A DNA stretch of 64,000 nt, from contig NZ_UAUI01000024.1 in the NCBI RefSeq assembly GCF_900455735.1, positions 62,001-126,000 of the forward strand, written 5' to 3'. The notes under the pieces were generated by a model that worked only from the letters and a program-made list of their open reading frames with translations, was not told the origin of the DNA and searched no databases. This document shows positions 1 to 64,000 of this stretch, piece after piece. Numbering within the stretch: the first letter of the stretch is position 1; every line of letters begins with the position of its first letter. The position numbers and the translations under genes are program-made. This DNA comes from Rhodococcus wratislaviensis (GTDB lineage: Bacteria > Actinomycetota > Actinomycetes > Mycobacteriales > Mycobacteriaceae).

Positions 1-741
1 GAATACATGTACAACGGCGACACTGCGATGGTCGGGCTGCAGTACTCCTATTTGCCGAGTTGGCTGTCCTTCCTGGTGGACAAGGAGCGTGCCCACCAGG
101 CCGGGGAGGCGTTGTTCGACGCGGTGTACGACAAGTGGAAGGCCCTGCCGGCGGAGACCCGTCCGAAGCTCGTCGTGATGGGCGAGAGCCTCGGCTCCTT
201 CGGTGGCGAAAGCGCATTCGGCAGCGTCGATGATGTCGAGGCCCGCACCGACGGGGTGCTGTTCACGGGACCACCCAATGCCAACGAGATCTGGACGGAT
301 GTCACCACGAACCGCGATCCGGGCTCACCCGAATGGCTGCCGATCTACGAGCAGGGCGAGACCGTCCGCTTCGGAGCACGCGCACCGGAGGACCTTCCGC
401 GCCCCGATTCACCCTGGGGGATCCCACGCATGGTCTATCTGCAGCACCCATCGGATCCGATCGTCTGGTGGTCGCCCCAGCTGCTGCTGAGCGAGCCGGA
501 CTGGCTGAAGGAGGACCGTGGCTACGACGTCCTCGACAGCACACAGTGGTTCCCGTTCGTGACCTTCCTCCAGGTTGCGGCCGACATGGCGGTATCGACA
601 GGTGTTCCCGACGGGCACGGGCATTCGTACGTCGTCGACATCGCCGACGCGTGGAGCGCGATCCTGCCGCCCGAGGGCTGGACCCCGGCGGACAACGACC
701 GCCTGCGGACCGTGCTTGCCGAGATGGGCGCGGACGGCTGA
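1..741 (+). CDS. alpha/beta-hydrolase family protein (PF10081-like), C-terminal part
   Basis: The reading frame is open from the first base, so the gene begins outside the window and only the last ~246 residues are seen. The segment carries the nucleophile elbow G-E-S-L-G-S (about residue 60 of the visible part), preceded by a beta strand KLVVMGE, and a late GHGHSYV motif that can supply the catalytic histidine. This matches the catalytic half of the actinobacterial family in which an N-terminal membrane region precedes an alpha/beta-hydrolase domain. The natural substrate is not known for the family. It ends 20 bases before the convergent PHA depolymerase gene. Confidence 0.75.
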   Translation, partial: EYMYNGDTAMVGLQYSYLPSWLSFLVDKERAHQAGEALFDAVYDKWKALPAETRPKLVVMGESLGSFGGESAFGSVDDVEARTDGVLFTGPPNANEIWTDVTTNRDPGSPEWLPIYEQGETVRFGARAPEDLPRPDSPWGIPRMVYLQHPSDPIVWWSPQLLLSEPDWLKEDRGYDVLDSTQWFPFVTFLQVAADMAVSTGVPDGHGHSYVVDIADAWSAILPPEGWTPADNDRLRTVLAEMGADG

Positions 742-760
742 CTGCTGTGCCGGCCGGCGG

Positions 761-1591
761 CTACGGTGCCGTCAGGAAGGACGTGACGGCCGGGATGAGA
801 TCGGGTGCATTGGTGAGGATGTCGAGGTGCCCGCCGCGGTGGAGGTGCAGGGTCGCGTGCGGCAGGAGCGCGTTCATGATGTGAGCGTTGGCAATGGGAA
901 TGATCGGGTCGTCGGTGCCCGCGAGGATCAGCGTGGGCTGTCGGATGAGGGGAAGCAGCGGCAGGCTCGTCCACGCCGCTCCCGCGATGAGCTGATGGAG
1001 ATAACCGATGCGCGAGCCCGAGTGCATCTGCTTTCCGAAGACTCGCGCCACGGCTTCACCCCCGAGGCGGGCCGTGCCACCGTACAGGTCGCCGGCGATG
1101 GCTGCCGCGTAGCGGGTGTCGGTGAACCGCCTCGGCGTCAGCATCTTCGCGAGCACACGCGGGTGCCCCGGAATCATCAGGGCGCCGGTCCCGGTGGCGA
1201 CGAGGACGACGCGCCGGCAGCGCCGCGGGTTCTGCAGGGCGAACTGCTGGGCCAGCGCTCCGCCCCAGGACAAGCCGAGGATGTCGACGACATCGACCCC
1301 GATCTCGGTGAGGAGGCGGCTCAGGCCGCACGCGAGGGCAGGAATCCCGTACGGGACCGGTGATGCCGGCGAACCCCCGGTCCCGGGGACGTCGAAGCTG
1401 ATGATCGTCGCTGTCGGGTCCATCGCGGCGACCAGCGGGTCCAGCACTTCCAGGCCTGCTCCGATGCCGTTGCACAGGACCAGGGGCACACCGGTCCCGC
1501 GGCGGACCCGCACCCGGATCGGTCGACCACCGACCGGAACAACCTTGTCGTCGAATCGATCGCTCCGGCCGAACAATTCGGTCACGCTCAC
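761..1591 (-). CDS. phaZ: intracellular polyhydroxyalkanoate depolymerase (PhaZ-type alpha/beta hydrolase)
   Basis: A 276-residue alpha/beta hydrolase resembling pseudomonad PhaZ throughout: the LVLCNGIGAGLE oxyanion region, FDVPGTGGS, nucleophile elbow GLSWGGALAQQF, acid in LAGTDDPIIP, and a late GGHLDIL histidine. PhaZ hydrolyses intracellular medium-chain PHA granules to 3-hydroxy acids. The start is taken as GTG at 1591 because it overlaps the stop of the upstream MaoC gene in a GTGA, implying translational coupling. A longer open frame upstream exists but lies inside the MaoC gene. It is the last gene of the PHA/BKACE unit. A general esterase role cannot be excluded. Confidence 0.8.
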   Translation of the reverse strand: MSVTELFGRSDRFDDKVVPVGGRPIRVRVRRGTGVPLVLCNGIGAGLEVLDPLVAAMDPTATIISFDVPGTGGSPASPVPYGIPALACGLSRLLTEIGVDVVDILGLSWGGALAQQFALQNPRRCRRVVLVATGTGALMIPGHPRVLAKMLTPRRFTDTRYAAAIAGDLYGGTARLGGEAVARVFGKQMHSGSRIGYLHQLIAGAAWTSLPLLPLIRQPTLILAGTDDPIIPIANAHIMNALLPHATLHLHRGGHLDILTNAPDLIPAVTSFLTAP

Positions 1592-2034
1592 GTGTAGAGC
1601 ACCACGACGTCCGCGATGCACACCGGACGCGTTCCGCCGTCGATCTCGTAGGTCAACCCGAAGACTGCCTCGATGCCGGCCGGTTTCCGTTGCGCGGCGA
1701 TCACGGACACGGTGACGCGCAGCGCGGAACCGACGGGCACGGGCGCCGGGAACCGCACCTTGTTCAGGCCGTAATTGAGGGCGGCGTGCACGCCGTCGAC
1801 GGTGAGAACTTCGGCGAGGATGCTCGGGGCCAGCGACAGCGTGAGATAGCCGTGCGCGATGGTGCCGCCGAAGGGGCCACTGGCCGCGCGTTCGGGATCC
1901 GTGTGGATCCACTGGTGGTCCCCGGTCGCGTCGGCGAACAGATTCACCTGATCCTGCGCAATTTTGAGCGTGCCCGTGGTTCCGATGGTCTGTCCGACGA
2001 GCCCGAGGAGATCGGTGGGCTGTGTGAGATGCAT
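1588..2034 (-). CDS. MaoC-family (R)-specific enoyl-CoA hydratase (PhaJ-like)
   Basis: A 148-residue single hot-dog protein. The hydratase-2 signature is clear: FADATGDHQWIH supplies the Asp and His of the active site, followed by GPFGGTIAHGYLTLSL. Members hydrate trans-2-enoyl-CoA to (R)-3-hydroxyacyl-CoA; PhaJ enzymes supply PHA synthase monomers this way. Lying directly between PHA synthase (35 bases upstream) and PHA depolymerase (4-base overlap), a monomer-supply role is the simplest reading. The start ATG at 2034 follows a GAGGGA-like ribosome site. Confidence 0.85.
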   Translation of the reverse strand: MHLTQPTDLLGLVGQTIGTTGTLKIAQDQVNLFADATGDHQWIHTDPERAASGPFGGTIAHGYLTLSLAPSILAEVLTVDGVHAALNYGLNKVRFPAPVPVGSALRVTVSVIAAQRKPAGIEAVFGLTYEIDGGTRPVCIADVVVLYT

Positions 2035-2069
2035 GGGTAGGAATGTCCCTCTGTGGTGTTTAGAGCGGG

Positions 2070-3767
2070 TCAGTTGTGGTGGACGTAGGTCCCCGGGGCG
2101 GGCCCGAGCGGGGGGAACTGCCGGGCGCCGAGGCTGCCGGGGGTGTCGATGTCGGGTCCGCTGCGCTCGGCCAGCCAGCGCGCGTAGTCGGGCCACCACG
2201 AGTCCGGTGCGGTCTCCGCTGCGGCAAGCCATTCGTCCGGAGTCTCCGGGACGGGCTGCCCGAATCGGAAGGACGCCCGTGGATTGCCCGGCGGGTTCAC
2301 GAGTGAGGCGATGTGACCGTTCGACGACAGCACGAACCGGGAGTCCTTGCTGCCGAGGAGGCGAGCGCTCCGGTAGGTGGACTGCCACGGGCAGAGGTGG
2401 TCGGCGGAGCCGCCGACGACGTACGCGTCGGCGGTCACGGTGGCCAGGTCGACGGGTGTGCCGAGCATGGTCGCCGCGCCCGGCATCGTCAGCGCGTTGC
2501 GCAGGCCGAGCAAGACGAGATCGCGGTGCAGTGCCGCCGCCATGCGGGTGGTGTCCGAGTTCCAGAACAGCACGTCGAAGGCGGCGGGAGCCCGGCCCTG
2601 CACGTAGTTGTTCACCCAGTACCGCCAGACCAGGTCGGTCGGACGCAGCCAGGCGAACATCTCGGCGAGGGTGCGGCCGTCGAGATATCCCTTGGCGGCC
2701 GAGTCACGGATCGCGGCCGCGGCGGCGCGCTCGCTCATGACGGCCGCCGCGGTGCCGGCCCGAGTCTGGTCGAGCACGGTGACGGCCAGGGTGAGGCCGG
2801 CGATGCGGTCGCCCTCACCGATCTCGGTGAGATGCGCTGCGACCATCGCCGCGAGAATCCCGCCCGAGCAGGTGCCCAGGACGTGGGCGCTGTCGGTCCC
2901 GGCGATGCACTGCACCGTATCGAGCGCCTCCACGATCGCCGCGCCGTAGGTGTCGGCATCCCAGTCCCGGTGCCGGGCGTGGGGGTTGCGCCAGGAGATG
3001 GCGAAGACCTGCTGACCCTGCTGCAGGAGATACTCGATCAGGCTGCGGCCCGGTGCGATGTCGAGGATGTAGTACTTGTTGATGACGGGCGGGACGATCA
3101 ACAGCGGTGTGGCGTGGACCTTTTCCGTCTGCGGCGTGTAGTGGATCAGTTCGAAGGTGCGGGTCTGCAGGACGACGGCGCCCTTCGTCGCAGCCACGTC
3201 CTCCCCGACGGCGAACGCGTCGGGCTCGACCATGGCGGGCACGCGCGGTTTCGACCGCAGGTCGCGGACGAGCGCGCGGACGCCGCGTGCCGCGCTGAGG
3301 CCGCCCGTGTCCACCATTGCCTTCCATCCCAGCGGGCTGAGCAGTGGATTGTTGGTGGGGGACAGGCCTTCGACGAGGTTGTCGAGGACGAACCGCATCC
3401 GCTCGTGGTCACGCCAGTCGAGTTCGGCGTCGTCGAGCAGGGCCGCAGCGGTGTGCGACGTCGCGAGGTACGCCTGCATCGCCCGGCGCAGGGCCGGATT
3501 CTGCTGCCACGCGGCGTCGCCGAAGCGCCTGTCCGCCTTCGCAGGAGAGCGGTCCGAGGTGCCGACGGCGATGGCGCCGAGTTCGCGGGCGAGGGCACCG
3601 CCGCGCCGGGCGAGGGTACCCGGGCGGCCGGCGAGGCTCCGCCCGAGACGGGTCCACGAGCTGTCGGGGAGCATGCGAGCTGCGACACCGCGGGTTCCGC
3701 TGGTGAGGAGAAGATCGAGGGGAGCGGTGAGCTCGTCGGGGACAGTCGGGAGGGGAGTGGTGCTCAC
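2070..3767 (-). CDS. phaC: poly(3-hydroxyalkanoate) synthase (PhaC)
   Basis: A 565-residue PHA synthase, the usual length for a class I/II enzyme. The lipase-like box is GTCSGG with catalytic Cys about 300; the acid is Asp about 456 in ADHLCPW and the base His about 485 in SSNGHIASLVNPPGN. VPPVINKYYILDIAPG and the SWRNP motif are typical of the family. It polymerises (R)-3-hydroxyacyl-CoA on granule surfaces and releases CoA. It starts with GTG and lies 16 bases after the acyl-CoA ligase gene. Monomer preference cannot be read from sequence; the MaoC and ligase neighbours suggest fatty-acid-derived monomers. Confidence 0.92.
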   Translation of the reverse strand: MSTTPLPTVPDELTAPLDLLLTSGTRGVAARMLPDSSWTRLGRSLAGRPGTLARRGGALARELGAIAVGTSDRSPAKADRRFGDAAWQQNPALRRAMQAYLATSHTAAALLDDAELDWRDHERMRFVLDNLVEGLSPTNNPLLSPLGWKAMVDTGGLSAARGVRALVRDLRSKPRVPAMVEPDAFAVGEDVAATKGAVVLQTRTFELIHYTPQTEKVHATPLLIVPPVINKYYILDIAPGRSLIEYLLQQGQQVFAISWRNPHARHRDWDADTYGAAIVEALDTVQCIAGTDSAHVLGTCSGGILAAMVAAHLTEIGEGDRIAGLTLAVTVLDQTRAGTAAAVMSERAAAAAIRDSAAKGYLDGRTLAEMFAWLRPTDLVWRYWVNNYVQGRAPAAFDVLFWNSDTTRMAAALHRDLVLLGLRNALTMPGAATMLGTPVDLATVTADAYVVGGSADHLCPWQSTYRSARLLGSKDSRFVLSSNGHIASLVNPPGNPRASFRFGQPVPETPDEWLAAAETAPDSWWPDYARWLAERSGPDIDTPGSLGARQFPPLGPAPGTYVHHN

Positions 3768-3783
3768 ACTGGTGCTTTCGGTA

Positions 3784-5355
3784 TCAGAGGGCGGCCGGGG
3801 CGCGGCCGAGTTCGCGTTTGAGGATCTTGCCGGTGGCGGTCATCGGCAGGGTGGTGACGAATTCGACGCTGCGGGGGTACTTGTAGCTCGCCATCTGCTG
3901 CTTGGCCCAGGCGATCAACTCGTCCGGGGTGACCTGTGCGCCGGGCTCGAGGATGACGTACGCCTTGATCTCCTCGCCGTGACTGTCGTCGGGGACGCCG
4001 ACGACGGCGGCCAGGGAGATGGCGTCGTGGCCGAGGAGGACTTCCTCGATCTCTCGGGGATACACGTTGAATCCGCCGCGCACGATCAGGTCCTTCGCCC
4101 GGTCGACGATGTAATAGAAGCCGTCGTCGTCGACGCGGGCGAGGTCACCGGTCCGGAACCAGCCGTCGCGCAGCACTTCCGCGGTGGCGTCCGGTCGGTT
4201 GTAGTACCCCTTCATGACGTTGTGGCCGCGCAACGCGATCTCGCCGATCTCACCGGACCCGGTGACGGTGTTCCAGTCCTTGTCGACGAGCCGGGCCTCG
4301 ATTCCCCACACAGGGACGCCGATCGAACCGGGCCGGGGCTCGCCGCCGGGGTCGCTGAACGTCGCGAGTGGCGACGTCTCGGACAGTCCGTATCCCTCGA
4401 GGATCTGCACACCGAAGCGGTCGGCGAACCGGGTGAGGATCTCCACCGGCAGCGCGGCACCGCCGGAGATCGCGAGTCGCATGTTGCCGGCGATGCGATC
4501 GATGTCGGCGGGGTGTCCGTCGAGGGCGCCGAGCAGACCCCAGTACATGGTGGGCACGCCGGCGAAGACGGTGATGTTCTCCCGCTCGATGAGGTCGAGT
4601 GCGGCGGCGGCCTCGAACCGAGGCAGCAGCACCAGGGTCGCCCCCACCGAGATCCCGGCATTGAGGGTGACCGTCTGACCGAACGAGTGGAACAGCGGCA
4701 GCGTCACCAGATACCGGTCGTGGGTGGCGGGTGTGCTGTCGAAGAGGCGGTTGGCGGTCAGCGCGTTGAGCACCATGTTGGCGTGGGTGAGTTCGGCGCC
4801 CTTGGGTTTTCCGGTGGTCCCGCTCGTATACAGGATGACGGCGGTGTCACCGGGTTCGCGGACGATGGTCTCGGAAGCGGTGTTTTGCAGCGCCATCGCG
4901 TCGGCCAACGTGCCGATGCCGTCGATCGCGGCGGGAGCGTCCGGGTCGGCGGTGATGCGGAACATGCTGCGGCAGTGCGGGCTCTGCGCGAACGCGGAGC
5001 GCCCGTACTCGCCCATCGGCAGGTCGGGGGTGCCGTCGTAGCAGAAGTACGCCTTGGCGTCGGAATCTGTGAGGTGGTAGGCGATCTCGCGGTCCTTGAG
5101 GAGCACGTTGAGGGGCACGACCACGGCGCCGGCCTTGAGGATGCCGTAGTAGACGACGGGGAACTGGGGGATGTTGGGACAGGAGAGCGCGACCGTGTCG
5201 CCGGGTTCGATGCCGCACGACACCAGCAGGTTCGCGACCTGGTTCGACCGGGCGTCGAGGTCGGCGTAGGTCATCCGCTCGTCACCGAGAATCAGGGCGT
5301 CACGGTCGCCGAACCGGCGGGCGGAGTCTTCGAGGAGTACGGAGAGGTTGAGCAC
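3784..5355 (-). CDS. long-chain acyl-CoA ligase (FadD-type, ANL superfamily)
   Basis: A 523-residue adenylate-forming ligase. The motifs follow in order: AVILYTSGTTGKPKG (P-loop-like), GYGLSETSPLATF, RTGDLARVDDDGF, then VDRAKDLIVRGGFNVYPREIEE, and the C-terminal catalytic lysine in TATGKILKREL. It activates a carboxylic acid to acyl-AMP and then acyl-CoA. In this unit it would load fatty or 3-hydroxy acids, including those freed by the PHA depolymerase, for beta-oxidation or repolymerisation. It starts with GTG, 36 bases after the CoA-transferase B gene. Chain length preference is not predictable here. Confidence 0.88.
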   Translation of the reverse strand: MLNLSVLLEDSARRFGDRDALILGDERMTYADLDARSNQVANLLVSCGIEPGDTVALSCPNIPQFPVVYYGILKAGAVVVPLNVLLKDREIAYHLTDSDAKAYFCYDGTPDLPMGEYGRSAFAQSPHCRSMFRITADPDAPAAIDGIGTLADAMALQNTASETIVREPGDTAVILYTSGTTGKPKGAELTHANMVLNALTANRLFDSTPATHDRYLVTLPLFHSFGQTVTLNAGISVGATLVLLPRFEAAAALDLIERENITVFAGVPTMYWGLLGALDGHPADIDRIAGNMRLAISGGAALPVEILTRFADRFGVQILEGYGLSETSPLATFSDPGGEPRPGSIGVPVWGIEARLVDKDWNTVTGSGEIGEIALRGHNVMKGYYNRPDATAEVLRDGWFRTGDLARVDDDGFYYIVDRAKDLIVRGGFNVYPREIEEVLLGHDAISLAAVVGVPDDSHGEEIKAYVILEPGAQVTPDELIAWAKQQMASYKYPRSVEFVTTLPMTATGKILKRELGRAPAAL

Positions 5356-5391
5356 GGGACACTTTCTCGTGGTGGGAAGGTGGGAGAAGCG

Positions 5392-6039
5392 CTACGAGAG
5401 CGGCGCTGCGGTGGCGGCGCGGACCAGGTCTTCGGTGACCCCGGGCGCGCACTCGCGCAACACGAGACCGGAGTCGGTGACGTCGACGACGGCCAGGTTG
5501 GTGATGATCCGGTGCACGACGCGGCGGCCGGTGAGTGGCAGCGTGCAGCGTTCGACGATCTTCGGGGCACCGGACTTGTCGCAGTGCTCCATGAGCACGA
5601 TGACCTTGCGGGCGCCGTGCACGAGGTCCATTGCGCCGCCCATGCCCTTGACCATCCGTCCCGGAACCATCCAGTTCGCGAGGTCGCCGGCCGCGGAGAC
5701 CTGCATTCCGCCGAGGACGGCGGTGTCGATGTGGGCGCCGCGGATCATTCCGAAGCTGAGCGCCGAGTCGAAGAACGACGCGCCCGCGTTGACGGTGACC
5801 GTTTCCTTGCCGGCGTTGATCAGATCCGCGTCGACCGCATCCTCGTCCGGGTAGCGACCGGTGCCGAGGATCCCGTTTTCGCTGTGCAGCGTCACCTGAA
5901 CCCCGGCGGGGAGGAAGCTCGGGATCAGCGTGGGCAGCCCGATGCCGAGGTTGACGTACTCGCCCGGCGACAGTTCCTCGGCGGCACGGGCCGCCATGTC
6001 CTCGCGCGTCCAGCCGATCGTCTCGACGATGGTCGTCAT
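5392..6039 (-). CDS. scoB: 3-oxoacid CoA-transferase subunit B
   Basis: A 215-residue beta subunit of a family I CoA-transferase. The catalytic glutamate sits in HSENGILG, preceded by [11 protein letters not shown] and followed by [22 protein letters not shown], all standard. With subunit A it moves CoA from succinyl-CoA to acetoacetate or another 3-oxo acid. Only one base separates it from the subunit A stop. In this unit the likely substrate is acetoacetate from the BKACE enzyme; a 3-oxoadipate transferase role is less likely because no protocatechuate genes are nearby. Confidence 0.9.
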
Positions 6040-6040
6040 G

Positions 6041-6799
6041 TCAGTCCTTCCTCGCGGCGACGGTGCGCTTCTCGATGTGCTTGTCCTGAGTCCCGGTGTG
6101 GACGATCCGGTCGACGAAGATCCCCGGCAGGTGCACCCGCGCCGGGTCGAGCACCCCGGGTTCGACGAGCTGCTCGACCTGGGCGATGCAGATGCGGCCG
6201 GCCATCGCGGCGAGCGGGTTGAAGTTGCCCGCGGCCTTGGCGAACACGAGGTTGCCCTCGCTGTCCCCGATGAGGGCGTGGACGAGTGCGAAGTCGGCGG
6301 TGATCGATTCCTCGAGCACGTATTCGCGGCCGGCGAACTCGCGGATCTCCTTGGGCGGGGAGGCGACGGCCACCGATCCGTCGGGGGCGTACCGCCACGG
6401 CAGCCCGCCGTCGGAGACGGGCGTTCCGACCCCGGCGGGGGTGAAGAAGGCGGGGATCCCCGCACCGCCGGCACGCAGCTTCTCGGCCAGGGTTCCCTGC
6501 GGCGTCAGCTCGACCTCGAGCTCACCCGACAGGTATTGGCGCGCGAATTCCTTGTTCTCCCCGACGTATGACGCGGTGACGCGTCGAATCCGGTTGCGGG
6601 TGAGCAGGATCCCGAGCCCGCGTTCGTCGACCCCGCAGTTGTTGGAGAACACCTCCAGGTCGGTGGCGTCACCGTCGGCGATCGCGGCGATCAGCTCGTC
6701 CGGGATGCCGCACAAACCGAACCCGCCGACCGCCAGCGACGCACCGGACCCGATGTCCGCGACGGCGTCGGCGGCCGAACCGAAGACCTTGCGCGTCAT
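6041..6799 (-). CDS. scoA: 3-oxoacid CoA-transferase subunit A
   Basis: A 252-residue alpha subunit. The glycine-rich [15 protein letters not shown] near residue 25 and [15 protein letters not shown] are characteristic, and the C-terminal [18 protein letters not shown] is conserved. It forms the active transferase with ScoB. The ATG at 6799 overlaps the stop of the upstream hydrolase gene in ATGA, so the start is well fixed. Confidence 0.9.
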
Positions 6800-7398
6800 C
6801 GGGCATCTGCGTTCGCGAGACCGGGGACGACCGTGCTCTCGATGAGGTCTCGGAGCAGTTCCTCGGCGTACGGCCAGTACCCGTAGCCTGCGGCCGGATT
6901 GAGGTGGCCGACGGCACCCAGGTCGACGAGCTTGCTGCCCCACGACTCGGCCATCCCGGCGACCCGACGGAATCGGGCCATCGGATCGTTCGTGCTGGCG
7001 GCGACGACGCTGGGGAACGGCAGCCGGCCCCGGGGGACGGGATCCCAGCCACCCTGCTCGAGTTCGCCGGGGGTGGGATACCCCGCGGGCAGTGGTTCCT
7101 CGAGGTCCGGTGGGGTGGCGAGCAGGGCGCCCTGGATCGGGCGGGTGGACTGCTGGGCCCAGTGGACGGTGATCGCCACTCCCGCACTGTGGGCGACCAG
7201 CACGACCGGGCCGTCGATGTCGGCGAGGACGGCGTCGAGTGCGGCGACCCGGGCCGCGAGGCTGAGCTTGTCCTGTTCGAGCGGCGGCACCGTCCGCACG
7301 GTGTCGAGTCGCTCGGCGAGCAGCGTCTGCCAGTGGTCGGCGACGTGGTCGCGCAGTCCGGGCACGATCACCACGGTCGGTGAGGTGGAAGTGGTCAC
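6796..7398 (-). CDS. RBBP9/YdeN-family alpha/beta hydrolase
   Basis: A 200-residue small serine hydrolase. The first strand VVIVPGLRDHVADHWQTLL, the nucleophile elbow VAHSAGVAIT (Ser about 81) and the C-terminal GHLNPAAGYGYWPYAEELL histidine are hallmarks of the RBBP9/YdeN family. Substrates are largely unknown for bacterial members. It starts with GTG and is coupled to ScoA by a 4-base overlap, so it is probably an auxiliary thioesterase or esterase of the same pathway (inference). Confidence 0.8.
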   Translation of the reverse strand: MTTSTSPTVVIVPGLRDHVADHWQTLLAERLDTVRTVPPLEQDKLSLAARVAALDAVLADIDGPVVLVAHSAGVAITVHWAQQSTRPIQGALLATPPDLEEPLPAGYPTPGELEQGGWDPVPRGRLPFPSVVAASTNDPMARFRRVAGMAESWGSKLVDLGAVGHLNPAAGYGYWPYAEELLRDLIESTVVPGLANADAR

Positions 7399-7425
7399 GG
7401 TCGACTCCAGTTCTTCGGAGGTGGA

Positions 7426-8757
7426 TCAGGCGGGTGCGGCGGTGAGGGCGGCGAGCTTGCGGCGTCCGGCCGGGTAGGCGCGTCTGCCGAGGACGAGGGC
7501 GATGATCGCGACGATGTAGATCAGGGGCGCGATCTGCAATGCGGTGACGAGGCCGAAGCGGTCGGCCAGCACCCCGACGACGAAGGGTCCCAGTGCCAGT
7601 CCGAGGAGATTGTTGGCCAGGGTGAGGGTGCCGAAGGCCGAGGCGCGCACCGACGAGTGGGTGAGGTTCGCGACCATCGCGGCGATGGGGCCGGACGAGC
7701 CGGCGGAGAAGAAGGCACCGATACCGATCAGGACCAGTTGGGGCGTGCCGGTCGGCAACTGGAATCCGGCGCCGAGGAAGACGAGGGAGATCACGCCGAA
7801 GACCACCGCGGTGGTCCATTTCCGTGCGGGATCGTTGCGGCTCACGCGGTCGGTGATGATGCCGCACACCACCATGCCGCTGCCGACGAGGAGGACGAAG
7901 ATCGACGCCATCGCACCGGCCTTGTCGAGTGCGAGGCCGTAGGACCGGTTGAAGAAACTCGGCAGCCACGCGAGCAGGACACCGGCAGTGAACATCTGGA
8001 GACCACCACCGATGTAGGCGAACACGACGGCGGGGGTGGTGAACAGGCTCGAGATCGGCGCCCGGAATCCGGCGGGGCCGGGTGCGTCGGCCGGGTCGTC
8101 GTCGGCTGCATGCTGAGCAAGTTTGCGTTCGGAGACCAGAGCCCGGAACAGGGCGACGAGCATGAGCCCGAAGACGGCCATCGCGGCGAACGACCAGCGC
8201 CAGCCGAGGTTGACAGCGATCACGCCGCCGAGGGCGACGCCGATCACGGACCCGAACGATCCGCCGCCCATGAAGGCGCCGCTGAGCGTGGAGTGCACTC
8301 GCGGGGCGAACACGCTGAGAACCACCGCGATGCCGACGCTGCCGTAGGCGGCTTCACCCACGCCGACCAGGAAGCGGGCCCCGAGCATCTGCTCGTAGCT
8401 GCTCGCTACCGCGCAGAGCAGTGTGGCGATGCTCCAGAGCACGGCCATCAGGACGAGGCTCTTCACGCGACCCCACCGGTCGGCGAGCAGCGACAGCGGG
8501 AGGGTCAGCAGTCCGACCATCAGCGCGACGACGCTGCTGAGCGACGCCAGCTGGGAATCTGTCAGCGTCCATTCGGTTTTGAGGAGCGGGAATACGGCGC
8601 TGAGGACTTGCCGGGACATGTAGTCCGACAGCAGCAGACCGAAGGTGAGTGCGAAGACGATCCACGGGTAGAACCGGGACCGGGAGGCCGGGGCGGTGTT
8701 CCCGGTGGTGGCATTAGGGGTGGTGGTGTTCAGGGCGGTGGTGGCAGGCAGTCCCAT
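7426..8757 (-). CDS. MFS transporter
   Basis: A 443-residue membrane protein with about twelve hydrophobic segments. It begins with SRFYPWIVFALTFGLLLSDYMSRQVLSAVFPLL and has the loop 2-3 motif SLLADRWGRVKS, marking a 12-TM major facilitator. The substrate is unknown; it is likely the importer for the acid or ester handled by the BKACE/CoA-transferase unit. A strong AGGAGG site lies 4-5 bases before the ATG at 8757, which suggests vigorous independent initiation after the hairpin just upstream. Confidence 0.85.
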   Translation of the reverse strand: MGLPATTALNTTTPNATTGNTAPASRSRFYPWIVFALTFGLLLSDYMSRQVLSAVFPLLKTEWTLTDSQLASLSSVVALMVGLLTLPLSLLADRWGRVKSLVLMAVLWSIATLLCAVASSYEQMLGARFLVGVGEAAYGSVGIAVVLSVFAPRVHSTLSGAFMGGGSFGSVIGVALGGVIAVNLGWRWSFAAMAVFGLMLVALFRALVSERKLAQHAADDDPADAPGPAGFRAPISSLFTTPAVVFAYIGGGLQMFTAGVLLAWLPSFFNRSYGLALDKAGAMASIFVLLVGSGMVVCGIITDRVSRNDPARKWTTAVVFGVISLVFLGAGFQLPTGTPQLVLIGIGAFFSAGSSGPIAAMVANLTHSSVRASAFGTLTLANNLLGLALGPFVVGVLADRFGLVTALQIAPLIYIVAIIALVLGRRAYPAGRRKLAALTAAPA

Positions 8758-8793
8758 GAGGCCTCCTATGGCCGTCAGGAGTGATAAAGGGTG

Positions 8794-8847
8794 GGGGAGA
8801 GAGCCGGCCGTGCTCGTGCGAGCAGCGGTCTTCCCGGCTCTCTCCCC
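8794..8847 (-). terminator. intra-operon hairpin between the MFS and BKACE genes
   Basis: Arms GGGGAGAGAGCCGG (8794-8807) and CCGGCTCTCTCCCC (8834-8847) are perfect 14-bp complements, with a 26-base loop that itself holds GCTCG-TG-CGAGC. It lies in the 122-base gap after the BKACE stop on the minus strand. There is no T run, as is common for actinobacterial terminators. It could terminate, attenuate, or protect the upstream mRNA segment. Confidence 0.65.
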
Positions 8848-8879
8848 GGTCGTGACCGAGATCCCCCAGGCGCCGGAAC

Positions 8880-9932
8880 TCAGGCGTGGTGGGTGAAGCC
8901 CACCTGGCCGGGACGGCGGTTGGGCGCGTAGCCGAGCTTGGCGAGGGTCTCGTCGGCATCGGCATAGGTCTGGCCGATCCGGTAGATGTCGCGGGCCTCC
9001 TTGCCGGTGGCCACCTCGCGACCCAGTTCACCCGCGACGCGGACCAACTGCTCGACCTGCTGGACGGAGGTCATCTTCTCGCCCTTGCGTCCCCAGATGG
9101 TGTCTTCGTTACCGCACCTGGGGTGCAGGCCCATCGCGATCGCCATCGCGTTGACCGGCAGCACGCTACGCATCAGGGTCTCGAGGGTCAGGCAGGCACC
9201 GTCCGGGACTCGCTGGATGAAGTTCATGATGTTGTACGGATTGGGGCCGTCGAAGCCACCGCCGATGCCGACCCAGGTCAGGTTGAGCGGACCGGTGTAG
9301 ATCCCGCGCCGGATGAGCCGCTCGACGGTCTCGAGCTGGGGGATGCTCGAGAGCTGGAAGTGCGGCTGAATTCCGGCCGCCTGCAGGCGACGCAGATGCT
9401 CCTCGACCCACGCCGGGCCTGCGGGTACCGTCATCTCCCGGTACGCCTCGGCGAGCTCGGGCCGCTCCATCGAGGTGCCGGCGATGTCGTCGGCGGTCAT
9501 GAGTTCCATGATGTTCATCTGAGAGGTGTTGATCGCGATCGTCACCTGGTCGGGTGCGGGATCGAGGTCGGCCAGCATGTGCCGGGTGTCGTCCGAGAGC
9601 CACTTCGCATCAGCCCCTTCGCCTTCGGGTGCGAAGGAGATCGATCCGCCGACCTGCAGGATCATGTCCGGCACCGCCTGGCGCAGTCCGGCGAGCAACT
9701 CGTTGAACTTCGAGAGCCGCTTGGAGCCCTTGCCGTCGAGCTCACGGACGTGGATGTGCAGGACGGTGGCGCCGGCCTCGTAGCAGTCGACCGCCTTCTG
9801 GACGTGGTCGTCCATCGTCAGCGGCAGGTCTTCGCGGAAGTCGTCCGGCTCCCACTCGGGGCCGTACGGGGCACAGGTGATGACCAGCTTCTCCTGGGTC
9901 TCGGGGAAGAGGGCGTCGTCGTGGAAGTGCAT
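8880..9932 (-). CDS. beta-keto acid cleavage enzyme (BKACE, DUF849)
   Basis: A 350-residue TIM-barrel protein of the BKACE family. VLHIHVREL supplies the two zinc-ligand histidines; VTIAINTSQ, PHFQLSSIPQLETVERLI and the late GLHPRCGNEDTIWG glutamate region are also typical. BKACE enzymes condense a beta-keto acid with acetyl-CoA and release acetoacetate plus a new acyl-CoA. The neighbouring 3-oxoacid CoA-transferase would then activate the acetoacetate. At 350 residues it is longer than the common 270-310. The ATG at 9932 is the only sensible start. The specific keto acid is unknown. Confidence 0.87.
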   Translation of the reverse strand: MHFHDDALFPETQEKLVITCAPYGPEWEPDDFREDLPLTMDDHVQKAVDCYEAGATVLHIHVRELDGKGSKRLSKFNELLAGLRQAVPDMILQVGGSISFAPEGEGADAKWLSDDTRHMLADLDPAPDQVTIAINTSQMNIMELMTADDIAGTSMERPELAEAYREMTVPAGPAWVEEHLRRLQAAGIQPHFQLSSIPQLETVERLIRRGIYTGPLNLTWVGIGGGFDGPNPYNIMNFIQRVPDGACLTLETLMRSVLPVNAMAIAMGLHPRCGNEDTIWGRKGEKMTSVQQVEQLVRVAGELGREVATGKEARDIYRIGQTYADADETLAKLGYAPNRRPGQVGFTHHA

Positions 9933-9982
9933 GGGTGTTCTCCGTTCGAAATCGGATCTGATGAATTGGGGCAGTGAGAAAT

Positions 9983-10897
9983 TCAGAAGGGCCGGTCGCC
10001 GATGATGCCGGCGCGCTCCATCTTGCGGACGGCGGGCCAGTAGTCCTGGACCGCATAGTGCTGGGTGGACCGGTTGTCCCAGATCGCGACGCTGTTCTTC
10101 GTCCAACGCCACCGCACCTGGTACTCGGGAATCGCCGCCTGGCTGATCAGGTAGTTGAGCAGGTTGCTGCTGCCGGGTGCGTAGTCGATGCCGTACCGGA
10201 TGTGCTCGGGGGTGTGGTAGTTGACGAAGTGGGTCGCGAATGCGTTGACGAACAAGATCTTTTCGCCGGTCTCGGGGTGCGTGCGCACCACGGGGTGCTC
10301 GGCGTCGGGGAACCTCTCGTGCAGCGCGTGCCGCTGTTCCGGCGGCTGCGCGGCACCGAACGAAGCCTCGATGCTGTGCCGGGCGCGCAGTCCGTCGATC
10401 TGCTTCTTCACCGCGTCGGGAAGCTTCGCGTAGGCCAGGGCCATGTTCACCCAGATGGTGTCGCCGCCGATCGGCGGCGTCTCCACGCAGCGGAGCACGC
10501 AGCCCATGGGCGGGTTCTCCCGCCAGGTGGCGTCGCAGTGAAAGGCGTTCTCGTAGTGCTCGGCCGGGCTGTCGAGGTCCTTGTAGATTTGCACCAGCCC
10601 CGGGTGGTCGGGGTCGCTCCCCACGGCGGGGTGGTCCTCGAGCGGGCCGAACCGCTCGGCCAGCGCCACGTGCTCGGCGCGGGACATGTCCTGGTCGCGG
10701 AGGAACAAAACCTTGTACTCGAGCAGCAGTTCCCGCAGTTCGGCGAACAGGGCGTCGTCGCGGGCGGCGTCGCCGAGGTTCACGTCGAACAGTTCGGCGC
10801 CGATCGAGCAGGTGAGCGGTGCGAACCGGAAGGACCCGGAAGGGGAGAGGATCGTGTGCGGTTCGGGCGAGTGGGTCAGTTGCGCGGTGTCGGTCAT
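9983..10897 (-). CDS. TauD/TfdA-family Fe(II)/2-oxoglutarate dioxygenase
   Basis: A 304-residue non-heme iron dioxygenase. The first metal pair is in AFHCDATWRENPP (HxD), the distal His in VWDNRSTQHYAVQDYW or its equivalent, and the 2-oxoglutarate-binding Arg in PAVRKMERAG. The family hydroxylates carbon next to a heteroatom or carboxylate (taurine, phenoxyacetates, alkyl sulfates, betaines), often releasing an aldehyde or ketone. It lies 50 bases upstream of the BKACE gene, so it may generate or precede the beta-keto acid. The ATG at 10897 is preceded by GGAGACACC. Confidence 0.88.
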   Translation of the reverse strand: MTDTAQLTHSPEPHTILSPSGSFRFAPLTCSIGAELFDVNLGDAARDDALFAELRELLLEYKVLFLRDQDMSRAEHVALAERFGPLEDHPAVGSDPDHPGLVQIYKDLDSPAEHYENAFHCDATWRENPPMGCVLRCVETPPIGGDTIWVNMALAYAKLPDAVKKQIDGLRARHSIEASFGAAQPPEQRHALHERFPDAEHPVVRTHPETGEKILFVNAFATHFVNYHTPEHIRYGIDYAPGSSNLLNYLISQAAIPEYQVRWRWTKNSVAIWDNRSTQHYAVQDYWPAVRKMERAGIIGDRPF

Positions 10898-10935
10898 GGT
10901 GGTGTCTCCGTCGTGGTGAATGTGGTGGCGCGCTG

Positions 10936-11910
10936 TCAGAGTCGGAACACGGAGGAGCCGATGCTGCGGCCGGATTCGAGATCGTGGTGCGCCTGGACGG
11001 CGTCCTCGAGCCCGTAACTCTGGTTGATCTCGATCCGGATCCGGCGGGCTTCGACGTGTCCGAAGAGTTCACCGGCGAGTTCGGCGCGCTCCGCCGGGTC
11101 GGCGATGTAGTCGGCGAGCGCGGGGCGGGTGACGAACAGCGAACCCTTGACCGCCAATTGCATTGCGTTGATCGGCGGAATCGGTCCGGAGGCCGTTCCG
11201 AAGCACACCAGCAGACCGCGCCGGGCGAGGCAGTCGAGCGAGGTCTGGAAGGTGGACTCGCCGATGCTGTCGTACACGACCGGAACGCCGGCGCCGTCGG
11301 TGATCTCGCGAACCCGCTCGGCGACGTTCTCCCGGGTGTAGACGATCACGTGCTCACACCCGTGGGCGCGGGCGATCGCGGCCTTCTCGTCGGTGGACAC
11401 GGTGCCGATCACGTTGATGCCCAGCAATTTTGCCCACTGCGTGAAGATCAGGCCGACACCGCCGGCCGCCGCGTGCAGGAGCACGGTGTCGCCCGCCTTC
11501 AGCGGGTAAATGCGCCGCAGCAGGTAGGCCGTGGTCAGACCGCGCATCGTCATCGCGGCCGCGGTGTCGAAGCGGATCGCTTCGGGCAACGGGATCAGCG
11601 ATGCGGCCGGCATCACGCGTTCGGTGCTGTAGGCGCCGAGGGGGCTGCCTGTATAGGTGACGCGGTCACCGACCTGCACGTGGGTCACGCCGGAACCGAC
11701 CTCTTCGACGACGCCTGCTGCCTCCACGCCCATGCCCGCGGGCAACTCGGCCGGGTACAGGCCGGTGCGGAAGTAGGTGTCGGCGAAGTTCAATCCGACG
11801 GCCTCGTGCCGGATCCGGACACCGTGGGGGCCGGGCTCCCCGACCTCGACGGTCTCCCACTTCATGACCTCGGGGGCGCCGTGCTCGTAGAACCGAACCG
11901 CTTGTGCCAC
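10936..11910 (-). CDS. zinc-free quinone oxidoreductase (MDR superfamily)
   Basis: A 324-residue medium-chain dehydrogenase/reductase with no zinc-ligand cysteines. It has the GroES-like region with GMGVEAAGVVEEVG, the nucleotide-binding AAAGGVGLIFTQWAKLLG, and a C-terminal GHVEARRIRIEI segment, all as in Qor enzymes that reduce quinones or enones with NADPH. It starts with GTG after a GAGGAG site. As the first gene of the minus-strand unit it is divergent from the AraC regulator at 12048. It may reduce or oxidise a pathway intermediate. Confidence 0.85.
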   Translation of the reverse strand: MAQAVRFYEHGAPEVMKWETVEVGEPGPHGVRIRHEAVGLNFADTYFRTGLYPAELPAGMGVEAAGVVEEVGSGVTHVQVGDRVTYTGSPLGAYSTERVMPAASLIPLPEAIRFDTAAAMTMRGLTTAYLLRRIYPLKAGDTVLLHAAAGGVGLIFTQWAKLLGINVIGTVSTDEKAAIARAHGCEHVIVYTRENVAERVREITDGAGVPVVYDSIGESTFQTSLDCLARRGLLVCFGTASGPIPPINAMQLAVKGSLFVTRPALADYIADPAERAELAGELFGHVEARRIRIEINQSYGLEDAVQAHHDLESGRSIGSSVFRL

Positions 11911-12047
11911 AGTACTTCTCCTCTTCGATGTGATGACCGCCGCGCCGGTCCCTTGCTGTGATGCACCTAACAGTAGGGCCGCGATCGGGCGGCTGCTTAT
12001 CCCTTCGTGACAGGCGGCGTATCATTTCGGGACATGTCGGAGGCGGT

Positions 12048-13058
12048 ATGAAACCCCTTGCGCGGTATGCGTCGCTGAACGGGTACGTAGAGCTGTGCCG
12101 GTCGCTCGGACTCGAGCCGGCACCGCTGCTGCGCTCGGCCGGTCTGGACCTCTCCGGACTCGGCCTGCAGGACCGCTGGATTCCGGCCGCGTCGATCGCG
12201 CGGTTGCTCGAGCAGTCGGCCGGCGCATCCGGGTACGAGGACTTCGGGCTGCGCCTTGCCGAGCGCAGGCAGTTCTCCAACCTCGGCCCTCTCAGCCTCG
12301 TCGTGCGCGAGGAGCCCGACGTTCGCAGTGCGCTGCGCGTCCTCACCCGTTACGAGCACACGTACAACGAGGCGCTGCGGACACGGATGTCGGAGCGCGG
12401 CGGGCTGGTGACTGTGCGCGTCGAACTGGACGTGGGGGAGACGACCGAGACCCGGCAGTCGGTGGAACTGGCGGTCGGGGTGCTGCACCGGCTGCTGCGC
12501 GGGTTCCTCGGTGGCGGCTGGAAGCCACTCGACGTCTGCTTCCCTCATCCGGCTCCGGCAGACACGGCGACCCACCGGCGTCTGTTCGGGCCGGTCGCGA
12601 CTTTCGAGAACGAGTTCGCGGGCATCGTCATCGAGGCCGGCGACCTGGACGCGCCGAACAAGATGTCCGATCCATTACTCCGTCCCTACACCCAGCAACT
12701 CCTCGAATCCTGGGAGCCGTCGGACGACGTGACGATCGTGAGCCGGGTCCGCGAGCTGATCGAGCTGCTGTTGCCGACCGGACGGTGTTCCGTCGAGCAG
12801 GTGGCCCGCAGTCTGGGAGTCGACCGCAGAACGGTGCACCGCCGCCTCGCCGAGAGCGGGGAGACGTTCTCGACGGTCCTGGACGCGACCCGCGCCGAAC
12901 TCGCCGAACGGATGGTCGCGAACCCCCGGCTGAGTCTCACCGAGATCGCGGACATGCTGGCGTTCTCGGCGCCGAGCAACTTCTCACGCTGGTTCAGCGG
13001 CCGGTTCGGGTGCAGCCCGAGCCGCTGGAGAGCTCAGCGGGCGGGCGACACCGGCTGA
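12048..13058 (+). CDS. AraC-family transcriptional regulator
   Basis: A 336-residue regulator. The N-terminal two thirds match the arabinose-binding-like/OruR-type sensor domain (LNGYVELCRSLGLEPAPLLRSAGL, then NLGPLSLVVREEPDVRSAL). The C-terminal double HTH is VEQVARSLGVDRRTVHRRL and LSLTEIADMLAFSAPSNFSRWF. GGAGG lies 5 bases before the ATG at 12048. It faces the eleven-gene minus-strand unit across a 137-base gap and is its likely controller. Its 3' end overlaps the convergent acetyltransferase gene by 25 bases. Confidence 0.9.
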   Translation: MKPLARYASLNGYVELCRSLGLEPAPLLRSAGLDLSGLGLQDRWIPAASIARLLEQSAGASGYEDFGLRLAERRQFSNLGPLSLVVREEPDVRSALRVLTRYEHTYNEALRTRMSERGGLVTVRVELDVGETTETRQSVELAVGVLHRLLRGFLGGGWKPLDVCFPHPAPADTATHRRLFGPVATFENEFAGIVIEAGDLDAPNKMSDPLLRPYTQQLLESWEPSDDVTIVSRVRELIELLLPTGRCSVEQVARSLGVDRRTVHRRLAESGETFSTVLDATRAELAERMVANPRLSLTEIADMLAFSAPSNFSRWFSGRFGCSPSRWRAQRAGDTG

Positions 13059-13621
13059 ATCGGCCCGCTCTCGTCCAGATCGAGCCTGCTGATGTAGTGG
13101 GCGCCGTCGTCGATCGGATTGTCCGGTGGGAGGTAGCCCTCGCCGACGCGGCGGAATCCGGCCTTCTCGAGTGCGCGCCACGACGCCCGGTTGGGGGCGA
13201 CGACGGGGACGACGATCGCGGTGGCGTCAGGTAGGTCGGCCCGGCACTTGGCCACGAAAGCGCTGATCATCGCGGTTCCCAGCCCCTGGCCGGTGTGCTG
13301 CGCGTCGCCGACGTAATAGTCGATCGAGATGCTCCCCGGTGGGATCTCGACGAGGGCCGTGAGGAGCGCGAGGTCCTCGGGATAGTCGGCGATCCGGTAC
13401 CGCTGGATGAATCCGAACGGCAGGCCGCCGCGCAGGACGAGGAAGTCCTCGCAGGGCTCGGTGCCGTCGATGCTGCCGCCGAAATCGCGCTCGATGTCGG
13501 CGTCCGCGGTGTCGTGGTTCCAGAACCGCGCGACGTGCGGTTCGCGGAGCCATTTTTGCAGTTGAGGGAAGAATTCACGGGTCGTGCGGACGAACTCGAA
13601 GGTGACTGCGTCAGCGCTCAC
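13034..13621 (-). CDS. GNAT-family N-acetyltransferase (aminoglycoside 6'-acetyltransferase-like)
   Basis: A 195-residue GNAT protein. FWNHDTADADIERDFGGSIDGTEPCE and the acetyl-CoA loop DAQHTGQGLGTAMISAF resemble the AAC(6')-Ib-like and siderophore acetyltransferase group, and the last third has the common NRASWRALEKAGFRRVGE motif. The substrate could be an aminoglycoside or a hydroxylamine siderophore group; sequence alone does not decide. GTG start at 13621. It is convergent with the AraC gene and divergent from the glucarate operon. Confidence 0.8.
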   Translation of the reverse strand: MSADAVTFEFVRTTREFFPQLQKWLREPHVARFWNHDTADADIERDFGGSIDGTEPCEDFLVLRGGLPFGFIQRYRIADYPEDLALLTALVEIPPGSISIDYYVGDAQHTGQGLGTAMISAFVAKCRADLPDATAIVVPVVAPNRASWRALEKAGFRRVGEGYLPPDNPIDDGAHYISRLDLDESGPIQPVSPAR

Positions 13622-13689
13622 GACAGGGAAACTAGCAGAAGCCCCGTCGATTCAACTTCAGCATCGATAACGAGAATCTTTGACTTGGA

Positions 13690-13737
13690 CATGTATCGAA
13701 CATGCCTCTAGCGTGATTCCTATGACTCAGGTCACGC
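13690..13737 (+). promoter_or_regulatory. candidate operator region of the glucarate operon
   Basis: Upstream of the glucarate transporter lie a perfect dyad CATGT-atcga-ACATG (13690-13704) and a second dyad GCGTGA (13711-13716) with TCACGC (13732-13737). A TTGACT at 13680-13685 could be a -35 element. The position fits regulator control by the LysR gene at the far end of the operon. This is a pattern-based proposal only. Confidence 0.35.
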
Positions 13738-13810
13738 CTGGTAGCCGGGCGTGATCGGAGTCCTCCAACGTTCCCCGCACCACCAGCGCCAGCACAGAGA
13801 GGAGTCACCG

Positions 13811-15172
13811 ATGACCCTCCCCCTCGCCGTTTCCCCGGCGGTCGACAGCGCGGTCTCCAAGATCTTCCGTCGCGTCGTTCCGCTGTTCATCGTCATGCTC
13901 ATCTGCAATCAGCTCAACAGATCCAACATCGGTTACGCGCAGACGCATCTCGAGGCGGACGTGGGCATCGGCGCTGCGGCGTACGGCTTCGGTGCGGGTG
14001 TTTTCTTCATCGCCTATGCGATCTTCGAACTGCCGTCGAACGTGCTCATGGAGAAGTTCGGCGCCAAGGTGTGGCTCACCCGCATCATGATCTCGTGGGG
14101 CCTGGTGTCCGCCGCGATGGCGTTCGTCAACGGCCCGGAGATGTTCTACGCCCTCCGATTCCTCCTCGGTGTCGCGGAGGCCGGCTTCTTCCCGGCCATC
14201 ATCTTCTACTTCACCCGCTGGCTACCGAACAACCATCGCAGCCGCGCCACGGCACTGTTCATCGCCGGGTCCTCCATCGCGGCCGCCATCTCGGGACCGC
14301 TGTCCGGACCGCTGCTGTCCCTCGACGGACTCGGTGGGCACCACGGCTGGCAGTGGATGTTCGCGCTGGAGGGTCTGCTGTCGGTGGTCGTCGGTTGCTT
14401 CGCCTACCGCCTGCTCGACTCGAAGATCGACGACGCGAAGTGGCTCACCGGCGCGGAGAAGCACGACCTGCAGGCCGTCATCGCCGAGGAGGACGTGCTG
14501 CGCAGTGAGGCGTCCGCGAAGCGCGGCGAGTCGGGTTCGCGCTGGAAGCTGCTCCTGCAGCCGCGGATCCTGGTGTGCTGCGGAATCTTCTTCGCGATCA
14601 CCATGGCGATCTACGCCAACACGTTCTGGTTGCCGTCGATCATCCGGCGCATCCCGGGCACCACCGACATCACCGTCGGGCTGCTCTCCTCGCTGCCGTG
14701 GATCTGCGCGATCTTCGCGATGTACTTCTCCAACCGCTCCGCCGACCGCACCGGACGGCACAAGCCCTACCTCGTCGCCGCGCTGCTCATCGGCGGTATC
14801 GGCACGATGGCCGCCGCGTTCGTCACGCCCTGGCTCGCGCTTCCGCTGCTGTGCGTCGCGACGATGGGATTCAAGAGCGCGAGCCCGCTCTTCTGGTCGA
14901 TTCCGCAGCGCACGCTCCACCCGATGGTGCTGGCGCCGGCGATCGCGATCATCAACTCGCTGGGCAACCTGGGTGGCTTCGTGGCCCCGTTCGGCTTCGG
15001 GGTGATCAAGGAGCAGACCGGCACGGTGACGATGGGCCTGGTCGTGCTGTCGCTCTTCGCCCTGGCCGCGGCCGCGGCGGTGACGTACTTCCGGCGAGAC
15101 AAGGAAGACATCGACGACGTCGCGGACCTGGCAGAGGTGGGCTCCGACGAGACCGCCGTGGCAGCCAAGTGA
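13811..15172 (+). CDS. MFS transporter, anion:cation symporter family (probable glucarate/galactarate importer)
   Basis: A 453-residue 12-TM transporter. VPLFIVMLICNQLNRSNIGYAQ, GAGVFFIAYAIFELPSNVLMEKFGAKVWLTRIM and GVAEAGFFPAIIFYFTRWLP are diagnostic of the ACS family that includes glucarate, hexuronate and tartrate transporters. Its place at the head of the glucarate operon gives the likely substrate. A GAGAGGAG site precedes the ATG at 13811. The open frame extends 60 bases upstream but without a ribosome site. Confidence 0.87.
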   Translation: MTLPLAVSPAVDSAVSKIFRRVVPLFIVMLICNQLNRSNIGYAQTHLEADVGIGAAAYGFGAGVFFIAYAIFELPSNVLMEKFGAKVWLTRIMISWGLVSAAMAFVNGPEMFYALRFLLGVAEAGFFPAIIFYFTRWLPNNHRSRATALFIAGSSIAAAISGPLSGPLLSLDGLGGHHGWQWMFALEGLLSVVVGCFAYRLLDSKIDDAKWLTGAEKHDLQAVIAEEDVLRSEASAKRGESGSRWKLLLQPRILVCCGIFFAITMAIYANTFWLPSIIRRIPGTTDITVGLLSSLPWICAIFAMYFSNRSADRTGRHKPYLVAALLIGGIGTMAAAFVTPWLALPLLCVATMGFKSASPLFWSIPQRTLHPMVLAPAIAIINSLGNLGGFVAPFGFGVIKEQTGTVTMGLVVLSLFALAAAAAVTYFRRDKEDIDDVADLAEVGSDETAVAAK

Positions 15173-15221
15173 CCTCTCACCGGCACAGACGAAACGCAGA
15201 CGAGAACTCGAGGACTGAATC

Positions 15222-16817
15222 ATGACAGCAACGGTGAACCGGACCGACGTGACCGGACAGATGATCATCGCAGGGAAGCCCGTCCAGGGTTCCGGCACGA
15301 CGATCCACGGCATCGACCCCACCACCGACGGACGGCTGGAACCGGGCTTCGCGCACGGTGACGAACGGGACGTCGACGCCGCCTGCGCCGCCGCCGACGA
15401 GGCGTTCGCGCCGTTCCGCGCCACGAGCAGCGAGAAGCGCGCCCAGTTCCTCGAGGCGATCGCCGACAACATCGAGGCCCTCGGCGAGACGCTCATCGCA
15501 CGGGCGTGCGCCGAATCCGGACTTCCCCAGGGCCGCATCACCGGTGAGGTGGGCCGCACGTCCGGACAGCTGCGGCTGTTCGCCGGCGTCCTGCGGGACG
15601 GCGGCTGGAACGGTGCCCGGATCGATCCCGCGATGCCCGACCGGACGCCTCTGCCCCGTGCCGACATCCGCCAGCGGAAGGTGCCGCTCGGACCCGTCGC
15701 GGTGTTCGGCGCGAGCAACTTCCCCCTTGCCTTCTCCGTGGCCGGCGGCGACACCGCGTCCGCGCTGGCTGCGGGCTGCCCGGTCGTCGTGAAGGCCCAC
15801 GACGCGCACCCCGGCACCTCCGAACTCGTCGGCCGTGCCATCGCCGACGCCGTCGCGAGCACCGGCATGCCCGCGGGCACGTTCTCCCTGCTGTTCGGCT
15901 CGGGCCGCGGGCTCGGCACCGCACTCGTCACCGACCCGCGCATCAAGGCCGTCGGATTCACCGGATCCCGTTCCGGTGGAACCGCTCTGGTCGCCGCGGC
16001 CGCCGGGCGTCCGGAACCCATCCCGGTGTACGCCGAGATGAGTTCGATCAACCCGGTGTTCGTGCTCGAGAACGCACTCGCCACCCGCGGCGCCGACCTC
16101 GGCCGCGCGTTCGTCGGGTCCCTGACGCTCGGATCCGGCCAGTTCTGCACCAACCCCGGTCTCGTCATCGCCGTCGACGGTCCCGGCCTCGCCGAGTTCG
16201 TTGCGGCCGCGAATGCCGCGGTCGCCGAGGCGGTGCCGACGCCGATGCTCACCCCGGTCATCGCCGGCTCCTACGCCGACGGGGTTGCCGCACTCGAGGG
16301 CGCGGCCACCGTGGAGGCCCGCGGCGTCGAGTCCGACGCCCCCAATTCGTGCCGTGCCGCCCTGTTCAGCAGCGACGCCGACACGTTCCTGGGATCGGAG
16401 GTGTTGCAGCAGGAGGTGTTCGGCTCGTCCAGCCTGATCGTCAAGTGCCGCGACGCCGAGCAGGTGCGTGCCGTGGCGGCGCAGTTGGAAGGCCAGTTGA
16501 CCGCGACGGTCCATGTCGACGACGCCGATCTCGACGAGGCCGGACGACTGCTGCCCGTCCTCGAGCTCAAGGCCGGCCGGATCCTGTTCAACGGCTGGCC
16601 CACCGGGGTCGAGGTCGGCCACGCGATGGTGCACGGCGGCCCGCACCCCGCGACCTCCGACTCGCGCACCACGTCCGTGGGCTCGCTGGCGATCGAACGT
16701 TTCCTGCGTCCCGTTGCCTACCAGGATGTTCCGAGTTCGCTGCTCCCCGCCGCCATCGCCGACGGCAACCCCGACCAGTTGTGGCGTCGCATCGACGGCC
16801 GACTCACTCAAGCCTGA
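15222..16817 (+). CDS. alpha-ketoglutaric semialdehyde dehydrogenase
   Basis: A 531-residue aldehyde dehydrogenase of the KGSADH type. It has [41 protein letters not shown], the general-base Glu in [11 protein letters not shown] and the catalytic Cys in [11 protein letters not shown]. These features identify the NAD(P)-dependent enzyme that oxidises 2,5-dioxopentanoate to 2-oxoglutarate, the last step of the glucarate pathway. It is 49 bases downstream of the transporter and 25 upstream of kdgD. The ATG at 15222 follows a GAGGACTG site. Confidence 0.92.
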
Positions 16818-16842
16818 TTTTCCCTTCGTGAAGGAGTTCCCC

Positions 16843-17778
16843 ATGCTCGACGGCGTCCTGTTCTTCCCCGTCACACCGTTCACCGCATCCGGCGACGTCG
16901 ACTACGACCGGCTCGCCGAGCACGTCGCCAAGGGTGTCGACGCCGGCCCCGGAGGCGTCTTCATCGCCTGCGGCACCGGCGAATTCCACGCCCTCGGGCT
17001 GGAGGAGTTCGGCAAGATCGTCGCCAAGGCGACCGAGATCGTCGCCGGACGTGTCCCCGTGTTCGCCGGGGCGGGCGGCTCGGTGCAGCAGGCCAAGGAG
17101 TTCGCCGCCAGCGCGAAGGCCAACGGCGCCGACGGCATCCTGCTGCTCCCGCCGTACCTGGTGACGATGCCGCAGGCCGGACTGGTGGAGTACACCCGCG
17201 CGGTCGCCGACACCACCGACCTCCCGCTCGTCGTGTACAACCGCGGCAACGCCCGGTTCGACGAGGCGGCCGCCGTGGAGGTGGCGCAGTTCCCGACCGT
17301 CGTCGGGTTCAAGGACGGCACCGGTGATCTCGACAAGGTGGGCCGCATCGTCCGTGCGGTGAAGGACGCGCTCGCCCCGTCCGGCAAGCCGTTCCTGTTC
17401 TTCAACGGCATGCCCACCGCCGAGGTCACCCAGCAGGCGTACCGCGCGATCGGTGTCACGCTGTACTCGTCCGCGACGTTCGCGTTCGCGCCCGAACTCG
17501 CTCTCGGGTTCTACGACGCGCTCGAATCCGGCAACGAGGAACTCACCGCCGCGCTGCTCCGCGACTTCTTCCACCCCCTGGTGCGCCTGCGTGACCAGGT
17601 GCCCGGATACGCGGTGTCGCTGATCAAGTCGGGGGTCGCGATGGAAGGCATCGACGCCGGGTCGGTGCGGCCGCCGCTCGTGCCGACGAGTGAGGCCCAT
17701 GTGCGGGAGCTCGCGCAGATCACCGCAGCCGGCCGCGCCGTTCTCGCCGACGCCCTCGCCGTGCAGGCGGCGGTCTGA
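16843..17778 (+). CDS. kdgD: 5-dehydro-4-deoxyglucarate dehydratase
   Basis: A 311-residue member of the DHDPS/NAL superfamily. The Schiff-base lysine is in VVGFKDGTGDL and the catalytic tyrosine in LPLVVYNRGNARF. The opening LDGVLFFPVTPF and PGGVFIACGTGEFHAL are typical of KdgD. It dehydrates and decarboxylates 5-keto-4-deoxyglucarate to alpha-ketoglutaric semialdehyde. AAGGAG at 16831 fixes the ATG at 16843. The stop overlaps the gudD start by one base (TGATG). Confidence 0.93.
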   Translation: MLDGVLFFPVTPFTASGDVDYDRLAEHVAKGVDAGPGGVFIACGTGEFHALGLEEFGKIVAKATEIVAGRVPVFAGAGGSVQQAKEFAASAKANGADGILLLPPYLVTMPQAGLVEYTRAVADTTDLPLVVYNRGNARFDEAAAVEVAQFPTVVGFKDGTGDLDKVGRIVRAVKDALAPSGKPFLFFNGMPTAEVTQQAYRAIGVTLYSSATFAFAPELALGFYDALESGNEELTAALLRDFFHPLVRLRDQVPGYAVSLIKSGVAMEGIDAGSVRPPLVPTSEAHVRELAQITAAGRAVLADALAVQAAV

Positions 17779-19049
17779 TGGCTGCCGCACCCATCCGGAT
17801 CACCGGCGCACGGATCACGCCCGTCGCGTTCGTCGACCCGCCGCTCCTCAACACCGTCGGTGTGCACCAGCCCTACGCGCTGCGCGCGATCATCCAGCTC
17901 GACACGGACGGTGGCCTCGTCGGACTCGGTGAAACCTACGCCGACACCGCCCACCTCATCCGGCTCGAAGCGGCCGCCGAAGCGATCGTCGGGCTGGACG
18001 TGTTCGCGCTCAACGCGATCCGCGCGGCGATCGACGAGAAGATCGCCACCCTGACCGTCACGGGCGGTGACGGTGTCGCGGGCATGATCACCACGGCCAG
18101 CACCACCGACCGCGTGTTCTCCCCGTTCGAGGTGGCGTGCCTCGACGTGCAGGGCAAGGCCCTCGGCCGGCCGGTGTCCGATCTGCTCGGCGGCAAGGTG
18201 CGCGACGCCGTTCCGTTCAGCGCCTACCTGTTCTACAAGTGGGCCGGGCACCCCGGCGCCGAGCAGGACGAGTGGGGCGAGGCGATCGACCCCGACGGTC
18301 TGGTCCGTCAGGCGCAGAAGATGATCGGCGAGTACGGCTTCGAGGCCATCAAGGTCAAGGGTGGCGTGTTCTCACCCGACGAGGAGATCGCCGGCATCAA
18401 GGCGCTGCGTGCCGCGTTCCCCGACCTGCCGCTGCGCCTCGACCCCAACGCCGCATGGACCGTCGACACGTCGATCAGGGTCGCGTCGGAACTCGACGGC
18501 ATCGTCGAATACCTCGAGGACCCGACGCCGGGCCTCGACGGCATGGCCGAGGTCGCACGGGAGGCGAAGATGCCGCTGGCCACGAACATGTGCGTCGTCG
18601 CGTTCGATCAGCTCCAGCCCGCCGTGCTGAAGGATTCCGTCCAGGTCGTGCTGTCGGATCACCACTACTGGGGCGGCCTGCAGCGGTCACGGTTGCTCGC
18701 CGGTATCTGCGACACCTTCGGTCTGGGGCTGTCGATGCACTCCAACTCGCACCTGGGCATCAGCCTGGCCGCGATGGTGCACCTCGCCGGCGCCACCCCG
18801 AACCTCACGTACGCGTGTGACACGCACTGGCCGTGGAAGACCGAGGACGTCGTCGAGCCGGGTGTGCTGAAGTTCGTCGACGGCGCGGTCCCGGTGCCGA
18901 CGACGCCGGGACTCGGTGTCGAGATCGACGAGGACGCCCTCGCCGCCCTGCACCAGCAGTACCTCGACTGCGGGGTGCGCGACCGCGACGACACCGGATA
19001 CATGAAGTCGGTGGACCCGACGTTCGAGAACACCTGCCCTCGCTGGTAG
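17778..19049 (+). CDS. gudD: glucarate dehydratase
   Basis: A 423-residue enolase-superfamily protein. The KxK motif is in AIKVKGG, metal ligands are in LRLDPNAAW and YLEDPTPG, and the catalytic His lies in MHSNSHLGISLAAMVHLA. It converts D-glucarate (and often L-idarate) to 5-keto-4-deoxyglucarate, the first committed step. Translation is coupled to kdgD by the TGATG overlap. A clear terminator follows. Confidence 0.93.
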   Translation: MAAAPIRITGARITPVAFVDPPLLNTVGVHQPYALRAIIQLDTDGGLVGLGETYADTAHLIRLEAAAEAIVGLDVFALNAIRAAIDEKIATLTVTGGDGVAGMITTASTTDRVFSPFEVACLDVQGKALGRPVSDLLGGKVRDAVPFSAYLFYKWAGHPGAEQDEWGEAIDPDGLVRQAQKMIGEYGFEAIKVKGGVFSPDEEIAGIKALRAAFPDLPLRLDPNAAWTVDTSIRVASELDGIVEYLEDPTPGLDGMAEVAREAKMPLATNMCVVAFDQLQPAVLKDSVQVVLSDHHYWGGLQRSRLLAGICDTFGLGLSMHSNSHLGISLAAMVHLAGATPNLTYACDTHWPWKTEDVVEPGVLKFVDGAVPVPTTPGLGVEIDEDALAALHQQYLDCGVRDRDDTGYMKSVDPTFENTCPRW

Positions 19050-19058
19050 CTGTCTCAC

Positions 19059-19094
19059 GGAAGGCGCCGACCGCGGTCTCGGTCGGCGCCTTCC
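19059..19094 (+). terminator. terminator of the glucarate operon
   Basis: Perfect 14-bp arms GGAAGGCGCCGACC and GGTCGGCGCCTTCC with an 8-base loop, starting 10 bases after the gudD stop. No T run follows, as is usual in high-GC actinobacteria. Confidence 0.85.
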
Positions 19095-19153
19095 GGGTGG
19101 GCTAGATTGAGTCTTCGGGCTCGGGCCCACCTCGAGGCAAAGGAGTGGATCGG

Positions 19154-20047
19154 ATGTTCTCCCTCGCGCGGCTGTCGTGTTTCATCGCCGTCGCGGAGGA
19201 ACTGCATTTCGGTCGCGCCGCAGAGCGCCTGCACATGACGCAGCCACCGCTGAGCCGTCAGATCCAGCAGCTCGAAAGCGAACTCGGTGTGCAGTTGATC
19301 GACCGCACCAGCCGATCCGTCACCCTCACCGCAGCCGGTGCGGCGTTCCTCCCCGATGCCCGGCGCATCCTGAGTCTGTCGGAGAGTGCCGCCCTGACTG
19401 TGCGGCGCGTACCCGCCGGCGACCTCGGCACCGTCGTTGTCGGGTTCACCGGAGCATCCGCGCACGCGGTGCTGCCGAGGTTGCTCGAGGCCGCACGCGA
19501 CAGGCTGCCGGACGTGAAAATCGTTCTGCGGGAGATGGTCACCTCCGTGCAGATCGAATCGCTGATCAGCGGTGAACTGGACCTCGGGCTGATTCGTCCC
19601 ATCCTCACCCGTCCCGGAATCGACACCCGCCCCATCCACCACGAGCGGCTCGTCGCCGCGCTGCCCGCCGGTCACCCCCTCGCCGACGCCGAGCAGTTGG
19701 CGGTGGAGGATTTCGACGATCAACCCGTCGTCATGTACTCGCCCGTCGATGCGCGGTACTTCCACGAACTGCTCATCAGCACGTTCACGATCGTCGGTGC
19801 CTCCCCGCGCTATGTCCAGTACGTCACGCAGGTGCACACCATGCTGGTGCTCGTCCGTTCCGGGCTGGGCATGGCCCTCGTCCCCGAATCCGCGCAGACG
19901 ATGCACCCGGAAGGGGTCGTGTTCCGCCCCGTCTCCGCGATCCGCGACCGGCCCGTCCAGATGAACGCCGCCTGGCGCTCGGACAGTCGGAACCCCGCGC
20001 TGCGCAGGCTCATGGAGGACGTTCTCCCGCAGCGGGAGTGGGAGTGA
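19154..20047 (+). CDS. LysR-family transcriptional regulator
   Basis: A 297-residue LTTR. The N-terminal HTH is LSCFIAVAEELHFGRAAERLHMTQPPLSRQIQQLE, followed by a periplasmic-binding-like effector domain. AAAGGAG at 19139-19145 lies 8 bases before the ATG at 19154, so this start is preferred to a GTG nine bases earlier. It sits after the glucarate terminator in the same direction and probably controls that operon with D-glucarate as effector (inference). Confidence 0.88.
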   Translation: MFSLARLSCFIAVAEELHFGRAAERLHMTQPPLSRQIQQLESELGVQLIDRTSRSVTLTAAGAAFLPDARRILSLSESAALTVRRVPAGDLGTVVVGFTGASAHAVLPRLLEAARDRLPDVKIVLREMVTSVQIESLISGELDLGLIRPILTRPGIDTRPIHHERLVAALPAGHPLADAEQLAVEDFDDQPVVMYSPVDARYFHELLISTFTIVGASPRYVQYVTQVHTMLVLVRSGLGMALVPESAQTMHPEGVVFRPVSAIRDRPVQMNAAWRSDSRNPALRRLMEDVLPQREWE

Positions 20048-20051
20048 GTGC

Positions 20052-20534
20052 TTACAGGGTGAGCTTGCACGTCTGACCGATGTCGAGCACCCGCAGCACC
20101 CGGCCCGTCCCCAGCCACAACGCGCACGACAGCGCCAGGTCGGTCAGGATCTCGTCGGAGAAATGTTCGTGACACCGCGCCCAGAAGTCCTCGTCGTCGC
20201 GGAGTGCCGTGTGATCGGTGGCGAACCGGTGCGCGAATTCCGCCGCGGTCCGCTCCTCGGCGCTGTACCCCGGCCACGACTCCCACTCGAGAACGTGATC
20301 GTAGAAGTGCTCGTCGATCCCCGCATCGGCGCCGCTCCTGTCGCGGGTGCCGAGGCACACGGCGCACTCATTGGCCTCCGCGACCGCCATCCGCGCGATC
20401 TCCCGGACCCGTAACGGTAACCGGTTCCGGTTGTACACGGCGTCCGTGAAAGCCCCGAGCGCACCACCCAGCTCGGGCGAGATCGACAGCCAACCTGCCA
20501 CGTCATCGTCACTGTAGCTACCTACTCGACTCAT
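20052..20534 (-). CDS. carboxymuconolactone decarboxylase/AhpD-family protein
   Basis: A 160-residue all-helical protein with the CxxC motif in AEANECAVCLGTR (Cys about 57 and 60), flanked by VREIARMAVAE and later by a helix containing DLALSCALWLGTGRVL. The family includes AhpD-type peroxidase reductants and gamma-carboxymuconolactone decarboxylases; the CxxC argues for an AhpD-like redox role. It is convergent with the LysR gene (4-base gap) and has no clear operon partner. Confidence 0.75.
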   Translation of the reverse strand: MSRVGSYSDDDVAGWLSISPELGGALGAFTDAVYNRNRLPLRVREIARMAVAEANECAVCLGTRDRSGADAGIDEHFYDHVLEWESWPGYSAEERTAAEFAHRFATDHTALRDDEDFWARCHEHFSDEILTDLALSCALWLGTGRVLRVLDIGQTCKLTL

Positions 20535-20683
20535 CCCCGAATGCTACAGCGGCAGGTATCGCGGGCGGAAGATCTGACACGTGTTCTATGTGGTGATCTC
20601 ATGCTGGTGGGACGCGATATGCCGCGGCGAGACGGCGAGGGGTAGTGCAATCCGCTGTCGCGGACGCTCGAATGCGACCGTGC

Positions 20684-20902
20684 CTAGTCCGGACACATCG
20701 CCGCGAGTTTGAGGGCGCACAACTCGTCGAGCCGGCGTCGGACGCTGTCGTTCACGCCGTGGTGACGTGTGAGGAGACGTTGCAGTTGCCGGTAGAACAC
20801 GGCCGGGAAGACGCCGAACTCGGGCAGAATGTGTTCGTCCCCGCCTCCGAAAGGCGCCCACTTGACCGCGAAGTCGAGCATGGCCAGTTCGTCTTCGGTC
20901 AC
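20684..20902 (-). CDS. small protein resembling DUF3263, in the Rieske oxygenase operon
   Basis: A 72-residue protein. DELAMLDFAVKWAPFGG and VFPAVFYRQLQRLL recall the actinobacterial DUF3263 helical family (pattern: ILxFE...W, then YYQxLNxLI), but the similarity is judged by eye. It starts with GTG after GGAGACGAC, the same leader sequence seen before the Rieske oxygenase gene. It lies 63 bases after the reductase stop on the same strand, so it is probably cotranscribed. A DNA-binding or component-stabilising role is possible; unknown. Confidence 0.6.
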   Translation of the reverse strand: MTEDELAMLDFAVKWAPFGGGDEHILPEFGVFPAVFYRQLQRLLTRHHGVNDSVRRRLDELCALKLAAMCPD

Positions 20903-20965
20903 GTCGTCTCCGTTCTTTCCAGTCCTGATGTACGGGTGTGCAGGACCCCGCCCCGGTGCCCGGCG

Positions 20966-21910
20966 CTACAGGTCGAGGACCAGTCGTGGTCCGATGGCGC
21001 GGGAGACGCAGATCATCATCGACGTGCCTGCCTCCCGTTCGTCGTCGCCGAGGAGAAGGTCGCGGTGGTCGGGCACCCCGTCGAGCACCTTCGTCTCGCA
21101 GGTGCCGCACAGCCCCTCTCCGCAGGAGGTGGGGACGACGACGCCGACGTCGGCCAGCGCGTCAACGATCGACCGGCCCGGCGCCACGGAGCAGACCACG
21201 CCACTGCGTTCGGCGACGACGGTGAACGCGGCCGTCGGCCCGTCGGTGATTGCGCCGGAGAACCGCTCCAGGTGCAGTGACCCCGGGGGCCACGGCTTGC
21301 ACAACTGCTGCACGGCGTCGAGCAGGCCGGTGGGGCCGCAGCAGTAGACCTCGGTGTCCGGCAGAGGTGTGCCCAGCAGCGCGGGCAGGTCGAGGCGCCC
21401 GAGTTCGTCCTCCGGGACCAGCTGGACCCGGTCTCCGTAGCGCTGTAGCTCGCCGGCGAAGGCCATCGAGTCGCGGTTCCGCCCGCCGTAGACGAGCTTC
21501 CACTCGCGTCCTTCCCGCTCGGCTTGTCCGATCATCGCGAGAATCGGCGTGATTCCGATTCCGCCGGCGATGAACAGGGCTCGGTGCCGGGCAGCGAATG
21601 TGAAGTTGTTGCGCGGGCCCCGAACGGCGACCTCGTCGCCGACGCGAAGTCGGGTGTGCACGTGCTCGGAGCCACCGCGGCTCTGCGGCGCGCGCAGCAC
21701 CGCGATCTCGTAGGCCGCATCGTCCCGTGGGTCACCGCACAGCGAGTACTGGCGCACCAACCCGTTCGGCAGCAGCACGTCGATGTGCGCTCCGGGCTCC
21801 CAACCGGGCAGCGGTGTGCGATTGCGACGCTCCAAGCGCACCTGCCGCACACCCGCTGCCAGTGAGACGACGGCGGTGACCTCGAGAGAAAACTCGGAGT
21901 CACTGGTCAT
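20966..21910 (-). CDS. Rieske oxygenase reductase (VanB/CntB-like PDR family)
   Basis: A 314-residue ferredoxin reductase-type protein. The flavin-binding motif VRQYSLCGDP near residue 55 is followed by an NAD-binding region (FIAGGIGITPILAMI and VYCCGPTGLLDAV). The C-terminal plant-type 2Fe-2S domain has PTSCGEGLCGTCETK and a later cysteine-free tail ending in VSRAIGPRLVLDL. This order (flavin, NAD, 2Fe-2S) is that of phthalate-dioxygenase-reductase-like partners such as VanB and CntB. The start overlaps the oxygenase stop by 11 bases, so the two are a functional pair. Confidence 0.9.
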   Translation of the reverse strand: MTSDSEFSLEVTAVVSLAAGVRQVRLERRNRTPLPGWEPGAHIDVLLPNGLVRQYSLCGDPRDDAAYEIAVLRAPQSRGGSEHVHTRLRVGDEVAVRGPRNNFTFAARHRALFIAGGIGITPILAMIGQAEREGREWKLVYGGRNRDSMAFAGELQRYGDRVQLVPEDELGRLDLPALLGTPLPDTEVYCCGPTGLLDAVQQLCKPWPPGSLHLERFSGAITDGPTAAFTVVAERSGVVCSVAPGRSIVDALADVGVVVPTSCGEGLCGTCETKVLDGVPDHRDLLLGDDEREAGTSMMICVSRAIGPRLVLDL

Positions 21911-23102
21911 CGCGGCCGCCGAAGGAGATGGCTTGTGCGATGTCCCAGCGCCCGGTGAGGTAAGCGGAGGCGAGCTGGGCCTGGAAGGCGCGGACGCCGT
22001 CCTCGCGCGCGTCGAAGGGCCCGGGCCGGTAACCGTTGCTCAGCAGGCCCTGGTACACGGACTCGCAGGCCGCGAAGTCCTGGCGGTTGGTGATGTCCCA
22101 GAACCCCGCGGCGTACGAGGGGTCGAAACCCGGACGCTCGGCCACGTGGCGGGGGAACAGCCAGGAGCACTCCACGAATGTCTCACCGGGCGAGAGCGGC
22201 ACCAGACGGTGGGTCATCACGTAGTCCGGCTGCAGGGTGAGCAGCAGATTGGGTGCGAGCATGAAGTAGATCGTGCGTCGGGCCTGCTCGTCGCTGATCC
22301 CGGCGATGCGCTCCCCGCCGCTGCGGCCGTCGAGGCTCATGGTTTCCGCATTCTCGCGCAGCTCCAACGGTCCGCCCAGCCACATACCCGTGTGCCGCAG
22401 GCCCATCGCCGTCTCCGGCGGGCTGACCCGGCAGAGCTCCGGGTGGATCGAGGGGCAGTGGTAGCACTCGAGGTAGTTCTCGATCACCAATTTCCAATTG
22501 GTCTGGAGCGTGTAGCTGTGAGACTCGCCGACGACCATGTCCGTGGGATCCCAGGGGGCGACGACCTCGGTCAGATTGCCGACCCACTCACCGAAGTCGG
22601 GGGCATCGTCGGAGGCGTTGACGAAAATCCAGCCGAACCACTCGACTGCGCGCAACCCGACAAGCGGCCATTCCTCCTTGGCGAAGTTCTCCGTACCGGT
22701 GAACTGAGTCGCGGAGCGGAGGTCACCGTCGAGTTCGTAGACCCACGAGTGGTAGGGGCAGTGCACCACCCTCTTGTTGGTGCACGAGTCCACCGGCAAC
22801 AGCTCGTGCCCCCGGTGCCGGCACGCGTTGTAGAAGGCGTGGATGGCGCCGGCGGCATCGCGGGTCAGCAGGATCCCCTGGGTTCCGACCCGGACGGCGC
22901 GCTGGTCGCCGGGGGTGCCGACGTCGCTGCTGCGTCCCACGCAGACCCAAGCGGCCTCCAGCAGGTGCTTACGCTCCCAGTCGAGGACATCGGGGGACAG
23001 ATACGCTTCGGCCGGAAGCGTCCGTGCGTCGGAAAGTTGTTCCCGGAGCACGTGGTCCAGCGCAGCAGCAGCGAGGGGTGCGGGCGGGAGGGTGGTGGTC
23101 AT
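21900..23102 (-). CDS. Rieske (2Fe-2S) oxygenase alpha subunit, quaternary-ammonium-oxygenase-like
   Basis: A 400-residue terminal oxygenase. The Rieske ligands are Cys94 and His96 (CRHRGH) and Cys115 and His118 (CPYH). The mononuclear iron motif NWKLVIENYLECYHCPSIH gives His215 and His220. The usual bridging Asp is replaced by Glu212, as in choline, glycine betaine and carnitine oxygenases (CMO, GbcA, CntA), which remove or cleave alkyl groups from quaternary ammonium compounds. The first ten codons, the leader and the upstream box are shared with the aldehyde dehydrogenase gene at 29564-31042. Ring hydroxylation is an alternative but less likely role. Confidence 0.9.
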   Translation of the reverse strand: MTTTLPPAPLAAAALDHVLREQLSDARTLPAEAYLSPDVLDWERKHLLEAAWVCVGRSSDVGTPGDQRAVRVGTQGILLTRDAAGAIHAFYNACRHRGHELLPVDSCTNKRVVHCPYHSWVYELDGDLRSATQFTGTENFAKEEWPLVGLRAVEWFGWIFVNASDDAPDFGEWVGNLTEVVAPWDPTDMVVGESHSYTLQTNWKLVIENYLECYHCPSIHPELCRVSPPETAMGLRHTGMWLGGPLELRENAETMSLDGRSGGERIAGISDEQARRTIYFMLAPNLLLTLQPDYVMTHRLVPLSPGETFVECSWLFPRHVAERPGFDPSYAAGFWDITNRQDFAACESVYQGLLSNGYRPGPFDAREDGVRAFQAQLASAYLTGRWDIAQAISFGGRDDQ

Positions 23103-23126
23103 GTCGTCTCCATCGTCGGGAGTGCC

Positions 23127-23216
23127 GGATCAAGTGACAATGAACTTAATCACTAATTCAGCCCGCCAACATATGCGTGTGCACAGTTTGACTAACGCTG
23201 CCTGTGCGTGACCACA
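23127..23216 (-). promoter_or_regulatory. duplicated promoter/operator block, copy A (Rieske operon)
   Basis: The 33 bases 23127-23159 are identical to 31168-31200 upstream of the aldehyde dehydrogenase. They contain a dyad AGTGA-n12-TCACT. The next ~29 bases differ at about five positions and share CATATG and GTGCACAGTT. Similarity fades out near a shared CTGTGCG/CCACA pair. The block lies 25 bases upstream of the Rieske ATG. Two unrelated enzymes behind the same block implies co-regulation. Confidence 0.75.
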
Positions 23217-23217
23217 G

Positions 23218-23973
23218 TCAATGGGTGCTGGATACGTACCGTCTGAGGAGATCGTCGGAGGCCGGCGTCTGGATTCCGAACGCCACCCCGTACGGGTCGG
23301 CGAGGATGGCGAAGGGACCCATTTCCGATTCGGTGGCCGGTACCCGGACCCGCGCGCCGAGGTCGCTCAGGCGGGCGACCTCCGCTTCCAGGTCCAGGAC
23401 TCGCAGGAAGGGGATCCAGTGCGGCGCAACGGCAGACGGCAGGACGTCGAGCATGTCCACTACGCCGGCGCCTGGACGGTCTGCGAACACCAGGAGGCGG
23501 TAGTTGCCCGGGCCGGGCGCCGGCTCGTCGATCACCTGGCAGGACAGGGCCTGGGCGTAATAGGTTGCGGCTTCTTCGGCGAGCGGTGTGTACAGATCGA
23601 CGAAGGCCACGTCCCCCAGTTGCTGACTCGACGGTCGGGGCCCGGTCGGGTCTGTCAGGGCGAACAGTGCCCCGTCGGGTGCGGAGTACACGGGCTGGTG
23701 CCGACCGTCGACGGGCACGGTGCCGGCCGGGCGGGCGCCGAGGTCGAGTGCCCGGCGGCCGGCACCGGCCGGGTCGGTGGTGCTGAAGCAGGGCACCCAG
23801 CATCCGGACGGTGGCGCGGGAACGTCGTCGGCCGGCACGAACGAGATGCGTTGTCCGGGGCTGTCTCCCGCCGGTTCGTGGTTCATGGCGAGGGTGTAGA
23901 AGGCGCGACTGGCCGGTGTGTCACCGCCCACGAAGAGGACGGTGTCGAGGGCGATCTGGGCGTTTCCGGTCAT
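23218..23973 (-). CDS. two-domain VOC-family (glyoxalase/dioxygenase-fold) protein
   Basis: A 251-residue protein with two vicinal-oxygen-chelate repeats. The first runs about residues 8-110 (LDTVLFVGGDTPASRAFYTLAM ... SAPDGALFALTDPTG), the second about 122-240 (FVDLYTPLAEEAATYYAQAL ... ILADPYGVAFGIQ). The arrangement resembles the CFP-30/hydroxylase-type VOC proteins often found beside catabolic genes. Its reaction cannot be assigned. The ATG overlaps the PucR stop in ATGA, so it is translated with the regulator. Confidence 0.75.
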   Translation of the reverse strand: MTGNAQIALDTVLFVGGDTPASRAFYTLAMNHEPAGDSPGQRISFVPADDVPAPPSGCWVPCFSTTDPAGAGRRALDLGARPAGTVPVDGRHQPVYSAPDGALFALTDPTGPRPSSQQLGDVAFVDLYTPLAEEAATYYAQALSCQVIDEPAPGPGNYRLLVFADRPGAGVVDMLDVLPSAVAPHWIPFLRVLDLEAEVARLSDLGARVRVPATESEMGPFAILADPYGVAFGIQTPASDDLLRRYVSSTH

Positions 23974-25118
23974 TCTGGGCCCCGCCCGTCGAGTAGTGAC
24001 GACAGGTCGGCGGCGGAGCCGAGTTCCCAGCCGGTCGTGGCGAGCCAGAAGTGTGTGCGGCTGCTCGGCGAATCGATATCGCGGCCGGTGAGCTCCTCGA
24101 TCAGTTTCAGCCGGTTGCGTAAGGTGTTGCGGTGCACGAATAGTGCCGTCGCAGTCGCGGCCGGTGCGCAGTCCTCGGCCAGGTAGCGGCGGAGCGTGGT
24201 CACGAGCGAGGTGCCGTTCTTCCGGTCGTATTCGAGGAGTGGCGCCAGTGCCTCGGCCGCTAGATCGCCCAGTGGCATCCCGGCCTCGATACTGGCGATC
24301 AGCAGCGCCGTGGCGAGGTCCTGGATCCGGTGCACGTGCACACCGTGGCCCTCGGCCAGGGCGTTGCGCGCCTCGAAATAGCCCAGCCGAAGACCGCGGA
24401 CCCCGACGCGCGCCTTGCTCACCCCCACGCGGGCGTCCGGTCCCAGGCTGGTGAGGTGCTCATGGCACAGTTTGGCCACGAACAGTCCAGCCCCTTCCGG
24501 GACGACCAGGACGACGCGGTCGTGCACGATGGCACGTAGGTGCGGGTCGTGCTGCTGGCTCAGCAGGGTGTGCAAGTTCCACGGGTAGGAGCGGAGCCGT
24601 CGAGGCGGACAAGCCACGGACCCGACGACTACCTCGTGTGCCCTGCCGGCGTCCAAGCCGTGCTCGCCGAGCCGCCGCGCGGCCTCCTGTTCACTGGACT
24701 GACCGGCGATGACGTCCTCCAGTACCTGGCCGAGCAGCTCCCGTCGCCCGCTCAAGACGGCGTGCCGGCGGGACAGCTCGATGCCGGCCAGCGTCGCGGC
24801 GAACGCGAGCAGCGCCGGTGGGATGTCCTGTCCCCGTGCGCACAGCACCGCGACCGGCTCGCCTTCCAGCTCCACCGGCCGGAGCATGCAACCGGCCACC
24901 AGCTCCCCGGACTGGGGAGAGGCGGCAACCAGTTCCTCCGCCGACCACTCCGACCGCGCAGGCACGCTGACCAACACTCCGCCGCGGAGATCGATCACGG
25001 CCACCGGTGCGGCCGAGAGCCCGTGAAGCGCGGTCACCAGCGCATACAGCGGCCGCTCGGCGGTCAGCGCGTCGGCCAGGACCCGATGGTCGGCGAGGTC
25101 AGGGTCGGCCGACGTCAT
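23970..25118 (-). CDS. PucR-family transcriptional regulator
   Basis: A 382-residue regulator. The N-terminal half is a GAF-like or sugar-diacid-type sensor (about residues 30-130). The C-terminal PucR HTH is unmistakable: LLEYDRKNGTSLVTTLRRYLAEDCAPAATATALFVHRNTLRNRL. Such proteins activate purine, proline and amine catabolic genes. The start at 25118 is favoured by AGGA 8 bases upstream; an ATG at 25127 is in frame but lacks a site. It is the best local candidate to bind the duplicated block upstream of the Rieske gene (inference). Confidence 0.85.
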   Translation of the reverse strand: MTSADPDLADHRVLADALTAERPLYALVTALHGLSAAPVAVIDLRGGVLVSVPARSEWSAEELVAASPQSGELVAGCMLRPVELEGEPVAVLCARGQDIPPALLAFAATLAGIELSRRHAVLSGRRELLGQVLEDVIAGQSSEQEAARRLGEHGLDAGRAHEVVVGSVACPPRRLRSYPWNLHTLLSQQHDPHLRAIVHDRVVLVVPEGAGLFVAKLCHEHLTSLGPDARVGVSKARVGVRGLRLGYFEARNALAEGHGVHVHRIQDLATALLIASIEAGMPLGDLAAEALAPLLEYDRKNGTSLVTTLRRYLAEDCAPAATATALFVHRNTLRNRLKLIEELTGRDIDSPSSRTHFWLATTGWELGSAADLSSLLDGRGPE

Positions 25119-25358
25119 AGCGTGCATCCTACGCACGGGCGACGTGGGCCACGCCAGTCGATGTCGGCGCGGAATCGGTGGACGATTCCTCCACGAACCG
25201 CGGAGCCGAACGCGGAAAAGTGCGGGCTACTCGACGTCGACACGATCGCCGCTGCGGTTGAATTCAGAGTGCCGCCGATACCACCGGAGGCGTTGTCCGC
25301 GAAGAATGCGGGCAAGCGCGGCCTCCGCCGGGCACGGGCATGCCGACTTCTCGCTCGT

Positions 25359-26267
25359 TCAACGCGGCTCCATTTCCGAGTTGGCGAGACCCGCGTCGAG
25401 GACGGCCTCGCGCAGGAATCGCAGGACCTTCCGAGTGATTTCCCAGCGCAGCTGGGCGGCAGGCAGGACCGTCCAGTAGTGCCCTGTGTACGTGACCTCC
25501 TCGGGGAGGACCCGGACCAGGGACGGGCGCCTCTGTGCGATGTAGGAGGGCATGACGGCAATCCCCACCCCGGCCAGGGCGGCTTCCTCGTGTACCAGGA
25601 GGTTGTTGGACTGTAATCGGATGATGTTGGGCAGCATCGGCCTGAGAGCCACAAAGTCGGGCACGGCTGCGAGGGGGTCCTCTGCGTACCAGCACAGGAC
25701 GTGCTGTTGCAGGTCCTCGATCCGTCTGATCTCGGCGTGTTCGCGCAGGTAGTCCTCGGTAGCGTAGAGCCCGATCTCGTAGGTGACGAGTTCCTGAATC
25801 CTGACCCGGGAAGACGTGGGTTTGGTGCGGACCACCGCCGCGTCGTAGGACACTCCGTCACGGCTCGCGAGGGAATCCGCGGTCACGATACGCAGGACGA
25901 CCCCGCTCTCGGCGATCAGGCGACCGCAGCGCGGCGCCAGGACTGTCGCCGCGAATCCGTCCGGGGCGAGAATGGTCCATTCCTCCGGGCCCGAGACGAT
26001 CGGGTCGCCGTCCGCGAACACATCGACACCGAGGGAGACCATGCGTGCTGCCGGCAGGAGACCTTCGCCCGTGGGTGTCAGCTTCCACCCAGTCCCACTT
26101 CGGCTGAAGAGTCGAGTGCCGAGCGCTTTCTCCAGTCGACTTATCCGGCGGCTGACGGTTGTGTAGTCGACCCCCAGTTCCTGGCCGGCGCGGACCAGAG
26201 TCTTGGCTTCGGCCACGACGTGGAAGTACTTCACGTCTTCCGCATCCACTCTCAACCGGTCCCTCAT
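25359..26267 (-). CDS. LysR-family transcriptional regulator
   Basis: A 302-residue LTTR with HTH VKYFHVVAEAKTLVRAGQELGVDYTTVSRRISRLEKALG and a substrate-binding-like domain ending in LRWEITRKVLRFL. The residues VDYTTVSRRI instead of the common MTQPAVSRQI place it in the group with A-G-x-x-L-G-V-x-x-x-T-V-S-R-R-I helices. The ATG at 26267 was chosen because the HTH begins about 10 residues later. It precedes no gene directly (240-base gap to PucR) and follows the permease; likely an amine-responsive regulator of the island. Confidence 0.85.
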   Translation of the reverse strand: MRDRLRVDAEDVKYFHVVAEAKTLVRAGQELGVDYTTVSRRISRLEKALGTRLFSRSGTGWKLTPTGEGLLPAARMVSLGVDVFADGDPIVSGPEEWTILAPDGFAATVLAPRCGRLIAESGVVLRIVTADSLASRDGVSYDAAVVRTKPTSSRVRIQELVTYEIGLYATEDYLREHAEIRRIEDLQQHVLCWYAEDPLAAVPDFVALRPMLPNIIRLQSNNLLVHEEAALAGVGIAVMPSYIAQRRPSLVRVLPEEVTYTGHYWTVLPAAQLRWEITRKVLRFLREAVLDAGLANSEMEPR

Positions 26268-26334
26268 TCTGCTCTCACTTCGATGCGTCCCCGACTGTCG
26301 GCGCAACCTGCCGGTCATCGTCCTCGCAGGGTCC

Positions 26335-27870
26335 TCACAGAGGTTCCTTCTCGAGTTCACTCGGCGTCGTCGAGTCACGGTTCGTCGAGTGGGTGGGAGA
26401 GGAATGCATCTGCCGCATCTCGTGCTCGAGGGCGATGGCGTCGGCGCCCTGGGGCATCGCCGGAGCGGGAAGTCGCCACAGCATGGGAAGTTTGTCCTGG
26501 ACCACGCGCCGATACGCATACAGCACGACCGAGAACAGCAGGACGGCCACCGCGATCACAGACTCCCGGGCGCCGCCGTAGCCCAGCAGTTCGGGATTCA
26601 GGACACCGATCGCGGTGATGAAGACGTTGAACGCCACCAGGACTGCCACGACGGGAATCCACGCGCGGTGTCGTCTGATCGGCCGCGGCCAGTTGGGTCG
26701 GTCCCTGCGCAGCAATATGAAAGCCGACAGTCCCAGGATGATCGACAGCAGGTAGCCGAGGTTGCTCGCCAGCAAGATGCTCACCGGGTGGCCCACCAGG
26801 ACCATGACGGTCGCGTTGAGGAGCACGTCCAGGGTCAGGGACCGGCCAGGCACACCCCACCGGTTGACCCAGTCGAGTTGCTTGATGGTCATGCCTTCCT
26901 GCGCAAGCCCGAACAGCGCGCGGCCCCCGTCGGCGGTCGTGGAGATGATAGAGATCAGCAGGGCCGACGCGATCACGATCGTTCCGATCCAGGCCGCGCC
27001 GCCGAACGCCTGCTCGAATGCCACGGCGACATAGTTCACCGGGTTGTCTCGGACCACGCCTTCTCCGAGACCACCCGCGAGGGCGGTCGGGACGACGACG
27101 AACAGCACGATCATGAACAGCGAAATGCGCGACATGGCCTTCGACGTATCGCGGGCGGTGTCCTTGTATTCGGGTGCGAACGAAGCAACGATCTCGCCCG
27201 CGTAGATCGTCCACGCGGTCACGTAGAACACGACAGCGACTGTTCGCCAGTCGCCGGCGACCGACCAGGACAAGTTGGCCGTCGACCAATGGATCGACGG
27301 GCTGACCAGGCACGCCACCGTTATGACGGCTAGACCTGCGACAACCAGCAGTCCGAGCACCTTGTTGACCGTGGCGCCGAACTTCAAGCCGAAGTAGTTG
27401 AAGGCCCAGGCGAACAGCATGGCACCGAGAGCGAAGAGGTGCTCGAGCCCGAGGTGGTTGCCGAAGATGCCGAAGGCGAGGGTGTTGTCCTGGAACCAGG
27501 TCGCCTCGATCAATTCTCCGAAGACGACCGAGGCCATGGAGATGGACAGTGACCAACCGAGCCAGTAGCCGAACGCGGCGATGGCTCCGAGTGGGGCGAA
27601 GTACTTCTTCCAGCCCTCGATGGCATAGCGTGCGACTCCTCCGGAGTCGCGGGGGAACATCGCCGCCATCTCCGCGAAGACCTGGCATTGCAGGAAGCTG
27701 ATCACCGCTCCGATGAACCAGACGGTAATTGCGGTCCAGGCGCCGACGACGCCGAGAAGGTAGCCGAATGTCACGAACAACCCAACTGGCAGGGTCAGCG
27801 CCATGGCCATGCCATCGCGCCAGGTGAGCTTCTTGGCGAGTCTTCGATGGTCCATGCTGTCTTCGGTCAT
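26335..27870 (-). CDS. APC-family amino acid/amine permease, copy 1
   Basis: A 511-residue protein with about twelve TM segments. LTWRDGMAMALTLPVGLFVTFGYLLG and the TM1 break typical of the APC superfamily are present, then MFPRDSGGVARYAIEGWKKYFAPLGAIAAFGYW and late TTADGGRALFGLAQEGM. By eye about 90 percent of residues are identical to the permease at 36350-37897, up to the last EMR, after which the tails differ. AAGGACGAG precedes the ATG at 27870. Expected to import an amino acid or amine used by the island. Confidence 0.88.
   Translation of the reverse strand: MTEDSMDHRRLAKKLTWRDGMAMALTLPVGLFVTFGYLLGVVGAWTAITVWFIGAVISFLQCQVFAEMAAMFPRDSGGVARYAIEGWKKYFAPLGAIAAFGYWLGWSLSISMASVVFGELIEATWFQDNTLAFGIFGNHLGLEHLFALGAMLFAWAFNYFGLKFGATVNKVLGLLVVAGLAVITVACLVSPSIHWSTANLSWSVAGDWRTVAVVFYVTAWTIYAGEIVASFAPEYKDTARDTSKAMSRISLFMIVLFVVVPTALAGGLGEGVVRDNPVNYVAVAFEQAFGGAAWIGTIVIASALLISIISTTADGGRALFGLAQEGMTIKQLDWVNRWGVPGRSLTLDVLLNATVMVLVGHPVSILLASNLGYLLSIILGLSAFILLRRDRPNWPRPIRRHRAWIPVVAVLVAFNVFITAIGVLNPELLGYGGARESVIAVAVLLFSVVLYAYRRVVQDKLPMLWRLPAPAMPQGADAIALEHEMRQMHSSPTHSTNRDSTTPSELEKEPL
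26413..27840 (-). repeat. permease duplication, copy 1 (inverted relative to 36380-37804)
   Basis: Nucleotide and protein similarity to 36380-37804 is very high over about 1.43 kb and drops sharply at the C-terminal tails. The copies are in opposite orientation about 8.5 kb apart, so recombination between them would invert the segment with the amine oxidase, aldehyde dehydrogenase, aldolase and oxidoreductase genes. Confidence 0.8.
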
Positions 27871-27955
27871 GTCTCGTCCTTCGTTTTATTGTCCCCCGGT
27901 TGATAGGTCGATGCGATCGCCTGGATCGGACCATCTGGTGACCTGTATGGGCAGC

Positions 27956-27994
27956 AGGGCCGGGACGGCAGGCCGCCGCCGGCGTCCCGGCCCT
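27956..27994 (-). terminator. terminator after the flavin amine oxidase gene
   Basis: Perfect 12-bp arms AGGGCCGGGACG (27956-27967) and CGTCCCGGCCCT (27983-27994) with a 15-base GC-rich loop, in the 198-base gap between the amine oxidase stop and the permease start. It separates two same-strand genes, so the permease probably has its own promoter. Confidence 0.7.
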
Positions 27995-28068
27995 TTCATG
28001 CCCAGGCCTTCACCCCTGACTGCGCGTCCATCCGAGTCGCGCGAAAGTGGTACAGACCGTGACCGGGG

Positions 28069-29400
28069 TCAGCTGGGATTCCCAGAGATCCGCGCGTGAA
28101 TCTCTCGATCAGCCCGGATTCCGGATTCGATCGCGCCATCGATGAACCCGTTCCATCCATTGGCGAGATCCGAACCGGCAAAGAAGACCCTGCCCTCGGG
28201 CTTCTGTAGCTCCGCGAGCAACCTCGTTGTCTGGCCCGGTCTGAACATGCACCACGTGCCGCGCGAGAACTCGTCACTTGCCCAGTCATGTCCGGTGGTG
28301 GCGACGACTTCCAGATCCCCGAACAGCTTTTGGAGTTCCGCACCGACTTGGTCGATGTCGCCGGCGTTCAAATCAGCTCCCTCGGGGCCGAATGCGATGA
28401 GCAACTGACCGTCATCGAGGACCTTGTCGGTCACGACATAGTTGATCAAGTGGTTCTCCGGAGCAACAGCGAAGAACGGCTTGGGCAAGTCCCCTCGAAC
28501 GTGCACCCACGCTTTCGAACCACGGCCGGGCTGGCCCTCGGAAATCCCCGCTTGTTTCGCGGCGGACAGTGGGGGACTGAAGTCAATGGCACCGAAGGTA
28601 TTCAATGGTGCCGCGACGACCACATACCGAGCCCGCAAGGTATCCCCTTGTCGAGTGGTCACGACCACGCCGTCATCCGATTGTTCCACCGCGGCAACCG
28701 GAGTGCTCAGCCGAATTTCGGCTGAGGAGTCGTCCGCTATGGCCTGGATCAGAGATCGTGTTCCGTTCTTGAGTTTGTAGCGCCCGACCGTATCGAATAC
28801 TGCATTGATATCGAAGCCGCTGAGCGCATACCAACGCAGCGCGGCAACGAGGCCGACGTCTCCGCACGGCGCGGAGCCCATGGCTGTCCACAAGCCGTTG
28901 GCCAGATCTTTCTCTTCGGGGGTCAGGTCGAGTCCGTCGATCCGATCCTGGATCGACAACTTGTCGATCACCTCTAACGCATCCTTGTGGAAGAAGGGCT
29001 CGAAAGGTCGCTCGAGTACCTCCCGAGCGTCCTGAACGACCATCTCCATGAGGGACTCGATGGCCGACGAGGCCTCCTCGTAGGGAACGCTCTTCCGCCG
29101 GCCGCCAGTGACCGTGGCCGCGATCTCGGGCGCGGACACCCCAATTGTTTCGACGAGCTCGAGGTTGTAGCGAGAGATCTCCGCGAACGCATGTGGCTGG
29201 AACCAATGGACCCACGTGCCCCCCAACTCCAGAGAGTGTCCCGGCAGGGCGTCGTCCTTGTACCAGGTTCTGCCGCCGATACGATCCCTGCCTTCCAGCA
29301 CCACCACGTCGTACCCCCGGCGGCTGAGTTCCCGAGAGGCGGTAATGCCGGCGAAGCCGGCTCCAATGATCACAACATCACACGACTGATTGTTTCCCAT
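28069..29400 (-). CDS. flavin monoamine oxidase family protein
   Basis: A 443-residue FAD amine oxidase. The dinucleotide motif VVIIGAGFAGITASREL begins at about residue 8. VVLEGRDRIGGRTW is the second signature, and GRVFFAGSDLANGWNGFIDGAIESG is the C-terminal FAD clamp. The family oxidises primary or secondary amines (tyramine, putrescine, tryptamine) to imines, then aldehydes, with H2O2. GAGGAC lies before the ATG at 29400; a longer frame upstream has no site. The next upstream gene encodes an aldehyde dehydrogenase, the classic partner. Base composition is lower in GC than the flanking genes, hinting at acquisition. Confidence 0.88.
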   Translation of the reverse strand: MGNNQSCDVVIIGAGFAGITASRELSRRGYDVVVLEGRDRIGGRTWYKDDALPGHSLELGGTWVHWFQPHAFAEISRYNLELVETIGVSAPEIAATVTGGRRKSVPYEEASSAIESLMEMVVQDAREVLERPFEPFFHKDALEVIDKLSIQDRIDGLDLTPEEKDLANGLWTAMGSAPCGDVGLVAALRWYALSGFDINAVFDTVGRYKLKNGTRSLIQAIADDSSAEIRLSTPVAAVEQSDDGVVVTTRQGDTLRARYVVVAAPLNTFGAIDFSPPLSAAKQAGISEGQPGRGSKAWVHVRGDLPKPFFAVAPENHLINYVVTDKVLDDGQLLIAFGPEGADLNAGDIDQVGAELQKLFGDLEVVATTGHDWASDEFSRGTWCMFRPGQTTRLLAELQKPEGRVFFAGSDLANGWNGFIDGAIESGIRADREIHARISGNPS

Positions 29401-29563
29401 GTCCTCATCCACTGATAGAAAGAATGTGTTTATCGGTGACAAACCGATGTGGTCGCCTTCGGAACGAAGTCAAGTCCCGGGATCGGGGACTACTGTCCTC
29501 CGGTTGTCTCGCTCGGCCCTCGAATATGCGCTCCCTCTTTCGCTCCCTCTTTTCACGAAAGCT

Positions 29564-31042
29564 TCAGTCCCCGTTCTTGACGATGTGAATGACGCTGGTG
29601 TCGGTGAACTCCAGGAGCCCTTCCATGCCGAACTCGACGCCGAGACCCGATTGCTTGCGTCCGCCGAAGGGAACGTCGGGCAGAACGGCGCAATGCGTAT
29701 TCACCCAGACGGTTCCGCTCTCGAGGCGCTGCGCGACAGTAGTGGCGCGCTCCACGTCGGTGCCCCACACCGAATTGCCCAGACCGTATTCGGTCCCATT
29801 GACCCGCTCGATGACCTCGTCGAGGTCGTCGTACTTCAAGATGGCCCGGACCGGCGCGAACGTCTCCTCGGAGACGAGCGGACTGGCGTGGTCGATGTCG
29901 CGGACGACGGTGAGCTGCACGAAGTAGCCGGGGGTGTCGAACACGTGGCCGCCGGCGATGATCTTCCCGTCACGCGCTGCGATGTCGAGCGCCGTCTTGG
30001 CAGCCTCCAACTGCTTGGGGTTCTGCACCGGACCGTATTCGGTGTCCGGGTCGAGCCCGTGTCCGACCTTGGCGTCGGTGGCAAGCCTGGCGAACTCCTC
30101 GCAGAACTCGTCGTATTGCGAAGCGTGCACGAAGATCCGCTTGATGTTGATGCAGACCTGGCCGGAGTTCCAGAAGGCCCATTCGAAGATGCCTTTGGCG
30201 ACCTTCGGTACGTCTGCGTCGTCGAGCACGACAGCTCCGTCGTTTCCGCCCAACTCCAGGACGACGCGCTTGAGGGTCTCGGCGCTGCTTGCCATCACCT
30301 TGCGGCCCGCAGCGGTCGAACCGGTGAAGGAGATCTTGTCGACCTCGTTGTGGGCGGTCAGGTAGGGGCCCAGATCGCCGCCGTCGCCCACCACGTTGAC
30401 CACTCCCGCCGGAACCAGATCCTGGAGCATCTCACCGATCAACATCGCGTTGAGCGGCGTGGTCGGTGCTGGTTTGATCACTATCGTGTTGCCCGCAAGC
30501 AATGCCGGCGCCACCTTGTAGATGGTCTGGAAAAAGGGGAAGTTCCACGGGATGATCCCGAGCACCACGCCAATGGGCTTGCGGTGGATCTCGATCCGCG
30601 AGTCCTCGTCGTCACGCACCACCTCGGGGTCGAGGCGCAGGTCGGCGATGTGACGCATCCAGATGAGGGCCGAGTCGACGTCACCGTCGGCCGAGGCGGC
30701 CGGCTTGCCTGTTTCCAAGGTGATGACCCGCGAGATCTCCTCCCGCCGCGCCTCGATGCGCTGCGCGAGCTGGTGCAGGATTCGTGACCGCTCCTCCACG
30801 GTGGTGTTCTGCCACTCTCCGAAGGCGCGGGTCGCGGCCTGGTATGCCTCGTCGGCCTGCTTCTCATCCGCGACCGGTGCCGTCGCAATGGCCTCACCGG
30901 TTGCCGGGTCGAGGACCGGCTGACTCGATGCCCCCTCGACGAGCTGCCCATCGATCAGCTGCTTGAAGGTCTGATCTGCCAGGTCGGCCATGGCGACCGG
31001 AGTGTCCATCTGGAGGGGTGCGGGCGGTGGGGCGGTGGTCAT
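29564..31042 (-). CDS. aldehyde dehydrogenase
   Basis: A 492-residue NAD(P)-dependent aldehyde dehydrogenase. PWNFPF and KPAPTTPLNA are in the NAD-binding half; FTGSTAAGRKVM, the base Glu in VLELGGNDGAV and the catalytic Cys in WNSGQVCINIKR follow. It would oxidise the aldehyde from the amine oxidase encoded downstream. The ATG at 31042 follows GGAGACGACGAC; the frame runs 44 codons further upstream but through the shared promoter block, so that region is regulatory. The first ten codons (MTTAPPPAPL) nearly match those of the Rieske oxygenase (MTTTLPPAPL) at DNA level. Confidence 0.92.
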   Translation of the reverse strand: MTTAPPPAPLQMDTPVAMADLADQTFKQLIDGQLVEGASSQPVLDPATGEAIATAPVADEKQADEAYQAATRAFGEWQNTTVEERSRILHQLAQRIEARREEISRVITLETGKPAASADGDVDSALIWMRHIADLRLDPEVVRDDEDSRIEIHRKPIGVVLGIIPWNFPFFQTIYKVAPALLAGNTIVIKPAPTTPLNAMLIGEMLQDLVPAGVVNVVGDGGDLGPYLTAHNEVDKISFTGSTAAGRKVMASSAETLKRVVLELGGNDGAVVLDDADVPKVAKGIFEWAFWNSGQVCINIKRIFVHASQYDEFCEEFARLATDAKVGHGLDPDTEYGPVQNPKQLEAAKTALDIAARDGKIIAGGHVFDTPGYFVQLTVVRDIDHASPLVSEETFAPVRAILKYDDLDEVIERVNGTEYGLGNSVWGTDVERATTVAQRLESGTVWVNTHCAVLPDVPFGGRKQSGLGVEFGMEGLLEFTDTSVIHIVKNGD

Positions 31043-31167
31043 GTCGTCGTCTCCATCGTGGGGGAGGGATCTGCCATTCAGGGGCATCGTCGGCCGCACC
31101 TGGATCGTCGGATGCGGAGTGCGCAGCACCGGCGGACCGTCGATAGGTGAAGGTGATCTGCTCGGCT

Positions 31168-31257
31168 GGATCAAGTGACAATGAACTTAATCACTAATTC
31201 GACCCGACAACATATGCTCGTGCACAGTTCGGAACGAACATTCTGTGCGCAGCCACA
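31168..31257 (-). promoter_or_regulatory. duplicated promoter/operator block, copy B (aldehyde dehydrogenase)
   Basis: Copy of the block at 23127-23216, with 33 identical bases at 31168-31200 including the AGTGA-n12-TCACT dyad and a shared downstream CATATG and GTGCACAGTT. Here about 105 bases of unmatched sequence separate it from a second shared patch (31013-31059) that covers the leader and first codons. The block lies in a 376-base gap (31043-31418) between the divergent dehydrogenase and aldolase genes, so it may serve both directions. Confidence 0.75.
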
Positions 31258-31418
31258 CTCGGGTGGCGCGAGATGAGTGCCGCGCGAAGTGGCGGACCCG
31301 GAACCCATCTCTGACCTGCGATGTCTGCACGAATGCATATCGCCGTGCAGGACTGTCCCTTGTTCGGCAACCGCGCTCGTTCCTACCTTTCTTCCAACCG
31401 CAGCAGAAAGGGAACATC

Positions 31419-32363
31419 ATGGTCCAGAGCGACTCAGTCTCGTCAGTGCGTGGTCTGATTCCAGCCCACCTCACTCCGATGTCGAGGGGCGGAGCGATTC
31501 ACTGGGATGCACTCACCACTCACCTCCGGTGGCTGGCGGCAATACCGGGAGTCGAGTGGATCACCACCACTGCCCACGCCTCGGAGGTCGCGACCCTGAC
31601 CACCGAGGAACGGCAGCGGATGATCGAGCATGCCGTCTCCGTGGTTCCGGAATCCATTGGTGTGGTTGCCGGCGTCTACGACGACGGCAGCGCCCGGGCC
31701 GCTGCCGAGGCGCGACGTTCGGTCGAGTCCGGAGCGAAGGCGCTCTTGGTGTTCCCCTCGGGAGTCTTCGCCGGAGGGTCGCAGCGGCGCTCGGAATCCC
31801 AACGCTCCCACTATGAAGCGGTCGCTGAAGCCGTGGACGTGCCCCTGATCATCTTCAAGTATCCGGTCGGCAACCCTCTCACGCTGCCGCTCGAGACCAC
31901 GCTGGAAATCTGTCAGACCATCCCGACCGTGGCGGCCATCAAGGAGTGGTCCTACGACATCGTCGAGTACGAGGACACGTGGCGGGCGATCAAGGCCGAC
32001 GCTCCCCACGTTTCGGTCCTGAGCAGCTTCAGCCGCGCCCTCTTTGCATCCCTTCTGGTGGGCAGCGACGGTGTGCTGAGTGGTCACGGCAGTATCGTCG
32101 CGGATCTGCAGAGTGAACTCCTTGCCGCAATGCAAGAGGGAGACCTGACCGGTGCGCGGAAGGCCTGGGATCGCATCTACCCCCTCGCCGTTGCCTGCTA
32201 CGCCGATCCCTTCTTCGATCAGCACAATCGGATGAAGGCGGCCCTGGGCATCCTGGGTCGAATCCCGCGCGACGCCACATATGTGCGGCGCCCCTTGGTG
32301 GAGGTCGACGACGCCGAGCTCGCCACACTCGAGGCTGCCTGCGTCAGCGCTGGGCTCGTGTAA
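31419..32363 (+). CDS. dihydrodipicolinate synthase-family aldolase/lyase
   Basis: A 314-residue TIM-barrel protein of the DHDPS/NAL superfamily. The Schiff-base lysine is in TVAAIKEWSYD and the tyrosine candidate in LIIFKYPVGN (standard YN replaced by KYPVG). The family cleaves or forms C-C bonds next to a keto group. Here the usual Thr-Thr pair is seen as ITTTAHASE. It may cleave a keto acid derived from the amine substrate. AGAAAGGGA precedes the ATG at 31419. It heads a plus-strand set with the OYE-type oxidoreductase 5 bases downstream. Confidence 0.8.
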   Translation: MVQSDSVSSVRGLIPAHLTPMSRGGAIHWDALTTHLRWLAAIPGVEWITTTAHASEVATLTTEERQRMIEHAVSVVPESIGVVAGVYDDGSARAAAEARRSVESGAKALLVFPSGVFAGGSQRRSESQRSHYEAVAEAVDVPLIIFKYPVGNPLTLPLETTLEICQTIPTVAAIKEWSYDIVEYEDTWRAIKADAPHVSVLSSFSRALFASLLVGSDGVLSGHGSIVADLQSELLAAMQEGDLTGARKAWDRIYPLAVACYADPFFDQHNRMKAALGILGRIPRDATYVRRPLVEVDDAELATLEAACVSAGLV

Positions 32364-32368
32364 CGGCT

Positions 32369-34048
32369 ATGTCCTACGTCCACCTCTTCAGTCCGAGCGC
32401 GATCGGCGGCGTCGAGATCCGTAACCGAGTCGTGTTGCCCAGCATGACCACTCGGCTGGCCACACCCTCCGGAGAGGTCACGCCGGAGCTCGTGAGCTAC
32501 TACCAGGAGCGGGCCAGGGGTGGCTGCGGTCTCGTAATCGTGGAGATGGCCTCGCCGCAGCGTCGCGGTCGGCACCGAGGGCGCGAGCTGGGCATCGACT
32601 CGGACGAGTACATACCCGGGTTGCGCTCCCTCGTTGCAGCCATCCACGAGCAAGGGGCCCGGGCCGGCATCCAACTCGGTCACGGCGGAGCGCGGGCGCT
32701 CCCGACGGAACTCGGTGGGCGCCCCCTTGCCGCGACCGCGGGGCCGGTGCCGGTGTTCGAGACGGCCCGCTTCGTGAACTTTCCCGAGCTCTTCGACGAG
32801 GACTCGCTGGAGCAGCTCGTGGTCGATCACGTCGACGCGGCAAGACGGGCTGAGGAGGCAGGGTTCGACGTGGTCGAGCTTCACGGCGCCCATGGGTACC
32901 TGCTGGCGCAGCTGATCAGCGCCGACGAGAATCGGGTGCTGCCGGACGCCGCGGCCCGGTACGACTTCCTCGCGTCATTGGTGCGCCGCATCGTCGACGC
33001 CGTCGGAATTCCCCTGAGCTATCGCCTCAGCGGTCAGGACTACTACTCGGCCGGACAAACCGTGGACGACTCGCTCGCGTTCCTTCCCTACCTGGAGGAC
33101 GCCGGCGTCTCCGCCGTCTCGGTGACCGGCGGGCACTACAAGTCCGTCGATCCCGAGATCATGATTCCGCCGATGCCGTACGAGGACGGCGTATTCCTCG
33201 ACGCGGCCCGGATGGTCAAGGCGCGCACGCGCCTGCCCGTCATCGCGGTCGGGCGGGTGAACACCCCGGCCGTGGCCGAGGACGCGCTCGCACAGGGGTG
33301 GGCGGACTTCGTCGCCGTGGGGCGCGGCCAGATCGCCGATCCCCACTGGGCGCGCAAGACGCAGCAACAGCAGCAAGTGCGAGAGTGCTTGGCGTGCAAT
33401 CACTGTGTGCGGACCATGCGCTCGGGTAAACAGCTGGCCTGCGCGGTGAACCCCACCGTGACGACCACCGACCGGCCTGCCGCTGGAACCGCTGCGCAGC
33501 GTCGACTCGTGTTCGGTGCCGGGCCTGCCGGCCTGACCTACGCAGTCGAATCGGCACGAGCGGGACACGAGGTGTATGTCATTGCACGGGACCGCACCTG
33601 GAAGGCGGCGGCAGCGCCCACCTTCAACGGCTACCGGCCTGATCGACAGCGGATGCACCGCTACTTCGACGGACTGTGGAAGGAGGCCGTCGACGCCGGC
33701 GTTCACATCGCCCCGGAGGGGGAGCGGGAACCACCGCCCGAATGGCGTACCGACATCGACGTCGTCGCCGACGCCAGGGGCGCCACCTACGTGGGCAACC
33801 TCGGTCCTCTCGTCCGCATCCTCATCCGAGTCCTGTCCCGCGTACCCCTGCCGAAGCGGCTGATGAAGAGCGACTGGCTCCACCACATATTGCTCTACGA
33901 CCTGCGCAACCCCCGGAGCAAGGAGCCGATCCGCATTCCGGGAGCTCGCACCATCAAGATCGGCGACGCGGCACAGCCGGGCGAGCTGGCCGCCGCCGTG
34001 CACGACGCATACATCCACGCTTGGAAGGAAGACAATGATGACCAGTAA
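32369..34048 (+). CDS. FMN/4Fe-4S oxidoreductase, OYE/trimethylamine-dehydrogenase class, lacking the NAD domain
   Basis: A 559-residue protein. The N-terminal OYE barrel is about residues 1-335 (LPSMTTRLAT, IQLGHGGA, ELHGAHGYLLAQ). The 4Fe-4S cysteines are in ECLACNHCVRTMRSGKQLAC followed by VNP. An FAD/ADP-binding start LVFGAGPAGLTYAVESARAGHEV follows at about 375. The family enzymes are 650-730 residues; here the central second Rossmann (NAD) domain is missing, while the last FAD strand (TIKIGDAAQPGELAAAVHDAYIHA) remains. Relatives include dimethylglycine, N-methylproline and trimethylamine demethylases and dienoyl-CoA reductases. N-demethylation is favoured by context. The start has no strong site and overlaps closely with upstream and downstream genes. 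Confidence 0.82.
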   Translation: MSYVHLFSPSAIGGVEIRNRVVLPSMTTRLATPSGEVTPELVSYYQERARGGCGLVIVEMASPQRRGRHRGRELGIDSDEYIPGLRSLVAAIHEQGARAGIQLGHGGARALPTELGGRPLAATAGPVPVFETARFVNFPELFDEDSLEQLVVDHVDAARRAEEAGFDVVELHGAHGYLLAQLISADENRVLPDAAARYDFLASLVRRIVDAVGIPLSYRLSGQDYYSAGQTVDDSLAFLPYLEDAGVSAVSVTGGHYKSVDPEIMIPPMPYEDGVFLDAARMVKARTRLPVIAVGRVNTPAVAEDALAQGWADFVAVGRGQIADPHWARKTQQQQQVRECLACNHCVRTMRSGKQLACAVNPTVTTTDRPAAGTAAQRRLVFGAGPAGLTYAVESARAGHEVYVIARDRTWKAAAAPTFNGYRPDRQRMHRYFDGLWKEAVDAGVHIAPEGEREPPPEWRTDIDVVADARGATYVGNLGPLVRILIRVLSRVPLPKRLMKSDWLHHILLYDLRNPRSKEPIRIPGARTIKIGDAAQPGELAAAVHDAYIHAWKEDNDDQ

Positions 34049-34790
34049 CCCGATGCGGTGCATCGTCACCGGGGGCAGCCAAGGCATCGGCGAGGCCATC
34101 GTCGAGAAACTCCTGTCAGATGGAGCTGCTGTCGCCGTAATCGACCGGCAGGAACCCACTGCCCGGCTGAAGGGCCGGGTAGCGTTCGCCGAGTGCGACG
34201 TGAGCGATTCCGCTGCTATGGAGGCTGCAGCTGCGGCACTGACAGATGCATTGGGAGGGCCACCCGACACGGTGGTCGCAAATGCAGGCAGGTGTGTATC
34301 CGGTCGGTTGGCGAGCGACCCGGTCGACAACCTCGTCAACCACTTTCAGATCAACACCGTGGGGGTGCTCAACACGTTCCGTCCCCACATCTCCCCTATG
34401 CGCGCCGAAGGGGGCGGGTCGCTGATCGCGATCACCTCGAACTGTGCGCACAAGCCCCGCCTCGACCTCGGCGCCTACTGCGCCACCAAGGCCGCCACCA
34501 AGATGATGGTCGAATGCCTCGCACTCGAGCTCGCAGCTGACGGAATCCGCGTGAATGCTGTCGCTCCGGGGTCCTGTGACACCGAGATGCAGCGTCGTCA
34601 GTGGGAGGAGCTCGGTGTCCCGAAGGATCGACAGGTCGTCGGCGACCTGACGTCCTATCGATCCGGCATCCCGGCGGGCAGGCTGGCGGCGCCACACGAC
34701 ATCGCACAGGCTGTCGGCTTCCTGGCCTCACCGGCTGCCGAGTTCATGCGTGGTGTGACGTTGGTCGTCGACGGCGCGCAGTCACTCTGA
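34035..34790 (+). CDS. SDR-family oxidoreductase
   Basis: A 251-residue classical short-chain dehydrogenase. Cofactor motif TGGSQGIGEA at about residue 12, NAG in VVANAGR, and the active-site segment SNCAHKPRLDLGAYCATKAA giving Tyr and Lys. The C-terminus MRGVTLVVDGAQSL is typical. It starts 14 bases inside the end of the oxidoreductase gene, so translation is coupled. It probably oxidises an alcohol or reduces a ketone of the amine pathway; substrate unknown. Confidence 0.87.
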   Translation: MMTSNPMRCIVTGGSQGIGEAIVEKLLSDGAAVAVIDRQEPTARLKGRVAFAECDVSDSAAMEAAAAALTDALGGPPDTVVANAGRCVSGRLASDPVDNLVNHFQINTVGVLNTFRPHISPMRAEGGGSLIAITSNCAHKPRLDLGAYCATKAATKMMVECLALELAADGIRVNAVAPGSCDTEMQRRQWEELGVPKDRQVVGDLTSYRSGIPAGRLAAPHDIAQAVGFLASPAAEFMRGVTLVVDGAQSL

Positions 34791-34980
34791 TCCGACAAGA
34801 CGACGACGCGCACCATCGATCGTCCTCGCCACCACGATCACGCCCACCGGCCGGAACCGACCGCGAGCAACCCACGTCTCCACACGGGGGATTGCTATCC
34901 CCTGCCGGGAACTCCGGCGCCCAGGGAACCACCGAGTGCACCCGGAAACGGGTCCTCCCTACATCCTCGGAGAGTTCGTC

Positions 34981-36291
34981 ATGACCGACACCCAGGACCC
35001 CACGGCGAACTCCGTGGCCGCGTCGCAACGCGGGACGGCCTCCCCGCCGTCCACCCGCAGGGCGATGCTCGGCCTCGGCCTCGGCAACACCCTCGAGTGG
35101 TACGACTGGATGGTCTTCGGTCTCCTCGCCGCGTTCATCGGGCCGCAGTTCTTTCCATCGCAGGACCCGATGTCGTCCACCCTCGACGCGCTGGCCGTCT
35201 TCGCGGTCGGGTTCTGCGTCCGGCCGCTGGGCGGGGTCCTGCTCGGTAACGTCGCCGACCGCGTCGGCCGTCGCCAGGTGATGCTCTGGTCGGTCGGCAT
35301 CATGGCGGTCACCACCCTGAGCATCGCGCTGCTGCCGTCCTACGACTCGATCGGCGTCTGGGCCGGAATCCTGCTGCTGGCATGCCGGCTGCTACAGGGC
35401 CTGTCCACCGGTATCGAGGCGCCGCTGTCCACGGCGTACGCCGTGGAGCTGATGCCGGCCGGACACGAAGGCCGGGCGGCCGGCTACATCAGCTTCTTCC
35501 AGAACTTCGGCATCCTGCTCGCCTCATTGGTCAGCTTCGCGACCAGCTACGTCATCGGGGGCGACGCCATGTCGACGTGGGGCTGGCGGGTCCCGATGCT
35601 GGTCGGCGCCGCGATGAGCTTCTTCGTGCTCTACCTGCGGCGTGCTCTCCCCGAGACGCTGTCGGAGGAGGAGAAGTCCGAACACACGTCGGGCACGTGG
35701 GAGGGCGTCCGACGGCATTGGCTCGGCCTGGCCGCGATCATCTTCGTCGTCGGCGCCGCGCAGGCCTACAACTACGCGTGGAACGTCGGCCTGCCCAGCG
35801 TGGCCCGCGGCGCCTACGGCGAGAACCCGACCACGATCTTCGCCGTCACCAGCGTGCTCGGTGTGATCATGCTGGTCGGGTCGATCGTCACCGGCCGGAT
35901 CGCTGATCGGGTGCGCCTGTCCCGCGCATTCGTGGTCACCCGTCTCGCGGTCGTCCCCGTCATCTTCCTGATGCTGCTGTACGCCGGCCCTGGCTTGCGC
36001 ACCTTCACCGTGGTCCTGCTGCTCGGCGGAGTACTGCTGGCGGCGAACATGACGCTCTACAACGTCGTGTCCACGTCGCTGATGCCCAAGTACTGCCGGG
36101 CGACCGGCACCGGGCTGGGCTACGGTGTCGCCGTCGCCGCCTTCGGTGGCACCGCGTCCTATCTGATCGTCTGGCTGCAGAGCCGTAACTTGTTGTGGGC
36201 CTTCCCCGTCTACACCGCGCTTCTGTCGGTCATCAGCGCTGTCCTGTACGTCGCGGCCCGTCGCCACAGCGGCACATTCGCCGGAGATTGA
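34981..36291 (+). CDS. MFS transporter, metabolite:H+ symporter (MHS) family
   Basis: A 436-residue 12-TM transporter. GLGLGNTLEWYDWMVFGLLAAFIGPQFFP is the MHS signature, followed by ADRVGRRQVM. MHS members import small carboxylates, betaines (for example proline betaine, ectoine) and shikimate. A betaine or amino-acid-like substrate would agree with the island. GGAGAG lies upstream of the ATG at 34981. There is a 190-base gap from the SDR gene with no clear signal. Confidence 0.87.
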   Translation: MTDTQDPTANSVAASQRGTASPPSTRRAMLGLGLGNTLEWYDWMVFGLLAAFIGPQFFPSQDPMSSTLDALAVFAVGFCVRPLGGVLLGNVADRVGRRQVMLWSVGIMAVTTLSIALLPSYDSIGVWAGILLLACRLLQGLSTGIEAPLSTAYAVELMPAGHEGRAAGYISFFQNFGILLASLVSFATSYVIGGDAMSTWGWRVPMLVGAAMSFFVLYLRRALPETLSEEEKSEHTSGTWEGVRRHWLGLAAIIFVVGAAQAYNYAWNVGLPSVARGAYGENPTTIFAVTSVLGVIMLVGSIVTGRIADRVRLSRAFVVTRLAVVPVIFLMLLYAGPGLRTFTVVLLLGGVLLAANMTLYNVVSTSLMPKYCRATGTGLGYGVAVAAFGGTASYLIVWLQSRNLLWAFPVYTALLSVISAVLYVAARRHSGTFAGD

Positions 36292-36349
36292 CCACCGACG
36301 CGATGAACACGAGGACCCTCGGCAATCCGGGCTACGAAGGAGCACAACG

Positions 36350-37897
36350 ATGAGCGACAGCATCGACCAACATGTACTCGCCAAGACACTGACCTGGCGC
36401 GATGGCATTGCCCTCGGGCTTGCCCTACCTACCGGGTTGTTCGTGACATTCGGCTACCTTCTCGGCGTCGTCGGTGCCTGGGTTGCAATCGCGGTCTGGT
36501 TCTCCGGGGCTGTCATCAGCTATCTCCAGTGCCGGGTCTTCGCGGAGATGGCATCAATGTTTCCGCGCGACTCCGGGGGAGTAGCGCGCTATGCCATCGA
36601 GGGCTGGAAGAAGTACTTCGCCCCGCTCGGAGCCATCGCCGCGTTCGGCTACTGGATTGGTTGGTCTCTGACCATCTCGATGGCGGCGGTCGTGTTCGGA
36701 GAATTGATCGAGGCGACCTGGTTCCAGGACAACACTCTCGACTTCGGCATCTTCGGCAACCACCTCGGGCTCGAGCACCTCTTCGCTCTCGGTGCCATGC
36801 TGTTCGCCTGGGCCTTCAACTACTTCGGCTTGAAGTTCGGTGCCGCGGTCAACAAGGTGCTCGGACTGCTGGTTGTCGTGGGTTTGACCGTGGTGTCGGT
36901 GGCGTGCCTGGTGAGCCCGTCGATCGATTGGTCGACGGCCAACTTGTCCTGGTCGGTCGCCGGCGACTGGCGAACGGTCGCTGTCGTGTTCTACGTGACC
37001 GCGTGGGCAGTCTATGCAGGGGAGATCGTTGCTTCGTTCGCACCCGAGTACAAGGACACCGCCCGCGACACTTCCAGGGCCATGTCGCGCATTTCGTTGT
37101 TCATGATCGTGTTGTTCGTCGTCGTCCCGACTGCTCTTTCGGGTGGTCTCGGCGAGGAAACGATCCGAGACAACCCGGTGAACTATGTCGCCGTGGCGTT
37201 CGGCCAGGCGTTCGGCGGCGCCTCGTGGATCGGAACGATCGTGATCGCGTTCTCGCTTCTGGTGGGAATGATTTCCACGACTGCGGACGGGGGCCGCGCG
37301 CTGTTTGGGCTTGCGCAGGAAGGCATGACCATCAAGCAACTCGACTGGGTCAACCGGTGGGGTGTGCCTGGCCGGTCCCTGACCCTGGACGTGCTCCTCA
37401 ACGCGACCGTCATGCTCTTGGTGGGCCACCCGGTGAGTATCTTGCTGGCGAGCAACCTCGGCTACCTGCTGTCGATCATCCTGGGTCTGTCGGCATTCAT
37501 ATTGCTGCGCAGGGACCGACCGAACTGGCCGCGGCCGATTCGGCGGAGCAATGGCTGGATTCCTGTCGTGGCAGTCCTGGTGGCGTTCAACGTCTTCATC
37601 ACCGTGATCGGTGTTCTGAATCCCGAACTGCTGGGCTACGGCGGCGCCCGGGAGTCTGTGATCGCGGTGGCCATTCTGTTGTTCTCGGTCGTGCTGTATG
37701 CGTATCGGCGCGTGGTCCAGGACAAACTTCCCATGCTGTGGCGACTTCCCGCTCCGGCGATGCCTCAGGGCGCCGACGCGCTCGCCCTCGAGTTCGAAAT
37801 GCGTGCGACCACGGGTCCCCCGACCGTCCACGACGTGCACGACGAGAACGATGCGGCCGGCCGACGCCGAATTCATCCAAGCGAGGAAAGGAAGTAA
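36350..37897 (+). CDS. APC-family amino acid/amine permease, copy 2
   Basis: A 515-residue permease nearly identical to that at 26335-27870 along ~480 residues, with differences mainly in TM1, TM6-7 and the tail. It shares LTWRDG, MFPRDSGGVARYAIEGWKKYFAPLGA and TTADGGRALFGLAQEGM. The two may differ in substrate or timing. GAAGGAG precedes the ATG at 36350. The SDR gene follows after two bases, so the two are one transcript. Confidence 0.88.
   Translation: MSDSIDQHVLAKTLTWRDGIALGLALPTGLFVTFGYLLGVVGAWVAIAVWFSGAVISYLQCRVFAEMASMFPRDSGGVARYAIEGWKKYFAPLGAIAAFGYWIGWSLTISMAAVVFGELIEATWFQDNTLDFGIFGNHLGLEHLFALGAMLFAWAFNYFGLKFGAAVNKVLGLLVVVGLTVVSVACLVSPSIDWSTANLSWSVAGDWRTVAVVFYVTAWAVYAGEIVASFAPEYKDTARDTSRAMSRISLFMIVLFVVVPTALSGGLGEETIRDNPVNYVAVAFGQAFGGASWIGTIVIAFSLLVGMISTTADGGRALFGLAQEGMTIKQLDWVNRWGVPGRSLTLDVLLNATVMLLVGHPVSILLASNLGYLLSIILGLSAFILLRRDRPNWPRPIRRSNGWIPVVAVLVAFNVFITVIGVLNPELLGYGGARESVIAVAILLFSVVLYAYRRVVQDKLPMLWRLPAPAMPQGADALALEFEMRATTGPPTVHDVHDENDAAGRRRIHPSEERK
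36380..37804 (+). repeat. permease duplication, copy 2 (inverted relative to 26413-27840)
   Basis: About 1.43 kb of very similar sequence in opposite orientation to the first copy. The two copies bracket the catabolic core at 27.9-36.3 kb. Confidence 0.8.
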
Positions 37898-37899
37898 TT

Positions 37900-38670
37900 G
37901 TGAACAACTCGGAAACCGGTGTGGACCGCCGCGTTATCGTCACCGGCGGTACCAAGGGGATCGGTTACGCCTGCGCAGAGTTATTTGCACGGCGGGGCTG
38001 CCAGGTGCTGATCTGCTCGCGCAATAAAGCCCAGGTCGAGGCGGTGGCCGCGGAGTTGAACCAGCACAACGGTCAAGTTGCCGGAATGGCAGCCGATCTG
38101 GCGGATCGGGACGTGGGTGACAGCATTGTCGGTCGGTGCATCGACCTCTTCGGTGGGGTCGATTATCTTGTCAATAATGCCGGCGTCTATGAGCCGATCG
38201 CCATGGTTGACATGACGGCCGAGGGATGGGACGCCAGTTTGCACAACAACTTGCGTGGAGCGGCACTCACCTCTGCCGCGGCGGCGCGTTCCATGCGGTC
38301 CACCGGCGGCGGATCGATCGTCAACATCGCCTCGGTCAACGGGCTGGCGGCCGAAGCCAACTTCGCGCCCTACAACGCCTCGAAAGCCGGACTGATATCT
38401 CTGACGCAGACCAGCGCCATCGAGTGGGCCGATGACAACATCAGGGTCAATTGTGTTGCGCCCGGCTGCATACGAACATCGATGGTTGATCCGTTGGTCT
38501 CCGACCTATCCGATGAGGTCATCGCACGGTACGTACCGATGCGCCGACTCGGTTTGCCGGAGGAGATCGCATCGGTGGTGGCCTTCCTCGTCTCCGACGA
38601 CGCTAGCTACATCACGGGGCAGACCATCACCGTCGACGGCGGCACACTGACCCGCCAGCCGATGCTGTGA
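37900..38670 (+). CDS. SDR-family oxidoreductase
   Basis: A 256-residue classical SDR: VTGGTKGIGYACAELF at about residue 13, VNNAGVYEP, the Tyr-Lys pair in APYNASKAGLISL, and ITGQTITVDGG near the end, as in FabG-type enzymes. It starts with GTG after GAGGAAAGGAAG, two bases past the permease stop. Codon use is less GC-rich than average here (for example TTATTT, AATAAT), suggesting transfer. It likely acts on the permease substrate or its product. Confidence 0.87.
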   Translation: MNNSETGVDRRVIVTGGTKGIGYACAELFARRGCQVLICSRNKAQVEAVAAELNQHNGQVAGMAADLADRDVGDSIVGRCIDLFGGVDYLVNNAGVYEPIAMVDMTAEGWDASLHNNLRGAALTSAAAARSMRSTGGGSIVNIASVNGLAAEANFAPYNASKAGLISLTQTSAIEWADDNIRVNCVAPGCIRTSMVDPLVSDLSDEVIARYVPMRRLGLPEEIASVVAFLVSDDASYITGQTITVDGGTLTRQPML

Positions 38671-38720
38671 AGGATTGACCTGCCGGGGTGGCCGCCACGG
38701 TCCGACGTTCTCATGCCCCC

Positions 38721-39743
38721 TCAATCGCGATAGGTTGCCGGGGGCGGGCCCGCGACGGGTCCGAGCGGGGCCGCTATCCACCGGTCGTAGATGCTCATCC
38801 ACGTTCCGTCTGCACGTAGTCGGTCGAGGGTGCCGTTGACGAACCGCACCAGGTCCTCCTTGTACTTGTTGACACCGATGGCCCAGTGCTCTTCTGTCTC
38901 CAGCCGTGGCCCCACGATCTGAAAATTCGGGTCCTGGGAGGCGAGCCCGGCGAGGAGCGAGTCGGAGGTGCTGGTCGCGTCGGCCTGCCGTTTCTGCATG
39001 GTGACAAGGCAGTCGTCCCAGTCGGGGACCGCGATGATCGTGGCGTCCGGCGCGACCCGTTGGACGGTGCCGAGCGAGGTGGTGTCGAGAAAGGTGCAGA
39101 CCCGTTTTCCGGCCAGGTCCGCCGGTCCGGTGATGTCGGAACCCTGAGGGACCAGAATACGTTGAAAGGCGCGGAAGTATTCGGTGGAGAAGCCGACGCG
39201 TTGGGCGCGTTCGCACGTGATCGAGAATCCATGTGCGACGACGTCGACGTCGTTGTTCTCGAGTGCGGAGAACCGGCCGGCGGTGGTGAGGAGCCGGAAC
39301 TCGACTTTCGTCGGATCGCCGAAGATGTCGCGGGCGATCTCCTTCGCCACGTCGACGTCGAACCCCTGCAGGGTGCCCGTGGTCGGGTCTCGGAAGCTGA
39401 ACAGATTGGTGTTCTGGTCGACGCCGACGATCAACCGGCCCCGCCCCGCGATCTCGGCGAGTGATCCACCGGTCGGCATCTGCCCGGGTGGGGGTTGCGG
39501 GCCGGGGCGCAGGCTCGCGAGCGCCCCACACGACTCGGGGAGCGGTGGCTTCGGCGGCGGACTGTCCGTGGGCGGGATGATCTGTGCGCCGTCGGTCATC
39601 GGTCGTGCGGTGTACGTGGCCGCGATGGTCGGGGTGAGAGGGTCGGGTGCGGCGCAACCGGCGAGGACGGCGACGGCGAGTACGCCGACGAGGTGCCGGG
39701 CACACGGTCTCGTCCCCGGTCTCGGAAGCCTCACCTGTGTCAT
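38721..39743 (-). CDS. glnH: GlnH-type extracytoplasmic Asp/Glu-binding lipoprotein
   Basis: A 340-residue lipoprotein with signal peptide and lipobox VLAGC (Cys about 30), a proline-rich linker, and an amino-acid-binding domain from about residue 100: RGRLIVGVDQNTNLFSFRDP, GFDVDVAKEIARDIFG, SITCERAQRVGFST. These and the C-terminus GTWMSIYDRWIA match mycobacterial GlnH of the GlnX-GlnH-PknG aspartate/glutamate sensing route. The start overlaps the GlnX stop by one base (TGATG). No pknG gene follows; a convergent SDR does. Confidence 0.85.
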   Translation of the reverse strand: MTQVRLPRPGTRPCARHLVGVLAVAVLAGCAAPDPLTPTIAATYTARPMTDGAQIIPPTDSPPPKPPLPESCGALASLRPGPQPPPGQMPTGGSLAEIAGRGRLIVGVDQNTNLFSFRDPTTGTLQGFDVDVAKEIARDIFGDPTKVEFRLLTTAGRFSALENNDVDVVAHGFSITCERAQRVGFSTEYFRAFQRILVPQGSDITGPADLAGKRVCTFLDTTSLGTVQRVAPDATIIAVPDWDDCLVTMQKRQADATSTSDSLLAGLASQDPNFQIVGPRLETEEHWAIGVNKYKEDLVRFVNGTLDRLRADGTWMSIYDRWIAAPLGPVAGPPPATYRD

Positions 39744-41095
39744 CAGTGGTACTCGTTCAGTCGCGGCCAGATACCCCCGCCGACGGCGAATCCGCAGGAC
39801 ACGCCGATAACCATGCTACCGACGGCCAGCGACGACATCGATCGATAGACGTCCGTCACGGCGTTGGCCTCGTCGTCGCGGAGCCGGTCGATCGCGTCCC
39901 GGAGGGACTCGTCCAGGGCGGCGAACTGCGCCGACGACGTGCGGGCGCCGGATCCGGCGGCGATCGCCGCGGCGGTCGGGTAGTCACCGCGCTCGAGGGA
40001 GATCTCGATGTCCCGGTGCGCGGCCAGCCAGCCTTCACGGGCCGTCATGGCGTCGCGGAGGTGTTGCTCGGCGGCGCGACCATGCGAGCTGTCCAGCTGC
40101 CGGGTGAGTTCGTCGGACAACGCCTGGGAGTGCCGCGCGTAGTCGATTTCCGACTGGGTGTCGGACCCGCGTTGCAGAATGGCGAGGGTTTCGTCGGCGC
40201 GGGCCTGCTGCGCCAGGATGCGAGCGCGGGCAACAGTGTTGATGGGTTGCGTTCCTTCGGTTCTCGCGTGTTCGCTTGCCGACGTCGACACCAGGCTTCC
40301 GGCGATCAGCCAGAACAGGAGTCCGGCCATGAGGAGGGTGGCGACAGCGAGGCCGGGGTTGAACCGGCGCTTGCTCTTCCGGATGAGGTACAGCTGGGCG
40401 AGGACGAGGGCGACGAGGGCGGCCGCGGTCACCGTGAAGGCGGTCGCGGGCAGTTGGGCCGTGTGCGTCTGGGTCTCGGCGACCGCCTCGGCCTGGTGGA
40501 CGTAGAGTCGCTCCGCCAACGGGAGGATGGTGCCCTGCATGATCGCGGACGCATCGGCCAGATACGCCACCCCGACCGGGTTGCCGGCCCGATCGTTCGC
40601 TTGAGCCGTGGCGACGAGATTGAAGTACTCGGCGAGGTTGCGCACGACGTCCGACAGCAGCGCCAGTGATTCGGCGTCCTGCGACGACACCCCATTGGTC
40701 GCCGTGACCAGCGCGTTCGACGCGTCGCCGATCGCCTGGGTGAACTGGTCCGGCCCGGTTGTCGACTCGATCGCACCGCCACCGGAGACGAAGGACGTGG
40801 TCGCGGCGGCATCGGCGATCGACAGCGAGCTGTACAGGGCCTGGGCGGCGTTTGCCAGGGGTTCGGTGTGGGTGCGCAGTGTCTCGACCCGCTGTTGCCG
40901 CGCACCGACCGCCGCCGAGGTGATCGCGCCCGCGGCGATGACCGCGGCGATGAGTGCGATCCCGAGAACGGACAGCCGACCGGGCGTGGACGTGAAGAAT
41001 TCGACCCACGGACGGCGGCGGGCCACGGGCTCGACGAGCAGGCCCTCGTCGAGCGTGGGGGCTTCGGTGACGGCGTGCTCGCCGCGGTGGAACAT
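39743..41095 (-). CDS. GlnX-like transmembrane signalling protein
   Basis: A 450-residue membrane protein with about four TM segments: ~40-62, ~225-245, ~258-280 and ~415-435. Two extracytoplasmic helical domains lie between them (sensor-like, resembling chemoreceptor helices). No kinase or HAMP domain is obvious. Size, topology and the coupled GlnH gene match mycobacterial GlnX, which passes amino-acid binding by GlnH to a cytoplasmic kinase. GGAGG 6 bases before the ATG at 41095 fixes the start. The next gene upstream is a divergent PknK-like kinase. Confidence 0.78.
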   Translation of the reverse strand: MFHRGEHAVTEAPTLDEGLLVEPVARRRPWVEFFTSTPGRLSVLGIALIAAVIAAGAITSAAVGARQQRVETLRTHTEPLANAAQALYSSLSIADAAATTSFVSGGGAIESTTGPDQFTQAIGDASNALVTATNGVSSQDAESLALLSDVVRNLAEYFNLVATAQANDRAGNPVGVAYLADASAIMQGTILPLAERLYVHQAEAVAETQTHTAQLPATAFTVTAAALVALVLAQLYLIRKSKRRFNPGLAVATLLMAGLLFWLIAGSLVSTSASEHARTEGTQPINTVARARILAQQARADETLAILQRGSDTQSEIDYARHSQALSDELTRQLDSSHGRAAEQHLRDAMTAREGWLAAHRDIEISLERGDYPTAAAIAAGSGARTSSAQFAALDESLRDAIDRLRDDEANAVTDVYRSMSSLAVGSMVIGVSCGFAVGGGIWPRLNEYH

Positions 41096-41391
41096 CCGGT
41101 CCTCCTGCACCGCCTCCGTGGCTCCGGGAAGAGCACCGATCCGGGCCACGTTGCTGAGTTCAGTGTGCACCGACGGTGCCGACCGGCGCACCGACTCGGG
41201 GAACGGACAGCGTACGAACCGACACAGCTCTGTGCATGGGTTCGGGTGAGCCGATCTGTCGTTTCCTTTGCTGCACGAAGCAATGGCTCCCTCGCTGGAG
41301 GCGACAGCGATATCCTGGGAACACGTCACCGAGAGGCTAGTCGTGCGGATTTCGTCGAACGTATCGCAGACCGGATGAATCGACCTGGACG

Positions 41392-44300
41392 ATGCCCGAT
41401 GTCGATCCGTACGAGACCCACCGTGATGTGACTCCCTCGGTCACCTCGGAGCTCGGTGCTGACGGATTCGACGACGCCCGGGAGATCGGGCGTGGCGGCT
41501 TCGGTGTCGTGTACCGGTGCGCGCAGACCTCGCTTGACCGGACCGTCGCGGTGAAGGTGCTCACCAACGAGCTGGCGGAGGACAATCGGGAGCGCTTCTT
41601 CCGCGAACAGCGTGCAATGGGCCGTCTCACCGGTCACCCCAACATCGTCACCGTGCTCCAGGTCGGGGTCACCGATGGCGGGCAACCATTCATCGTCATG
41701 CCGTACCACCCGCAGGGCTCCCTGGACGAACGGATTCGGCGGCACGGCCCATTGCCTGTGGACGAAGTGCTGCGGCTCGGAGTGAAGCTGGCCGGCGCGC
41801 TGCAGGCCGCCCACAACGAGGGCATCCTCCACCGCGACGTCAAGCCCGCGAACATTCTTCTGACCGATTATGGTGAGCCGGCGCTCTCGGACTTCGGTAT
41901 CGCGCATATCTCCGGCGGGTTCGAGACTGCTACGGGCATCGTCACGGGTTCACCTGCGTTCACTGCGCCCGAGGTTCTCGGCGGCGCCTCCCCGAGCCCC
42001 GCCTCCGACGTCTATGGGCTCGGAGCCACCGTGTTCTGCGCGGTCACCGGCCATGCCGCGTTCGAACGGCGTAGCGGCGAACAGCTGGTTGCCCAATTCG
42101 TCCGCATCACAACCGAACCCGTCCCCGACTTGCGGGATCACGGTGTTGCAGACGATCTGGCCGCTGTGATCGAGAGGGCAATGGCAGGGCGCCCTGAGGA
42201 CAGGCCACTCTCTGCCGCCGCCTTCGGCGAGGAGCTGCGCGATGTCCAGCGTCGACGGGGATTGATTGCCGACGACATGGCACTGAATTCGCCAGACGAC
42301 GCAGACACGCAGGAACCACAGGCTCTCTCGCACAGCCGGAATCCGGCCAACTCGTCCCGTCGGACGAGGGGGAACCTGCCCCTGGAATTGTCCAGTTTCG
42401 TCGGTCGCAGGCACGAGGTGACCGAAGCGAAGAGTCTGCTCGCGTCGTCGCGCCTGTTGACACTGGTCGGGATCGGCGGCGTCGGGAAAACGCGCCTTGC
42501 ACTCAGGGTCGCAACGAGCATCCAACGAGAATTCGCCGACGGTGTGTGGCTCGTGGAACTCGACGAGGTCCACACCCCGCCGCTCCTCGTCGAACTCGTG
42601 GCCACCACATTGGGCCTGCGAGATCACACCGACCGGTCGTTACGCGAGATTCTGCTGGACTTCCTGTCCACGCGAGACATCTTGCTGATACTGGACAACT
42701 GCGAGCAAGTGGTCGACGCCGTGGCCGACCTCGCCACCGCACTGCTGCAACAGAACCCGAACATGCGGATCCTCGCGACAAGCCGCGAACCCCTTGCAAT
42801 AGCAGGGGAGGCAACGCTGCGCGTCCCCCCGCTCACCGTTCCCGACCCCGACCGCGAGCCGTCACTGCAGGGTCTGCCCCGCTACGACGCGGTGTCGCTG
42901 TTCACCGAACGCGCCACCACCGCGGTATCGACATTCACGTTGACAGATGCCAACAAGTCCGCGGTGACTCGGATCTGTCACCGGCTGGACGGGTTGCCGC
43001 TGCCCATCGAACTGGCGGCGGCGCGGTTGCGCGCGATGTCCCCCGAACAAATCCTGCAGAGGCTCTCCGACCGCTACGCGCTGCTGACCCGCGGGAGCCG
43101 AGGCGCGCCGTCGCGGCAGCAGACGCTCCGGTTGTGCGTCGACTGGAGCTACGACCTGTGCACTCCGCTCGAACAACTGACGTGGGCACGACTGTCGGTA
43201 TTCACCGGCGGCTTCGATCTGGATGCCGCCGAATACGTGTGCGGGGAAGACGTGCAGCCCGAGGCCCTGCTCGACTCGGTGGCATCCCTTGTCGACAAGT
43301 CGATCCTGATCCGCGAAGAGAACGCAGCCGCAGTCCGCTTCCGTCTGCTCGAGACCCTGCGAGCCTACGGCCGGGAGAAGGCACAGGAAGACGACGACTA
43401 TCACGATCTGCGTCGGCGTCACCGAGATTGGTTTCGACGGCTGGCTCGGATCGCCGAGGCCGAGTTCATAGGTCCCCGGCAACTCGAATGGCTCTCGCGG
43501 CTCGGCGGGGAGCAGCCGAATTTGAGGGACGCGATGGACTTCTGCCTCGCCGAGGGCGATGCCGAAGCAGGTTTGCAGATCGCCACACCCTTGTTGCAGC
43601 TCTGGGGGTCACGCGGCCTGCTCAGCGAGGCACGGCGCTGGCTCGACCGATTCCTCTCACACCAGGGTCTACCCCCGACGATCGCCACCATCAGAGCGCT
43701 GTACGCCGACTGCCTCATGACCGAACAGCAGGGTGACCATCAGCGAGGTGCTGCTCTTGTCGAGCAGACGCGCATCCTTGCCGACCAGATCACCGATCCG
43801 ATAGGTCATGCGATCGCGGACTATACGGACAGCCTCGTCGGGTTGTTCAGTGGTGATCTCGCGCGGGCGGTTTCGGGTTTGGAGCGGGCACTGTCAGTGT
43901 TCCGAGAGGCAGAGAACGACCTGGCGCTACAAATCGAGTCATTGACTTTGCTGGGGTTGGCGTATCAGCTGCGCGACGCCGAACCCCACCGGGCGGTCGA
44001 ATGCTATGAGGAAGTTCTCACGATTACCGAAGCTCGGGGCGAATCCGTTTACCGGTCGTACGCGGTGTGGGCGATGGCTGTTGCGCAGTGGCGGCTGGGT
44101 GCGCAGAGTCGCGCACTCGACTTGCTCGGGCAGGGATTGCGGCTTGCTCGACGCGTCGAGGACCCGGTCGGGTGCGCAAATTGCTTCGAAGCCTTAGCCT
44201 GGATCGCCGGAACCAGTGACCCGAAACGTGCCGGCACGTTGATGGGAGCCGCGGAAGCGCGCGGCCTCGTTGCCGGAATTCCATCCGTGTCCGTTCCCAA

Positions 44301-44676
44301 CCTGCTCGTGTATCACGAAGAATGCGAACAGGCCGCTCGCCGGTTGCTCACCAACCGCGTCTTCGAGGAGTGCTGGCAGCACGGCAAGGCGTTGGATCTC
44401 GACTCCGCTGTCTCCTACGCACTCGGCGAGCACACCCCGAAGACGAATTCTCCTGCCTCCGCTCTCCTGACGAAACGCGAACGGCAGGTTGCGGAACTGA
44501 TCGCCGAGGGCCTGACCAACAGGGCCATTGCCACTCGCCTCGTGATCTCACCGCGCACCGCTCAAGGGCATGTCGAGCACATACTCACCAAACTCGGATT
44601 CACGTCGCGAGCGCAGGTCGCTGCGTGGGTTGTGGAGCATCGGCAGTCGTCGAAGTCACCTCTCACGGGACGCTGA
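41392..44676 (+). CDS. PknK-like Ser/Thr kinase fused to NB-ARC-type ATPase, TPR and LuxR DNA-binding domain
   Basis: A 1094-residue multidomain regulator. The kinase domain (~25-285) has IGRGGFGVVYRC, Lys55 in VAVKVL, HRDVKPANILL (Asp149) and SDFGIAH (DFG 167-169), and the opening MPDVDPYETHRD is nearly that of mycobacterial PknK. An NB-ARC-like ATPase with P-loop VGIGGVGKT at ~359 follows, with LLILDNCEQVV (Walker B) and ILATSREPL. A helical repeat region precedes a LuxR HTH (~1025-1085: LTKRERQVAELIAEGLTNRAIATRL). It combines phosphorylation with direct DNA binding. It is divergent from the glnX gene across 296 bases. Confidence 0.9.
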   Translation: MPDVDPYETHRDVTPSVTSELGADGFDDAREIGRGGFGVVYRCAQTSLDRTVAVKVLTNELAEDNRERFFREQRAMGRLTGHPNIVTVLQVGVTDGGQPFIVMPYHPQGSLDERIRRHGPLPVDEVLRLGVKLAGALQAAHNEGILHRDVKPANILLTDYGEPALSDFGIAHISGGFETATGIVTGSPAFTAPEVLGGASPSPASDVYGLGATVFCAVTGHAAFERRSGEQLVAQFVRITTEPVPDLRDHGVADDLAAVIERAMAGRPEDRPLSAAAFGEELRDVQRRRGLIADDMALNSPDDADTQEPQALSHSRNPANSSRRTRGNLPLELSSFVGRRHEVTEAKSLLASSRLLTLVGIGGVGKTRLALRVATSIQREFADGVWLVELDEVHTPPLLVELVATTLGLRDHTDRSLREILLDFLSTRDILLILDNCEQVVDAVADLATALLQQNPNMRILATSREPLAIAGEATLRVPPLTVPDPDREPSLQGLPRYDAVSLFTERATTAVSTFTLTDANKSAVTRICHRLDGLPLPIELAAARLRAMSPEQILQRLSDRYALLTRGSRGAPSRQQTLRLCVDWSYDLCTPLEQLTWARLSVFTGGFDLDAAEYVCGEDVQPEALLDSVASLVDKSILIREENAAAVRFRLLETLRAYGREKAQEDDDYHDLRRRHRDWFRRLARIAEAEFIGPRQLEWLSRLGGEQPNLRDAMDFCLAEGDAEAGLQIATPLLQLWGSRGLLSEARRWLDRFLSHQGLPPTIATIRALYADCLMTEQQGDHQRGAALVEQTRILADQITDPIGHAIADYTDSLVGLFSGDLARAVSGLERALSVFREAENDLALQIESLTLLGLAYQLRDAEPHRAVECYEEVLTITEARGESVYRSYAVWAMAVAQWRLGAQSRALDLLGQGLRLARRVEDPVGCANCFEALAWIAGTSDPKRAGTLMGAAEARGLVAGIPSVSVPNLLVYHEECEQAARRLLTNRVFEECWQHGKALDLDSAVSYALGEHTPKTNSPASALLTKRERQVAELIAEGLTNRAIATRLVISPRTAQGHVEHILTKLGFTSRAQVAAWVVEHRQSSKSPLTGR

Positions 44677-44753
44677 GGGATGCGCGAGCACCGCTGGCAA
44701 CATTCCGGTGGTCAGGACGGCTGAGTCAGGGTCGAACCGGGTACACGCACAGC

Positions 44754-45539
44754 ATGAATAACTGGACGTGCCGCGCCGCGCTGTCGCTGTTGGTGGCCGG
44801 GCTCGTCGCCTCCGCGTCCGGATTGACGGCCCACTCGGCACCGACGCCCGACAGGATCGACGAGGTGCCCGGGCGGACGGCGCTGTCGTTCATGCACACC
44901 CCGAGCGGAACCCGCGTCGGGACTGCGAATCAGGGGGAAGCCCGGCCGGGATTGTCGATCGTGAAACTGTATGTAGCCGACTACATGCTCCGGCACGGCG
45001 ACGGCTCACCCGGTGACCTCGCACTCGGACAGCGGATGATCCGTGACAGCGACGACACCGCCGCCTCGCAGGTGTACGCCAAGTACCCGCAGTCGATCGA
45101 CGTGATCGCCGCCGAGTATCGGCTCACCAGTACCCGTGGCTCCGGATTCTGGGGCGATGCGGTTACCAGCACCGCGGACACCGTGACTTTCCTCGAGGCG
45201 AAGAAGACCACCGATCCGGACAGCCGCATCCTGGAGTGGATGGCTACCGCGGCCCCCGTCGCCGCCGATGGGACCCATCAGAACTGGGGCACCGGGCGCC
45301 TGCCGTCGGTGACCGGAACCAAATGGGGGTGGTCGGACTACGGGCCCAGCATTGTCGCTTCCGCGTCCTTCGGGCCTGATTTCTCGGTATCGGCCAACAC
45401 GTACGGCACCGCCGAACAGCACACCAGCGACGTGCTCGGTGCCTTCGCGCAGGACCCGGCGCCACCACCGCAGGTGGCGCCGGATCCCATCCAGGATCTA
45501 ATCGACCGTTACCTGCCCCCGGCGATAGCACCACGATGA
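44754..45539 (+). CDS. secreted beta-lactamase/penicillin-binding-like serine hydrolase
   Basis: A 261-residue exported protein. The N-terminus (about 27 residues, ending near LTAHSA) is a signal peptide. The domain shows LSIVK as SxxK, RDSDDTAAS as the SDN-like motif, and TGTKWGWSD resembling the KTG. This is the small class A beta-lactamase-like family common in mycobacteria, whose activity is often unknown. The C-terminal PPPQVAPDP tail is proline-rich. The start follows 77 bases after the kinase gene. Confidence 0.75.
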   Translation: MNNWTCRAALSLLVAGLVASASGLTAHSAPTPDRIDEVPGRTALSFMHTPSGTRVGTANQGEARPGLSIVKLYVADYMLRHGDGSPGDLALGQRMIRDSDDTAASQVYAKYPQSIDVIAAEYRLTSTRGSGFWGDAVTSTADTVTFLEAKKTTDPDSRILEWMATAAPVAADGTHQNWGTGRLPSVTGTKWGWSDYGPSIVASASFGPDFSVSANTYGTAEQHTSDVLGAFAQDPAPPPQVAPDPIQDLIDRYLPPAIAPR

Positions 45540-45612
45540 TCGACAACTCGACGCACCCGAGGGAACAGCCCTGACCCGGTTGGTGGGGTGACGGCCTGGG
45601 TAATCGGGTCTC

Positions 45613-46014
45613 ATGTTGCCCCCGACGGACGAAACACCGAACACCGGACCGCACCTCCCGACAGGACACCCGCCGGGCGGTGAGGTGCCGTCTTCCGACC
45701 CGCATGCCCACGACGCGGGTTCCGGGGTGCCGCCGGACGTGGCGAGGGGCAAGGGGATCAAGCACACCCGCACCGGGGCGACGTGGACAGGTCTGGTGAT
45801 CGGCATTGTCGTCCTGGTCCTGCTTCTCGTATTCATCCTGCAGAACCTCGACAGCGTCGTCCTGGAATTGTTCGTCTGGGAGTTCACCGTCCCGCTCGGC
45901 GTCACACTGCTGTTCGCCGCCATCGCGGGTGCGGTGATCATGGCCCTCGTCGGCGGTGTCCGGATCCTCCAGATCCGGCGGGCAGCGAACCGGCAACGGA
46001 AACTGACCACCTGA
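45613..46014 (+). CDS. LapA-domain (DUF1049) membrane protein
   Basis: A 133-residue protein. A proline/glycine-rich, hydrophilic N-terminus of about 50 residues is followed by two TM helices (WTGLVIGIVVLVLLLVFILQN and LGVTLLFAAIAGAVIMALVGG) and a short basic tail. QNLDSVVLELFVWEFTVPLG between them is the LapA/YciS signature. The family is tied to envelope and lipid homeostasis. No operon partner. Confidence 0.8.
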   Translation: MLPPTDETPNTGPHLPTGHPPGGEVPSSDPHAHDAGSGVPPDVARGKGIKHTRTGATWTGLVIGIVVLVLLLVFILQNLDSVVLELFVWEFTVPLGVTLLFAAIAGAVIMALVGGVRILQIRRAANRQRKLTT

Positions 46015-46052
46015 CCCCATGCTTGTTTCCGTGTTCGCTCGATCGAAGCGTT

Positions 46053-46114
46053 GACCTCAGGTCCTCGGCCACGAGATTCGAGTAGTCGACTACTCAGTTC
46101 AACTGTCGAATCTC
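46053..46114 (+). promoter_or_regulatory. stacked palindromes upstream of the orphan gene pair
   Basis: Three dyads lie within 62 bases: GACCT-c-AGGTC (46053-46063); a perfect 16-bp palindrome GAGTAGTCGACTACTC (46080-46095); and outer arms GAGATTCGA (46073-46081) with TCGAATCTC (46106-46114) enclosing it. They lie 53 to 114 bases before the 46167 start. They could bind a repressor or form an RNA leader structure. Confidence 0.5.
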
Positions 46115-46166
46115 CTCGTACGGTCGGTCCTGTATCGCATTCGTGATTCGACGAAAGGACACCGAA

Positions 46167-46448
46167 ATGGCTTGGTCGACAACCCCTCAGGGGCTTTTTC
46201 TCGCCGCTGGGCAGGCGAATCAATTCTCCTTCTCGTTCGGGGACATTTGGAAAGGGCCGCAGCTGGCGACCGCGAGACTCGACGCCAGCCAGGGTGGTGG
46301 TGGCACGAAGATCCTGATGACGCAGTGGCAGGGCACCGCCAACGCGCCGGTGTTCGGCGGCCCCAGCAAGCAGTACTACGTGCTCGGCATCCACAACAGC
46401 TCCACTTCGGGCGTGTGGTTCCATCTGGAAGGAGGCATGCTCGCATGA
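46167..46448 (+). CDS. small hypothetical protein, first of a coupled pair
   Basis: A 93-residue protein I do not recognise. It is rich in Gly, Ser, Thr and aromatic residues (FSFSFGDIWKGPQLATARLD, then WQGTANAPVFGG and HNSSTSGVWFHLEGGML), and looks like a small all-beta fold, possibly a lectin- or pilin-like jelly roll. No signal peptide or TM segment. AAGGACACCGAA precedes the ATG at 46167. The stop overlaps the next gene in ATGA. Confidence 0.6.
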   Translation: MAWSTTPQGLFLAAGQANQFSFSFGDIWKGPQLATARLDASQGGGGTKILMTQWQGTANAPVFGGPSKQYYVLGIHNSSTSGVWFHLEGGMLA

Positions 46449-46717
46449 CGACACAGGAATCACCGAGGATTTCCCGGATGCAGGTCCTGACGGACGAACA
46501 CGGCAGCATTCTCGCTGCTGTCCTGCGAACTGCGGATGTGGCGTCGGGCCCGGCATCGGGTGAGGACGTTCCGCCTCAGGTTTCGCTGGTTCCTTCGGAA
46601 GGTCAAGCATTGCATGAACTTTCTGTTCCCGGGGACGAGATGTTCGAGTCGCTGGATCAGTGGGTGGTGCGGGTCGACGCCGGCGAACCGGCATTGGTGC
46701 GACGCGTAGGCGCGTAG
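46445..46717 (+). CDS. small hypothetical protein, second of the coupled pair
   Basis: A 90-residue acidic protein, unrecognised. MTTQESPRISRMQVLTDEHGSILAAVLRTADVA suggests a short beta-hairpin, and LHELSVPGDEMFESLDQW precedes a charged end. The 4-base overlap with the previous gene shows the two are made together. No family assignment is justified. Confidence 0.6.
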   Translation: MTTQESPRISRMQVLTDEHGSILAAVLRTADVASGPASGEDVPPQVSLVPSEGQALHELSVPGDEMFESLDQWVVRVDAGEPALVRRVGA

Positions 46718-46903
46718 CCGCTGATCGAGGGGGAGCGCTGGTCCGGCGATCAACGGTCCCCTCCGCGCGTGGCGGTGTGAGGGGTGGAAAGCCATCAAAA
46801 TCACCTCGAGAGTCACTTTGTCAGCACAAATGGTTGACTTCGCTCGCGGCGCGCAGCACTGTCGTAGAGACACACGTCGCACCGATCAGTCCCGGAGTCG
46901 ATC

Positions 46904-48067
46904 TTGACCAACGTCAACCCCACCGAAATCGCTGTAGCAGTCGCCGGATTCGGCTGGATGGGCCGAGTCCACACCAACGCGTATCTGCGTCAGCGCCACC
47001 ACTTCCCGGAAGCGCCGTCCATCCGTCTGGGCGCCGTCGCCGACGAGGTACCCGGCCGCGCCGAGGAGGCTGCCGCCCAGTTCGGGTTCGGCGCAGCGCT
47101 GACCGACTGGCGCGACATCGCCGCCGACGCGACCATCGACGCGGTGAGCATCACCGCACCCAACTTCCTGCACCGGGAGATCGGTGTCGCGATGGCCGAG
47201 GCGGGAAAGCACATCTGGATCGAGAAGCCGGTCGGCCTGTCGTCCGACGACGCCAAGGCAGTCGCTGCTGCCGTCGAGAAGGCGGGCGTCCAGTCGACCG
47301 TCGGATTCAACTACCGAAACGCACCCGCCGTTGCGATGGCGCACGATCTGATCGCGTCGGGCGAACTGGGCACCATCACGCACTCGCGGTTCCGCTTCCT
47401 CAGCGACTACGCCGCGCATCCGGATGGCGCGCTGAGCTGGCGTTACGAGAACGTGCGCGGTGGTTCGGGCGTTTTGGGAGACCTTGCCTCGCACGGTGTC
47501 GACCTGGTCCGGCACCTGCTCGGCGACATCGACGCAGTCGTTGCCGACACTGCGATCTTCATCCCCCAGCGCGCCATCCCGACGGGTGCCACCAGCGGGC
47601 ATGCGCGCGCGACGGGCGGAAAGTTGGGGCCGGTGGAGAACGACGACTTCGTGAGCGCGCTGGTTCGCCTGTCATCGGGCGGACGCGTGACGCTGGACGC
47701 CAGTCGCGTGGCCGTCGGCGAGCAGAACAACTACGGGTTCGAGATCCACGGCACCAAGGGTGCGGTGTACTGGGACTTCCGCCGGATGAACGAACTCGGA
47801 ACGAGCCTCGGGAGCAAGTACCAGGACCAGTCGATCACCACGGTGTGGGTGGGCCCCGACGCCGGAGCGTACGCCCGCTTCCAGCCGGGTTCCGCGTCCT
47901 CGATGAGCTACGACGACCTCAAGGTCATCGAGGGGAACAACTTCATCGCCTCGATCGTCGACGGAAAGCCCCGGGGCGCAACGATCGCCGACGCCGTGGC
48001 CGCGGCCGAAACCCTCGACGCCATCACGGCATCGGTCGCATCTCGTGCGTGGGTCGACGTGCGCTGA
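46904..48067 (+). CDS. Gfo/Idh/MocA-family oxidoreductase
   Basis: A 387-residue NAD(P)-dependent sugar-type dehydrogenase. The dinucleotide motif VAVAGFGWMGRVH is at residue ~10, the EKP motif in WIEKPVGLS, and the later HGVDLVRHLLG provides the catalytic Asp/His helix. Relatives include inositol 2-dehydrogenases and glucose-fructose oxidoreductases. The start is TTG at 46904, 7 bases after GGAG; no ATG or GTG is in a suitable position. Substrate unknown; the gene stands alone. Confidence 0.87.
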   Translation: MTNVNPTEIAVAVAGFGWMGRVHTNAYLRQRHHFPEAPSIRLGAVADEVPGRAEEAAAQFGFGAALTDWRDIAADATIDAVSITAPNFLHREIGVAMAEAGKHIWIEKPVGLSSDDAKAVAAAVEKAGVQSTVGFNYRNAPAVAMAHDLIASGELGTITHSRFRFLSDYAAHPDGALSWRYENVRGGSGVLGDLASHGVDLVRHLLGDIDAVVADTAIFIPQRAIPTGATSGHARATGGKLGPVENDDFVSALVRLSSGGRVTLDASRVAVGEQNNYGFEIHGTKGAVYWDFRRMNELGTSLGSKYQDQSITTVWVGPDAGAYARFQPGSASSMSYDDLKVIEGNNFIASIVDGKPRGATIADAVAAAETLDAITASVASRAWVDVR

Positions 48068-48153
48068 TCCGATCCGCACAGTCTGGTCCCGGGGTTACGC
48101 TTTATCGGTTATCGGGTCTATTCCCGTAGGCGCCTTTCTCCGCGGAGGTTGGT

Positions 48154-48624
48154 ATGAATACCAAACCGTTCGGCTCAGGCTTTGCGATTCTCGCGTTGAC
48201 GATTTCGGTGGTTTCATGCTCGTCGGACACGTCCTCCGACAGCGAGGACAGTTGCGTCCGCGCCAGTGACAGCGAGCTGGACGCGCTCTTCACGAGTTGG
48301 AACGACGCACTGGTCTCCGGCGACGCGAGCAGGGTCGCCGCGCTGTACCGGCCGGACGCGATACTGCTGCCGACTCTGTCGGTTCCTGTCGCCGACACCC
48401 CGCAGGAGATTACGGAGTATTTCGTCAACCTGATCAAGGCCGATCCCACAGCCCGGATGGAAGAAAGTGTCAAATATTCGGATTGCAACCTCGCATACAA
48501 CGTAGGCCGCTGGGTCATCAATGCCAACGGTCAAGATGTGGCGGCCAGGGTGACGTGGGTCTACCGGTACGAAGACGGAAAGTGGATGATCGCCAACCAT
48601 CATTCGTCGGTGAACCCCAGCTGA
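48154..48624 (+). CDS. SgcJ/EcaC-type (SnoaL-like) lipoprotein
   Basis: A 156-residue protein. A lipobox VVSC follows a short signal, giving a predicted lipid-modified Cys ~22. The remainder is an NTF2-like fold of the SgcJ/EcaC/DUF4440 family (LFTSWNDALVSGDASRVAALYRPDAILLP ... WVYRYEDGKWMIANHHSS). Soluble relatives have roles in antibiotic biosynthesis; the exported version here probably binds a small ligand. GGAGG precedes the ATG. Confidence 0.82.
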   Translation: MNTKPFGSGFAILALTISVVSCSSDTSSDSEDSCVRASDSELDALFTSWNDALVSGDASRVAALYRPDAILLPTLSVPVADTPQEITEYFVNLIKADPTARMEESVKYSDCNLAYNVGRWVINANGQDVAARVTWVYRYEDGKWMIANHHSSVNPS

Positions 48625-48625
48625 G

Positions 48626-48672
48626 GCAACGCGGTGGTGGCCGGCCCGCGGGGTCGGCCACCACCGCGTTGC
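48626..48672. terminator. bidirectional terminator between convergent genes
   Basis: Arms GCAACGCGGTGGTGGCCG (48626-48643) and CGGCCACCACCGCGTTGC (48655-48672) are perfect 18-bp complements with an 11-base loop. It exactly fills the gap between the lipoprotein stop and the guanine deaminase stop, so it can serve both strands. Confidence 0.9.
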
Positions 48673-48673
48673 T

Positions 48674-50080
48674 CTAGGACGACTGTGCGCGCCTGCCCGC
48701 GACGTACACCTCGGCGATGGACGTCTCGCGGATTCCCATCAGCAGTGCGAACAGGGTCTGATCGCGGGCAAGTTCCGGATCGGCGGAGCGAAAGGCGTTG
48801 CGCAGCAATCCGTCGAGTGCCGGTGTGCCGGACGGGTCGACGACGACGAAGTCGGCTTCCTTCCCGACGTCGAAATTGCCGAACCGGTTCTCCATGTCCA
48901 GGGCCCGGGCACCGCCGAGGGTGCCTACGAACAGCATCTCGGCCGGATGCATCGACACCCCGTCGTCACCGGCCTCGGTGATGTGCACCTTGAACGCGTC
49001 GCCGAGCACGCGTGGAATCAGCCATTCGTCGCCGCCGCCGAAATCCGTTCCCACCGAGATGTTCACGCCCGACGCGACGGTGCGCTTCCACGGCATCGTT
49101 CCGGATCCCAGGAACAGCTGCGAGATCGGGCAGTGCGAGACGGACGTGCCGGTCTCGGCCATCCGTTCGAGCTCGACATCCTGACAGTGCACGCAGTGCG
49201 CGAGGATGGTGCGTCGGCCCAGCAGGCTCTTCCCGCCCACTTCCGAACCGGGCAGGAACTTCCCGTCGTACGTGTCCAGGTACGAATTCACCTGATAGGT
49301 CTCCTTGGTCGAGTCGACCTCGCCGGTGCCGGGGCGATTGTTCTCGTTGAGGTGGGAGTGCACGTACACACCGCGGTCCCGCACCTCTTCGTAGAGTTCT
49401 CCGAGGTTCTTCAGGGTCTCGGGTGTCACCGACAACGAGAACCGCGGGATGATCGCCACGTGCAGCAACGCGGTGGCGACATCGCCGGTGTCGGCGCCGT
49501 GCCATTTCTCGATCTCCTCGCGAGTGAGCCGGATCGCGTCCTCTTCGGACGTCATCAGCGGCTGAGCGGTTTCGCCGCCGACGGTCTGAATTCCGCGGCC
49601 GCTGACGATGCGCAGACCGGCCTTCTGCGTCTCGGTGAACAACGCGTCCTGCGCATGTGGGAACGCCGACCCGAACACCATGGCGGCCGTGGTGCCCGCC
49701 GAGATGCGCCGGTTGGTGAACTCGACGGCCGCCTGCTGCGCGAACTCCGGGTCGGCGAACTTCGTCTCCGACGGGAACATGCAGAGGGTCAGCCACTCCA
49801 GCAGCTGGCCGCCGCCGTAGGAGTCGCCGGCGTAGGTCTGCGGGAAGTGGATGTGGGTGTCGACGAACCCCGGCAACAGAAACCCGGGCCGGTGGTCGTG
49901 CACGGTGCCGGACTCGTACTCCGAAGGGATCTCGGCTCGGTCACCGCAGAACACGATTCGCCCGCTGTCGTCCAGCACCAGGGCGCCGTCGGGAATCGAT
50001 ACCAGGGCGGCCGCGGCTTCGGTCACTTTCGGCGCGCCGGCGATGTGGAAGATGTGCCCGAGATGAGTGTGCGTGGCCAT
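48674..50080 (-). CDS. guaD: guanine deaminase
   Basis: A 468-residue amidohydrolase. PGFVDTHIHFPQ is the guanine deaminase signature with metal-binding HxH; further ligands are in VHSHLNENN, AHCVHC and SVGTDFGGGD. It deaminates guanine to xanthine, a purine salvage and nitrogen-release step. The ATG at 50080 begins MATHTHLGHIF. GGGAG lies 9 bases upstream. No other purine catabolic gene is adjacent. Confidence 0.92.
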   Translation of the reverse strand: MATHTHLGHIFHIAGAPKVTEAAAALVSIPDGALVLDDSGRIVFCGDRAEIPSEYESGTVHDHRPGFLLPGFVDTHIHFPQTYAGDSYGGGQLLEWLTLCMFPSETKFADPEFAQQAAVEFTNRRISAGTTAAMVFGSAFPHAQDALFTETQKAGLRIVSGRGIQTVGGETAQPLMTSEEDAIRLTREEIEKWHGADTGDVATALLHVAIIPRFSLSVTPETLKNLGELYEEVRDRGVYVHSHLNENNRPGTGEVDSTKETYQVNSYLDTYDGKFLPGSEVGGKSLLGRRTILAHCVHCQDVELERMAETGTSVSHCPISQLFLGSGTMPWKRTVASGVNISVGTDFGGGDEWLIPRVLGDAFKVHITEAGDDGVSMHPAEMLFVGTLGGARALDMENRFGNFDVGKEADFVVVDPSGTPALDGLLRNAFRSADPELARDQTLFALLMGIRETSIAEVYVAGRRAQSS

Positions 50081-50281
50081 GCGATGAACTCCCGTCGAGT
50101 GGTAACGGATCATGCCTTCTGCAGTGAACTTCGGCGGCTGGACGTCGCCCAGCCGAGTAGCACCTGTGCGGCCGTGCCGCACCCACGATGAGATAACAGC
50201 CCGTACTAACAATGCCACCGATCAGACCCGGATCGCGGCCGAACAGGCCAAGCGCCCGCGGCAGTCACTGCCGACCGGGTG

Positions 50282-51061
50282 CTACTGCAAGCGTGTGCGG
50301 TCGTCGACGAATCGGCGGATGACCTTGTCCCACCCCAATGCCTCGAGGAGTTCCGCGGCGGCGGCACGCGAGGTGAGCGGCCGGAGCACGTTGATGTCGA
50401 GGTCGCCGCTGGTGTCCAGGACGTCGTCGAGGCGCAGGCAATCGACGTACCCGTAGTCCGTCCAGGGTTCGACGTGGCCATCCCAGTCGGCGGCGTCGGC
50501 GTACGGCCCACCGAGACGCAGCTTTCCGCTGCGGTGGATCATCACGTACCGGGGAACCACCTGCATCGTCTCGTCGGCAGTCGCCAGAGTCACCTCGGGG
50601 TCGGCGGCGGGATCTGCGCCGGCGATCCGGCGGTCGTAGGAAGCCGTCTTGACCGTTGCGACCTCGACCAGCGCCCGCACGTAGACCCATCGCGCTCGTT
50701 CGACCGAGCCCGCCCACGCCGATTCCTCGTCCGCGCAGGAGAACACGTTCTCGGCCGGGGTTCGGATCAGCAGCCTCGTCCCCACCCGCTCGTGATCGAC
50801 AACCAGGTCTCCGTCGACGACGAGTTCGTCGTCGTACTCGCGGACCCCGGTGATCGTCGCCACCGCGAGCACCTCGTCGTCCGGCGCGGTCACGAACAGT
50901 TCACGCTCGGAGCGGACGCTGCGGGCATCACCGGGAAACGGGCCACGACCTCTGGCGAACGCGTCGTGCTGGGTCAATTCGGCCCGAAACCCCGCTTCGG
51001 TCATCCCCAACGGATGATCGCGCACCTCTCGCAGGTTACCGAGCCGAACTCTGGACGCCAC
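50282..51061 (-). CDS. hypothetical protein
   Basis: A 259-residue soluble protein I do not recognise. It is rich in acidic residues with alternating strand-like segments (ELFVTAPDDEVLAVATITGVREYDDELVVDGDLVV), contains YVRALVEVATVKTASYDRRIAG and VVPRYVMIHRSGKLRLGGP, and has no signal peptide or TM helix. GTG at 51061 is preferred because GGGGAGG lies 8 bases upstream; an ATG at 51094 has no such site. It is divergent from the P450 gene. Confidence 0.7.
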   Translation of the reverse strand: MASRVRLGNLREVRDHPLGMTEAGFRAELTQHDAFARGRGPFPGDARSVRSERELFVTAPDDEVLAVATITGVREYDDELVVDGDLVVDHERVGTRLLIRTPAENVFSCADEESAWAGSVERARWVYVRALVEVATVKTASYDRRIAGADPAADPEVTLATADETMQVVPRYVMIHRSGKLRLGGPYADAADWDGHVEPWTDYGYVDCLRLDDVLDTSGDLDINVLRPLTSRAAAAELLEALGWDKVIRRFVDDRTRLQ

Positions 51062-51205
51062 AGGTCGATCCTCCCCGTCAAATCTCCGGCGCATCGCCGG
51101 GTGACCCTTTGATCATAGCGGTTGACCTGCAGTGATGCCTCATCGGCGTAACCACTGCTTGCCCAGTAGGGTCGCAGTATCTGTACGACCGACCGAGGGG
51201 GACCG

Positions 51206-52429
51206 GTGACGGGTTCTGCGTCCGAAAAAATCATCTCGCCTGCATCACGCGCGTTCTGGGACCGCAGTTTCGCGGGTCGGCGCGCCCTGTTCGAAGAGCT
51301 TCGTCAGCGGTCGCCGATCGAGTTCCACACGGAAACGGCCGGTCCGGGCTTCTGGTCGGTCGTCGGATACGACGACGTGGTGTCGGTGAGCCGGAACCCG
51401 GAGGTCTTCTCCTCGGCCAAGGGCTTCACCATCGACGACGTCCCGGTCGAGATCCTCGAGTTCGCCATGTCGATGATCGCCATGGACAACCCCCGTCACC
51501 GGCGTCTGCGGGGCATCGTGCAATCGGCGTTCACCGCGGCCTCGGTGCGGGGCATCGCCGAGCGGCTGCGCGGCTACGCTGCGCAGATCGCCGCGGACCT
51601 TCCCCGAGATGCCCAGTTCGACTTCGTCTCCGACGTCGCGACCCGGTTGCCGGTGCAGGTGATCTGTGAGCTGCTCGGGATCCCGGAGAGCGACCGGCCG
51701 ATGGTCCTCGCCGCGGCGGCCGACGTCATTGCCGGAGGCGGTGATCAGGAGTTCGTCACCGGACCCGGCGGCGCGGCCGGCCTGGGCCAGATCTACGGAT
51801 ACGCCCTCGAACTGGGCGAGAGACGCAAGGCGGATCCCGGCGAGGATCTGACGTCCCGGCTGGTGTCGACGATGGTCGACGGCGAGACCCTCACACCGAC
51901 CGAGTTCGGTTCGTTCGTCATCCTGCTGATCACGGCTGGGTTCGAGACCACCCGGCAAGCGTTGGCCTGGGCGCTGCATCTGCTCAGCGAGCACCCCGAC
52001 CAGAAAGAATTGCTGCTCGCCGATTTCGCCGGCCACATCGACAACACGATCGACGAGGTGATCCGCTTCGCCTCCCCGGTGCCCTACATGCGGCGGACCG
52101 CGACCGTCGACACCGAGCTCGGCGGCGCCCACATCGCGGGGGGCGACAAGGTCGTCATGTGGTACCTGTCCGCGAACCACGACGAACGTATCTTCGACGG
52201 TCCGGGCCGGTTCGACATCACCCGGTCGAACGCAGGCAAGCATCTCGGTTTCGGCGCGAAAGACATCCACCACTGCCTGGGCATGAACCTCGCTCGGCTG
52301 GAGCTGCGCGTCATGCTCGAAGAACTTTTCGCCGCCCACCCCTCACTTCACGCGGTGGGCGAGCCGGAACTGCTGCTCTCCGCGTTCATCAATGGCGTCG
52401 CCGCGCTGCCGGCCCAGACATGTGACTGA
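51206..52429 (+). CDS. cytochrome P450
   Basis: A 407-residue soluble P450. The I-helix is LITAGFETTRQALAW, the ExxR is in DEVIRFASP, and the heme loop is FGAKDIHHCLG, one residue longer before the Cys than the textbook FGxGxHxC but of a kind seen in mycobacterial P450s. IAMDNPRHRRLRGIVQSAFT is the C-helix region. It would hydroxylate a lipid-like substrate with a separate ferredoxin system. GTG start after GAGGGGGA. No ferredoxin gene is adjacent. Confidence 0.93.
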   Translation: MTGSASEKIISPASRAFWDRSFAGRRALFEELRQRSPIEFHTETAGPGFWSVVGYDDVVSVSRNPEVFSSAKGFTIDDVPVEILEFAMSMIAMDNPRHRRLRGIVQSAFTAASVRGIAERLRGYAAQIAADLPRDAQFDFVSDVATRLPVQVICELLGIPESDRPMVLAAAADVIAGGGDQEFVTGPGGAAGLGQIYGYALELGERRKADPGEDLTSRLVSTMVDGETLTPTEFGSFVILLITAGFETTRQALAWALHLLSEHPDQKELLLADFAGHIDNTIDEVIRFASPVPYMRRTATVDTELGGAHIAGGDKVVMWYLSANHDERIFDGPGRFDITRSNAGKHLGFGAKDIHHCLGMNLARLELRVMLEELFAAHPSLHAVGEPELLLSAFINGVAALPAQTCD

Positions 52430-52438
52430 CGGTGAGGT

Positions 52439-53119
52439 TCACGCAGGCCGACGCCCGGAAATCATGACGAGCGGCATTTCGGTGATGCGGGAGACGTGCT
52501 CGTCGACGAGATCGAGTCGGCTCGCGAGGTCACGCGCCTCGTCGAGACTGATGGAGCGACCGGCGATCCAGGTGTGGAAGATCGCGAGGTTGATGCTGCC
52601 GAGAAGCCGCGGCGCCTTGTAGTTCTCGACGAACTTTTCGGCGTCCTCGAAACTCGTGCTGCGGTCCGCATCGGTGATCAGCAGCGGGCCACCCGGTTTG
52701 AGGACGCGCACGCACTCGGCGAGCCCGGCCTCGCGCGACGACCAGTGCTTGATGGAGCCGTAGCTGATCACGCCGTCGAAGGACTGGTCGGCGAAATCGA
52801 GTCGCGTGGCGTCGCCGACGTCGAACCGGACCCGGTCGCCGTAGTGACGCATGCGTTTGGTGGCGCGCTTGATCTGGGCCTCCGACAGATCGAGACCGAG
52901 AATGCGCACGTCCGGGCGCTGGTCGGCGATGTAGTTCGTGAACAGCGCCCCGCCCGATCCGACGTCCAGAATGCGGGCGTTCGGTGGGAGATGCGGCAGA
53001 AAGTACTCGTCGATGACGTGGCGTGAGCGGTAGACGGCCGGTGCCACGATGGTCTCGTACATCCAGGCGTGCGCCGGCGTGTAGATCGCGGTGATGGGGT
53101 CGAACGGTGCCATCGGCAT
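52439..53119 (-). CDS. class I SAM-dependent methyltransferase
   Basis: A 226-residue methyltransferase. Motif I is ILDVGSGGALFTNY at about residue 50, motif II LGLDLSEAQIKRA, then FDVGDATRLDFADQSFDGVISYGSIKHW and CVRVLKPGGPLLI. The fold is of the UbiE/Methyltransf_11 type; the substrate is not predictable. GAGGAG lies 7 bases before the ATG at 53119. Its stop is nine bases from the convergent P450 stop. Confidence 0.85.
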   Translation of the reverse strand: MPMAPFDPITAIYTPAHAWMYETIVAPAVYRSRHVIDEYFLPHLPPNARILDVGSGGALFTNYIADQRPDVRILGLDLSEAQIKRATKRMRHYGDRVRFDVGDATRLDFADQSFDGVISYGSIKHWSSREAGLAECVRVLKPGGPLLITDADRSTSFEDAEKFVENYKAPRLLGSINLAIFHTWIAGRSISLDEARDLASRLDLVDEHVSRITEMPLVMISGRRPA

Positions 53120-53446
53120 GGTCGCGCTCCTCGTTGCTCTCGCGGTTCCCGCGGCGCTCGAGCCCGTGCGGGTCGACGTGCTGCGCCGTTGTCGGTTCGA
53201 GATTAACGGGTGCGGGGTCGGTTTTGCAGGATCACCGAGTGCATGAGAGGGCTGTGAACAGGGGTGATGAGGTGTCGGTCCCGGTGCAGTCGATCTCCCG
53301 CGAGCGCGAAGCCGGAAGACCGCCACCAATGCCGACCTCTCGAATCCAATCATAGACACGAAGTCCATTTATGGATACTGTCGCCAGCATTGGCTCCTGT
53401 GATGCAGACCACGCGCATCGCAGGCTGACTCGTCGAGAGGACGCAG
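53120..53446 (+). promoter_or_regulatory. 327-base divergent intergenic region with a candidate promoter
   Basis: No coding sequence is convincing. Near the MFS gene lies a 12-bp palindrome TCCAT-tt-ATGGA (53364-53375), sitting between TAGACA (53353-53358) and TACTGT (53376-53381), which could be -35 and -10 elements with 17-base spacing. The rest shows nothing clear. Confidence 0.3.
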
Positions 53447-54793
53447 ATGGCACTGGACGTCTCCACCACTCCCACGCTGAGGGCAGGTCGCCGGACCCGG
53501 GGGAAGAACCTGGGTCTGCTCACGGCCTCCACCGCGATGGACAACGCCGAGAACAGCATCACCACGGTGCTGTTCCCGCTGATGCGGGAGGCGCTGGGGC
53601 TCTCGTCGTCGGCGCTCGGGGTCATCGTGGCGGTGTCCAAGGCGGTGGGAATCTTCGCCGCGGTTCCGTGGGTATTCCTCGCCAAACGTTTTTCGCGGCG
53701 TGCGGTGCTCGCGACGTGCTCGGGCTTCTGGGGCGTATGGGTCGTCCTGGCGGGCCTGTCGAGCAGTTTCACCCAGTTCGTCGTCCTGTACGGCATCGCG
53801 GCTGCGGGCTTCGCGGGCGCCGGGCCGATCGCTCTCGAGATCATGGGTGACCTCTACGACGACCGGCGGCGGGGCCGGGCCACCGGGATGCTGTACGGCG
53901 GTGTCGCGATCATCACCGGTGTGAGCGCCCCGCTGTTCGGTCAGCTGTCGGGTTTCGACGACGGCTGGCGGTACGGCTACGTCCTCTCCGGCTGCATGTG
54001 CATCCTGATCGGTGTTCTCGTCGTCGTGTTTCTCGACGACACGCGGCCGGGCGGGGGCGAGCGCAGAGCCGGCGATGCGGCGGCGAAGGCGGAGGAGAAG
54101 GCGCAGAACGTCGTCGCCGGTGTGCGGGAGCTGCTGCGCATCAAGTCGTTCCGGTACATCCTGGTGCAGAGGCTGTTCTCGGGGCAGAACGTGATCATGA
54201 GTTTCGGCGTCGTGTTCCTGGTGGAGGAGCGGGGATTCTCGACAGCCACCGCAGCGATCGTCGCAACGCCGTTCGCGATCGGGTACTTGCTCGGAACCGT
54301 CGTCGGCGGGCGCGTCAACGATGCCGTACACCGCCGGTGGCCCGCGAGTGGACGGGTGATGATGCTGCAGGCCAGTCAGTTGGCCTTCGCGGCAGCGGTA
54401 TTCGTCGAGCTGCAGACGCCGACATCGTCGATCGGATTCTTCGTCGCGATCTTCGCGGTGGTCGGGTTTCTGCAGGGGCAGGTGCCGGTGGTCAACCGTC
54501 CGCTGATCATGGCGGTGGTGCGCCCGGAACAGCGGGCTCTGGCCTTTGCGGTGTCGCTGTCGACGGTGGAGGCGCTCGCGTACGCGGGATATGCGCTGCT
54601 GGTCGGCTATCTGGGAGATGCGATCGGGTTGCAGGGGGCGCTCCTGCTCGTGACCGTCGCGCTCACCGTCGTCAACGGGTTGTGTTCGGGTCTGCTGTAC
54701 CGGCCGTACGCACGAGACAGCGCCGCAGTACGCGACTCTCAGGTGGTGCCCTCGTCCTACGAGGGTGAGCCGTCGAAGCCGGATGCCCAGTAG
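53447..54793 (+). CDS. MFS transporter
   Basis: A 448-residue 12-TM transporter. NLGLLTASTAMDNAENSITTVLFPLM opens it, and the loop 2-3 motif is AKRFSRRAVLAT; LYDDRRRGRATGMLYGG lies in the middle. Most like solute or drug exporters with an inner D-A-E-N motif. AGAGGA precedes the ATG. Its 3' end overlaps the convergent TetR gene by 37 bases. Confidence 0.85.
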   Translation: MALDVSTTPTLRAGRRTRGKNLGLLTASTAMDNAENSITTVLFPLMREALGLSSSALGVIVAVSKAVGIFAAVPWVFLAKRFSRRAVLATCSGFWGVWVVLAGLSSSFTQFVVLYGIAAAGFAGAGPIALEIMGDLYDDRRRGRATGMLYGGVAIITGVSAPLFGQLSGFDDGWRYGYVLSGCMCILIGVLVVVFLDDTRPGGGERRAGDAAAKAEEKAQNVVAGVRELLRIKSFRYILVQRLFSGQNVIMSFGVVFLVEERGFSTATAAIVATPFAIGYLLGTVVGGRVNDAVHRRWPASGRVMMLQASQLAFAAAVFVELQTPTSSIGFFVAIFAVVGFLQGQVPVVNRPLIMAVVRPEQRALAFAVSLSTVEALAYAGYALLVGYLGDAIGLQGALLLVTVALTVVNGLCSGLLYRPYARDSAAVRDSQVVPSSYEGEPSKPDAQ

Positions 54794-55359
54794 CGCCCGC
54801 GCAGCGACAGCTCCAGCAACATCTCGGTGACGGCTTCCGGTGTGAGCGGTGGTGGATCGGATTCGAGCCACCACTGCAGCACGGCCACCTGTTCACCCAC
54901 CCACGCCCGCGACAGCACTTCCATGTCGATGCGGGGTGTGACCCCGTTCGACTCGGATCGGGCCGAGAAGATCTGGGCGGCAAGGGCGGCGCGTTCGTCG
55001 ACGAATCGGCGCAGTGCGCGCCCGTCGCCCTCGCCGCGCAGTACGACGCGGTAGGCGTCGCGTTCCTCGGCGGCGTGCCGGAACATTTCGAGCACCGGCT
55101 TGCCGGTGAACCCCACCGAGGAGTCGGACACGAGGGGCCGCAACCGCTCCTTCAGGTCCTCGCCGAGGTCGGCGACGATCTGGCCGAGCAGTTCGTCCTT
55201 GTCCGTGTAGTGCGTGTAGAACGTCGCGCGGCCGACGTCGGCACGTTCGGTGACGTCTTCCACGGTGACTGCGGAATAGCCCCGTTCGAGCACGAGCGAG
55301 ACGAGTGCGTCGCGCAGCAGCCGCTTGGTGCGGCGCACACGCCGGTCTTCGGTGGCCAC
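54757..55359 (-). CDS. TetR-family transcriptional regulator
   Basis: A 200-residue TetR protein. The HTH is LVSLVLERGYSAVTVEDVTERADVGRATFYTHYTDKDELL at residues ~20-58, followed by a helical ligand domain. GTG at 55359 is chosen for a short N-terminal arm and a nearby GGAAG; the frame continues to an ATG at 55419, but that would put the coding start on top of the promoter of the next operon. It is divergent from the CoA ligase operon, whose promoter carries a palindrome. Confidence 0.83.
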   Translation of the reverse strand: MATEDRRVRRTKRLLRDALVSLVLERGYSAVTVEDVTERADVGRATFYTHYTDKDELLGQIVADLGEDLKERLRPLVSDSSVGFTGKPVLEMFRHAAEERDAYRVVLRGEGDGRALRRFVDERAALAAQIFSARSESNGVTPRIDMEVLSRAWVGEQVAVLQWWLESDPPPLTPEAVTEMLLELSLRGRYWASGFDGSPS

Positions 55360-55412
55360 GGTGACTTCCGCCCTTCGTCTCACGTCAGCAGTCCGATCAG
55401 CATAGTGCACCC

Positions 55413-55446
55413 TTGACATCGCGCCCGATGCTGGACAGTATGTCCA
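55413..55446 (+). promoter_or_regulatory. promoter with TetR-type operator
   Basis: TTGACA (55413-55418) has at 17 bases a CAGTAT -10-like element (55436-55441). A perfect palindrome TGGACA-gta-TGTCCA (55432-55446) covers the -10, a position suited to repression by the divergent TetR protein. The first gene starts 33 bases downstream. Confidence 0.6.
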
Positions 55447-55478
55447 ATAACGATCACAACGTCGATCTTGGAGACTGC

Positions 55479-57029
55479 ATGAATCTCGGTACCTACCTCA
55501 CCCGGAGTGCGAAGTTCCGGCCGGACAGCGAGGCCGTGGTGTGCGGCGACAGTCGCCTGACCTACCGGGAACTCGACGACTCGACCAACCGTCTCGCGTC
55601 CGCGCTGATGCGCACCGGGCTCGGAATCGGCGACGCGGTAGCCACTTTCGCCGGCAACTGCGGAGAACTCGTCGTGACCGAGATGGCGGTGTGCAAGGCC
55701 GGATTCGTGCGCGTTCCCGTCAACGCGCGCCTGGGAGCCGACGAACTCGGCCACGTCCTGCGCGACGCGAACGTCAAGTCGCTCTTCGTCGACCCCGCGC
55801 ACGCGGACGTCGCCTTGAAGGTGGTCGCGGACCTGGGCCTCGACATCGCCGTCTACGACTACGGGAACAGCACACCCGGCGCGGACCGGTACACCGACCT
55901 CCTCGCCGACGGACTCGGCGATCCCGTGGCCGTCGACCTCACCGAAGACGCGCCCGCCGTCCTCAACTACACCTCCGGGTCCACCGGAAAGCTCAAGGCC
56001 GCCGTGCAGACGTACGGCAACCGGCTCGCCAACATGCGCAAACGCTTGATGAGCCCGACGGGCGCGCCCACCGAGACGGACCGGTACCTGGCCCCGGGAC
56101 CCATCACCCACGCCTCCGGGATGATGATGCTCGGCGTGCTCGCCCGTGGCGGCGCGGTCGTCGTCCTGCCTGCGTTCGACACCGAGTTGTTCCTGCGCAC
56201 CATCGAGAAGGAACGCATCACCACCACGTTCGTCGTCCCGACGATGCTGAACATGCTGATGGACCATCCCGCCGCGAACGACGTCGACCTGTCGAGCCTG
56301 CGGTGCGTCGGCGTCGGCGGCGCCCCGGTCTCACCGCAACGACTGCGTGACGCGGTCGCGATGTTCGGCCCCGTCATCATGCAGGGATACGGTCTCGGGG
56401 AAACCACGAGCGGCATCACCGTGCTCACCTACGACGACGTCGTGCGAGGCGTCGAATCCGATCCGGAACTGCTGATGTCGTGCGGGCGACCGGTATTCGA
56501 CACCGAGGTGCGCGTGGTGGACGACGCGGGCAACGAACTGCCTGCCGGTGGGATCGGCGAGATCGTCGCGCGCGGCCCCGACTGTGTGCGCGAATACTGG
56601 CGCGAGCCCGATCTGAGCGCCGAGACGTTTGTCGACGGCTGGGTCCACACCGGGGATGTCGGGTACTTCCGCCACGACGGCTACCTGTTCATCGTCGACC
56701 GCAAGAAGGACATGATCATCTCGGGCGGGTTCAACATCTACTGCAGCGAGGTGGAAGCCGCGCTGTACGAGCACCCGGCCGTGTCCAGCGCGTGCGTCGT
56801 CGGTGTGCCCGACGAGAAGTGGGGCGAGGCAGTCAAAGCCGTCGTGGTCACACGGACCCCGGTCACCGAGGTCGAGCTGATCGAGCACTGCGCCGAACGC
56901 CTCGCGCGCATGAAGAAGCCCCGCTCGATCGATTTCGTCGACAGTCTCCCCGTCAACCGAAACGGCAAGATCGACCGCAAATCGGTGCGCGAATGCTACT
57001 GGGCGCAGGGCGCCCGCCACGTCAACTGA
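55479..57029 (+). CDS. acyl/aryl-CoA ligase (ANL superfamily)
   Basis: A 516-residue ligase. Motifs LNYTSGSTGKLKAAV (with Leu-Lys instead of Pro-Lys), GYGLGETTSGITV, HTGDVGYFRHDGYLFIVDRKKDMIISGGFNIY and the C-terminal lysine in NGKIDRKSVREC follow in order. It is similar to medium-chain and aromatic acid CoA ligases. GGAG lies 6 bases before the ATG at 55479. It is the first gene of the putative TetR-controlled operon; the product would feed the acyl-CoA dehydrogenase that follows. Confidence 0.88.
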   Translation: MNLGTYLTRSAKFRPDSEAVVCGDSRLTYRELDDSTNRLASALMRTGLGIGDAVATFAGNCGELVVTEMAVCKAGFVRVPVNARLGADELGHVLRDANVKSLFVDPAHADVALKVVADLGLDIAVYDYGNSTPGADRYTDLLADGLGDPVAVDLTEDAPAVLNYTSGSTGKLKAAVQTYGNRLANMRKRLMSPTGAPTETDRYLAPGPITHASGMMMLGVLARGGAVVVLPAFDTELFLRTIEKERITTTFVVPTMLNMLMDHPAANDVDLSSLRCVGVGGAPVSPQRLRDAVAMFGPVIMQGYGLGETTSGITVLTYDDVVRGVESDPELLMSCGRPVFDTEVRVVDDAGNELPAGGIGEIVARGPDCVREYWREPDLSAETFVDGWVHTGDVGYFRHDGYLFIVDRKKDMIISGGFNIYCSEVEAALYEHPAVSSACVVGVPDEKWGEAVKAVVVTRTPVTEVELIEHCAERLARMKKPRSIDFVDSLPVNRNGKIDRKSVRECYWAQGARHVN

Positions 57030-57043
57030 AAGCGGAGCCTCCG

Positions 57044-58228
57044 ATGACCTTCACCCTGAACCCCACGTACGACCACAACCCTCGCCTGCGCGACCTCGTC
57101 GCACAGCTGCGTGACTATCTGGACGGCGAACTCGCCGACTACGAACGCGAACTCGGCCTCACTTCCGAGAGCGTGTACACCCGCGAGACGCTCGAGCCGG
57201 TGTGGCGGCGCAGCCGGGAACTCGGCTTCTACGGTGTCAGCCTGCCCGCGGACCTCGGCGGCGCGGGACTGTCGTTCACCGAACTCGCCGCGCTCAAGGA
57301 AGAAGTGGGCGCCTCACCGCGGGTGCTGTCGACGTCGGTACTCGGCGACATGGGCGGACCGCTGCGGGTGGGCAGCATCTTTCAGTACGCCACCGAGTAC
57401 CAGATCGAGAAGTACCTGCTCCCCGTCACGCGCGGCGAGCGCGCGTGCTGCTTCTCGCTCACGGAGAACGACGCCGGCTCCGACGTGCGCGGCATGCTCA
57501 CCACCGCCACCCCGGACGGCGACGGGTGGCGCCTGACCGGACACAAGGTGTTCTCCACCGCCGGGCCGTTCGCGGACTTCGCCATCCTCATCGCCAAGAT
57601 GGCGGACGACGGCGACGCCGGCCCGCGCTACTCCGCGTTCCTCCTCGACCTGGACACCCCGGGATGCACGGTGCAGCCGGGGGAGACCCCGATGTCGGGC
57701 CAGCACATCGAGGCCGACATCGTTCTCGACGACTGCTACGTCGGGCCGGAACAGTTGCTCGGTGAGGTGGGGCAGGGGCTGAAGATCGGCCTCGGACGCG
57801 TCACGGTCAACCGGCTCCTGCACTGCCCGACGGCACTGGGCGGTGCGCGCCGAGCCCTGGAGCTGTCCATCGAGTACGCCCGCACCAGGCAGGTCCAGGG
57901 TGCGCCGCTCGGCATGCTGCAGAGCATCCAGCACCGGCTCGCGGACATGGCAACCGACTACTATGCGGCACGGTCGATGACCTACGACGCACTCGCCGCG
58001 CTCGACCGAGGCGAGCGGCCGCGGATCGAAGCGTTCATGTCCAAACTGTTCGTGGCGGAGAAGGCGTTCGCGATCGCCGACGCCGCCGTGCAGATCCACG
58101 GCAAGTCGGGTGTCGTCCGCGGCAGCGAGGTGGAGTCGCTGTTCCAGCGTCTGCGGATGTTCCGGATTCTCACCGGGTCCTCCGAGATCCAGAAGAACGG
58201 CATCGCCCGATTCCTCCTGCTCCCGTGA
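57044..58228 (+). CDS. acyl-CoA dehydrogenase
   Basis: A 394-residue flavoprotein with CFSLTENDAGSDVRGMLTTA (FAD/substrate region) and the C-terminal FRILTGSSEIQKNGIARFLL. It oxidises the acyl-CoA made by the preceding ligase to an enoyl-CoA, passing electrons to ETF. The catalytic base cannot be placed from a quick reading; IQIHGKSGVVRGSEVES is typical of the class. GGAG lies before the ATG; the stop overlaps the next gene (GTGA). Confidence 0.9.
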   Translation: MTFTLNPTYDHNPRLRDLVAQLRDYLDGELADYERELGLTSESVYTRETLEPVWRRSRELGFYGVSLPADLGGAGLSFTELAALKEEVGASPRVLSTSVLGDMGGPLRVGSIFQYATEYQIEKYLLPVTRGERACCFSLTENDAGSDVRGMLTTATPDGDGWRLTGHKVFSTAGPFADFAILIAKMADDGDAGPRYSAFLLDLDTPGCTVQPGETPMSGQHIEADIVLDDCYVGPEQLLGEVGQGLKIGLGRVTVNRLLHCPTALGGARRALELSIEYARTRQVQGAPLGMLQSIQHRLADMATDYYAARSMTYDALAALDRGERPRIEAFMSKLFVAEKAFAIADAAVQIHGKSGVVRGSEVESLFQRLRMFRILTGSSEIQKNGIARFLLLP

Positions 58229-58569
58229 ACGCCGCCGCCGACACGGAGACGGAGCCCGACTACCGGTTCACGCTCGCCAACGAGCGGACGTTCCTGGCCT
58301 GGATCCGCACCGCGCTCGCACTGCTGGCGGGCGGGGTCGCGGTCAGCCAGTTCTACGTGCCGCGTGGCGGGTCCGCGTTCCACGACGCGCTGGGTGCGGT
58401 CTGCATCCTGCTGGCCGCGCTCGTCGCGGTCGGTGCGCTGATGCGCTGGCGGTCGGTGCAGTCCGCGATGCGCCGCGCCGTGCCGCTACCGGCTTCGCGT
58501 CTGGCCCCGGCCGTGGTCGCGGGTGTGTGTCTCGCCGCCGTGCTCGGCGTCGTCTGGGCGGCGACGTGA
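58225..58569 (+). CDS. YidH/DUF202 family membrane protein
   Basis: A 114-residue protein with three TM helices. The DUF202 motif FTLANERTFLAWIRTALALLAGGVAV is clear. GTG start overlaps the acyl-CoA dehydrogenase stop in GTGA, and its own stop overlaps the next gene in the same way, so the three are coupled. Function of the family is unknown. Confidence 0.83.
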   Translation: MNAAADTETEPDYRFTLANERTFLAWIRTALALLAGGVAVSQFYVPRGGSAFHDALGAVCILLAALVAVGALMRWRSVQSAMRRAVPLPASRLAPAVVAGVCLAAVLGVVWAAT

Positions 58570-58874
58570 CCGTGCTGCCGCCGGGGCTGCAGGCCGAACG
58601 TACCGTGCTGGCGTGGCGCCGCACGCTACCGGCGGTGTGCCTGTGCGTCGCCGCATTCGTGCGCGCCGCGCTGGTGCACCCGCACGTCGCGCACGTCGTT
58701 GCGGTAGCCGGAGCCTGCGTCGCTGCCGTGTCGGTGGTCGCAGGCGCCGTGACGCGGCACCGCCGATACCGTCGGCGCGCCGACGACCCCCGCCCGCTCG
58801 GCAATCTGATACCCGCCGCGGTCAGCATCGCCGTTTTCGCGACGGCCGGCGCCGCCCTTGCCGCACTGGCCTGA
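58566..58874 (+). CDS. DUF202 family membrane protein
   Basis: A 102-residue protein with three TM helices. LQAERTVLAWRRTLPAVCLCVAAFVRAAL is the divergent DUF202 motif. GTG start in a GTGA overlap with the preceding DUF202 gene; the two likely form a heteromer. Confidence 0.8.
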   Translation: MTVLPPGLQAERTVLAWRRTLPAVCLCVAAFVRAALVHPHVAHVVAVAGACVAAVSVVAGAVTRHRRYRRRADDPRPLGNLIPAAVSIAVFATAGAALAALA

Positions 58875-58923
58875 AGCTCGATGTTCCCCAGCCCATATCC
58901 CGATCCGACAGAGGAGATCCGCT

Positions 58924-60132
58924 GTGTCGCAATTGCCACTCGCAGAACTGAAATGGACGCTCGGATTCACCGACCCGGCGCACGTCCGCCGGCAGGCGAC
59001 GACCGTCGGCGAGACCGGTCCCACGCGTCGAGTCTGGCGCGGCGACGGCCCGCGCTGGGAACTGCCGGAGCACGTGCAGGACCTCTCCGGTCTCGCCGTC
59101 GAGACCGGAGGCGGGGGAGCGAGCACCCTCTACCAGTTCCTCGTCGACTCGCACTCGGACGGGATGATCGTGCTGCACCGCGGCGCGGTCGTCTACGAGC
59201 AGTACCTGCACGGCCTGCGCCGTCAGGACCTGCACCTGACCGCGTCGATGGCCAAGGCGTTCATCGGCCTGCTCGCCGGGATGCTCGAGGACCAGGGGTT
59301 GTTCACGCGGGACGATCAGGTCGCCACCTACGTCCCCGAATTGGCGGGAACGGCGTTCGGCGACGCCACCATTCGTCACCTGCTCGACATGACGACCCAG
59401 GTGGCCTACGGGGGACGAAAATTCCACCGCGAGGTCGAGGCCCACCGGTGGTGGGCAGTGGTGGCCCCGCGGATGCGGCCCGACGGATACGGCGGGCCCA
59501 CGACCCTGCTCGACCGCTTGAAAACGGCCCGCGCGACCGGCCCGTACGGCGAGGTCTTCCACTACGAGAACGGCAGCTGCGAGGCGATGGGCGCGCTGAT
59601 CAGCCGCGTCACCGGCGCGACCGTCTCGGACCTGATGAGCGAGTTGATCTGGTCGAAGATCGGCGCCGACGAGGATGCCCGGTACATCCTCGACGCCGCC
59701 GGCGTCGAAACCGCATGCGGAGGGTACGCGGCGACACTGCGAGACATCGCCAGGGTGGGGGAGATGCTCCGCTGCGGCGGGTCTCTCGGCGACCGCCAGA
59801 TCGTCCCGGAGTCGGTGGTGCGCGCGATCAGCACCGTCCCCGAGGGAGCCACCGCTCAGGTGCGGTTGCCGCGTGCGGCGGCGAATTCGCCTGCCACGAT
59901 GAGCTACCGGGACTACTGGTGGATTCTCAACGACCCGTTCGACTCCTTCATGGCCAGCGGAATCCACGGCCAGCGGTTGTTCGTCTCCCGCGAACTCGAC
60001 CTCGTCGTCGCGCATTTCGGATCGCAGATCATCTCGCCGTGCGTCCCGACGCCACCGTTCCCGGCGGTGTTCACCCGGCTCGGGACACACCTGTCGGCGT
60101 CAGCGGTGAAGGACGCTATAGCCACTGGCTGA
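58924..60132 (+). CDS. beta-lactamase-fold serine hydrolase (class C/esterase type)
   Basis: A 402-residue cytoplasmic serine hydrolase. SxxK is SMAKA at about residue 110, the tyrosine motif is YENGS, and later HGQRLFVSRELDLVVAHFGSQ resembles the HxG box region. It resembles 6-aminohexanoate-oligomer hydrolase (NylB) and EstB-type enzymes. No signal peptide. Starts with GTG after GAGGAG. It might hydrolyse an amide or ester upstream of the CoA ligase (inference). Confidence 0.83.
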   Translation: MSQLPLAELKWTLGFTDPAHVRRQATTVGETGPTRRVWRGDGPRWELPEHVQDLSGLAVETGGGGASTLYQFLVDSHSDGMIVLHRGAVVYEQYLHGLRRQDLHLTASMAKAFIGLLAGMLEDQGLFTRDDQVATYVPELAGTAFGDATIRHLLDMTTQVAYGGRKFHREVEAHRWWAVVAPRMRPDGYGGPTTLLDRLKTARATGPYGEVFHYENGSCEAMGALISRVTGATVSDLMSELIWSKIGADEDARYILDAAGVETACGGYAATLRDIARVGEMLRCGGSLGDRQIVPESVVRAISTVPEGATAQVRLPRAAANSPATMSYRDYWWILNDPFDSFMASGIHGQRLFVSRELDLVVAHFGSQIISPCVPTPPFPAVFTRLGTHLSASAVKDAIATG

Positions 60133-60211
60133 GCGTGAAAGTCATCTCGCGAGTGCCTGTTTGACGCTCGCCTGCACATCGAGCGAGACGTCACTCCGTT
60201 GATGACGTTGA

Positions 60212-60703
60212 TCAGTCCTTCGCTTCGCGGACGTCCTTTCCCTGCTCGGCGAACGCCTTGAAGTCCTGCATGTGCTGTTGCGACTGCTTGCGGAAGGCGC
60301 CGGGCATCAGGAGCCCCACCAGCCGCATCACGAAGCCGTTGAACCGGTATTCGCTCTCGCTCACCCAGAGCGTCATCTCCGGACCGGCTTCGGTCAGCCG
60401 TTCGCGCACGGCGCTCCACATGCCCTCGCCGACGATCTCGCGGTCGAAGTGAACGACGCTCCCCTTCGGGATCCCGCGCAGGTCTGCCGGTTCCCGACGT
60501 GTGATGGTCTCGGTGCACTCGAACTTCTGCTTCCCCATCTGCATCACGACCCGCGATGTGGTACCGACCTGCCCGTGCACCCCACTCAGCGGCTCGTGCA
60601 GCACCAGACCCCGCAGCCACTTCGGGAGGTGTGCCGAGTCGGCGAGCAGCTGTACCACTGTCTCCCGCGGCAGGGCGATCTCGGTCGAGACGGTGTACTT
60701 CAT
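60212..60703 (-). CDS. SRPBCC-family protein
   Basis: A 163-residue protein of the START/Bet v1-like ligand-binding fold: TEIALPRETVVQLLADSAHLPKWLRGLV at the start, DREIVGEGMWSAVRERLTEAGPEMTLWVSESEYRFNGFVMRLVGLLMP in the middle. Family members bind hydrophobic ligands or act as cyclases and aromatases; this one has no neighbour that decides. Its stop lies 80 bases from the convergent serine hydrolase. Confidence 0.8.
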   Translation of the reverse strand: MKYTVSTEIALPRETVVQLLADSAHLPKWLRGLVLHEPLSGVHGQVGTTSRVVMQMGKQKFECTETITRREPADLRGIPKGSVVHFDREIVGEGMWSAVRERLTEAGPEMTLWVSESEYRFNGFVMRLVGLLMPGAFRKQSQQHMQDFKAFAEQGKDVREAKD

Positions 60704-61088
60704 GGCGGAGCGCTCCTGGGTCCAGAGTAAAGAGGCCTACGCTAGCGGCCTCGCTTCATAGTATGAGGTCACGGCATGTTCAACGATCCCCCGGTCCGCG
60801 TGGTCACGGCGGGTGATTGTCCACCACCAAGTGCGGGCCCAGGGGCGGCACAGTTGCTCACCGCCCCTCCACTACGGCACCGGCGCGGCCGTGTCTCGCG
60901 TTTCAGGGTCTCGGAAATGATCCAATGAGAGACAACCCGATATAGCGCATAACTATCCAAACTAGTGTCCCGTTGGTCGCCCCGATTCGGAATTCCTTCA
61001 CCGGACGGGGCTATCGGGACGCGTGCAGCTCAGCTCGTCCCGGTCATGGGCCGGCTCTCGGGAGTGTCGGTCGCCGTTCCTCAAACGG
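60704..61088. other. 385-base region without a convincing gene
   Basis: Both strands were read. Only short open frames with no ribosome site occur. It holds some direct GGTCACGGC words but no clean hairpin or repeat. It probably carries the promoter of the minus-strand SRPBCC gene. Confidence 0.4.
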
Positions 61089-61313
61089 TTAGGAGTCGGT
61101 GCTCACGTCCGTCGTGGTCACAGCCGAGACAAAGAGCTTCCCGTTGATCACCACAATGGAATGAGAGATCGAAACGACCACTTCGTTCTCCCGCTCGAAC
61201 ACGATGTTGGCGAACGTCGACGTGTGGTTTGAGAGCTCACGGTGGAGATCAGTCAAGGTGTCATACGGCCCGAGTTCAAGGGTGTGGACCTCGAAGCTAT
61301 GGTTCATACTCAT
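61089..61313 (-). CDS. small hypothetical protein
   Basis: A 74-residue protein, unrecognised. It reads as a plausible domain (SFEVHTLELGPYDTLTDLHRELSNH, VVVSISHSIVVINGKLFVSAV) with an all-beta character. There is no strong ribosome site before the ATG at 61313, and it faces no partner, so it may be spurious. Confidence 0.45.
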   Translation of the reverse strand: MSMNHSFEVHTLELGPYDTLTDLHRELSNHTSTFANIVFERENEVVVSISHSIVVINGKLFVSAVTTTDVSTDS

Positions 61314-61393
61314 CTCGAAGACGGTACGGCCGTACTTGCCACCAGGTACGACCTGTCGGGTCCGCTACTGGATCGTGGGCCGATCAGCGATCG

Positions 61394-61624
61394 TTAATCG
61401 GCTTGGACAGGTCGTACCTGAGTGGCCACGAATGCGAAGCCCTCTACCGCGCCGGTTGGCTTCTGCCACTCGAAGTCGACCTCTTGGCCAGGGTCGAGCG
61501 CTCGGAATCCATCGATTTCGACTTCACTGAAATGCACCCAGCAGCCACCGGGGGTCTGCACACAGTCGATGGCGCCCCACCCGTCTTCTCTCTTCCAGAA
61601 CCGGACAACGCCCCGTGAAGTCAT
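61394..61624 (-). CDS. divergent cold-shock-domain protein
   Basis: A 76-residue protein with the layout of CspA: MTSRGVVRFWKREDGWGAIDC at the start, CWVHFSEVEIDGFRALDPGQEVDFEW in the middle. RNP1 is GWGAI rather than GFGFI and RNP2 is CWVHFS rather than VFVHFS, so RNA binding may be altered. GGGAG is directly before the ATG. A longer frame extends to 61714 but is not needed for the domain. Divergent from the lipoprotein gene. Confidence 0.7.
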   Translation of the reverse strand: MTSRGVVRFWKREDGWGAIDCVQTPGGCWVHFSEVEIDGFRALDPGQEVDFEWQKPTGAVEGFAFVATQVRPVQAD

Positions 61625-61746
61625 CTCCCGATGATGCAGGAAGTTGCGCCGGTCAGCGATCCTCATGCGGTGCGCCCACCGGCGTTTCTCATTCCGGGCA
61701 GGAGGGTCCCGCAACCATCCTCGCGGTCATACCGGATGCTTAGCCC

Positions 61747-62871
61747 ATGCGGCAACCCAAAGCAGGTACCACCAGCAGCAAGGCAGTCCGAACTGCAACG
61801 TGGGCGGCACTGCTATCGGTTGCCGTCTCCTGCGGCACCACCCCAGACCATCCGGGGGCCATCCTCGATGATCTCCCACCAGGCGCAGTCGGTGCCGTGT
61901 CCCTCGGGCCACAGGGTCTCGAATCAACAGGCGGCCGCGCGATCGTGTTCGTGTTCGATGAGGGGGGCAACGTTCTCGGCAGACTCGAAGACGAACCGAT
62001 CTATGCCAATCCTGTCTTGGCATCGAAGCAGAGCCTCGTCACAGCGTCTGGGCGAGCGGTCACCACACTCACGAGTACCTCAAGGATCGATGTCCCCGTC
62101 GATGAGGGCATCGTCGAGGCCGCAGCGAACAATCCCGAAACCGGTTCCGCAACCGTCTGGTTCAACAGTGGACGCACCAGCAATTTCGTCTCGGTCGACG
62201 CCGACGGCCAAACCCGCACGGGAAGCGTGCAGGGAATGGTACGAACGGCAACCTATTGCGGAGACCGCCAGTTCGCCGTCGTACGCGACATCATCCCCAC
62301 CGGGGAGATGACCAAACACCGGTTGTACGAGCTTCCGCCGGGTGGCGGGCTCGTCGTGCGTGGGGAATGGGACCTTCCCGTCGGCGTTGGACCAGCGTCG
62401 CGGAACCCCGCCTGCGCTGCTGACGGACAATCGATTCTTGCCCTGTGGAGGATGCCCGACCTGGCGCTGGTCCGCATCGATGTTTCGGACGGTTCGCAGT
62501 CCGAAACCGTTCTCGACATGCCTGGGTTCGCGCAGAACGCCTGGGGGACGACCGCGGTCGTCGGTGATCGGCTGTACTGGCTCAATCAGGACGGGCAGGT
62601 CCTGTCCGTTTCCACTACGGGCCCTTCGGCGGTGGCTCTGGAATGGGCGATTCCCGACCCGGACAAGACCACCACAACGGTCAGCGGAACAACCGTCACC
62701 GTGGTCAACTACCGAGGCCGGCCGGTGTTCTCTCAGCACGACTTGATCACCGGGAACCAGACGCGTGATCCGATTGAACTGCCCTGGCTCGAATCCATTG
62801 TCGGTTCACCGGCCGGAAACACCCTCTATTCGATCGCGGATGTCACCACACTGGAAGAACAGCCCCAGTAG
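61747..62871 (+). CDS. hypothetical lipoprotein
   Basis: A 374-residue exported protein. The N-terminus has a signal sequence and lipobox AVSC (Cys ~30). The rest is a beta-rich domain with repeated YWLNQDG/AVVGDRL-type strands that suggests a propeller-like fold. No enzyme motif is visible. Probably a surface-anchored binding protein; unknown function. Confidence 0.75.
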   Translation: MRQPKAGTTSSKAVRTATWAALLSVAVSCGTTPDHPGAILDDLPPGAVGAVSLGPQGLESTGGRAIVFVFDEGGNVLGRLEDEPIYANPVLASKQSLVTASGRAVTTLTSTSRIDVPVDEGIVEAAANNPETGSATVWFNSGRTSNFVSVDADGQTRTGSVQGMVRTATYCGDRQFAVVRDIIPTGEMTKHRLYELPPGGGLVVRGEWDLPVGVGPASRNPACAADGQSILALWRMPDLALVRIDVSDGSQSETVLDMPGFAQNAWGTTAVVGDRLYWLNQDGQVLSVSTTGPSAVALEWAIPDPDKTTTTVSGTTVTVVNYRGRPVFSQHDLITGNQTRDPIELPWLESIVGSPAGNTLYSIADVTTLEEQPQ

Positions 62872-62926
62872 AGGATCGTCATCCGGCTCCGCTGGGCGGT
62901 TTGCTGACAGCGAGCGCTGCGACACT

Positions 62927-63763
62927 ATGGCTATGACGTCTGATCTTGCGGTCAACCTCCTGGACACGTTCCCCGGCCGCATGTTGATCGATTGGTGGGG
63001 AGAGTGGCGCGCACTGCACCCAGAGTTCTCCTCCGCTGGGCAGTACGCCGCCTCGATCGACACCGAGGACTACTCGGGCCGCGTAGCGATGGTCCTTCAC
63101 ATGTATCTGTACGGCGGCGACTTCCAAGATGTCATCGACCTCGACACCTCCGACCCCGACATCGTGGAGATGAGCGAGGCCGTCGCAGCCGCACTCTCCT
63201 CACCGAACAGGGAAACACTGCTCTCCCCACAAAGTCATCACGGCAACCTCACCGAGTTCCGCACACTAAGCGTCGCTAACCGCCACCGACCCAGCGCTTT
63301 ACCGGACGGCGCCTTCTGGACGGCGACGAAGTTTGCTTGCGGAAACGATGCCTGGCTGCTCCACGGCGAACACGACGGAGAACGCAGTCCCCTGCGCTAC
63401 GACGTTCATTTCGATCCCGCCAAGGCGCGGATCGCGCGGGTCGATTCGGCGCCCGCATGGGAGGCGCTGCTGAAGGCGCATCCCCGCGAGCGTGAGGGGA
63501 CCGTGTTTCCCGATTGGCCGTCGATCGCCCAGGAGTGGGACGCGGTCCGCGTATCGCTCAGTGGACTGCTCTGCGCCGAACCGCTGATATCGCAAGTGCC
63601 CTACACCGGAGAAGATCCCAGCGGATATACCCACTGCCAGTCCGGCCCCTACGTCGGCGTCGCCGAATGGGCCGTTCCGAGCACAGCCTGGCTTCGTCCG
63701 TCAGCCCATATGAGGGTCGAGCCAACTGCCCCTGCAGGAGGGCAAGCGATCGATGACCGGTGA
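62927..63763 (+). CDS. hypothetical protein
   Basis: A 278-residue soluble protein, unrecognised. It begins MAMTSDLAVNLLDTFPGRMLIDWWGEW, with two ATGs two codons apart; contains AWEALLKAHPREREGTVFPDWPSIAQEWDAVRVS and PSGYTHCQSGPYVGVAEWAVPSTAWL. No signal peptide or TM segment. It follows the lipoprotein by 55 bases in the same direction, so they may be one transcript. Confidence 0.65.
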   Translation: MAMTSDLAVNLLDTFPGRMLIDWWGEWRALHPEFSSAGQYAASIDTEDYSGRVAMVLHMYLYGGDFQDVIDLDTSDPDIVEMSEAVAAALSSPNRETLLSPQSHHGNLTEFRTLSVANRHRPSALPDGAFWTATKFACGNDAWLLHGEHDGERSPLRYDVHFDPAKARIARVDSAPAWEALLKAHPREREGTVFPDWPSIAQEWDAVRVSLSGLLCAEPLISQVPYTGEDPSGYTHCQSGPYVGVAEWAVPSTAWLRPSAHMRVEPTAPAGGQAIDDR

Positions 63764-63867
63764 GCGATCAGTGAGTGGGAATCGATGCCTTCGACGGTTC
63801 ACCTACTGAAGCTGACATAGTGGGTTAGTACAACCGACCAGCAGCCTCTCGCGTGCAAAGGATTCCG

Positions 63868-64000
63868 ATGACGTCTCGGCTCGTTCCGGTGCTACTCGCG
63901 GGAGCGGCGGTTACCGCAGGTCTGCTAACTTCTTGCGGCTCGGACAACGAGGGCGACGATTCACCCGCATCAGCAACGGGCGTGGAGGCAACAGCCTTCG
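63868..64000 (+). CDS. lipoprotein, N-terminal part (cut by window end)
   Basis: An open frame starting at ATG 63868, after AAAGGA 5 bases upstream, runs off the window. It encodes a short basic start MTSR, a hydrophobic stretch VPVLLAGAAVTAGLL and a lipobox TSCGS with the lipidated Cys at ~23, followed by an acidic linker DNEGDDSP. Clearly a lipoprotein; its domain is beyond the window. Confidence 0.8.
   Translation, partial: MTSRLVPVLLAGAAVTAGLLTSCGSDNEGDDSPASATGVEATAF

Follow-up and report, generated by a model that had tools for sequence, protein, structure and literature searches.

A discrete catabolic gene block in a soil Rhodococcus

We asked what a block of catabolic genes in a soil Rhodococcus might degrade, and whether these genes serve one pathway or two. 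Open reading frames and family scans delimited a self-contained set of some fifteen genes at 20684-38670 of the window, by which we mean the whole 64,000-nucleotide stretch of DNA analysed (Table 1). The enzyme classes that a sequence-only reading had named there are all present, together with a VOC protein that it had missed and a 72-aa ORF for which the scans gave no Pfam match. That reading had also counted three amine- or betaine-type transporters; three transporters are indeed encoded, but they are two APC-family permeases, near-duplicates of each other (86% identical), and one MHS/MFS symporter. Among the NCBIfam matches listed, no island enzyme reached an equivalog cut-off. Permease 1 scored 167 bits against the TMAO-permease model (cut-off 690), the MHS symporter 277 bits against TIGR00883 (cut-off 443) and SDR1 202 bits against its best model, which is of the DhbA type (cut-off 300).

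Table 1. Genes and putative control regions of the island (positions in the window)
Feature	Position	Strand	Basis
72-aa ORF, left end of conserved block	20684..20902	-	ORF; 76, 74 and 84% identical in L015, L016 and L017
Rieske reductase (FAD/NAD/plant-type 2Fe-2S), overlaps Rieske gene	20966..21910	-	Pfam Fer2, NAD_binding_1 above cut-off
Rieske non-heme iron oxygenase, Group V by motif (predicted)	21900..23102	-	Pfam Rieske, Ring_hydroxyl_A (both exceed gathering scores); ECYHC
Promoter/operator copy 1 (putative), upstream of Rieske operon	23139..23216	-	core 23139-23155, dyad 23202-23216
VOC/glyoxalase-like protein	23218..23973	-	Pfam Glyoxalase_6
PucR-type regulator	23970..25136	-	Pfam HTH_30, GGDEF_2
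LysR-type regulator	25359..26267	-	Pfam HTH_1, LysR_substrate
APC-family permease 1	26335..27870	-	AA_permease_2
Flavin amine oxidase (MAO), pseudooxynicotine-dehydrogenase-like	28069..29442	-	Amino_oxidase; best solved structure 7u6l
Aldehyde dehydrogenase (ALDH), 492 aa	29564..31042	-	Aldedh; start inferred from shared leader
Promoter/operator copy 2 (putative), upstream of ALDH-MAO-permease operon	31180..31257	-	core 31180-31196, dyad 31243-31257
DHDPS-superfamily lyase (predicted)	31419..32363 (first Met)	+	Pfam DHDPS; alignments; model
OYE/2,4-dienoyl-CoA-reductase-like FMN oxidoreductase	32369..34048	+	Oxidored_FMN; CxxCxxC-x11-C conserved
Short-chain dehydrogenase (SDR) 1	34035..34790	+	adh_short_C2
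MHS-family metabolite:H+ symporter	34936..36291	+	MFS_1
APC-family permease 2	36350..37897	+	AA_permease_2
SDR 2, right island end	about 37897..38670 (37897 = ATT, start codon not fixed)	+	adh_short_C2; kept in L015, L016, L051

The 14 assigned genes of the island occur in unchanged order in three other Rhodococcus genomes, with protein identities of 80-97%. DNA similarity to the window spans 20702-38670 in two of these relatives (L015 and L016) and 20662-37816 in R. jostii (L017), where an adjoining stretch (L051) carries it on to 38666, while the flanks of the island in all three differ from those of the window. Because the similarity runs across the whole block while the flanks differ, the island is one discrete unit, as the sequence-only reading had held, and its gene grouping is not due to chance. 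In genome G005 both window flanks are found 17.5 kb apart with different DNA in between. Orthologs of the MAO (about 95% or more) and of the Rieske protein (93% or more) were present in the same 4 of 28 Rhodococcus genomes, our own included, and in none of the remaining 24; the four are closely related species. No direct repeats turned up within either end of the island, the window contains no tRNA, and plasmid searches returned only homologs below 60%. In several of the genome-set searches, ∼3 to 6 first-look candidates were scored per genome and genomes were drawn evenly from larger groups.

A predicted Group V Rieske oxygenase and a Pnao-like amine oxidase

The nearest solved structures of the Rieske protein are 3vca/4qup, which we take to be Stc2, the stachydrine demethylase, and 6y8j, carnitine monooxygenase. 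Its ECYHC motif aligns with 3vca/4qup and with CntA, i.e. with the bridging Glu and the Cys-x-x-Cys beside the mononuclear iron. In PMC10952381 this combination is described as a Group V feature, the Cys pair being present in some members. Judged by its active-site motif, the Rieske protein would be a Group V (quaternary-ammonium) enzyme, the activity itself being predicted. It shares with Stc2, CntA and GbcA the Glu bridge, the Cys-x-x-Cys and a plant-type-ferredoxin reductase gene alongside, but it differs from GbcA in scoring far below the equivalog cut-off of that model (200.5 bits, cut-off 670); the reductase scored 79 bits against the GbcB model (cut-off 500). The genome encodes one other GbcA-like Rieske protein (208 bits), whose gene adjoins that of a BCCT transporter, with a GcvT-fused oxidase close by, and given this separate set elsewhere in the genome we rejected glycine betaine as the island's substrate. 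Named close Rieske homologs outside Rhodococcus came from two Streptomyces (83% and 71%). A Rieske search in 295 genomes of the genus of G045, taken to be Streptomyces, gave no match, which is no evidence of absence there. The names of the homologs are generic, and many Group V homologs have no assigned substrate.

The best solved-structure match of the MAO was Pnao of Pseudomonas putida S16 (7u6l, 384 bits). Besides this match, the island resembles the Pnao system in the neighbouring ALDH gene and in the Trp/Phe aromatic cage, which the MAO keeps with unchanged spacing (GTW...GFIDGA). Trp and Phe are the aromatic-cage residues of Pnao, and aldehyde and methylamine its products, as stated in PMC9396064. 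The island differs in that no cytochrome c partner gene was recognised among its genes and in that the MAO has a two-residue gap at Pnao Ser372 (from the alignment, numbered by hand). Because of this gap the substrate of the MAO probably differs from that of Pnao, and nicotine and pseudooxynicotine were rejected as candidates on the same ground. Named close MAO homologs outside Rhodococcus came from one further Streptomyces, an Arthrobacter and a Paenarthrobacter. Since the named outside homologs of the two enzymes come from different organisms, the Rieske-MAO linkage is evident within Rhodococcus only.

Two operons begin with copies of one promoter-like sequence

The Rieske operon and the ALDH-MAO-permease operon start with copies of one sequence, presumably a promoter and its leader (65 bp at 91%); the similarity of the leaders continues over 51 columns at 86%, and the first codons of ALDH resemble the Rieske leader. 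With up to 2 mismatches allowed, the 17-bp core was found exactly twice in the 7.8-Mb genome (reversed-pattern control, 0), and the dyad occurred twice in the window compared to 0.02 expected. A looser form of the dyad was present twice in each of the three relatives (L015, L016 and L017), and the core in the R. jostii ALDH copy carries one mismatch. Furthermore, the two-element operator pattern (15-base spacing) is confined, within the window, to the two copies, and when 15 upstream regions were compared no other non-coding pair matched at E up to 1e-4. The plus-strand operon lacks this DNA. A promoter scan found no sigma-70-like site at the shared sequence, and the sigma-70 and terminator scans came out at or below chance.

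A promoter-like sequence copied onto two operons suggests that they are switched on jointly; we predict that the Rieske operon and the amine-oxidase operon are co-regulated, probably by the PucR-type regulator. In R. jostii and on a MAG contig (L018), broken pieces of PucR and VOC genes lie just upstream of the shared DNA. The island suggests one way in which a catabolic operon may be recruited, through the copying of a regulator-promoter segment and the later loss of the regulator copy.

An OYE-type FMN enzyme next to a DHDPS-like lyase

Against the PDB, the FMN enzyme scored 166 bits with ene-reductases, 159 with 2,4-dienoyl-CoA reductase and 104.6 with TMADH; its best NCBIfam models were BaiCD and mycofactocin OYE, all below cut-off. 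It resembles TMADH/dimethylglycine-demethylase-type flavoproteins in having an FMN barrel, a conserved 4Fe-4S-type cysteine set and then a nucleotide-binding motif, but the ene-reductase and FadH structures score higher and its chain is shorter, with a short C-terminal part (559 residues versus 729 for TMADH and 671 for FadH in the chains listed). Cys30 of TMADH carries the 6-S-cysteinyl FMN; the PSMTTRL stretch of the island enzyme, which may correspond to that region, holds no Cys. An AlphaFold model of this enzyme had a mean pLDDT of 59.8 and was left out of the analysis. Six of the listed 40-43% homologs are named 'dimethylglycine catabolism A' in JGI.

The DHDPS-like protein has the TIM-barrel fold with Schiff-base Lys that defines the DHDPS/N-acetylneuraminate lyase (NAL) superfamily. 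DapA is marked by GTTGE and by the catalytic Tyr of YNxP, and this signature is absent from the island protein, in whose alignments AHASE replaces GTTGE and Phe replaces the Tyr. The five aligned members of its subfamily differ from the rest of the superfamily in the same two ways, all having HASE (four as AHASE, one as GHASE) and Phe. With the structural model (pLDDT 81.6) the fold search pointed to the general superfamily only, DapA, NAL and aldolase rows being close in Z.

The two genes are also adjacent, among acid-type neighbours, in three fetched stretches (L021 from Ornithinimicrobium, L022 and L029). Around the pair in Ornithinimicrobium, a Kiloniellales MAG and G628 we found carboxylate or sugar-type transporters together with CoA-transferase, crotonase, acyl-CoA dehydrogenase or FAD_binding_2 genes, and a 70% ortholog of the island's LysR-type regulator adjoins the acid module in Ornithinimicrobium. 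The match in G198 is another OYE, with no DHDPS match within 20 kb. The scores and these acid-catabolism neighbours disfavour a TMADH-type N-demethylase. The sequence-only reading is thus supported in part: its 'TMADH-class' label is not supported, while the N-demethylation and deamination that it proposed agree with the Group V motif and with the Pnao-like MAO next to the ALDH.

Proposed pathway and its alternatives

In our best reading, to which we assign a probability of about 0.5, an amine branch feeds an acid branch of one catabolic island; the substrate class, the order of the steps and the connection of the branches we infer. N-demethylation followed by oxidative deamination would fit the Group V motif of the Rieske protein and the presence of a Pnao-like MAO gene next to one for an ALDH. 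The amine branch would comprise the Rieske protein and its reductase, ALDH, MAO and the APC permease, both operons being read from copies of one promoter. After import of an N-methylated amine, the Rieske enzyme would use O2 and NADH to take off an N-methyl group. The secondary amine left by this step would be oxidised to an aldehyde by the Pnao-like flavoenzyme, with release of methylamine or ammonia, and ALDH would turn the aldehyde into an acid. The acid branch would comprise the MHS symporter, the OYE-type flavoenzyme, the SDRs, the DHDPS-like Schiff-base lyase and the LysR regulator. Whether formed in the cell or taken up as such, the acid would undergo dehydrogenation or reduction before being split into central metabolites. 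The scheme does not account for the VOC protein.

We found no described pathway matching this gene cluster in the accessible parts of the open-access literature. Somewhat more tentatively, the island may encode an undescribed N-methylated-amine pathway in which a new HASEV-type subfamily of DHDPS-like lyases, paired with a domain-shortened OYE, degrades the acid from a Rieske-MAO-ALDH relay, the amine arm having been wired in by duplication of a PucR-VOC-promoter segment.

Could the island instead hold two unrelated pathways side by side, one for an amine (Rieske, MAO, ALDH, APC) and one for an acid (MHS, OYE, SDR, DHDPS), that share no carbon? The confinement of the promoter-like DNA to the minus-strand operons would agree with this, as would the fetched Ornithinimicrobium stretch, where the DHDPS-OYE-SDR-LysR set comes without a MAO match. 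We consider it rather unlikely, however, as the block is intact in four Rhodococcus genomes, our own included, and as three further pairs of entries with MAO and OYE orthologs (70-79%) have longest contigs of equal length (15346, 17785 and 5150 bases), presumably the same contig each time, which suggests linkage outside these Rhodococcus as well. It seems improbable that an aromatic amine or acid is what the Rieske protein attacks, by hydroxylation or O-demethylation and not by N-demethylation, and that the island degrades an aryl-alkylamine. The sub-cut-off DhbA-type (dihydrodiol dehydrogenase) score of SDR1 and the many Group V homologs without an assigned substrate would allow it, whereas the ECYHC motif and the nearest structures point to the quaternary-ammonium group, and the island genes include neither a beta subunit nor an assigned ring-cleavage dioxygenase (though the VOC protein, which is unassigned, could be such a dioxygenase).

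A Rieske enzyme takes part in 4-hydroxyproline betaine catabolism, and there is reportedly a proline-betaine pathway from Kumar. In a pathway of this kind the Rieske protein would remove the first N-methyl group and the OYE the second, the DHDPS-type enzyme would deaminate a pyrroline and ALDH would oxidise the semialdehyde. The presumed stachydrine demethylase among the nearest Rieske structures and the JGI naming of OYE homologs speak for such a route, and the 4-hydroxyproline route employs DHDPS- and ALDH-superfamily enzymes like those of the island (PMC4113996); yet in the same source 4-hydroxyproline betaine catabolism is defined by the 4HypE epimerase and a DAAO-superfamily oxidase. Among the island genes neither a proline-racemase-superfamily epimerase nor a DAAO-type hydroxyproline oxidase was recognised, MAO, MHS and APC genes being present instead; the betaine route has no role for a Pnao-like MAO, and in none of the three fetched stretches is the OYE-DHDPS pair accompanied by a Rieske or MAO match. 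We regard this route as very unlikely, and hydroxyproline betaine was rejected as substrate since the epimerase and the oxidase are missing from the annotated island.

A bounded gene set at different chromosomal sites and a prediction of joint induction make an orphan amine pathway testable in Rhodococcus laboratory strains. The island also points to an unassigned lyase-flavoenzyme pair, the DHDPS-like HASEV type with a short OYE, which we saw in actinobacteria and in one alphaproteobacterial MAG.

Organisation and conservation of the island

The segment 20684-38670 contains 14 genes that can be assigned to families and one open reading frame of 72 amino acids (ORF72), in two divergent sets. 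The sequence-only reading was right about the enzyme genes present here, and the limits it drew closely match those of a conserved block. Among the matches listed (the best 25 per protein), SDR2 alone passed an NCBIfam cut-off, and the model in question stands for a generic SDR subfamily, so the functional names used here are classes, not identities. The genome measures 7.78 Mb; by its island it is nearest, among named species, to Rhodococcus koreensis and R. jostii.

Features of the island and its surroundings, in window positions
Feature	Position	Strand
ORF72	20684-20902	-
Rieske reductase		-
Rieske oxygenase	21900-23102	-
VOC protein		-
PucR regulator		-
LysR regulator		-
APC permease 1	26335-27870	-
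Flavin amine oxidase (MAO)	28069-29442	-
Aldehyde dehydrogenase (ALDH)	29564-31042	-
DHDPS-like protein		+
OYE-like oxidoreductase		+
SDR1		+
MHS symporter		+
APC permease 2	36350-37897	+
SDR2		+
Glucarate-type cluster, left of the island: MFS, ALDH, 5-dehydro-4-deoxyglucarate dehydratase, glucarate-dehydratase-like enolase, LysR gene	13751-19049 and 19145-20047	
Solute-binding protein and membrane protein pair, right flank	38721-41329	

We found the 14 assigned genes in identical order and at 80-97% identity (tblastn with the window proteins) in stretches of R. koreensis (L015), of the relative G011 (L016) and of R. jostii (L017 with the adjoining L051). The DNA similarity begins at window position 20702 in L015 and L016 and at 20662 in L017, and it ends at 38670 in L015 and L016 and at 38666 in L051. 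When the window and its relatives were compared, the ∼10-kb flanks were mutually unlike with three exceptions: 7.2 kb of right flank common to L015 and L016, 0.13 kb of left flank directly adjoining the block in the same two, and 0.3 kb of likeness between the window's right flank and that of R. jostii. G005, a Rhodococcus genome without the island, gave no match to MAO at E up to 1e-100 and contains both flanks of the window, the left one up to 20589 and the right one from 38696, with 17.5 kb between them. This intervening DNA has no blastn match to the window, and its protein matches are confined to SDR and LysR at ∼30% identity. Orthologs of MAO (about 95% identity or more) and of the Rieske oxygenase (93% or more) occur in the same four of 28 genomes of the genus, our own included, the other matches reaching 42-45% and 37-38%, respectively; a search of 394 genomes of the class for MAO (E up to 1e-140) gave our genome alone. 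The segment is thus one block. The species that carry it are close relatives, so its conservation is by itself a weak argument, and the changed flanks are the stronger one.

The left-hand neighbours are read as a glucarate-type cluster, in which the 5-dehydro-4-deoxyglucarate dehydratase scores above the NF002958 subfamily cut-off and below that of KdgD. Rhodococcus genomes that lack the island, such as G005, G008 and G009, retain positions 17778-20534 at 93-95%. The right-flank pair is part of a set of which some Rhodococcus genomes contain several homologous copies (seven matches in our genome). In R. koreensis and G011, the stretches to the right of the island (L048, L050) resemble window positions 797-4480, which in the window lie about 16 kb away from the island, at 73-75%.

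The amine branch

The sequence-only reading had proposed successive N-demethylation, deamination, oxidation and carbon-chain cleavage, including a trimethylamine dehydrogenase (TMADH)-like step; the amine arm holds in outline, whereas the TMADH-like step is doubtful. The nearest solved structures to the Rieske oxygenase are 3vca/4qup (Stc2) and carnitine monooxygenase. Its motif ECYHC contains the bridging Glu together with the Cys-x-x-Cys present in some Group V (quaternary-ammonium) enzymes (PMC10952381). The MAO is nearest to 7u6l, Pnao of Pseudomonas putida S16. With residue roles taken from PMC9396064, the Trp/Phe cage is retained at equal spacing, and a two-residue gap falls at Pnao Ser372 (numbered by hand). 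The same source gives aldehyde and methylamine as the Pnao products and a cytochrome c as electron acceptor; no cytochrome c partner gene was recognised in the block. The adjoining ALDH would oxidise the aldehyde from MAO, and its position fits this role. The two APC permeases matched the TMAO permease model weakly (167 and 166 bits, cut-off 690).

Elsewhere in our genome (contig C10, 343600-363599, L057), a second, GbcA-like Rieske gene adjoins a BCCT transporter, near a formyltetrahydrofolate deformylase and a GcvT-fused oxidase. This locus is likely the glycine betaine route, and the presence of such a separate set makes glycine betaine a less likely substrate for the island.

The acid branch

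For the OYE-like enzyme, ene-reductases and FadH were better matches than TMADH; its cysteine set is FadH-like, and the protein closes with a short part that bears the nucleotide-binding motif GAGPAGL. In the Rhodococcus plasmid matches H30 and H32, the OYE-like match may belong to a fusion; the features annotated over it are FAD-dependent oxidoreductase and shikimate dehydrogenase.

The DHDPS-like subfamily (five members aligned) keeps the Schiff-base Lys, and in all five HASE replaces TTGE and Phe replaces the Tyr of YNxP. As the predicted model also has the superfamily fold, the protein is read as a putative Schiff-base lyase or dehydratase.

Ornithinimicrobium cavernae (L021) has orthologs of DHDPS, OYE, SDR1 and LysR at 65-72%, with OYE and DHDPS paired; the pair recurs in a Kiloniellales MAG (L022, 40-41%) and in genome G628 (L029, 40-50%). 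Its neighbours are a TRAP transporter and a FAD_binding_2 protein, with a crotonase-like ORF nearby, in L021; a sugar-type ABC transporter, FAD_binding_2 and CoA-transferase III in L022; and TRAP, crotonase, CoA-transferase III and acyl-CoA dehydrogenase in L029. None of these ∼20-kb stretches contained a MAO or Rieske match. In L021, the TRAP transporter and the LysR ortholog also flank an ALDH and a second DapA-like gene (15372-18682). The OYE-DHDPS pairing is not universal, since one of the five aligned members, on Delftia plasmid pLME1, has a MaoC-type gene beside it and no OYE in the stretch viewed.

Possible linkage of the branches and shared promoter-like DNA

The enzyme classes of the island are known ones in a new arrangement, and that they form a single pathway is unproven. 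The two-branch reading gives no step to the VOC protein, ORF72 and SDR2. Three pairs of database entries with MAO and OYE orthologs (70-79%) have identical longest-contig sizes, which suggests, without proof, that the amine and acid branches travel together outside these Rhodococcus species too. Among 120 matches listed, five Rieske homologs reached at least 70% (R. koreensis, two Streptomyces and two further entries), and none agrees in longest-contig size with the MAO/OYE entries; the Rieske arm may therefore be a later addition. Its tie to MAO rests on synteny in Rhodococcus and on shared promoter-like DNA.

The DNA upstream of Rieske and that upstream of ALDH are alike over 65 bp at 91% and then over 51 columns at 86%, the latter taking in the start codon and first codons. 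From this shared leader, ALDH seems to start at 31042 with the N-terminus MTTAPPPAPL (compare MTTTLPPAPL in Rieske). The window has two copies of the core TAGTGATTAAGTTCATT, and a search of the whole genome that allowed up to two mismatches gave exactly two as well (reversed control pattern, 0). It is exact twice each in L015 and L016 and once in L017, where the ALDH copy has one mismatch. Both window copies are preceded, 46 bases upstream of the core, by a dyad, TGTGG-N4-GCACAG (expected 0.02); a looser form occurs twice each in L015, L016 and L017, with one extra in L051 outside the block.

Between ALDH and DHDPS, R. jostii has broken copies of PucR and VOC just upstream of the ALDH promoter (L017, 12242-12973), with an internal deletion and frameshifts, and a MAG contig has them as separate pieces (L018, 951-1637). 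The simplest history would be that a PucR-VOC-promoter segment was duplicated, capturing the ALDH-MAO-permease operon, and that the second PucR and VOC were then lost. Such a history predicts, rather than proves, joint induction of the Rieske and ALDH-MAO-permease operons. The duplicated promoter-like DNA is the one strongly testable feature of the island.

When the 15 upstream regions were compared (E up to 1e-4), the sole other match was that of LysR with SDR2, which we read as the duplicated permease's 3' end. The two APC permeases, which face in opposite directions, share 86% identity at the protein level and 90% at the DNA level, and both copies are found in the relatives too.
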